Of a stretch of 23,079 nucleotides of DNA, positions 1 to 23,079 are shown piece by piece (position 1 is the stretch's first letter; every line of letters starts with the position of its first letter). The position numbers and the translations under genes are program-made. The notes beneath the pieces are model-generated. The model searched no databases. It saw only the letters and a list, made by a program, of their open reading frames with translations, and was not told the DNA's origin. The DNA is taken from NCBI GenBank assembly GCA_015486775.1, contig WFRA01000347.1, positions 1 to 23,079 on the forward strand, written 5' to 3'. Origin of the DNA: Kiritimatiellales bacterium (lineage in GTDB: Bacteria; Verrucomicrobiota; Kiritimatiellia; Kiritimatiellales; Pontiellaceae).

Positions 1-134
1 ATAAAGGCCTGCACCCCGTTGCCGGTGAGCGTGGCACCTGAGATACCGTCCACGGCGTATTTCTGTTGCTCGGGCGGAAGGCGATCCGCCTTTCCCTTGA
101 CCAACGTGAAAGGCAGCGGGGTGCCGGCGGCGGA
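1..134 (-). pseudogene. nqrC: nqrC 3' continuation beyond an in-frame TAG (runs off window)
   Basis: Reading on from the nqrC stop at 135-137 in the same frame, the reverse strand stays open to the window edge for 44 codons. It contains D-G-I-S-G-A-T-L-T (S-G-A-T-L-T at about 24-41), the motif in which the last Thr of the NqrC family covalently binds FMN. This segment is clearly the rest of NqrC, cut from its N-terminal part by one amber codon. Without it the upstream product cannot carry FMN. The 3' end lies outside the window. Either the gene is newly inactivated or the TAG is a base-call error. Confidence 0.75.
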
Positions 135-587
135 CTAGAGCTTCTTGCCCTTGAACTGGTTCTGGAACCAGGGTTTTTCGACCTCCGCGCCCAGACCCGG
201 CGTCTCGCCCTGCTTGTAGAAACTGATGCCCATCACGGTCTGCAGGTCGGAAGCGATGGCCACATAGCCGTAAATCGTGCTCCAAAGCCCTTTTCCTGAG
301 ACTGGAAAAGCATATTTGGTGGCTTTTCCGCCGTCTTTCCAGACATAGATCGGCAAGCCATCCTCGGTCTTTTCCGCGGAGATATGCTCATCGAAGATCT
401 TGCCGATGGACGCGGGCGTTGCCCCCGCAATGTCCTGACCGAAGGCCTTGACAATGTTGCGCTGCACGTCGAACGCGGCATTGGCATCCTGGCGGCTCTT
501 GAGCACGGCGGCCGTGCCGGAAAGCAGCAGGCTGCACGATATGCAGACAACCGTCGCAAAAATGATGGTTCTGGTCTCTTCACGCAT
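135..587 (-). CDS. nqrC: Na+-translocating NADH:quinone reductase subunit C, N-terminal part ended by premature TAG
   Basis: NqrC is the periplasm-facing flavoprotein subunit of the NQR complex, which couples NADH:quinone electron transfer to Na+ export. The 150-residue product has one N-terminal membrane anchor (about residues 7-28) and the family's extracytoplasmic region, including G-Y-V-A-I-A-S-D-L and a K-Q-G-E-T-P-G-L-G-A-E stretch typical of NqrC/RnfG FMN-binding domains. It stops with TAG at 135-137, directly after K-G-K-K-L, whereas NqrC proteins are usually about 230-260 residues. The same frame continues downstream with the FMN motif (see 1-134). TAC to TAG is the simplest explanation. 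TAG ends hisC, dgt, recD2, tgt and the NUDIX gene here, so general TAG recoding is unlikely. The start overlaps the nqrB stop by 8 bp (ATGCGTGA), as expected for translational coupling. Confidence 0.85.
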   Translation of the reverse strand: MREETRTIIFATVVCISCSLLLSGTAAVLKSRQDANAAFDVQRNIVKAFGQDIAGATPASIGKIFDEHISAEKTEDGLPIYVWKDGGKATKYAFPVSGKGLWSTIYGYVAIASDLQTVMGISFYKQGETPGLGAEVEKPWFQNQFKGKKL

Positions 588-1809
588 TGTTCAAAGCCCT
601 CGCGTAGGCGGTTCTCTTTTTGATGTGCGCCTGGACGACGAAATAGTCGATCAGCGGCGCCATCACGTTCATGAAAAGGATGGCCAGCATGGTGCCCTCG
701 GGATAGGCGGGGTTGGCCACGCGGATCAGCACGGTGAGTGCGCCGATCATGAATCCATAGATCCACTTGCCGGTGTTGGTGGCGGAGCAGGAGACCGGGT
801 CGGTCGCCATGAAGACGATGCCGAAGAGGAAGCCGCCCATCACCAGGTGGTAGTAGAACGGCAGGTGGGCGAAGGCGTTTTCCAAGGGCAGGAAATTAAA
901 CAGCAGGCCAATGGCTACCACGCCCAGCACGCCGCTGGCCACCACGCGCCAGGCAATGATTCCCGTGACCAGCAGGAAGACCAGCCCCAGCACAATGGCG
1001 ATGGCCGAGGTGGAGCCGATGCATCCGGGAATCGTGCCCACCGTCATGTTCCAGAGGGAGAAGCCGGCATCGGAGAGCGCGTGGGCCGCGCTGGAACCCT
1101 TCTCGGCGGCCGAGGCCACCGCCAGCGGCGTGGCCTGCGTTACGCCGTCGATGTTTTCGGCCACTGTGCCCAGGATGCTGTTGTCGAGCGCGGTGTGCGC
1201 CGAGCCGATCCAGACCTTGTCGCCGGAAATCTGCGCCGGATAGGCGAAGAAGAGAAAGGCGCGGCCGGTTAGCGCGGGGTTGAGGACGTTGTAGCCAACC
1301 CCCCCGAAGATTTCCTTGCCGATCACCACGCCAAAGGAGATCCCCACGGCCACCTGCCAAAGCGGGATGGTCGGCGGAAGCACCAGCGGGAAAAGCATGC
1401 CGGTCACGAGGAACCCCTCGTTGATCTCGTGCTTGCGGACAATGGCGAAGAGCACCTCCCAGACGCCGCCGACGATGTAGGAGACCATCACGATCGGCAG
1501 CACCATGGCCGAGCCGCGCAGGATATCGGTCAGGAAGGTGGCGCCCTCCACGCCGTTGCTCGCATTGAAGAGGTGCCCCGCGTTCCAGATCCCGAAGAAG
1601 AGCGCCGGGAAAAGGGCGTAGATCACAAAGACCATCAGGCGTTTCTGGTCGATGGAATCGCGGACGTGCGGCGCGCTCCCGGTCACCTCCGCCGTGGTGC
1701 GGGTAAAGGCGTCGCCCGCTTCGAACAGCGGATACATGCGCTCGAACTTTCCACCCTTCTCGAAGAGCGGCGCGATTTTCTTGTCCATAAAGTCGAATAG
1801 AAATTTCAT
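580..1809 (-). CDS. nqrB: Na+-translocating NADH:quinone reductase subunit B
   Basis: NqrB is the large membrane subunit of the Na+ pump and carries a covalent FMN and riboflavin. The 409-residue protein matches the family in length and layout: a charged N-terminus (about 1-55), then about ten hydrophobic segments. The D-G-V-T-Q-A-T-P-L motif contains Thr227, which aligns by position with the FMN-linked Thr of V. cholerae NqrB (S-G-A-T there). A conserved M-A-T-D-P-V-S loop lies near the C-terminus. The ATG overlaps the nqrA stop by one base (TAATG), and the stop overlaps nqrC, so nqrABC is one coupled operon. nqrD-F are presumably beyond position 1. Confidence 0.96.
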   Translation of the reverse strand: MKFLFDFMDKKIAPLFEKGGKFERMYPLFEAGDAFTRTTAEVTGSAPHVRDSIDQKRLMVFVIYALFPALFFGIWNAGHLFNASNGVEGATFLTDILRGSAMVLPIVMVSYIVGGVWEVLFAIVRKHEINEGFLVTGMLFPLVLPPTIPLWQVAVGISFGVVIGKEIFGGVGYNVLNPALTGRAFLFFAYPAQISGDKVWIGSAHTALDNSILGTVAENIDGVTQATPLAVASAAEKGSSAAHALSDAGFSLWNMTVGTIPGCIGSTSAIAIVLGLVFLLVTGIIAWRVVASGVLGVVAIGLLFNFLPLENAFAHLPFYYHLVMGGFLFGIVFMATDPVSCSATNTGKWIYGFMIGALTVLIRVANPAYPEGTMLAILFMNVMAPLIDYFVVQAHIKKRTAYARALNNA

Positions 1810-3167
1810 TAGATTCCTTCCTCTTCGATTTCAAGCAGCCCCTGCTTGACGATGCCGCAGACATCGGTTTTGTGCGGATCGACAAACGCGGCGAGGGCAA
1901 AATCCTCGGGATCGGTTTCGAGGATGCCAAGCTGGATCATTTCGTCGGTGTCGTGCGCGAGGCAGGCGCGGACGAGATAGTCGGTCATGATATTGAGCGG
2001 CTGGTGCTTGTCCATCCATCCAGTCACCACCATGGCGCGGTGGCTGCCGTGCAGATTGGTGCCGAGGTTCCAGAGCTTGGAACGCCCCAGCAGCGAGGAG
2101 AGGTTTACGGGATGGGTCGAGTATTGCAACAACCCCGGCATCGTCCAGCCGAGCAGGTGGCGCGAGCGATCCTCTTCGAGCACGCAATATTCCGAGCCGT
2201 AGAAGCGCAGACCGGAGTCGGCGCCGACCACATCGCCCCAAAGCAGGTTGCCCGCAACAATGCGCAGCTCCTTCCCCTCCTCAAGTGCCTGTTCAAAAAG
2301 TGGCTGAAGATCGGCGCCCAGTGCCACGCGGTAGTGCTTGCGGGCGGATGCCTTCACGCCGGGGCCGCCGAGGGCAACCACCTTCGTGCGCGGCAGCTCG
2401 CCGGTCAGCAGCAGCTTGCCAATCAGGATCACATCCTGTGCGGTAACGGTATAAACCGTGTCGTGCGGCAGGATCGGGCTGATGCGGTTGATGTGTACGC
2501 TGGTGTTGCCCGACGGATGCGAGCCGCTGAAGGTGTGGCTCGTGGCGCTTCCAAACTCCGGAACATCCGAACCCGCCGATTTGCAGAGGTGAACCTTCCC
2601 TTCGGTCAGCTTGGCCAACGCATTGATGCCGGTTTGGAAGGCCTCCTCGTCGCCTTTAAGAATCAGCGAAAAGTTGGCCTGGAAAGGAGCCGAATTGCAG
2701 GCATTGATAAATAGCGCCTTGGGTTCGGCACTAGGATCGGCGATCTTGGAGAAGGGGCGCTGCTTGATCAGCGGCCAGAGGCCAGCATTGAGCAGATGAT
2801 CCACCACCTGCTGACGGGAGAGTTGCCCCACCGAGTCGCGCGTATATTTAGAGAACGTCACGCTCTCCTCCTGGGCGGCGGGTTCGATCACAATCTCGAC
2901 CGGCGCGCGGCGTGCCCCCAGGTTGACTGCCGCAACCGTCCCGCCGCAAGGCGAGCGAAAGAGCATCTTTTCATTCTTCTTGTTCTCGAAAAGCACATCG
3001 CCGCGCTTGACGGTATCGCCGGCGGCGACCTTCAGCCGGGGCTTGATGCCCTCGAATTCCGACGGGTGAACCCTGAATTTTGCGGGACTCCCCATCTCTT
3101 CGATAACGGGTTCGGGGCATCCTTGGACCTTGATGTCAAAGCCCTTTTTTATTTTGAAGTCAGCCAA
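1809..3167 (-). CDS. nqrA: Na+-translocating NADH:quinone reductase subunit A
   Basis: NqrA is the cytoplasmic, membrane-associated subunit of NQR implicated in quinone binding. I place the start at TTG 3165-3167, giving 452 residues beginning (M)-A-D-F-K-I-K-K-G-F-D-I. Family members start right at this K-I-K-K-G block (V. cholerae NqrA is 446 residues), and AGAGGA lies 7 nt upstream as Shine-Dalgarno. The frame is open up to another TTG at 3287, but that extension has no family counterpart and would overlap the upstream gene. Visible family features are the N-terminal barrel-sandwich-like region (P-V-I-E-E-M-G..., G-D-T-V-K-R-G-D-V-L-F), N-A-C-N-S-A-P-F and G-G-P-G-V-K. The C-terminal E-T-D-P-E-D-F-A-L-A-A-F-V-D-P-H-K-T-D-V-C-G stretch is also typical. 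The region 3168-3268 upstream shows no promoter I would defend. Confidence 0.95.
   Translation of the reverse strand: MADFKIKKGFDIKVQGCPEPVIEEMGSPAKFRVHPSEFEGIKPRLKVAAGDTVKRGDVLFENKKNEKMLFRSPCGGTVAAVNLGARRAPVEIVIEPAAQEESVTFSKYTRDSVGQLSRQQVVDHLLNAGLWPLIKQRPFSKIADPSAEPKALFINACNSAPFQANFSLILKGDEEAFQTGINALAKLTEGKVHLCKSAGSDVPEFGSATSHTFSGSHPSGNTSVHINRISPILPHDTVYTVTAQDVILIGKLLLTGELPRTKVVALGGPGVKASARKHYRVALGADLQPLFEQALEEGKELRIVAGNLLWGDVVGADSGLRFYGSEYCVLEEDRSRHLLGWTMPGLLQYSTHPVNLSSLLGRSKLWNLGTNLHGSHRAMVVTGWMDKHQPLNIMTDYLVRACLAHDTDEMIQLGILETDPEDFALAAFVDPHKTDVCGIVKQGLLEIEEEGI
2068..2082. repeat. Dispersed palindrome TTCCA-N5-TGGAA (spacer GAGCT)
   Basis: Perfect copy inside nqrA; in the - strand frame it encodes S-K-L-W-N. 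Confidence 0.9.
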
Positions 3168-3268
3168 GATAGAATCCTCTGTGCGGGTTTGAAAAATGGG
3201 CTCTTGTTTAGCAACTTGGGTTGACGGAGAAAAGCCGTTTTTCAATAAACTATCACCAGGATACCCAT

Positions 3269-4177
3269 TTAGGGCGAAACAGAGCAAAATTGCCCGGCGG
3301 AAAGATATTTTTGGAGAAGCGGCCGGATGGTTCCAGCAAGGAAGTTGTTCCAGGAATCCTGTAGCTCCGGCCAGGCGGAGAGCTGCTCCGCAGAGGCATC
3401 GAGCAGGGCATCGACATAGGCGGAAGGATCCGCCGGGGCGTTGCGGGTGGCGGTGATGGCCGTGGTCTTGCCGCGTTCCTGATCCCGGCCCAGCGTCTTG
3501 CCCGAAAGCTCCTCGTTGCCGGAATCGTCCAGGATGTCATCGACCAGCTGGTAGGCCGTGCCCAGTATGAACCCCGCCTCGCGCAGAGCCTCCACCTGCC
3601 CCGGCGCATCCGAGGCCGCGCCCACAGCGGCAAAGGCAAAAAGCGATCCCGTCTTGGCGCGGGCGATCCGCTCGCACTCCTCCCATGTGCCGGCGGTTCC
3701 GCGAAGCACCAGCTCCTGCTCCACCTCCGACCGGCAGACATTCATCGACTGGTCGATCAGCTCCTTGAGCAAATCGCCGCGCCCCGCGTCGGAAAGTAGC
3801 GCGAAGGCTTTGAGCACCAGCAGGTCGCCCAGCAAGATAGCACCATTGGTTCCATGTTTTTTCCAAAACGTCTGGGCACCGCGCCGTAGCAGGCCACCAT
3901 CGATCACATCGTCGTGCAGCAGGCTGGCGCCGTGAATAATCTCCACCGCCGCGGCCGCGTGGATGGGACTCCGCCCCCCCACCCCATTACCGGAAGCGAC
4001 AGAGAGCACCAAATGCGCCCGCAACATTTTTCCACTCCCAATAATATTATTCCGAGCGGGAAGAAACTTAGAAATTTGGGTATCACGCAGGCAATCCACC
4101 ATGATGGATTTCACGGTTTCGAGCTGCGCCTCGATCTCATTTTCATCAATTTGCATCCGCCCATAATGCCGACCCAT
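3269..4177 (-). CDS. Polyprenyl diphosphate synthase (trans-isoprenyl synthase family)
   Basis: This 302-residue all-helical prenyltransferase would condense isopentenyl diphosphate onto an allylic diphosphate. It carries the first aspartate-rich motif L-L-H-D-D-V-I-D (D89-D93), the second one Q-L-V-D-D-I-L-D-D (about 209-218), an arginine-rich segment (R-R-G near 98-100) and G-R-D-Q-E-R-G-K-T-T after the second motif. That loop is slightly divergent from the usual D-L-x-x-G-K. The product chain length cannot be read from sequence. A quinone side-chain synthase is plausible because the gene sits directly upstream of nqrABC, whose enzyme needs a quinone, but geranylgeranyl or undecaprenyl-type precursors are possible. 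Met8 (4156) is an alternative start. Confidence 0.9.
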   Translation of the reverse strand: MGRHYGRMQIDENEIEAQLETVKSIMVDCLRDTQISKFLPARNNIIGSGKMLRAHLVLSVASGNGVGGRSPIHAAAAVEIIHGASLLHDDVIDGGLLRRGAQTFWKKHGTNGAILLGDLLVLKAFALLSDAGRGDLLKELIDQSMNVCRSEVEQELVLRGTAGTWEECERIARAKTGSLFAFAAVGAASDAPGQVEALREAGFILGTAYQLVDDILDDSGNEELSGKTLGRDQERGKTTAITATRNAPADPSAYVDALLDASAEQLSAWPELQDSWNNFLAGTIRPLLQKYLSAGQFCSVSP

Positions 4178-4211
4178 CCAACCATGTCAACATTCCATGC
4201 AGGCAACCCGC

Positions 4212-5288
4212 TCAATTCGGCAGGCGATCGGCCTCCTGCTGGCGGATGGCCTCTTCGTGGATGGACTGCATGAGCTGGAGGACGAAGCCTTCGGAAAGTT
4301 CGAGTTCCGACCCCTTCGCCACGCGATCCTCCACAATCTCCCGCCAGCGGTCGGGCTGGAGGGTGGAGACGTTCTGTTCGGCCTTAAGGCGACCCATCTC
4401 GCGTACGATGTCCATGCGCTTGCCCAGTAGCTCGATTAGCTGGCCATCGAGATCGTCCACGCCCTCGCGCAGACCGCCCATACGGCTGGAAAACGCCGCG
4501 CTGTCGCTGCGCTCGTGCGGCAGCACCAAATTTCCAACCATTGGAAAAAATTGCTCTGGGGTGAGCTGCTGCGCGGCGTCCGAAAGCGCGCTGGGCGGAT
4601 CGGGATGCACCTCGACCATCAGGCCGTCGAAAAGCAAATCCATCGCCTCCTGCGAAACCACCGGAACCAGATCCGCCCGGCCGCTAATGTGGCTCGGGTC
4701 GCAAAGCAGCGGAATGTCCGGAAGGTGGCGCTTGAGCTCGATCGGCATCTTCCAGTTTGGCGCATTGCGGTAGCGCATCTCCGAGGTCGAGCTAAACCCC
4801 CGGTGGATGGCGCCGAGCTTGGTTAGCCCCGCATTGGCCAGCCGCTCGATGGCGCCGACCCAAAGGCCAATGTCCGCGCTCATCGGATTTTTTACAAGGA
4901 CTGGAATATCCACGCCCCGGAGCGCATCGGCGATCGCCTGCACCGAAAAGGGGTTGGTGGAGGTGCGCGCCCCCACCCAGAGGATATCCACGCCGTATTC
5001 CAGGCAGGCCTCCACGTGCGACGGCTCGGCCACTTCCGTACCGATCTTCAGCCCCGTCTCCGCGCGGGCGCGATCCATCCAAGCCAGCCCCTTGAGCCCC
5101 ACGCCCTCGAAACTGCCCGGCCGGGTGCGCGGCTTCCAGATGCCCGCGCGCATAAAGCCCACGCCCCGCCCCACCAGCGCCTCGGCGCACTCCAGCACCT
5201 GCTTCTCGCTCTCCGCACTGCAAGGCCCCGCCGCCAAAAACATGCGTTCGACCGGAAAACCCCACGCCTCGAAAATCGTTTTATCCAT
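4212..5288 (-). CDS. Bifunctional DAHP synthase (class I-beta) / chorismate mutase
   Basis: The N-terminal domain (about 1-250) is a KDPG-type TIM barrel of the I-beta DAHP synthase family. It would make 3-deoxy-D-arabino-heptulosonate 7-phosphate from PEP and erythrose 4-phosphate, the first shikimate-pathway step. Motifs seen are G-P-C-S-A-E-S (21-27), F-M-R-A-G-I-W-K-P-R-T-R-P, G-T-E-V, V-L-V-K-N-P, I-H-R-G-F and C-D-P-S-H-I-S-G. The C-terminal ~90 residues resemble an AroQ chorismate mutase: L-R-E-G-V-D-D-L-D-G-Q-L-I-E-L-L-G-K-R followed by a helical tail. This order is known from Bacteroidetes-type fusions that feed Phe/Tyr synthesis. The start is ATG 5286-5288 because GGAG lies 7 nt upstream; an in-frame start at 5327 lacks a ribosome site and adds non-family residues. 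Confidence 0.93.
   Translation of the reverse strand: MDKTIFEAWGFPVERMFLAAGPCSAESEKQVLECAEALVGRGVGFMRAGIWKPRTRPGSFEGVGLKGLAWMDRARAETGLKIGTEVAEPSHVEACLEYGVDILWVGARTSTNPFSVQAIADALRGVDIPVLVKNPMSADIGLWVGAIERLANAGLTKLGAIHRGFSSTSEMRYRNAPNWKMPIELKRHLPDIPLLCDPSHISGRADLVPVVSQEAMDLLFDGLMVEVHPDPPSALSDAAQQLTPEQFFPMVGNLVLPHERSDSAAFSSRMGGLREGVDDLDGQLIELLGKRMDIVREMGRLKAEQNVSTLQPDRWREIVEDRVAKGSELELSEGFVLQLMQSIHEEAIRQQEADRLPN
4532..4546. repeat. Dispersed palindrome TTCCA-N5-TGGAA (spacer ACCAT)
   Basis: Perfect copy inside the DAHP synthase/chorismate mutase gene, in the linker between the two domains; encodes F-P-M-V-G-N. Confidence 0.9.
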
Positions 5289-5354
5289 GAAACTTCTCCA
5301 ATGTTCCGCGAAGGGTGGCGAATCCATCGCCCTTCGGGAAGCAGAAAAACCGCG

Positions 5355-5882
5355 CTAGCCTTTCTTTGTTTTGTAGAGCATCCAGGCGGCGAGGGTCTTG
5401 GAATCGGCGATCTCCCCGGCGCGGATCATTTCGTCGAGCTCGGTGCCGGAAAGAATGGCCAGCTCGATGCTTTCGTCTTCGTCGAACGAGGTGGCGCCCT
5501 GCTCCGAGACTTCGGCAAAGAAAATGTCGATGCGCTCGGTGCAATATCCAACGCTTGGAAAAATAGAACCAAGCAGCTCCAGAGTTTCGGCAACATAACC
5601 CGTCTCCTCCTTGAGCTCGCGTGCGGCGGAAACCGCCGGTGCCTCACCGGGGTCGCAGTTGCCGGCCACGACTTCGAAGCAGACGCGCTCCATCGCCTTG
5701 CGGAATTGGCGGATGAAGACAAAACGTCCATCGGGCAGGCGCGGAACGATGGCCACGGCCACACCGTGGCGCACAATCTCTCGCACCGACCGCCGCCCAT
5801 CCTCGAGTTCCACCTCCAGCACATCCACATCCAGGATGCGCCCCTGGAAAACCGTTTTGCTTGAAATCGTTTTTTCGTACAT
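5355..5882 (-). CDS. NUDIX hydrolase, ADP-ribose pyrophosphatase-like
   Basis: This 175-residue protein has a complete Nudix box, G-x5-E-x7-R-E-L-x-E-E-x-G-Y (G74-Y96), the Mg2+-binding loop-helix-loop that cleaves nucleoside diphosphate-X bonds. The preceding V-R-H-G-V-A-V-A-I-V-P and F-I-R-Q-F-R-K-A-M-E-R-V segments and the E-V-V-A-G stretch are typical of the ADP-sugar (NudF/ADPRase) branch. A house-cleaning role on ADP-ribose or ADP-sugars is the likely function; the exact substrate is not visible. A good GGAG Shine-Dalgarno precedes ATG 5882. It is divergent from dgt, another nucleotide-sanitation enzyme, across 51 bp. Confidence 0.92.
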   Translation of the reverse strand: MYEKTISSKTVFQGRILDVDVLEVELEDGRRSVREIVRHGVAVAIVPRLPDGRFVFIRQFRKAMERVCFEVVAGNCDPGEAPAVSAARELKEETGYVAETLELLGSIFPSVGYCTERIDIFFAEVSEQGATSFDEDESIELAILSGTELDEMIRAGEIADSKTLAAWMLYKTKKG

Positions 5883-5896
5883 TCGCCCTTCTCCGT

Positions 5897-5925
5897 TTGA
5901 TCTTGAAAACAGGCTCCTTTATAGT
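5897..5925 (+). promoter_or_regulatory. Sigma70-like promoter of dgt, predicted nearly leaderless
   Basis: TTGATC (5897-5902) and TATAGT (5920-5925) are separated by exactly 17 bp. The -10 box ends 8 nt before the dgt ATG, so transcription would begin at or within a few bases of the start codon. The intervening CCGCCGCC is not a Shine-Dalgarno sequence. Confidence 0.5.
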
Positions 5926-5933
5926 CCGCCGCC

Positions 5934-7088
5934 ATGAACCAAGCGAGAAAAGATTGGGAGGCCATCGAGGAAGAACATCTGGCGCCCTACGCCGTTCGCA
6001 GCGCCGAAAGCCTCGGGCGCCGCCACGCGGAGAGCGGCCACCCCCTGCGCAGCTGCTTCGCACGCGACCGCGACCGCATCCTGCACAGCAAGTGCTTCCG
6101 GAGGCTGGAATACAAGACCCAGGTCTTTGTGAACGGCATGGCCGACCACTACCGCACGCGCCTGACCCACACCATGGAGATGGCTGCCGCAGGCCGCACC
6201 CTCGCCCGCATCCTCAAGGTCAACGAGGATCTGACAGAGTGCATCTGCCTGGCGCACGACATTGGCCACACCCCTTTCGGCCATGCGGGCGAACATGCGC
6301 TCAACGCCCTGATGAAGGAGCAGGGCGGGTTCGACCACAACCTGCAAAGCCTGCGGTGCGTCGAGGTGGTCGAGTCGCCCTACCCCGCCTTCCAAGGGCT
6401 GAACCTGAGCTGGGAGGTGCGTGCCGGCCTGCTCAAGCACGAGGCGCATGTGGAGAACGCGCAGCTCGACGGCCACCCCATCGGCCCCTTCCAATCCTTG
6501 GAAGCGCAGGTCTCCGACATCGCCGACGACATGACCTACCACGCCCACGATGTCGACGACGGCCTCGAAGCGGGCATCGTCACCCCCGCCCAGCTCGAAA
6601 CCACCGAATTCTGGCGCATGGCCGCGGCCGCCACAAGGGAGCGCTACGCCAACCTCACCGAAGACCAATTCCTGCGCGCCACCATCCGCAACCTGCTCGA
6701 ACTCCAGATGGTCGATGTGATCGGGCAGTCGTTCCAATCCTTGGAAAGGCACAGGCCGGGCAGCGTCGGCGAGGTGATGGGCGCGCCGGAGCGCACCGTG
6801 GATTTCAGCCCCGGGATGAAGGAGATCCTCGCCGAGTTCACCGCCTTCATGTTTAAGAACATGTACTTCCACCACGGAGTTGCCGACGCCACGCAAAAGT
6901 CGGTGGAAATGATGCGCAAGCTCTTCCTCCACTATGTCGGGCAGCCCGAAACCATGGGGCGCAAGGCGCGGGCGCGGCTGGAGAGCGAAGGCCTCTGGCG
7001 CACCGCCTGCGACTACGTTGCCGGATGCACCGACCGCTATGCCATCGAGGAGTTCAAGCGCTTCGGGCTCGACCGGGATGTGCAGTAG
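5934..7088 (+). CDS. dgt: dGTPase-like deoxyguanosinetriphosphate triphosphohydrolase (HD domain)
   Basis: This 384-residue HD-superfamily protein would cleave dNTPs to the nucleoside plus triphosphate. The N-terminus has R-D-R-D-R-I-L-H-S-K-C-F-R-R-L-E-Y-K-T-Q-V-F, the signature of dGTPase-like proteins. The metal site reads T-H-T (H79), then L-A-H-D-I-G-H-T-P-F-G-H (H108-D109) and a later S-D-I-A-D-D-M-T-Y-H. Two copies of the dispersed palindrome lie inside the gene (6489-6503 and 6732-6746), and both encode F-Q-S-L-E. There is no ribosome-binding site, consistent with the predicted leaderless promoter at 5897-5925. The gene ends with TAG and faces the - strand gene at 7101. Confidence 0.95.
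   Translation: MNQARKDWEAIEEEHLAPYAVRSAESLGRRHAESGHPLRSCFARDRDRILHSKCFRRLEYKTQVFVNGMADHYRTRLTHTMEMAAAGRTLARILKVNEDLTECICLAHDIGHTPFGHAGEHALNALMKEQGGFDHNLQSLRCVEVVESPYPAFQGLNLSWEVRAGLLKHEAHVENAQLDGHPIGPFQSLEAQVSDIADDMTYHAHDVDDGLEAGIVTPAQLETTEFWRMAAAATRERYANLTEDQFLRATIRNLLELQMVDVIGQSFQSLERHRPGSVGEVMGAPERTVDFSPGMKEILAEFTAFMFKNMYFHHGVADATQKSVEMMRKLFLHYVGQPETMGRKARARLESEGLWRTACDYVAGCTDRYAIEEFKRFGLDRDVQ
6489..6503. repeat. Dispersed palindrome TTCCA-N5-TGGAA (spacer ATCCT)
   Basis: Perfect copy in dgt, encoding F-Q-S-L-E. Confidence 0.9.
6732..6746. repeat. Dispersed palindrome TTCCA-N5-TGGAA (spacer ATCCT)
   Basis: Second perfect copy in dgt, identical to that at 6489, again F-Q-S-L-E; the starts are 243 bp apart. 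Confidence 0.9.
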
Positions 7089-7100
7089 TCACAGGGGGAA

Positions 7101-7301
7101 TTAGCCTCCGCAGTCGGCGCAGAGATTCCGGATCGACCGATCCCAGGTGGCCTCGCCCTCCTTGGTGAAGAAGCAGCCGGGAATCTGCCCCTTGCCGCGG
7201 TGGTAGGCGACGCACTCGCAACACTTGCCGCGCTTGTCGCAGTCGTAGGTACAGGTGCAGAACTTCAGGTTTTCTTCCAGGCTCGGACAGGGGGTGGCCA
7301 C
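7101..7301 (-). CDS. Small Cys-rich protein, DUF6485-like
   Basis: This is a 66-residue protein with nine or more cysteines arranged C-T-C-T-Y-D-C-D-K-R-G-K-C-C-E-C, then a C-F-F and a C-terminal C-A-D-C-G-G. It begins C-P-S-L-E-E-N-L-K-F-C-x-C, which I recognise as the DUF6485 type of small metal-binding-like proteins. The cysteine pattern suggests zinc or Fe-S binding; no reaction is known to me. The start is GTG 7299-7301, which overlaps the hisC TAG by one base (TAGTG), so it is likely translated with hisC. It converges on dgt with 12 bp between them. Confidence 0.85.
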   Translation of the reverse strand: MATPCPSLEENLKFCTCTYDCDKRGKCCECVAYHRGKGQIPGCFFTKEGEATWDRSIRNLCADCGG

Positions 7302-8356
7302 TATTTTCCTCCTCCAACAAGCTCTTCGACGGCATCCAGGAACTGGAACATTTCCGGGGCGGTACCGATGGTGACGCGCAGGTAGTCCTTCGTCCGCTCG
7401 TCGTCGCCAAAGTAGCGGACAATGATGTTTTTCTTGCGTAGCTCCCCAAACAGGTGCTCGGCAGAGAGTCCTTGCGGCTTAACCCAGAGAAAATTGGTTT
7501 CGGATGGGACAACCTCAAAGCCCAGCTCGCGCAGCTTGTCCGCCACCAGTTTGCGGGTCTCGACGATCGCCTGCACGTTGGCCTTCATCGTGTCCTGATC
7601 GAGGATCGCCACGCGGGCGATCTCCTGCGTGAGATAGTCAACGTTGTAGGAATCCTTTATCTTATACATCGCGCCGACCAGCTCCGCGTCGCCCACGCAG
7701 TAGCCCAGACGGATACCCGCCAGCGAATAGGATTTCGAGAGCGTCCGCGCCACCAGCACGTTGCCGGAGGCCAGCGCCAAATCCATGCAATTTTCCTTCG
7801 CGAAATCGGCATAGGCTTCGTCGATCAGCACCACGCCGCCAAAGCCCTCCACGAACGACTCCACGTTGGCGCGGGAATATTGCAGACTGGTTGGCGCGTT
7901 CGGATTCGTCAGAAAAAAGAGCGAAGCCGCATAGTCCGCCGGCATCTGCCAGCCAAAATCGGCATCCAGGGCAACCGGCCGCTTCTCGACATCCTCGATA
8001 TCGGCGAGGATCGGATAGAGCGAGTAGGAGGGATCGAAAAAGCCCACCGAACCGTCGCGTTCGACAAAGGCGCGGATGCACAGCGCCAGCACCTCGTCCG
8101 ACCCATTGCCCACAAAGATGTTTTCCATCTCGCAGCCATGCAACTGCGCGATCGCCTTGCGCAGCTCCGTGCAGACCGGGTCGGGATAGCGCGCCAACGC
8201 CGCAATATCCACCATCGACAAAATATCCTGTACATCCGCCGACGGCAGATAGGGATTCTCGTTTGTGTTCAGCTTAACGACATCCTCGCCACGGGGCTGC
8301 TCCCCCGGAACATACCCCGCCATCGCCTGCACCGACTTTCTGATTAAACCATTCAT
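7301..8356 (-). CDS. hisC: Histidinol-phosphate aminotransferase
   Basis: HisC is a PLP-dependent class II aminotransferase that forms L-histidinol phosphate from imidazole acetol phosphate and glutamate. The 351-residue protein has K-L-N-T-N-E-N-P-Y near the N-terminus, G-N-G-S-D-E (83-88), F-L-T-N-P-N-A-P-T (the Asn that contacts PLP), L-I-D-E-A-Y-A-D-F (178-185) and T-L-S-K-S-Y-S-L-A-G-I-R-L-G. Lys208 in the last motif is the Schiff-base lysine. Only hisD, about 1.8 kb upstream on the same strand, is another his gene here, and toxin-antitoxin and unknown genes separate them. The his genes are therefore not in a compact operon. It could act on other aromatic amino acids. Confidence 0.94.
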   Translation of the reverse strand: MNGLIRKSVQAMAGYVPGEQPRGEDVVKLNTNENPYLPSADVQDILSMVDIAALARYPDPVCTELRKAIAQLHGCEMENIFVGNGSDEVLALCIRAFVERDGSVGFFDPSYSLYPILADIEDVEKRPVALDADFGWQMPADYAASLFFLTNPNAPTSLQYSRANVESFVEGFGGVVLIDEAYADFAKENCMDLALASGNVLVARTLSKSYSLAGIRLGYCVGDAELVGAMYKIKDSYNVDYLTQEIARVAILDQDTMKANVQAIVETRKLVADKLRELGFEVVPSETNFLWVKPQGLSAEHLFGELRKKNIIVRYFGDDERTKDYLRVTIGTAPEMFQFLDAVEELVGGGK

Positions 8357-8370
8357 CTTTTTCCCTTAAA

Positions 8371-8784
8371 TCAAACCAACGGATTCACGGCAACCACGCC
8401 GCCATAATCCTGCCCCGTATTTAAATCTTCCGTCCAAAGCTCCTTTGCACCCGACATCTGCGCGGCGGCAACAATATTCGCATCATAAAATGAGGTTCCA
8501 TACTGCCGATGAATCTCCATAGAGCATCTCATCAACTCACATGTGTTTTCCACAACTTTCCAACGCATGTAATATTCCACCACCTCTCGATAAAAGGCTG
8601 GGTCACCCCCCTTCCGAATCATCGTCACGTAAAATTCCTGAAGAACCTGAACACTCAGCGCAATGGAACACTGGTTTTCCAGCAGATCTTCCAAACAGCA
8701 CTTGGCCAATCGATGCTTTTCTGGATCTATGCTATCGCAGGAATAGACCAGAATGTTTGTGTCGATAAAGACCTCAGCGTTCAT
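8371..8784 (-). CDS. PIN-domain ribonuclease toxin (VapC-like)
   Basis: This 137-residue PIN protein has the acidic sites of VapC-type RNases: F-I-D-T-N-I-L-V-Y at the N-terminus (Asp8), a mid-protein acidic residue in L-Q-E-F-Y, and S-F-Y-D-A-N-I-V-A-A-A with L-W-T-E-D-L-N near the C-terminus. VapC toxins cleave structured RNAs such as tRNA or rRNA; the target here is unknown. I choose ATG 8782-8784, where the PIN fold begins, rather than upstream in-frame starts at 8793 or 8817. It overlaps the antitoxin gene by 11 bp, as usual for toxin-antitoxin pairs. Confidence 0.9.
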   Translation of the reverse strand: MNAEVFIDTNILVYSCDSIDPEKHRLAKCCLEDLLENQCSIALSVQVLQEFYVTMIRKGGDPAFYREVVEYYMRWKVVENTCELMRCSMEIHRQYGTSFYDANIVAAAQMSGAKELWTEDLNTGQDYGGVVAVNPLV

Positions 8785-9004
8785 GCAGCTCATCCCGCGT
8801 AAAGGTTTTTCCTGCATAGGCAGGCGCTTCCTCCATCACCTTCAAAATAAAGGCCTTGTCCTCATCATACCGAAGATCCTTACGCGCCTCTTTTTCCACC
8901 GCTTGGGTAATCCAAGCAGAAACCGACATATCTTGCTCGATCGCGATGTGTTTCACATTCTTGAGCAACTGCTCATCCATTCGAATGGTAATATTTTTTG
9001 TCAT
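8774..9004 (-). CDS. Ribbon-helix-helix antitoxin (VapB/CopG-like)
   Basis: This is a 76-residue protein with an N-terminal ribbon-helix-helix pattern: T-I-R-M-D-E-Q-L-L-K-N-V-K-H-I-A-I-E-Q-D-M-S-V-S-A-W-I. This fold binds operator DNA as a dimer. The C-terminal half (about 46-76) is charged, as expected for the toxin-neutralising segment. It precedes the PIN toxin with an 11-bp overlap. AGGAGG lies just upstream of ATG 9004, and an inverted repeat at 9031-9049 is a candidate autoregulatory operator. Confidence 0.88.
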   Translation of the reverse strand: MTKNITIRMDEQLLKNVKHIAIEQDMSVSAWITQAVEKEARKDLRYDEDKAFILKVMEEAPAYAGKTFTRDELHER

Positions 9005-9010
9005 ATCTCA

Positions 9011-9056
9011 CCTCCTGCACGCATTCTGTATTGCACATTTTGCGTGCAAAATGAAC
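9011..9056 (-). repeat. 46-bp dispersed repeat, copy A (upstream of the antitoxin gene)
   Basis: Aligned without gaps to 10069-10114, it matches at 34 of 46 positions. The first 16 bp (+ strand CCTCCTGCACGCATTC) are identical, and 32 of the first 39 match. Read on the - strand, the identical part ends in AGGAGG and serves as the antitoxin's ribosome-binding site. Confidence 0.6.
9031..9049. promoter_or_regulatory. Candidate operator of the toxin-antitoxin pair
   Basis: TTGCAC (9031-9036) and GTGCAA (9044-9049) are a perfect 6-bp inverted repeat around 7 bp, about 27 bp upstream of the antitoxin ATG. Ribbon-helix-helix antitoxins typically bind such sites. It lies in the dispersed repeat, and the second copy keeps only part of the symmetry. 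Confidence 0.35.
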
Positions 9057-9096
9057 TTGGACTATTCAGCCTAAAAAATGCAACTTCATTTTCTTT

Positions 9097-9201
9097 TTAC
9101 GCGTGCGCTTCATCGGAGCGATGGAATGCCGGGTGAAGCTTTACGTTTCCTTTCCGGATTTTCCGGCACACCCGTTCCCATTCTTTGCACTCGTCATCCA
9201 T
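9097..9201 (-). CDS. Small ORF (34 aa) overlapping the end of the unknown gene
   Basis: A 34-codon frame begins at ATG 9199-9201, which overlaps the stop of the 9194-9958 gene by 8 bp (ATGGATGA). It encodes a charged peptide starting M-D-D-E-C-K-E-W-E-R-V-C-R-K-I-R-K-G and ends in TAA. The overlap has the geometry of translational coupling, but I recognise no family. It may instead be a former C-terminal extension of the upstream protein separated by a frameshift. Low confidence. Confidence 0.35.
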   Translation of the reverse strand: MDDECKEWERVCRKIRKGNVKLHPAFHRSDEAHA

Positions 9202-9958
9202 AGCCAAATCCCTTGTAGTTCCGCTGCTTCCAATCATCGATATAATCCAGCGCCTCGAATTCCGATATGTTTCCGGATTCGACCAGCACATTCAGGGCAC
9301 CGGCGGCCAATCCGCGCGAATCGGTTTTTCCAACAAAACGAAGCAGGAGTTTTTCCATCTCTTCCGGCACCCCGCCGGATCGCTCGTAATAGGCCTCGCA
9401 AAAAACAAGGGCACCGCGAACGTCATTGCCGCGTCCCTTTTTAAGTATGTCCCGCACGGTGTCCAGAACCGAGTCCGGAGGTTCGAATATATCCAGCGAA
9501 CTTGCGAGAGTTTCAAGTGCCGCACTCCGACGCTGGCCTGCCAGGCTGTCGCGCGGCCGCGAAAAAGCAAGGCAGTCGACCGCGTAGCGGCACAGCTCCT
9601 GCAGAAAAACAAAGGGCGGTCGCTGCTCCGCCGGGATCGTGTCGGGATCGGCGGACAACGGCATCCGCTTCAGGCCGGAGCGCCGCAAGTCCCCGCATGC
9701 GGTCACCGCAAGATAGATCAGGTTTTCCATGACCCGCCTTTCAAAAACACCCCGCCCGGAACCCTTGGCTTCCCGGAGTTTCTTGAGAACGGCAATCAGC
9801 TTTTGCACCCGTTCAATATCCTGCGGTACCTGGTCGCCAACCCTGTAGAACGAATAGGCCAGAACCCCCAGCGGGCTGTCGTCCACGGCCGGGGCAGGAT
9901 GGTCGAGGCATTTATCGACATCCGCCAGCCAACTTTCAAATTTCCTGTATTGCTTCAT
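9194..9958 (-). CDS. Hypothetical protein, predicted all-helical
   Basis: I do not recognise this 254-residue protein. It lacks a signal peptide or membrane segment and is predicted helical, with leucine-rich amphipathic stretches (for example I-E-R-V-Q-K-L-I-A-V-L-K-K-L-R-E and V-M-E-N-L-I-Y-L-A-V-T-A-C-G-D-L), as in HEAT-like or scaffold proteins. The start is ATG 9958. Small frames overlap it at both ends: 9955-10122 by an ATGA junction and 9097-9201 by ATGGATGA. It sits between vapBC and hisD and contains no perfect copy of the dispersed palindrome, which suggests an accessory origin. No function can be assigned. Confidence 0.7.
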   Translation of the reverse strand: MKQYRKFESWLADVDKCLDHPAPAVDDSPLGVLAYSFYRVGDQVPQDIERVQKLIAVLKKLREAKGSGRGVFERRVMENLIYLAVTACGDLRRSGLKRMPLSADPDTIPAEQRPPFVFLQELCRYAVDCLAFSRPRDSLAGQRRSAALETLASSLDIFEPPDSVLDTVRDILKKGRGNDVRGALVFCEAYYERSGGVPEEMEKLLLRFVGKTDSRGLAAGALNVLVESGNISEFEALDYIDDWKQRNYKGFGYG

Positions 9959-10122
9959 CTTTTCAAATACCCAACCATTTGCGGTTCCTTTAGCTTTTCG
10001 AATACCCTCATGCTACATGGCGGACTCATCGAACCGGTCGGAGTTGTCGGAACCCCGGCCATCCGCCGCCTCCTGCACGCATTCCGCATCACAAATTTCG
10101 TGTGCAAGGCAAAGCGATTCAT
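9955..10122 (-). CDS. Possible 55-aa ORF bridging hisD and the unknown gene
   Basis: ATG 10120-10122 overlaps the hisD stop (ATGA), and TGA 9955-9957 overlaps the start of the next gene (ATGA). The peptide is basic (M-N-R-F-A-L-H-T-K-F-V-M-R-N-A-C-R-R-R ...). Its first third coincides with repeat copy B at 10069-10114, which also occurs upstream of vapB as non-coding DNA. The ORF may therefore be a chance opening through a repeat. The coupled geometry is the only argument for translation. Confidence 0.2.
   Translation of the reverse strand: MNRFALHTKFVMRNACRRRRMAGVPTTPTGSMSPPCSMRVFEKLKEPQMVGYLKR
10069..10114 (-). repeat. 46-bp dispersed repeat, copy B (downstream of hisD)
   Basis: It shares a 16-bp identity and 34/46 matches with 9011-9056. 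Both copies lie in short intergenic stretches on the same strand. Here it follows hisD by a few bases, and the GAATGCGTGCAGGAGG core lies upstream of an ATG (about 10060) within the 55-codon frame. Confidence 0.6.
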
Positions 10123-11423
10123 TCAAACCGGATGGTGGCCGACCGCGCGTGGCCGTCGAGGGTTTCGACGCGGCCGAAGGCTTCGACCACCGGAAGGGTC
10201 TCTTCCAGATCCGCTTTGGTGAATTGAATGAGGCTGGTGCGGCGGCGGAAATCCTCGACCGTCAGGCCGGAAAAGTAGGCGGCGGTTCCACCCGTTGGAA
10301 GAACGTGGCTCGGGCCGGCCGCAAAGTCGCCGACGGATTCGGGGGTCCATTCGCCAATAAACAGCGCCCCGGCGTTGAACACTTTGTCGACCCATTTTTC
10401 GGGATTCTTGACAATCAGCTCCATGTGCTCCGGCGCAAAGAGGTTGCAGAGGTCGATCCCGTCTTTCATGGTTTTCACCACTACCAGCAGCATTCCTTTT
10501 TCCAATACCTGGAAGACCGGCTCGGAACGCGACAGCAATTCGGCCTGCTTGAGTACCTCGGATCGGATGGCCTCGGCCTGCTTTTGCGAGGTGGTGACCA
10601 GTAGCGATTTTTCCGATCCGGTGCCATGCTCGGCCTGTGAGAGCAGGTCGGCGGCGACGTGCGCCGGGTTGGCAGAGGTGTCGCACAGCACGGCGATCTC
10701 GCTGGGACCCGCAACCATGTCGAGCGCCACGTCGCCATAGACTTGGCGCTTGGCGGCCGTCACATACGGCCCGCCGGGGCCGACGATTTTCCGAACCTTG
10801 GAAATGGTCTTGGTGCCATAGGCCATCGCACCGATCGCCTGGACGCCGCCCACCTTGTAGATTTCGGTGGCGCCGGCCAGATCCAGTGCATAGAGGATAT
10901 ATGGATTCAGCTTGCCCTCGGCGTTCGCCGGGGAGCAGGCCACCAGTTCCTTCACACCGGCCACCTTCGCCAGCGTCAGCGTCATGAGTGCGGTCGAGGC
11001 CAGCGGTGCCGCACCGCCGGGAATATAGGCACCCACGCGATCGAACGGAATGAACCGTTCGCCCAGCATGCCGCCCTGGGGCGTCGCCATCTTCCAATCG
11101 TCTCGCAATCCGTTTTTTGAAAAGGCGGCAATGCGCTTGTGTGCCTCCTGTGCGGCTTTCTTGAAGTCGTCGTCAACCAACCGCTTTGCCTCCGTAATTT
11201 CCTCGGGCTTGACCCGCAACCGGCGCAGGGAAATATTTGCCCCGTCGAACCGCCGCGCATAATCGATCAGCGCCTTGTCGCCAAACTCTCGGATATCCGC
11301 CAGCACGCGAGTCGCCACCTTCATGGCCTCTTCTTCCACGGAAGGCCGCAGTAAAAAATTCTCCGCCTTCTTGTATTTCCGATCCGTACCCCACTTGGTG
11401 ATGGGCGCCAATTTCCTGCTCAT
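10119..11423 (-). CDS. hisD: Histidinol dehydrogenase
   Basis: HisD oxidises L-histidinol to L-histidine with two NAD+, the last step of histidine synthesis, using Zn2+. From ATG 11421-11423 the product is 434 residues, exactly the E. coli HisD length, with a GAAGGAG ribosome site 6 nt upstream. An in-frame TTG at 11444 adds seven residues lacking support. Active-site motifs are S-Q-A-E-H-G-T-G (about Q263/H266) and F-A-P-E-H-M-E-L (E332/H333), which match the catalytic Glu-His pair and zinc ligands of the family. G-A-Y-I-P-G-G and G-P-S-E-I-A are also present. Two perfect palindrome copies lie inside (10286-10300, 10500-10514). mnmE ends 81 bp upstream. Confidence 0.96.
   Translation of the reverse strand: MSRKLAPITKWGTDRKYKKAENFLLRPSVEEEAMKVATRVLADIREFGDKALIDYARRFDGANISLRRLRVKPEEITEAKRLVDDDFKKAAQEAHKRIAAFSKNGLRDDWKMATPQGGMLGERFIPFDRVGAYIPGGAAPLASTALMTLTLAKVAGVKELVACSPANAEGKLNPYILYALDLAGATEIYKVGGVQAIGAMAYGTKTISKVRKIVGPGGPYVTAAKRQVYGDVALDMVAGPSEIAVLCDTSANPAHVAADLLSQAEHGTGSEKSLLVTTSQKQAEAIRSEVLKQAELLSRSEPVFQVLEKGMLLVVVKTMKDGIDLCNLFAPEHMELIVKNPEKWVDKVFNAGALFIGEWTPESVGDFAAGPSHVLPTGGTAAYFSGLTVEDFRRRTSLIQFTKADLEETLPVVEAFGRVETLDGHARSATIRFE
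10286..10300. repeat. Dispersed palindrome TTCCA-N5-TGGAA (spacer CCCGT)
   Basis: Perfect copy in hisD, in the conserved L-P-T-G-G-T segment; it is the only copy with a pyrimidine as first spacer base. Confidence 0.85.
10500..10514. repeat. Dispersed palindrome TTCCA-N5-TGGAA (spacer ATACC)
   Basis: Second perfect copy in hisD, encoding F-Q-V-L-E-K; 214 bp from the first. Confidence 0.9.
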
Positions 11424-11504
11424 TTCAAACTCCTTCGGTTCCAACGCCCGGAAAACTACTCCGCAAACGTTCAGGTTTCAAATTTCAAGTTCCAGATTTA
11501 GACA

Positions 11505-12872
11505 TCATTTCCCGATGCAGAAGCGCGAAAAAACGTTGTCGAGCAGCTCTTCGTGGTAGACGCGACCGGTTACCTGCCCGAGATATTCGAGCGCGGAGCG
11601 AAGGTGCTCGGCGGCAAATACGGCATTTTCCTCAATGTTTTTGTTCAGGAACGCCCTGGCCTGCCGTGCCTCTTCGTGCGCAAGCAGCAGCAGGTGCCGA
11701 TGCCGCTCGGAGATGACCGCATGCGCCGGAGCATGCAGGTTCGCCCCCTTTTCGAGCTTTTCGCCGAGCACCTTTTTCAATTCCTCCACGCCCTCGCCGG
11801 AAACCAAACTTGTCTCGACCCCGCCGACCTCTGGAACCCGATTTCCCAAATCCACTTTGTTGAGCACCACCACGCTTTTGGCGGGATCGAGTTTTTCCAG
11901 CCGCACCCGATCCTCTTCGTGCAGGGGCTGCGAGGCATCGATCAGGTAGAGCGAAAGGTGCGCCTCTTCGCCATGGGCTTCGGCGCGGCGGACGCCCTCG
12001 GCTTCGATCTCGCAATCGGTTTGGCGCAGCCCGGCGGTATCGATGATCCGCAGCGGAATGCCATCGAGCACAAAGCCCTCCTCGATGCTGTCGCGCGTGG
12101 TGCCGGCGGTGCCCGAAACGATCGCCCGATCGAAACCCAGCAGCGTATTGAGCAGGGTCGACTTCCCCGCATTGGGACGCCCCAGAATCGCCACCCGCGC
12201 ACCCTCGCGCAACAGGCGACCTTCGTCCCAGGTGTCGAGCAGATTATCCAAGGTCTGGAAGGTTTCGTCGAGCAAGTTGGTGATACCGGAAAAGACCTCG
12301 TCGGGCAATTCGTCCTCCACAAAATCGAGCGTGGTTTCGAGATTAGCGGCCACATCGAGAAAAGCATCGTAGATGCCGTTGAACCGCTGGCTGAGCCGCC
12401 CCTCCATCTGTTCGAGCGCGGCGGAGGCGGCGCGGTCGGAACGGGCGCGAACCAGATCGAATATGCCTTCGGCCTGCACGAGGTCGATCCGGCCATTCAA
12501 GAATGCGCGCTTGGTAAATTCGCCCGGCTCGGCCATGCGCGCTCCCGCTTCGAGCGCCCGGCGCAGGATGCGGCGCATACCGACCGCCCCGCCATGCCCT
12601 TGGATCTCAACCACATCCTCGCGGGTGTAGCTTTTGGGGGCGCGCATTACCAGCGCAAGGCCGGTGTCGATTTCGGAACCTTCGACATCGATGATTTTGC
12701 CATAGGCAAACGTACCGTGCGCCCGCTCGGAAACCGGCGTTTTATCCAGCGGTTGGAAAAGCGCGTCGGCAATCTTCCAAACCTTGGAACCCGAAATGCG
12801 CACAATCCCCACCCCGCCCTCGCCGGGGGGCGTGGCAATCGCCGCGATGGTATCTGGGTCGTAGAGAAACAT
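11505..12872 (-). CDS. mnmE: tRNA modification GTPase MnmE (TrmE)
   Basis: MnmE works with MnmG to make 5-carboxymethylaminomethyl-type modifications at U34 of tRNAs. The 455-residue protein shows the full three-part layout: an N-terminal folate-binding domain ([21 protein letters not shown], 8-28), a helical domain and an inserted G domain. The G domain has G1 G-R-P-N-A-G-K-S (231-238), the G-T-A-G-T-T-R-D switch, G3 D-T-A-G (278-281) and G4 N-K-V-D. The C-terminal F-C-I-G-K includes the catalytic Cys. No Shine-Dalgarno precedes ATG 12872; a GAAA-loop hairpin lies 9 nt upstream instead (12882-12901). The gene carries palindrome copy 12775-12789 and degenerate ones nearby. Confidence 0.97.
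12775..12789. repeat. Dispersed palindrome TTCCA-N5-TGGAA (spacer AACCT)
   Basis: Perfect copy near the 5' end of mnmE (S-K-V-W-K); a one-mismatch copy lies at 12744-12758. Confidence 0.9.
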
Positions 12873-12881
12873 GCGCGGGAT

Positions 12882-12901
12882 AATAGCTATTTCTAGCTAT
12901 T
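12882..12901 (-). promoter_or_regulatory. 8-bp hairpin with GAAA loop just upstream of mnmE
   Basis: On the - strand AATAGCTA-GAAA-TAGCTATT forms a perfect 8-bp stem closed by a GNRA-type loop, ending 9 nt before the mnmE ATG in the 47-bp gap after pgpA. No U-run follows, so it is not a standard terminator. It could influence mnmE translation or protect a processed end. Confidence 0.45.
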
Positions 12902-12919
12902 GGAAAAGCAGAATCCGGC

Positions 12920-13369
12920 CTACAGGAAATGGAACAGCAGGTGGTTTAGCCCCAGCGCAATCAATGCGGCCAGAAAGTCGTCGACCACAATACCGAATCC
13001 GCCATGGATATCCTGGATTTGTTTGATCGGCGGCGGCTTGGTGATGTCGAAAATGCGATGGAGGACAAACCCGCTCAAAAGTGCCCATGGCGAGGTCAAA
13101 CCAATCACCGTGATCGGCAGGGTGAGATATTCATCTGCCACGATGCAGCCCGGATCCTTTCCGCCAATCATCTTTTCCGCCACGCCGCAGATGGGAATAG
13201 CGATCAGCGAAAGTACCACGCAAACCGCCGACTGCATCGGCCAGCCCCACCCCGAAACTATCAGCCCCCAAGCCAGCGGCAACCCTACCAGCGTACCCAC
13301 CGTCCCCGGCATGACGGGGCTCCACCCGGTGCCAAAACCTACCGCGACCCACTTAATCAAATTCTTCAT
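12920..13369 (-). CDS. pgpA: Phosphatidylglycerophosphatase A
   Basis: PgpA is an integral membrane phosphatase that converts phosphatidylglycerophosphate to phosphatidylglycerol. The 149-residue protein matches family length and has G-F-G-T-G-W-S-P-V-M-P-G-T-V-G-T (11-26), K-D-P-G-C-I-V-A-D-E-Y (71-81), F-D-I-T-K-P-P-P-I and G-G-F-G-I-V-V-D-D (123-131), with hydrophobic segments between them. ATG 13367-13369 is chosen because GGGAG lies 7 nt upstream and the family begins here; in-frame starts further upstream (to 13405) read through a palindrome. It lies between recD2 and mnmE on the same strand, with 162 bp to recD2. Confidence 0.95.
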   Translation of the reverse strand: MKNLIKWVAVGFGTGWSPVMPGTVGTLVGLPLAWGLIVSGWGWPMQSAVCVVLSLIAIPICGVAEKMIGGKDPGCIVADEYLTLPITVIGLTSPWALLSGFVLHRIFDITKPPPIKQIQDIHGGFGIVVDDFLAALIALGLNHLLFHFL

Positions 13370-13381
13370 CCATAACTCCCT

Positions 13382-13403
13382 GGCGCACCTGCGCAGGTGT
13401 GCC
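13382..13403. repeat. 22-bp near-perfect palindrome upstream of pgpA
   Basis: GGCGCACCTG and CAGGTGTGCC flank a central CG and pair with one mismatch (a G-U pair in one RNA strand). In the - strand mRNA the hairpin ends only a few bases before the pgpA GGGAG ribosome site. No U-run follows, so it is not a clear recD2 terminator. The rest of 13370-13531 holds nothing else I can identify. Confidence 0.5.
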
Positions 13404-13531
13404 AAACTTTTGCGCTAGCTCCACCAACATTTGTGCCAACATACTCTCTGGCTCCAACAACCTGCAACACCCTTCCTGCTCGGAAACAATCCGAACCCGT
13501 CGCTCGTGGGTCGGTTCCGGGTGGCGACGCG

Positions 13532-15688
13532 CTACAGATATTCCTTGATCCGCTCGGAGAGCGTGGTGGTGCGCTCGCGCGATTCGGCGCGGGTGACGGC
13601 GAGATTGAGCGCTTTTTTGGTGCCGAGCACGATCACGAGCTTCCTGGCGCGGGTGATGGCGGTGTAGATCAGGCTGCGCTGCAAGAGCACATAGTGCTGG
13701 GTGTGCAACGGAATGACGACGCAGGGATATTCGCTCCCCTGGCTTTTGTGGATGGTGATGGCGTAGGAGAGGACCAGTTCGTCAAGCTCGCGAAAATCGT
13801 AGACGACCTTGCGGCCCTCGAAATCGACCACAAGTTCGTTGGCCTCGGAATCGATCTTGGCAATCCGGCCCATGTCGCCGTTGAAGACCTCCTTGTCGTA
13901 GTCGTTCTCGGTCTGCATCACCTTGTCGCCGGTACGGAAGACATAGCCAAAGCGCTCCACCTCGTCACCGCGCGGGTTCAAGAGTTGCTGCAAAGTTTGG
14001 TTGAGGTTGCGCGCGCCCAGCTCGCCCTTCTGCATAGGGGTAAGAATCTGGATCTCCTCCAGCGGATTGAAGCGAAACTTTTTGGGGATCGACTGCTTGA
14101 CCAGCCTGCCCACCAGATCCACCGCCTTGGCGGGATCGTTGGACTCGACGAAGTAGCAGTCGCTCGTTTTTCCAGCCTCTGGAAACTCCGGCATCTGCCC
14201 CCGATTGATCCGGTGGGCGTTGGTGATGATCCGGCTGGTGGCCGCTTGGCGGAAAACCTCGTCGAGATGGGCGACGGGAATCTTCTTTGAATGGATGATA
14301 TCCTGCAACACGCGACCGGGGCCGACAGAGGGGAGCTGGTCGGCATCGCCCACAACAATAAATGCGGCATGCAGCGGGATGGCGTCGGCCAGCTGGGAGG
14401 CCAGCATGACATCGATCATGCTCGACTCATCGACAATGAGCACGTCGCACTCCAGCGGGTTTTCGGCGCAGTGGACGAAGCCGCCGGTTCCGGGGTTGTA
14501 CTGGAGCAGGCGGTGGATGGTCTTGGCCTCCATGCCGGTGGTTTCGGCCATGCGCTTGGCGGCACGGCCGGTCGGGGCGCAGAGCACGACGCGCAGCTTC
14601 TTGGCCTTGAGCACCATCAGCACCGAGTTGACCAGCGTGGTTTTTCCGACCCCTGGGCCGCCCGTAATGATCATCACCTTGGATTCGACGGCGGTTTTCA
14701 ACGCCTTGCGCTGGGCGGGCGCAAGTTCGATGCCGCTTTTTTGCTGCACCCAGGCGAGCGCCTTGGAAACATCGATCGGCGGGCAGGGATGCCTGCCGTG
14801 TTCCAAGGCCTGGAGCCTTTTGGCGAGGTCAATCTCGGCAAAGTAAAGCTTGGGCAGATAGATCAAATCGTCGCCCGCAAAATTGGCGCGCTGGATCAGC
14901 CGGTCATTTTCGAGCGAATGGTCCAGCGCACGCTCGACAATCGCCAAGTCGATCTGGAGCAGCTCGGCGGAGCGCGAAAGCAGGTCGTTGCGGACATAGG
15001 CGCAGTGGCCGTTGGCGGTCAGCTCGCCGAGCACAAACTCCAGCCCGGCGCGGGCGCGCAGATCGGAATCCTTGGCGATGCCCAAGCGCATGGCGATTTG
15101 GTCGGCAATCAGGAAGCCGATGCCGCGAATGTCGCGCGCGAGGCAGTAGGGATCGCGCTGGACCATCTCGATGGCCTTGTCGCCATAGGCCTTGTGGATG
15201 CGAAAGGCGCGGGTGGTACTTACGCCGTGGCTAAACAGGAAGGCCATGATTTGCCGGACACTCTTTTGCACGTCCCACGCCTTCTTGATGTTGTCCTTGC
15301 GCTGACGGCCAATCCCCTCCACCTTCCGCAGCTTGCCCGAAGAGTTTTCGATCACGTCAAACACATCGCGGCCGAAGGTTTTCACCAGCCGCTTGGCATA
15401 CTCCTTCCCAATGCCCTTGATCAGCCCGGAGGCCAGATATTTTTCGATCCCCTCGAGCGTGTCGGGCTTCGACATGCGCATCTGCTCCGCCTTGAACTGC
15501 GGGCCGTGGCGCGGATCGGTGAACCACTCGCCGTCGGCCGTCATCCACTCGCCGGAATTGATGGTCGGTACCGTCCCGGTAACGGTCACCAGCTCCTTGT
15601 GCCCGCGCACCTTCACGCGCAACACGCAGAAGCCATTCTCCTCGTTGCGGAAAACAATCCGCTCGATCTGTCCGTCCAGCTTTTCCAT
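13532..15688 (-). CDS. recD2: RecD2-type 5'-3' DNA helicase
   Basis: This 718-residue SF1B helicase is the AddAB/RecBC-independent RecD found in many bacteria, close in size to D. radiodurans RecD2 (about 715). An N-terminal OB/pin-like region and helix-hairpin-helix segments (K-G-I-G-K-E-Y-A-K-R; V-E-G-I-G-R-Q-R) precede the motor. The motor has Walker A I-T-G-G-P-G-V-G-K-T-T (341-351), Walker B V-L-I-V-D-E-S-S-M-I-D (416-426), G-D-x-x-Q-L-P-S-V-G-P-G (motif III) and, near the C-terminus, Y-A-I-T-I-H-K-S-Q-G-S-E-Y and Y-T-A-I-T-R-A-R (motifs V and VI). Its ATG overlaps the upstream zinc-ribbon gene stop by one base (TAATG). Likely role: processing of stalled forks or DNA breaks. Confidence 0.96.
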   Translation of the reverse strand: MEKLDGQIERIVFRNEENGFCVLRVKVRGHKELVTVTGTVPTINSGEWMTADGEWFTDPRHGPQFKAEQMRMSKPDTLEGIEKYLASGLIKGIGKEYAKRLVKTFGRDVFDVIENSSGKLRKVEGIGRQRKDNIKKAWDVQKSVRQIMAFLFSHGVSTTRAFRIHKAYGDKAIEMVQRDPYCLARDIRGIGFLIADQIAMRLGIAKDSDLRARAGLEFVLGELTANGHCAYVRNDLLSRSAELLQIDLAIVERALDHSLENDRLIQRANFAGDDLIYLPKLYFAEIDLAKRLQALEHGRHPCPPIDVSKALAWVQQKSGIELAPAQRKALKTAVESKVMIITGGPGVGKTTLVNSVLMVLKAKKLRVVLCAPTGRAAKRMAETTGMEAKTIHRLLQYNPGTGGFVHCAENPLECDVLIVDESSMIDVMLASQLADAIPLHAAFIVVGDADQLPSVGPGRVLQDIIHSKKIPVAHLDEVFRQAATSRIITNAHRINRGQMPEFPEAGKTSDCYFVESNDPAKAVDLVGRLVKQSIPKKFRFNPLEEIQILTPMQKGELGARNLNQTLQQLLNPRGDEVERFGYVFRTGDKVMQTENDYDKEVFNGDMGRIAKIDSEANELVVDFEGRKVVYDFRELDELVLSYAITIHKSQGSEYPCVVIPLHTQHYVLLQRSLIYTAITRARKLVIVLGTKKALNLAVTRAESRERTTTLSERIKEYL
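14170..14184. repeat. Dispersed palindrome TTCCA-N5-TGGAA (spacer GCCTC)
   Basis: Perfect copy in recD2, encoding F-P-E-A-G-K. Confidence 0.9.
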
Positions 15689-15939
15689 TAAAACTTTTTC
15701 TCGTATTCGCCATCGCCGAGTTTTTCCAGCTTCTGGAAGCCAGCGCGCTTGGCGCGGTCATCGAAGGTACTTTTTGAGCCACCGACGTTAGTCGAGGCGA
15801 GCTGGCGCTCCACCGGATTGCAGCATTCGGGGCAGATGGGGAACGGGGGACAGTCCACCGGTTCGACCCGCTCGAAGCCCGCCTTACAATGGGGGCAGGC
15901 TTTGTTGGGGTCGGCGGCGATATATTCGCGAATGGGCAT
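15688..15939 (-). CDS. FmdB-like zinc-ribbon protein
   Basis: This is an 83-residue protein with C-P-H-C and C-P-E-C pairs about 20 residues apart, the putative regulatory zinc-ribbon layout of FmdB-like small proteins, followed by a polar C-terminal tail. The function of the family is not known. ATG 15937-15939 is preceded by AAGGAAGAA; the family starts M-P-I-R-E-Y as here, so an upstream ATG at 15975 is unlikely. The stop overlaps the recD2 start (TAATG), so the two are likely co-translated. Palindrome copy 15724-15738 lies near its 3' end and encodes F-Q-K-L-E. Confidence 0.85.
   Translation of the reverse strand: MPIREYIAADPNKACPHCKAGFERVEPVDCPPFPICPECCNPVERQLASTNVGGSKSTFDDRAKRAGFQKLEKLGDGEYEKKF
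15724..15738. repeat. Dispersed palindrome TTCCA-N5-TGGAA (spacer GCTTC)
   Basis: Perfect copy in the zinc-ribbon gene, encoding F-Q-K-L-E. Confidence 0.9.
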
Positions 15940-15978
15940 GGTTTCTTCCTTCAATGATTGGAAATGTTCTACCATCCC

Positions 15979-15993
15979 TTCCAGGGTTTGGAA
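15979..15993. repeat. Dispersed palindrome TTCCA-N5-TGGAA (spacer GGGTT)
   Basis: Perfect intergenic copy 40 bp upstream of the zinc-ribbon ATG. Confidence 0.9.
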
Positions 15994-16008
15994 AGCCCGC
16001 CCCGCCGG

Positions 16009-16164
16009 AAAGGGTGCATGAATTCAAAAACGGCTCGCTTACAACGGTATTCAATCTGAACAACTCTTCCTCCACCTGGACATTCGAGGATTCTTCTGGA
16101 ATGACGTGGAACGCGGGCTACGACATCGTCAATGCGGACACCAATCAATACAATAACCCGTTTC
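16009..16164 (+). pseudogene. Protein-like fragment on + strand (possible gene remnant)
   Basis: Between the zinc-ribbon gene and the 3' end of the glycosidase-like gene (intergenic 15940-16162), one + strand frame reads like a secreted protein: G-S-L-T-T-V-F-N-L-N-N-S-S-S-T-W-T-F-E-D, then W-N-A-G-Y-D-I-V-N-A-D-T-N-Q-Y-N-N. It is rich in Asn/Ser/Thr and aromatic residues, unlike the random Arg/Pro-rich frames around it, and its base composition is lower in G+C. It has no convincing start and loses this character at the antisense gene. It may be the remnant of a surface or beta-sandwich protein, or coincidence. Confidence 0.25.
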
Positions 16165-17404
16165 AGGGAAGCAGGGTCGATCCGGTCAGCTCCAGCAGGA
16201 AGGCGATGGAGATGGGGGCGTTGGTCCAGCCGGAGTAGATGCTGCCCTGCCCGCCCTCGAAGCGGTTGCCGCCGCCCCACGCCCCGGCCTCGCAGTCGTA
16301 CATTCCGCGCCAGCATCCCTTGAAGGGGGGTTCTTCCCTGTCCTGGATGTGGGCAAGCAGTCCGGCCGACCTCTCGAACGCCTCCCGGTATTCCATTTTT
16401 CCGGGCAGCAATTTCGACAGGTGTAGCAATCCAAGGGTCGCCCAGTTCTGGGTGTAGATCAGATCAACAAAATGGTCTCCCTCCGGTGCCTCGAAATGGT
16501 TGGAGGTGAAATGGCCATCGGCCTTCTGGTTTTCCAGCAGAATCTGCCCGGCCTTTTCGGCAACTTCCATGATCCGGGCATCGCCGTAAACCGTGGCAAC
16601 AAGCGGGGCGATGAAAGAGAGGTAGGCCTGTTCGGAAATCGACCAACCATTTTTGCACTGGGAATCCCTGTCCCATGCCTGCGGCCCGTCGAGCACGGTT
16701 CGGTAGTATTTGTCGACAATGCCATAGCGGCTCCGGGTTCCCTGGACGCGGTCGGCAAGGGCGAACGCCAGCGTCGCCAGCCCAATCCAGTGGGGATTGA
16801 GCTGGGTTCCATCCAGAATCGTTGCTTCGGGTTTTGCATCCCGCCCCTTCTTTTCGATAAAATCAAAATAGGCCTGCATGTGCCGGTGCAAGGCATCGGC
16901 GGTGGCCAGCCCCGGCCCGACCAGCCGCTCGTGCCCCCGCCTGCCGAGAATCAGGAGGCAAATGGCCACCCACGCGTTGTCGTCTACCCAAACCTTGTCT
17001 CCAGCCGGAAAACGCTGCATAGCCCACCGCCACAAGTTCCAAACCTTGGAAGCCGGGTCGGACTCCCGCATGCCGCTACGGTCGACCAAGAATCCAACGA
17101 GATTTTCCGCAATCTCACGGTAGCGTTCCTCGCCAAAATATTCCTCGGCGAGGTCGAACATCAGCGCGGTCTCGACAGCGCAGTCGGCGCGGCGGTGCTC
17201 CAGCGCCACGGTGCCGGCATTGAGCGGGGTCTGGTAAGGAAAGAACTCATCGATTTTTTCCTTCGCCTCATTGGAGCCGATATCCGCGATGCGCTCGGCA
17301 ACGCCCCAGAACCCGTCGTTCGGGCGCATGATTCCAGAATGGAGAAACCATTCGATATTCCTTCCGACAGCGCTTTCCAGTTGATCCTTCATTGTTTTTT
17401 CCAT
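16163..17404 (-). CDS. (alpha/alpha)6-barrel glycosidase/epimerase-like protein
   Basis: This protein of about 413 residues lacks a signal peptide and has repeated helical hairpins with aromatic and Gly-rich turns: V-W-V-D-D-N-A-W-V-A-I-C-L-L-I-L-G-R (mid-protein), L-N-P-H-W-I-G-L-A-T-L-A-F-A-L-A and Q-N-W-A-T-L-G-L-L-H-L-S-K-L-L. Near the C-terminus comes G-C-W-R-G-M-Y-D-C-E-A-G-A-W-G-G-G-N. This is the pattern of six-hairpin glycoside hydrolases and N-acylglucosamine epimerase-like proteins; I cannot assign a family number or substrate. The Asp-Asp and Trp/His-rich motifs are the candidate active site. ATG 17404 is chosen; an in-frame TTG at 17449 and ATG 17392 are alternatives. The gene has 420 bp upstream with no other gene. 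Palindrome copy 17037-17051 lies inside (S-K-V-W-N). Confidence 0.7.
   Translation of the reverse strand: MEKTMKDQLESAVGRNIEWFLHSGIMRPNDGFWGVAERIADIGSNEAKEKIDEFFPYQTPLNAGTVALEHRRADCAVETALMFDLAEEYFGEERYREIAENLVGFLVDRSGMRESDPASKVWNLWRWAMQRFPAGDKVWVDDNAWVAICLLILGRRGHERLVGPGLATADALHRHMQAYFDFIEKKGRDAKPEATILDGTQLNPHWIGLATLAFALADRVQGTRSRYGIVDKYYRTVLDGPQAWDRDSQCKNGWSISEQAYLSFIAPLVATVYGDARIMEVAEKAGQILLENQKADGHFTSNHFEAPEGDHFVDLIYTQNWATLGLLHLSKLLPGKMEYREAFERSAGLLAHIQDREEPPFKGCWRGMYDCEAGAWGGGNRFEGGQGSIYSGWTNAPISIAFLLELTGSTLLP
17037..17051. repeat. Dispersed palindrome TTCCA-N5-TGGAA (spacer AACCT)
   Basis: Perfect copy in the glycosidase-like gene, same 15-mer as the mnmE copy; encodes S-K-V-W-N. Confidence 0.9.
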
Positions 17405-17669
17405 TCCCGTGGCTTCTCCAAATCCCGGTCGGTTCCCCGGCTCCTCCAAAAAAATCCGCTTTGTCCCGAATTGCCCGAACGTTCAAAGTACAGACTTGGT
17501 ACCGGCTTCTATTCCACCCTTCGGAAAACAATCCACCAAATACCCAAACCAAAAAATGATGAAATAATAGACGGACACCTTTTTTACTTTTTCACGAACA
17601 CCTTTTCGCAATGCAAACATGAAGGCCAATATCCGGAGATCTCCTATCATCCCAAAAGATGCAGTAGAG

Positions 17670-17828
17670 AACCGCGAATGGACGCAAATGAACGCGAATA
17701 TGCAAAAATACTAGGAAACTTGTTTGTTGGATTCCTTTTCAAGAGGCATGACTCCTAACCCAAATGGTGGCGGTGGTGGTTTTTGTAACCCCTTATCAAT
17801 TCGCGTGTATTAGCGTTCATTCGCGGTT
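17670..17828. repeat. Imperfect inverted repeat with 30-bp arms
   Basis: The arm at 17670-17699 (begins AACCGCGAATG) and the arm at 17799-17828 (ends CATTCGCGGTT) are reverse complements at 26 of 30 positions, enclosing 99 bp without a gene. The arms consist of related 'CGCGAATG/ACGCAAATG/ACGCGAAT' blocks. The outer arm contains the stop codon of the cut HNH gene. The rest of 17405-17669 has no recognisable gene, only a one-mismatch palindrome at 17513-17527. Confidence 0.6.
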
Positions 17829-18447
17829 AACTGCTTTTTCTAGGTTCATCAAAGGTGATCAAATGGCGATCGAACGCTTTGTCGTGTAGCGCATTCAGAC
17901 ATAGTCCGTTGGTCGGATCGGCTCGGCGTTTTTCGTTTTCGCTCCAGGGAATAATGTGGCTAGCGACCAGAAGTTGAGGCACTGCCATGCCGGTGAGAGC
18001 ACAACGATTCTCGTAGCTAGCCAATATGGCATTTCGGAAGAAGCGTTGGAGCCGTCGGGTTTTTACAATGCGTTCAGCCTCGGACGGGCCGTTTGGCAGA
18101 GCGATAGTGGTTTCGGATTCCGGTGCGGAAATATCGGGTTGTCCGGCCAAGGTCTCAAAGGCGGCTTCACTTTTTTCAGCCATGGCCGTCCAGTTCTGCT
18201 GGAAGTCGCTCCATATTTTTCGGTCAAGGTTACTGGCTCCTTTGAGTCCGCTAATTCCACGTTTTTGGTGGTACGAATCAAGAGAAGCAAGATTGCTCAA
18301 CTTCATTGCAAGAGCATCTGGGCTTCGTCCGATTTTTGGGGCTACTAGTTTGATTAGTTCAGTTCTGTGGTCAAACTGTCCGAATGGCAGACGGCAATAG
18401 AGATTCATTGCTATCAGCAGTTCCTGCTCTGTCCAGTTCCGAGGCAT
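17827..18447 (-). CDS. HNH endonuclease, C-terminally truncated
   Basis: This 206-residue protein has an N-terminal helical region starting M-P-R-N-W-T-E-Q-E-L and P-F-G-Q-F-D-H-R (specificity or DNA-binding type). A C-terminal HNH nuclease of the HNH_2 kind follows: C-A-L-T-G, V-A-S-H-I-I-P-W-S (H164), T-N-G-L-C-L-N (N180) and L-H-D-K-A-F-D (H188). Relatives known to me continue 60-70 residues after F-D-x-G-L-I-T-F-D-E; here the frame instead reads P-R-K-S-S and stops inside the inverted-repeat arm at 17799-17828. The catalytic triad is present but the fold is probably incomplete. A remnant of a C5 methyltransferase lies next door on the other strand, so this looks like half of a decayed restriction-modification locus. 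ATG 18447 matches the family start; ATG 18468 is an alternative. Confidence 0.75.
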   Translation of the reverse strand: MPRNWTEQELLIAMNLYCRLPFGQFDHRTELIKLVAPKIGRSPDALAMKLSNLASLDSYHQKRGISGLKGASNLDRKIWSDFQQNWTAMAEKSEAAFETLAGQPDISAPESETTIALPNGPSEAERIVKTRRLQRFFRNAILASYENRCALTGMAVPQLLVASHIIPWSENEKRRADPTNGLCLNALHDKAFDRHLITFDEPRKSS

Positions 18448-18519
18448 GTGTCCAAGGTATTTCCTCATGCTGCATTGGCCAACATTAAAAAGAGTTTTTG
18501 TGTTCCTTGCGCCTTTTCG

Positions 18520-18716
18520 CGGCCAATCAACCCTCACCGGGTGGCTCGCGGCGCGGCACGTATTCAGACCTTCCCGACAACTATTTTTTCGAGGGCGGAC
18601 GTACGCAGCAGTACCATCAAGTCGGCAATGCGGTTCCCCCATTATTGGCCAAACAGCTGGCTGAAATTGTCTATGATGTTTTCAAGCGGATTGTGGGGAT
18701 TAGGCGAGGAGAATAA
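18520..18716 (+). pseudogene. 3' remnant of a DNA (cytosine-5) methyltransferase, frameshifted
   Basis: Two overlapping + strand frames together give the classic C5-MTase C-terminus. Codons to about 18576 read R-G-A-A-R-I-Q-T-F-P (compare the family's R-E-A-A-R-I-Q-T-F-P). From 18576, one base out of phase, follow D-N-Y-F-F-E-G-G-R-T-Q-Q-Y-H-Q-V-G-N-A-V-P-P-L-L-A-K (motif X). The stop is TAA 18714-18716. A one-base loss in the C-run at about 18573-18575 explains the shift. The catalytic P-C motif and most of the gene are absent upstream, where the HNH gene lies on the other strand. Not functional. Confidence 0.75.
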
Positions 18717-18982
18717 TGAGTAGCACGGTGGAAATGGTGGTTGCCGGGAAATCAGTTATTTGTCTGGTAATAATGGTTGGAAAATGATCGCATGACAGGG
18801 GTAGCGAATCGTTGAGAAGATGAGTGGGCGGAGATCAATGCCGATGAGCTTTTAGCGATGAGGGAAACAAAAGATTTAACTATCCGGCGCAGGCAGACCT
18901 TGCTCCGCTGAAGGTTGCCGAAGATTCTCCGGAGTATGGGTCGGAGGGTGGTGGATATTAAATGAGCTGCAGGAGATAAATT
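18717..18982. other. Non-coding or degraded spacer before the HEPN gene
   Basis: I find no intact gene in these 266 bp. A 23-codon frame starts at 18716 (TAATG overlap with the methyltransferase remnant) and a 31-codon stretch near 18820-18910 reads E-D-E-W-A-E-I-N-A-D-E-L-L-A-M-R, both possibly decayed genes of the former restriction-modification operon. The end holds the HEPN ribosome site (AGGAG, about 8 nt from ATG). Confidence 0.4.
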
Positions 18983-19399
18983 ATGGCACTTGAACTGGAA
19001 AGTTTGAGAAAGGCGATCAATGCGCTGGGGCGGTCGCTGCGCGTTGCGCAGGAACAGGCCGACGCAAAAGATTTCGACCTGCTCGAAACCCTGCGTGCGG
19101 GCGTGGTTCAAAATTTTGAGGTTGCCTATGAGCAGACCTGGAAAATGCTGAAGCGCTGGATCGAAACCCAGGTCAGTCCCGTCGAGGTGGATGGGGTTAC
19201 GCGACGCCAGTTGTTCCGGATCTGCCATGAAAACCGATTGATCGACGATGTGGATGTCTGGATGGCTTTCCACAAAGCCAGAAACGAGACCTCGCACACC
19301 TACGATGCCAAAACGGCGGAAGATGTTTTCGCCGTGGCTGGAGCGTTTTGGCCCGCCGCGTCGGAGGTTCTCGCAAGGATTGCCGAACGCAATGATTGA
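18983..19399 (+). CDS. HEPN-domain protein (HI0074/HepT-like), toxin partner of MNT pair
   Basis: This is a 138-residue helical protein of the nucleotidyltransferase substrate-binding (HI0074) type. It has the HEPN RNase motif R-N-E-T-S-H (R100-x4-H105) within F-H-K-A-R-N-E-T-S-H-T-Y-D, preceded by N-F-E-V-A-Y-E-Q-T-W-K-M-L-K-R-W. In related pairs HepT is an RNase toxin that the MntA partner inactivates by adenylylation, or the pair has an uncharacterised role; I infer toxin-antitoxin function from the paired layout. Its stop overlaps the start of the next gene by 8 bp (ATGATTGA). A good AGGAG precedes ATG 18983. Confidence 0.88.
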   Translation: MALELESLRKAINALGRSLRVAQEQADAKDFDLLETLRAGVVQNFEVAYEQTWKMLKRWIETQVSPVEVDGVTRRQLFRICHENRLIDDVDVWMAFHKARNETSHTYDAKTAEDVFAVAGAFWPAASEVLARIAERND

Positions 19400-19700
19400 T
19401 CTCCCTCCAGCGCAACTTGAACAGGTGAAACGTATTCTTGCCGAGTATGTGCCCCGGTGTGAGATCCGGGCTTTTGGTTCCCGGATCGGGCCGACGGCCA
19501 AGGCTTGGTCGGATCTGGATCTCGCCATCGTTGGCGAGGATCAGCTGGAGCCGCACCTTCTTGGCGACTTGAAGGAAGCTTTCGAGGAATCCGATTTACC
19601 CATCCGGGTCGACCTGCTTGATTGGCATGCCATCTCGCCGGAGTTCCGGGCGGTGGTCGATGCGGGATACGAAGTGCTTCAGGCACCCGCTTCCCAATAA
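19392..19700 (+). CDS. MNT-domain nucleotidyltransferase (MntA-like antitoxin)
   Basis: This 102-residue minimal nucleotidyltransferase has the G-S-x10-D-x-D active site: F-G-S-R (G29-S30) and S-D-L-D-L-A (D41, D43), with a third acidic residue in R-V-D-L-L-D-W (D74). This arrangement matches MntA antitoxins, which adenylylate the paired HEPN toxin. ATG 19392 is chosen from the 8-bp coupled overlap with the HEPN gene and because the fold begins there; the frame is open upstream but runs antiphase to the HEPN gene. Alternative: a stand-alone DNA-pol-beta-like NTase of unknown substrate. Confidence 0.88.
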   Translation: MIDLPPAQLEQVKRILAEYVPRCEIRAFGSRIGPTAKAWSDLDLAIVGEDQLEPHLLGDLKEAFEESDLPIRVDLLDWHAISPEFRAVVDAGYEVLQAPASQ

Positions 19701-19760
19701 CGAAGAGGTGTTGCAGTCTTTGTTGCAAGGGGCTACAAGAAGTTTAACCAAGGAGTGGAT

Positions 19761-20204
19761 ATGCAGGCACCGGAATGGGATCGGAAGGATCGAGCGGGGT
19801 CGCTGGAAAAGTGGATCGAGATGCTCAATGCGGAGGCGCGGCGGCAGTTTCTCGAGGCCGGAACGCATGTCGAAATCTTTTTCCTCTTCAACGACGAGGG
19901 GATTATGGAGGTGGTTCCAATCGTTGGAATGGAGAAGGACGAGATCGTGGACGAGCTTAAAAAAATGCTTTCCGAGCGCGATGGCTATGCCTTTATCCAC
20001 ATTTCCGAGGGAACCATGCGGCACATGGACACGGCCGACAAGGCCGATATGCTTTTTGTGCATGCCGAGAGCCGCGAGGGGGTGTCGATGGCTTGGTGTA
20101 GCACCGTTGCAATGCGCGGAGAGGAAAAGCTTTTGCTTGATCCCGTTCGGATCGATGGCGACAAGCTCGCAGGCCGTTTCGCCCATATCTTCGAGGATCT
20201 GTAG
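19761..20204 (+). CDS. Hypothetical protein
   Basis: I do not recognise this 147-residue soluble protein. It starts M-Q-A-P-E-W-D at ATG 19761 after GGAG 5 nt upstream (the in-frame GTG at 19755 lies inside that site). It has a mixed alpha/beta look with beta-like segments (H-V-E-I-F-F-L-F-N-D-E-G, Y-A-F-I-H-I-S-E-G-T) and ends F-A-H-I-F-E-D-L. No catalytic signature, signal peptide or membrane segment is seen. Palindrome copy 19915-19929 lies inside it, encoding V-P-I-V-G-M, so it belongs to the older genome background rather than the adjacent accessory genes. Confidence 0.75.
   Translation: MQAPEWDRKDRAGSLEKWIEMLNAEARRQFLEAGTHVEIFFLFNDEGIMEVVPIVGMEKDEIVDELKKMLSERDGYAFIHISEGTMRHMDTADKADMLFVHAESREGVSMAWCSTVAMRGEEKLLLDPVRIDGDKLAGRFAHIFEDL
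19915..19929. repeat. Dispersed palindrome TTCCA-N5-TGGAA (spacer ATCGT)
   Basis: Perfect copy in the hypothetical gene at 19761, encoding V-P-I-V-G-M. Confidence 0.9.
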
Positions 20205-20276
20205 TCTCTTCCGGCTTGGTTTGCGGGCGGGGTTTGGGCAGGATGGGCGCTTCTGGAAATAAAAGGGGAATGGAAG

Positions 20277-20999
20277 ATGGCGGGACTGAACGATTTGATT
20301 GGCGGGGCGGACGATGCGCCGCAGATGCCGGATTCGGGCTATGCCGGGAGTGGGTTGTCGAACAAGGAGCTGATGGCGGCGGCGCGCACCGCGCTCTCGG
20401 GCAACTGGGGGATGGCGGTGCTGGGCTATATCCTCTGCGTCGCCTTGATGCTTAGCCTCTACCTGTTTGTCTTTTCCTCGGTCTTTTTCGTGGCCGTGGT
20501 CAGTGGGATGACCGGGGCGAACACCGAGGCGGCCACGGAATCCATGCAGGTGGTCGTCCAGCTGGCGGCACTTTTGCTTTCGGGGGCTTTCATGGTGGGG
20601 GTCGCCAGTTTTTTTCTGGGGATTGTCCAGGAGGGCGCGGCGCGGTTGGAGTGCCTGTTCACCGGCTTCAAGCGGTTCTGGACGGCCTTCGGTGCCTATT
20701 TTTTCAGTACCTTGTTCATCTTGCTCTGGATGCTGTTGCTCTACATTCCGGGGATTATTGCGGCCTTTCGCTACGCCATGACCTACTTTGTCTTGGCCGA
20801 CGATCCAGATTGCGGGCCGCTGGAGGCGATCACCCGGAGTAAGCAGATGATGGTGGGCAACAAGTGGAAGTTTTTCTGCCTGAATTGGCGCTTCCTGGGT
20901 TGGGCGATCCTCTGCATGTTTACGGGAGGAATCGGATTTATCTGGCTCATTCCTTACATGCAGACGAGCTTTGCCGAATTCTACGAAGACGTGAAGTAG
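20277..20999 (+). CDS. DUF975-like membrane protein
   Basis: This is a 240-residue integral membrane protein with hydrophobic segments at about 46-77, 92-117, 140-165 and 205-228. The N-K-W-K-F-F-C-L-N-W-R-F-L-G-W-A motif followed by G-G-I-G-F-I-W-L-I-P-Y-M-Q-T-S-F-A-E-F-Y is the characteristic C-terminal part of DUF975 proteins (and the wider glycerophosphoryl-diester/YckC-like membrane group). Function unknown. A polar N-terminal tail (1-28) precedes the first segment. It follows the hypothetical gene by 72 bp with GGGGAATGGAAG upstream as ribosome site. Confidence 0.8.
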   Translation: MAGLNDLIGGADDAPQMPDSGYAGSGLSNKELMAAARTALSGNWGMAVLGYILCVALMLSLYLFVFSSVFFVAVVSGMTGANTEAATESMQVVVQLAALLLSGAFMVGVASFFLGIVQEGAARLECLFTGFKRFWTAFGAYFFSTLFILLWMLLLYIPGIIAAFRYAMTYFVLADDPDCGPLEAITRSKQMMVGNKWKFFCLNWRFLGWAILCMFTGGIGFIWLIPYMQTSFAEFYEDVK

Positions 21000-21014
21000 G
21001 GCGTAGCGAGTGTT

Positions 21015-21037
21015 GCGTATTACGTATTGCGTATTGC
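21015..21037. repeat. Tandem heptamer RCGTATT, three units
   Basis: GCGTATT, ACGTATT and GCGTATT follow each other directly, then GC. It lies in the 132-bp gap between the DUF975 gene and tgt, 8 bp upstream of palindrome copy 21045-21059. Confidence 0.7.
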
Positions 21038-21044
21038 ATGAATC

Positions 21045-21059
21045 TTCCAAGGTCTGGAA
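21045..21059. repeat. Dispersed palindrome TTCCA-N5-TGGAA (spacer AGGTC)
   Basis: Perfect intergenic copy upstream of tgt, between two heptamer tandem arrays. Confidence 0.9.
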
Positions 21060-21070
21060 ATCGCCCCGAC

Positions 21071-21112
21071 AAGCACCAAGCACCAAGCACCAAGAACGAA
21101 GCACCAAGAACT
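21071..21112. repeat. Tandem heptamer AAGCACC, six units
   Basis: Units are AAGCACC, AAGCACC, AAGCACC, AAGAACG, AAGCACC and AAGAACT, all in exact 7-bp register. The array ends 19 bp before the tgt ATG, so it lies in the tgt leader or promoter region. The same 7-bp period as 21015-21037 is notable. Confidence 0.75.
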
Positions 21113-21131
21113 AGACACTAAGCTAAAAACC

Positions 21132-22289
21132 ATGACTCCAGCCATTGGAACATTCGAACTTCTCGCCACCGACCCGTCGTGCAAGGCGCGGCGGGGTCGG
21201 TTGCATACGGCGCACGGGACGGTGGAGACCCCGGTCTTCATGCCGGTGGGCACGCAGGCGACCGTCAAGGCGATGTCGCCGCGCGAGATGGAGGAGCTCG
21301 GCACGGAAATCCTGCTGGGCAACACCTACCATCTCAACGACCGCCCAGGGTCGGATCTGGTCGAGCGCATGGGCGGGCTACACGAATTCATGGGCTGGAA
21401 CCGGGCGATCTTGACCGATAGCGGCGGCTACCAGGTCTTCAGCCTCGGGAAGCTCAACAAGATCACGGACGAGGGCGTTTCGTTTCGGTCGCATTCCGAT
21501 GGCCGGGCGCATTTTATCGGCCCGCGGGAGTCGATGGAAATCCAGCGCAAGCTGGGCTCGGATATCGCGATGGTTTTCGACGAATGCCCGCCGTATCCCT
21601 GCGAGAAGGATTACGCTTGCCAAGCGGTGCGCAGAACCCTAGATTGGGCGGCTATTTGTAGGGAAACGCCCCGCGCGGAAGGCCAATTGGTTTTTGGAAT
21701 CGCGCAGGGCGGGGTGCATGCCGATCTGCGCGAGGAGTGCGCAAGGGCGCTGGTCGGGATGGATTTCGAGGGCTACGCGATCGGCGGCGTGAGCGTCGGG
21801 GAACCCGACGAGCTGATCCTGCGGGGGGTGGACGACACGGTCGGCCACCTGCCGGAGGGGAAGCCGCGCTACCTGATGGGCGTGGGCGAGATGGCTCAGA
21901 TGGTGGAGTCCGTCGCCCGAGGGGTCGACATGTTCGACTGCGTGATGCCCACCCGGCAGGCGAGGAATGGAACGGTTTCGACCCGGCGCGGGCGATACCC
22001 CGTGAAGGCGGCGATCTACAAAGAGGATGCGCGCCCCTTGGAGGAGGGGTGCTCCTGCCATGCGTGCAGGAATTTTACGCGGGCCTATGTGAGGCATCTG
22101 CTCAATGTGGGCGAGATTCTCGGGCTGCGGCTGGTGACGATGCACAACCTGCATTGCTACTTGGAGTTTTTGAGGGATATGAGGAAGGCGATAGAAGAGG
22201 GGACGTTCGATGCGTTCCGCAAGGCGTTCCACGCCGGCTATCGCGTGGTTTTGGAAGAGCATGTGTTAAACGTTAAGGAGAACAACTAG
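21132..22289 (+). CDS. tgt: Queuine/preQ1 tRNA-guanine transglycosylase
   Basis: Tgt exchanges guanine 34 of tRNA-Asp/Asn/His/Tyr for the queuine precursor. The 385-residue TIM barrel has L-T-D-S-G-G-Y-Q-V-F-S-L (Asp96), V-F-D-E-C-P-P-Y-P (Asp150), G-G-V-S-V-G-E-P, P-R-Y-L-M-G-V-G and D-M-F-D-C-V-M-P-T-R (nucleophile Asp motif). The zinc site is C307-x-C309-x2-C312 with M-H-N (His338). The usual G-N-T-Y-H-L-x-x-R-P-G is present as N-D-R-P-G. ATG 21132 gives a complete family N-terminus. It heads the classic tgt-yajC-secD order; yajC starts directly after the TAG stop. Confidence 0.97.
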   Translation: MTPAIGTFELLATDPSCKARRGRLHTAHGTVETPVFMPVGTQATVKAMSPREMEELGTEILLGNTYHLNDRPGSDLVERMGGLHEFMGWNRAILTDSGGYQVFSLGKLNKITDEGVSFRSHSDGRAHFIGPRESMEIQRKLGSDIAMVFDECPPYPCEKDYACQAVRRTLDWAAICRETPRAEGQLVFGIAQGGVHADLREECARALVGMDFEGYAIGGVSVGEPDELILRGVDDTVGHLPEGKPRYLMGVGEMAQMVESVARGVDMFDCVMPTRQARNGTVSTRRGRYPVKAAIYKEDARPLEEGCSCHACRNFTRAYVRHLLNVGEILGLRLVTMHNLHCYLEFLRDMRKAIEEGTFDAFRKAFHAGYRVVLEEHVLNVKENN

Positions 22290-22637
22290 ATGAATTTGCT
22301 GTTTTTTACAATTGCCCAGGCCGCCCCGGCCGCAACGCCCAAGGGATCGCCTCTGCAGTTCCCGATCATGATGGCGCTGCTCTTCGGAGTGATGTATTTC
22401 ATGATGATCCGCCCCCAGCGCCGCCGCGACAAGGCCCGCAAGGAGATGATCGCCAATGTCAAGGCCAACGACCGCGTGCTGCTCACCAGCGGTATCCTCG
22501 GAAACGTCCAGAAAGTGGGTGAAACCTCTCTGATCGTCCAGATTGCGGAAAAAACGAAGATCGAAGTGGTGAAGGCCGCCGTTTCCCAGGTATTGGAAAA
22601 TGGCGAAACCCCATCCGAAATTGAACCGGCAAAGTAA
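22290..22637 (+). CDS. yajC: Preprotein translocase subunit YajC
   Basis: This 115-residue protein has one membrane helix (about 23-41), followed by the family motif M-I-R-P-Q-R-R-R-D-K and the cytoplasmic part with L-L-T-S-G-I-L-G-N-V. YajC associates with SecDF in the inner membrane to support protein export. The ATG follows the tgt TAG with no gap, and secD begins 19 bp downstream, so the three form one operon. The one-mismatch palindrome at 22584-22598 gives S-Q-V-L-E-N near the C-terminus. Confidence 0.95.
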   Translation: MNLLFFTIAQAAPAATPKGSPLQFPIMMALLFGVMYFMMIRPQRRRDKARKEMIANVKANDRVLLTSGILGNVQKVGETSLIVQIAEKTKIEVVKAAVSQVLENGETPSEIEPAK

Positions 22638-22656
22638 GTAAGGAAGGTCTACGAAA

Positions 22657-23079
22657 ATGGATAAGAACAAACTCTGGAAATGGTTGCTGCTCGGGCTCCT
22701 CGTGCTCTGGTCGATCGCGCTGGTCACCCCGGTCAAGCAGAAGGTTAAGCTGGGGCTCGACCTCAAGGGCGGAACGAGCTTCGTGGTCGAGGTGGACGCC
22801 GCCGACGTGGCTCGGAAGATGGTCGAGAGCGGCGAGGCCGATTCGGTCGAAGCCATCCCCGATTCGAAGCTCAAGGAGCAGATCAAGCGGGTGCAGGAAA
22901 TCGCCGTCGAGGTGATCCGCAACCGCATCGACGTGCTGGGAACCTCCGAGCCGGAAATCTACCCCGAAGGCGACAGCCGCATTGTGGTGCGCCTGCCGGG
23001 CGCCGACACGGATACCCGCACCGAGGCCAAGGCGCAGATGTCGCGCGATGCCGTGCTGACCTTCAAGCTGGTCCACCAG
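22657..23079 (+). CDS. secD: Protein translocase subunit SecD, N-terminal part (runs off window)
   Basis: SecD, an RND-type membrane protein, uses the proton gradient with SecF to complete export through SecYEG. ATG 22657 follows AAGGAAGG. The first 141 codons show an N-terminal membrane helix (about 5-20), the signature L-G-L-D-L-K-G-G-T (about 29-37) and the start of the periplasmic P1 domain (E-V-I-R-N-R-I-D-V-L-G, V-R-L-P-G-A). The frame is open to the window end. Whether the gene is a SecD or a SecDF fusion cannot be seen. Confidence 0.95.
   Translation, partial: MDKNKLWKWLLLGLLVLWSIALVTPVKQKVKLGLDLKGGTSFVVEVDAADVARKMVESGEADSVEAIPDSKLKEQIKRVQEIAVEVIRNRIDVLGTSEPEIYPEGDSRIVVRLPGADTDTRTEAKAQMSRDAVLTFKLVHQ

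Follow-up and report, generated by a model that had tools for sequence, protein, structure and literature searches.

A 15-bp interrupted palindrome, TTCCA-N5-TGGAA, which is strongly over-represented in the genome of a Kiritimatiellales bacterium and in some families of the class holding Pontiella, could be the site of a putative dimeric DNA-organising protein of an architectural or nucleoid type. We give this reading a probability of roughly 0.5. Binding by a protein, its dimeric state, and a structural role rather than the control of a regulon are the parts that we infer. According to the proposed mechanism, each half-site, (T)TTCCAR, would be read by one subunit, the two halves being separated by one helical turn, with C or G preferred at the centre. 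In several families, multiple dimers would line up next to each other on the same helical face, on arrays that would be mostly intergenic and spaced two or three turns, or up to five in the family represented by genomes G027 and G028 (f2). In Kiritimatiellales, selection or a biased process would have scattered single sites into genes by point substitution, most strongly in the genus of the analysed DNA, the spread in this order presumably running from intergenic arrays into genes.

The palindrome in the window

The window, as we call the whole analysed stretch of 23,079 nucleotides, contains 13 perfect sites, while base composition alone predicts about 0.013. When one mismatch is allowed, 30 sites are found (13 perfect and 17 one-mismatch), whereas 100 dinucleotide shuffles of the window gave 0.90 on average and at most 4. 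Spacers of 0 to 14 bp other than 5 bp gave 0 TTCCA/TGGAA matches each. An earlier sequence-only reading had listed the same 13 perfect sites, all recovered here at identical coordinates, and its expectation of 0.01-0.02 sites agrees with our arithmetic. Its count of about 13 one-mismatch copies was too low: those it listed do exist, one of them displaced by a base, and four more had been overlooked. According to our own simple gene finder, 11 of the perfect sites are coding and 2 intergenic, and the flanks differ between sites. The sites, none of which is assigned a strand, are as follows.

2068..2082, perfect site TTCCAGAGCTTGGAA, inside nqrA
4532..4546, perfect site, inside the DAHP synthase/chorismate mutase gene
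6489..6503, perfect site, inside the HD phosphohydrolase gene (5934-7088, + strand)
6732..6746, perfect site, inside the same HD phosphohydrolase gene (5934-7088, + strand)
10286..10300, perfect site, inside hisD; gap-free against 17 aligned relatives, the differences being substitutions
10500..10514, perfect site, inside hisD; gap in 1 of 19 aligned relatives
12744..12758, one-mismatch site, inside mnmE; paired at 31 bp with the perfect site that starts at 12775
12775..12789, perfect site, inside mnmE; perfect in the relative G008 (L138) too
14170..14184, perfect site, inside recD2; small gaps in 3 of 10 aligned relatives
15724..15738, perfect site, in a short gene predicted at 15688-15954 (own gene finder), adjoining the recD2 start
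15979..15993, perfect site, intergenic (own gene finder)
17037..17051, perfect site, within a predicted gene that matched nothing in Pfam
19915..19929, perfect site, in a predicted gene (19755-20204, + strand, own gene finder); the opposite frame is without Pfam match
21045..21059, perfect site, intergenic (own gene finder), upstream of tgt
293..307, one-mismatch site
880..894, one-mismatch site, overlooked earlier
2549..2563, one-mismatch site
4892..4906, one-mismatch site, overlooked earlier
5546..5560, one-mismatch site
6096..6110, one-mismatch site, overlooked earlier
7334..7348, one-mismatch site
8558..8572, one-mismatch site, overlooked earlier
10789..10803, one-mismatch site, within hisD
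11439..11453, one-mismatch site, at the 5' end predicted for hisD; gapped alignments there
12246..12260, one-mismatch site, in mnmE; one-base gap in 2 of 19 aligned relatives
12891..12905, one-mismatch site
14801..14815, one-mismatch site, in recD2
17512..17526, one-mismatch site, earlier given as 17513
21136..21150, one-mismatch site, at the start of tgt
22584..22598, one-mismatch site

The two sites in mnmE at 12744 and 12775 form the one pair in the window that is 31 bp apart.

Site structure and independence of the half-sites

The full consensus, (T)TTCCA-R-N-S-N-Y-TGGAA(A), was drawn from five genomes of the same genus as the window (207 coding and 73 intergenic sites), from G027 (40 sites) and from six genomes of other families (57 intergenic sites). 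The central base is C or G in 90, 94, 98 and 100% of these four sets, respectively, and in 11 of the 13 perfect window sites, a preference that the sequence-only reading had missed. It had correctly counted a purine at the first spacer base (12/13) and a pyrimidine at the last (13/13), but its proposal that the spacer ends pair does not hold. Among the 207 coding sites in the window's own family (f1), the ends are AT in 86, AC in 43, GT in 41 and GC in 23, where by our arithmetic independence predicts about 85 AT, about 85 AC and GT together, and about 21 GC. A and G thus vary independently on each side, with A..C and G..T as common as independence predicts. On the sense strand of these 207 sites G..T is no commoner than A..C, and no covarying stem pairs of an RNA hairpin or terminator were seen across the spacer. 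Independent variation of the two half-sites makes a hairpin unlikely, and it is what a dimer reading two half-sites would predict.

Where one half reads TTCCA, the enrichment of TTCCA as its partner is 71-fold in f1, 67-fold in f2 and 114-fold elsewhere; partners with a single change are enriched 0- to 11-fold, in f1 most at the outer T and for A-to-G. The central base of f1 sites on the coding strand is C in 116 and G in 82, a slight imbalance that would not be expected of a palindrome acting purely at the DNA level.

Distribution across genomes

The assembly from which the window derives (2,516,066 bases in 439 contigs, 72% complete) contains 676 copies of TTCCA-N5-TGGAA and 2 of the reversed control, so the excess is not confined to the window, and the earlier comparison with HIP1 in abundance was a fair one. 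The motif is present in all 40 genomes inspected (this one and 39 relatives), in 5 to 2,297 copies each. Across 387 genomes of the phylum, a large excess is seen only in the class of the window, in some families and not others, and the other classes in this sample have 0 to 30 sites. Other phyla, sampled as 76 loci (1.36 Mb, part of it from this phylum), yielded 4 sites. Abundance also varies within the genus of the window, where G003 and G018 have only 20 sites each and, by the relaxed array pattern described below, no arrays. Pontiella, a degrader of seaweed sugars, is related to the bacteria carrying the palindrome. Our literature search found no description of this palindrome.

Phased arrays and recoded half-sites

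In the families other than f1 and f2, neighbouring sites 17 to 60 bp apart form 37 pairs with spacings of 22 (7 pairs), 30 (4), 31 (20) and 32 bp (6). They are phased with R 0.90 at a 10.4-bp period, a value reached by 0 of 10,000 random sets. The f2 family extends the series, its 22 adjacent pairs being spaced 22, 30-32, 41-42 and 52-53 bp (R 0.89, 0/10,000), and its 17 coding pairs are phased too (0 of 1,000 null sets). Such phasing is absent in the window's own family, where 23 adjacent pairs gave R 0.13 and 7,062 of 10,000 null sets were as high. Some of the stretches used for placement and phasing were picked from listings that showed sites (G192, G399, G410, G050, G100 and four of eight from G004), and the others were taken regardless of sites (G071, G001, G016, G008, G027, G122 and G028).

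With a relaxed array pattern, pairs were found in 108 of 193 genomes of the class, including other f6 members, and none in G003, G018, G045 and G058. A de novo search for phased arrays in small samples (20 kb each of G018, G003, G096 and G077, plus 2.3 kb of G003) found none. Some genomes that seem poor in the motif hold arrays of a changed version with the same geometry, mostly TTCCAC..GTGGAA in G262 and mostly TTCCAT..ATGGAA in G295. Array sites in G014 have TTCCA followed by a pyrimidine, again with unchanged geometry, and those in G053, the sole f6 member whose sites were seen, read TTCCGA-NSN-TCGGAA. The metagenome-assembled genome of L024 carries mostly TTCCAC at spacings of 22 and 31 bp. 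Two near-identical arrays lie 1.5 kb apart in G192.

The array pattern also occurs in eighteen IMG/VR stretches. Phage L288, which encodes terminase, portal, head protease and major head protein, has a six-site array with spacings of 31, 31, 22, 31 and 31 bp; two proteins of a further IMG/VR stretch, L297, were without match.

Placement, origin and conservation of the sites

Sites in the window's genus are mainly coding, with 196 coding, 71 intergenic and 7 edge sites in G001, G008, G016 and G071 together. In G028, for which 40 samples spread along the chromosome were used, 117 sites are coding, 48 lie between genes and 2 at edges. In G122, which belongs to another family, our gene finder placed 4 sites in coding sequence, 17 between genes and 2 at edges. 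Coding sites far outnumber those produced by codon shuffling, 207 against 24.1 in f1 (60 shuffles, maximum 36) and 139 against 16.2 in f2 (maximum 26). The codon-shuffled null itself far exceeds the expectation from base composition, and f2 has 13 occurrences of the peptide FQTLEK, which suggests an effect on protein sequence as well.

Orthologues from the genus at the hisD, mnmE and recD2 sites are mostly gap-free and differ by substitutions; at 11439, at the edge of hisD, many sequences are gapped. Raw gap rates were 3.3 and 4.1% of 241 site alignments and 2.7 and 2.6% of 1,205 controls. The motif stands at the same place in 50 of the 241 aligned partners. At third positions of half-sites where the amino acid is kept, 151 of 180 bases are identical compared with 74.4 expected (0.84 vs 0.41, codon-matched), the expectation being based on how these codons compare in the rest of each alignment set. 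The sites are thus kept at the DNA level, by selection or by biased repair. Their density is about equal in conserved and other genes (0.300 vs 0.286 per kb in f1, 0.193 vs 0.171 in f2).

Independent half-sites, origin by substitution and not insertion, synonymous conservation, and the helically phased arrays of relatives bear out the earlier view that the sites are not recent copies of one element. They also lend support to its suggestion of a genome-wide site that a protein may recognise.

Judged by eye, genes next to arrays look like housekeeping genes of many kinds and show no common pathway. In tandem gaps, 47 of 67 clusters are closer to the upstream stop than to the next start (p 0.0013). 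Convergent gaps are somewhat enriched (0.76 vs 0.45 per kb), weakly so at the level of clusters (convergent vs divergent, p 0.059). The pooled figures for both kinds of gap include array-biased samples. No significant origin-terminus gradient was found in G028 (rho -0.23, p 0.16).

Candidate binding proteins

The two- and three-turn spacing prompted a search for AsnC/Lrp proteins, of which 164 of 193 class genomes have one to three matches, site-rich and site-poor genomes alike; an alignment of 25 of these proteins shows a recognition helix that varies between genomes sharing the same motif. The site-bearing G006 has no AsnC match, and its assembly is 88% complete. ParB-family proteins were matched in 38 of 39 genomes, mostly as one copy and again in motif-rich and motif-poor genomes alike, with no extra paralogue tracking the sites; G033, with its 1,091 sites, gave no match. 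Among 117 proteins of 50-260 aa shared across families, drawn from samples covering part of each genome, no obvious binder was seen by eye.

Methylation, which the sequence-only reading had also offered, finds no support from the two methyltransferase families searched in 31 genomes. PF01555 has no match in 10 of them (including G004, G027, G033, G192, G083, G091 and G216) and PF02384 none in 3 (including G083 and G216), and all the genomes named carry sites or arrays (G216 by the relaxed array pattern).

Alternative explanations and comparison with known systems

As an account of the whole, a HIP1-like drive is unlikely, yet it survives best among the alternatives. A methyltransferase or repair system would recognise the inner part of the palindrome and bias mutation or repair, and sites would accumulate without any structural protein. 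As described by Elhai 2015 (PMC4390886), HIP1 and the alternative HIPs of cyanobacteria resemble our motif in being palindromes over-represented genome-wide, dispersed in coding DNA by substitution and replaced by other palindromes in other lineages, with near-matches concentrated at the outer position, as in f1. However, the present motif is a 15-bp interrupted palindrome with a constrained spacer and a central C/G, it forms phased intergenic arrays, which such a drive would not be expected to produce, and neither methyltransferase family tracks the sites. Its R.S.Y spacer is also unlike ordinary interrupted enzyme sites, in which the spacer is generally unconstrained. Of the features that define a HIP, we found over-representation throughout the genome, including coding DNA, and replacement by other palindromes of the same geometry; a contiguous short palindrome was not found, as the constrained 5-bp spacer interrupts it, and this sets the motif apart from the HIP members.

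Less probable than such a drive are operators of one large regulon, or termination or insulator sites. The bias of tandem-gap clusters towards the upstream stop would suit them, and so would the mostly intergenic placement in other families (the unbiased sample being G122 only), but neighbouring genes share no evident pathway, sites lie between convergent genes too, and in the window's family they are mainly in genes (207 coding, 73 intergenic).

Next in order, and likewise improbable, is a drive of the DNA-uptake-signal type, in which a competence system prefers DNA with the motif and sites build up through transformation, in the manner of the uptake sequences of Neisseria and Haemophilus. 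Uptake sequences (DUS/USS) occur genome-wide and within coding DNA with species-specific abundance, and our motif is similar in its hundreds to thousands of copies, its substitution origin in coding DNA, its widely differing counts between species of one genus, and its effect on more than codon choice (the recurrent FQTLEK). It differs in being palindromic, and we know of no palindromic uptake sequence; nor would uptake account for arrays that keep to helical turns and lie mainly between genes. Both drives, HIP-like and uptake-like, stay in contention as explanations of how sites spread into genes.

A mobile or repetitive element (REP/MITE-like) or an RNA hairpin is very improbable, since palindromic, repeated, intergenic arrays, the two near-identical ones in G192 and the slight C-over-G excess in f1 are set against gap rates near control, differing flanks, no spacer covariation, and G..T not exceeding A..C in f1. 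REP/BIME elements are likewise intergenic arrays of palindromes near gene 3' ends, but the present sites also arise in genes by substitution, and no conserved body was seen around them.

The matS, parS and KorB operators are also short palindromes, and the dimers that bind them organise or regulate replicons; the KorB operator shares the central C/G. Such operators are far fewer per genome than the sites described here, and ParB copy number does not track the present sites. Lrp/AsnC dimers, according to a review (PMC2995911), line up on one helical face with two- or three-turn centre spacing and wrap DNA. This spacing corresponds to the 22 and 31 bp of the other families and f2, not to the window's family, and, unlike in those operators, AsnC presence and recognition helix do not track the motif.

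Significance

HIP1 is the main known example behind a long-standing question, why some bacteria repeat a single palindrome throughout their genomes, and the present motif is an independent case in another phylum. To our knowledge, HIP1 has no phased arrays, no contrast between families with intergenic and genome-wide sites, and no natural half-site changes. It is possible, although we advance it more tentatively than the binding site itself, that the class possesses a chromatin-like system, in which a putative DNA-organising protein acts on thousands of palindromic sites in helically phased arrays, recognition sequence and sites have changed together across families, and the site has been written into the coding sequence of one order, altering proteins and codons. 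The phased arrays point to a protein, and the half-site changes would reveal which protein coevolves with them. Cultured Pontiella strains exist, which makes experiments on the motif feasible.

Observations on single genes and genomes

The palindrome TTCCA-N5-TGGAA lies at identical codons of one protein in two families, in genes near L272:12187 (genome G028, family f2) and near L166:17846 (G071, of the same genus as the window genome), and the protein presumably resembles the redox repressor Rex. One gene of the window is recorded here, whose product may act as a toxin within a toxin-antitoxin system:

window 8371-8817, gene of a PIN-domain protein

Within the window's genus group, four small genomes of 1.1-1.3 Mb (G010, G015, G019 and G022, drafts with a completeness of 63-87%) hold 5 to 7 sites each, a scarcity reminiscent of how HIP1, a highly iterated palindrome, was lost in symbiotic cyanobacteria.

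The reversed control, AAGGT-N5-ACCTT, was found in 55 copies in G096, a genome from another class of the same phylum, where the motif has 0 copies. Another palindrome, with a layout similar to that of the motif, is possibly present in this genome; in a 20-kb sample of it, none was found of the candidate second palindrome. When the relaxed array pattern was reversed as a control, AAGG..CCTT pairs numbered 10 in G295 and 6 in G442, and 0 to 3 in the other listed genomes.

Phased arrays

The highest pair count in the relaxed search of 193 class genomes, 1,371, belonged to G428 (family f8), with TTCCAATSATTGGAA at a spacing of 31-33 bp in nearly all of the array pairs listed. A six-site phased array was also observed in a phage sequence (IMGVR_UViG_3300042271_000466, L288:2786-2946) that carries packaging and head genes as well, the terminase gene lying about 0.6 kb downstream of the array. 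In the array-bearing genome G192, two near-identical two-site arrays (L106:8976-9021 and 10488-10533) are about 1.5 kb apart, and because of this pair, arrays are perhaps also open to local duplication.
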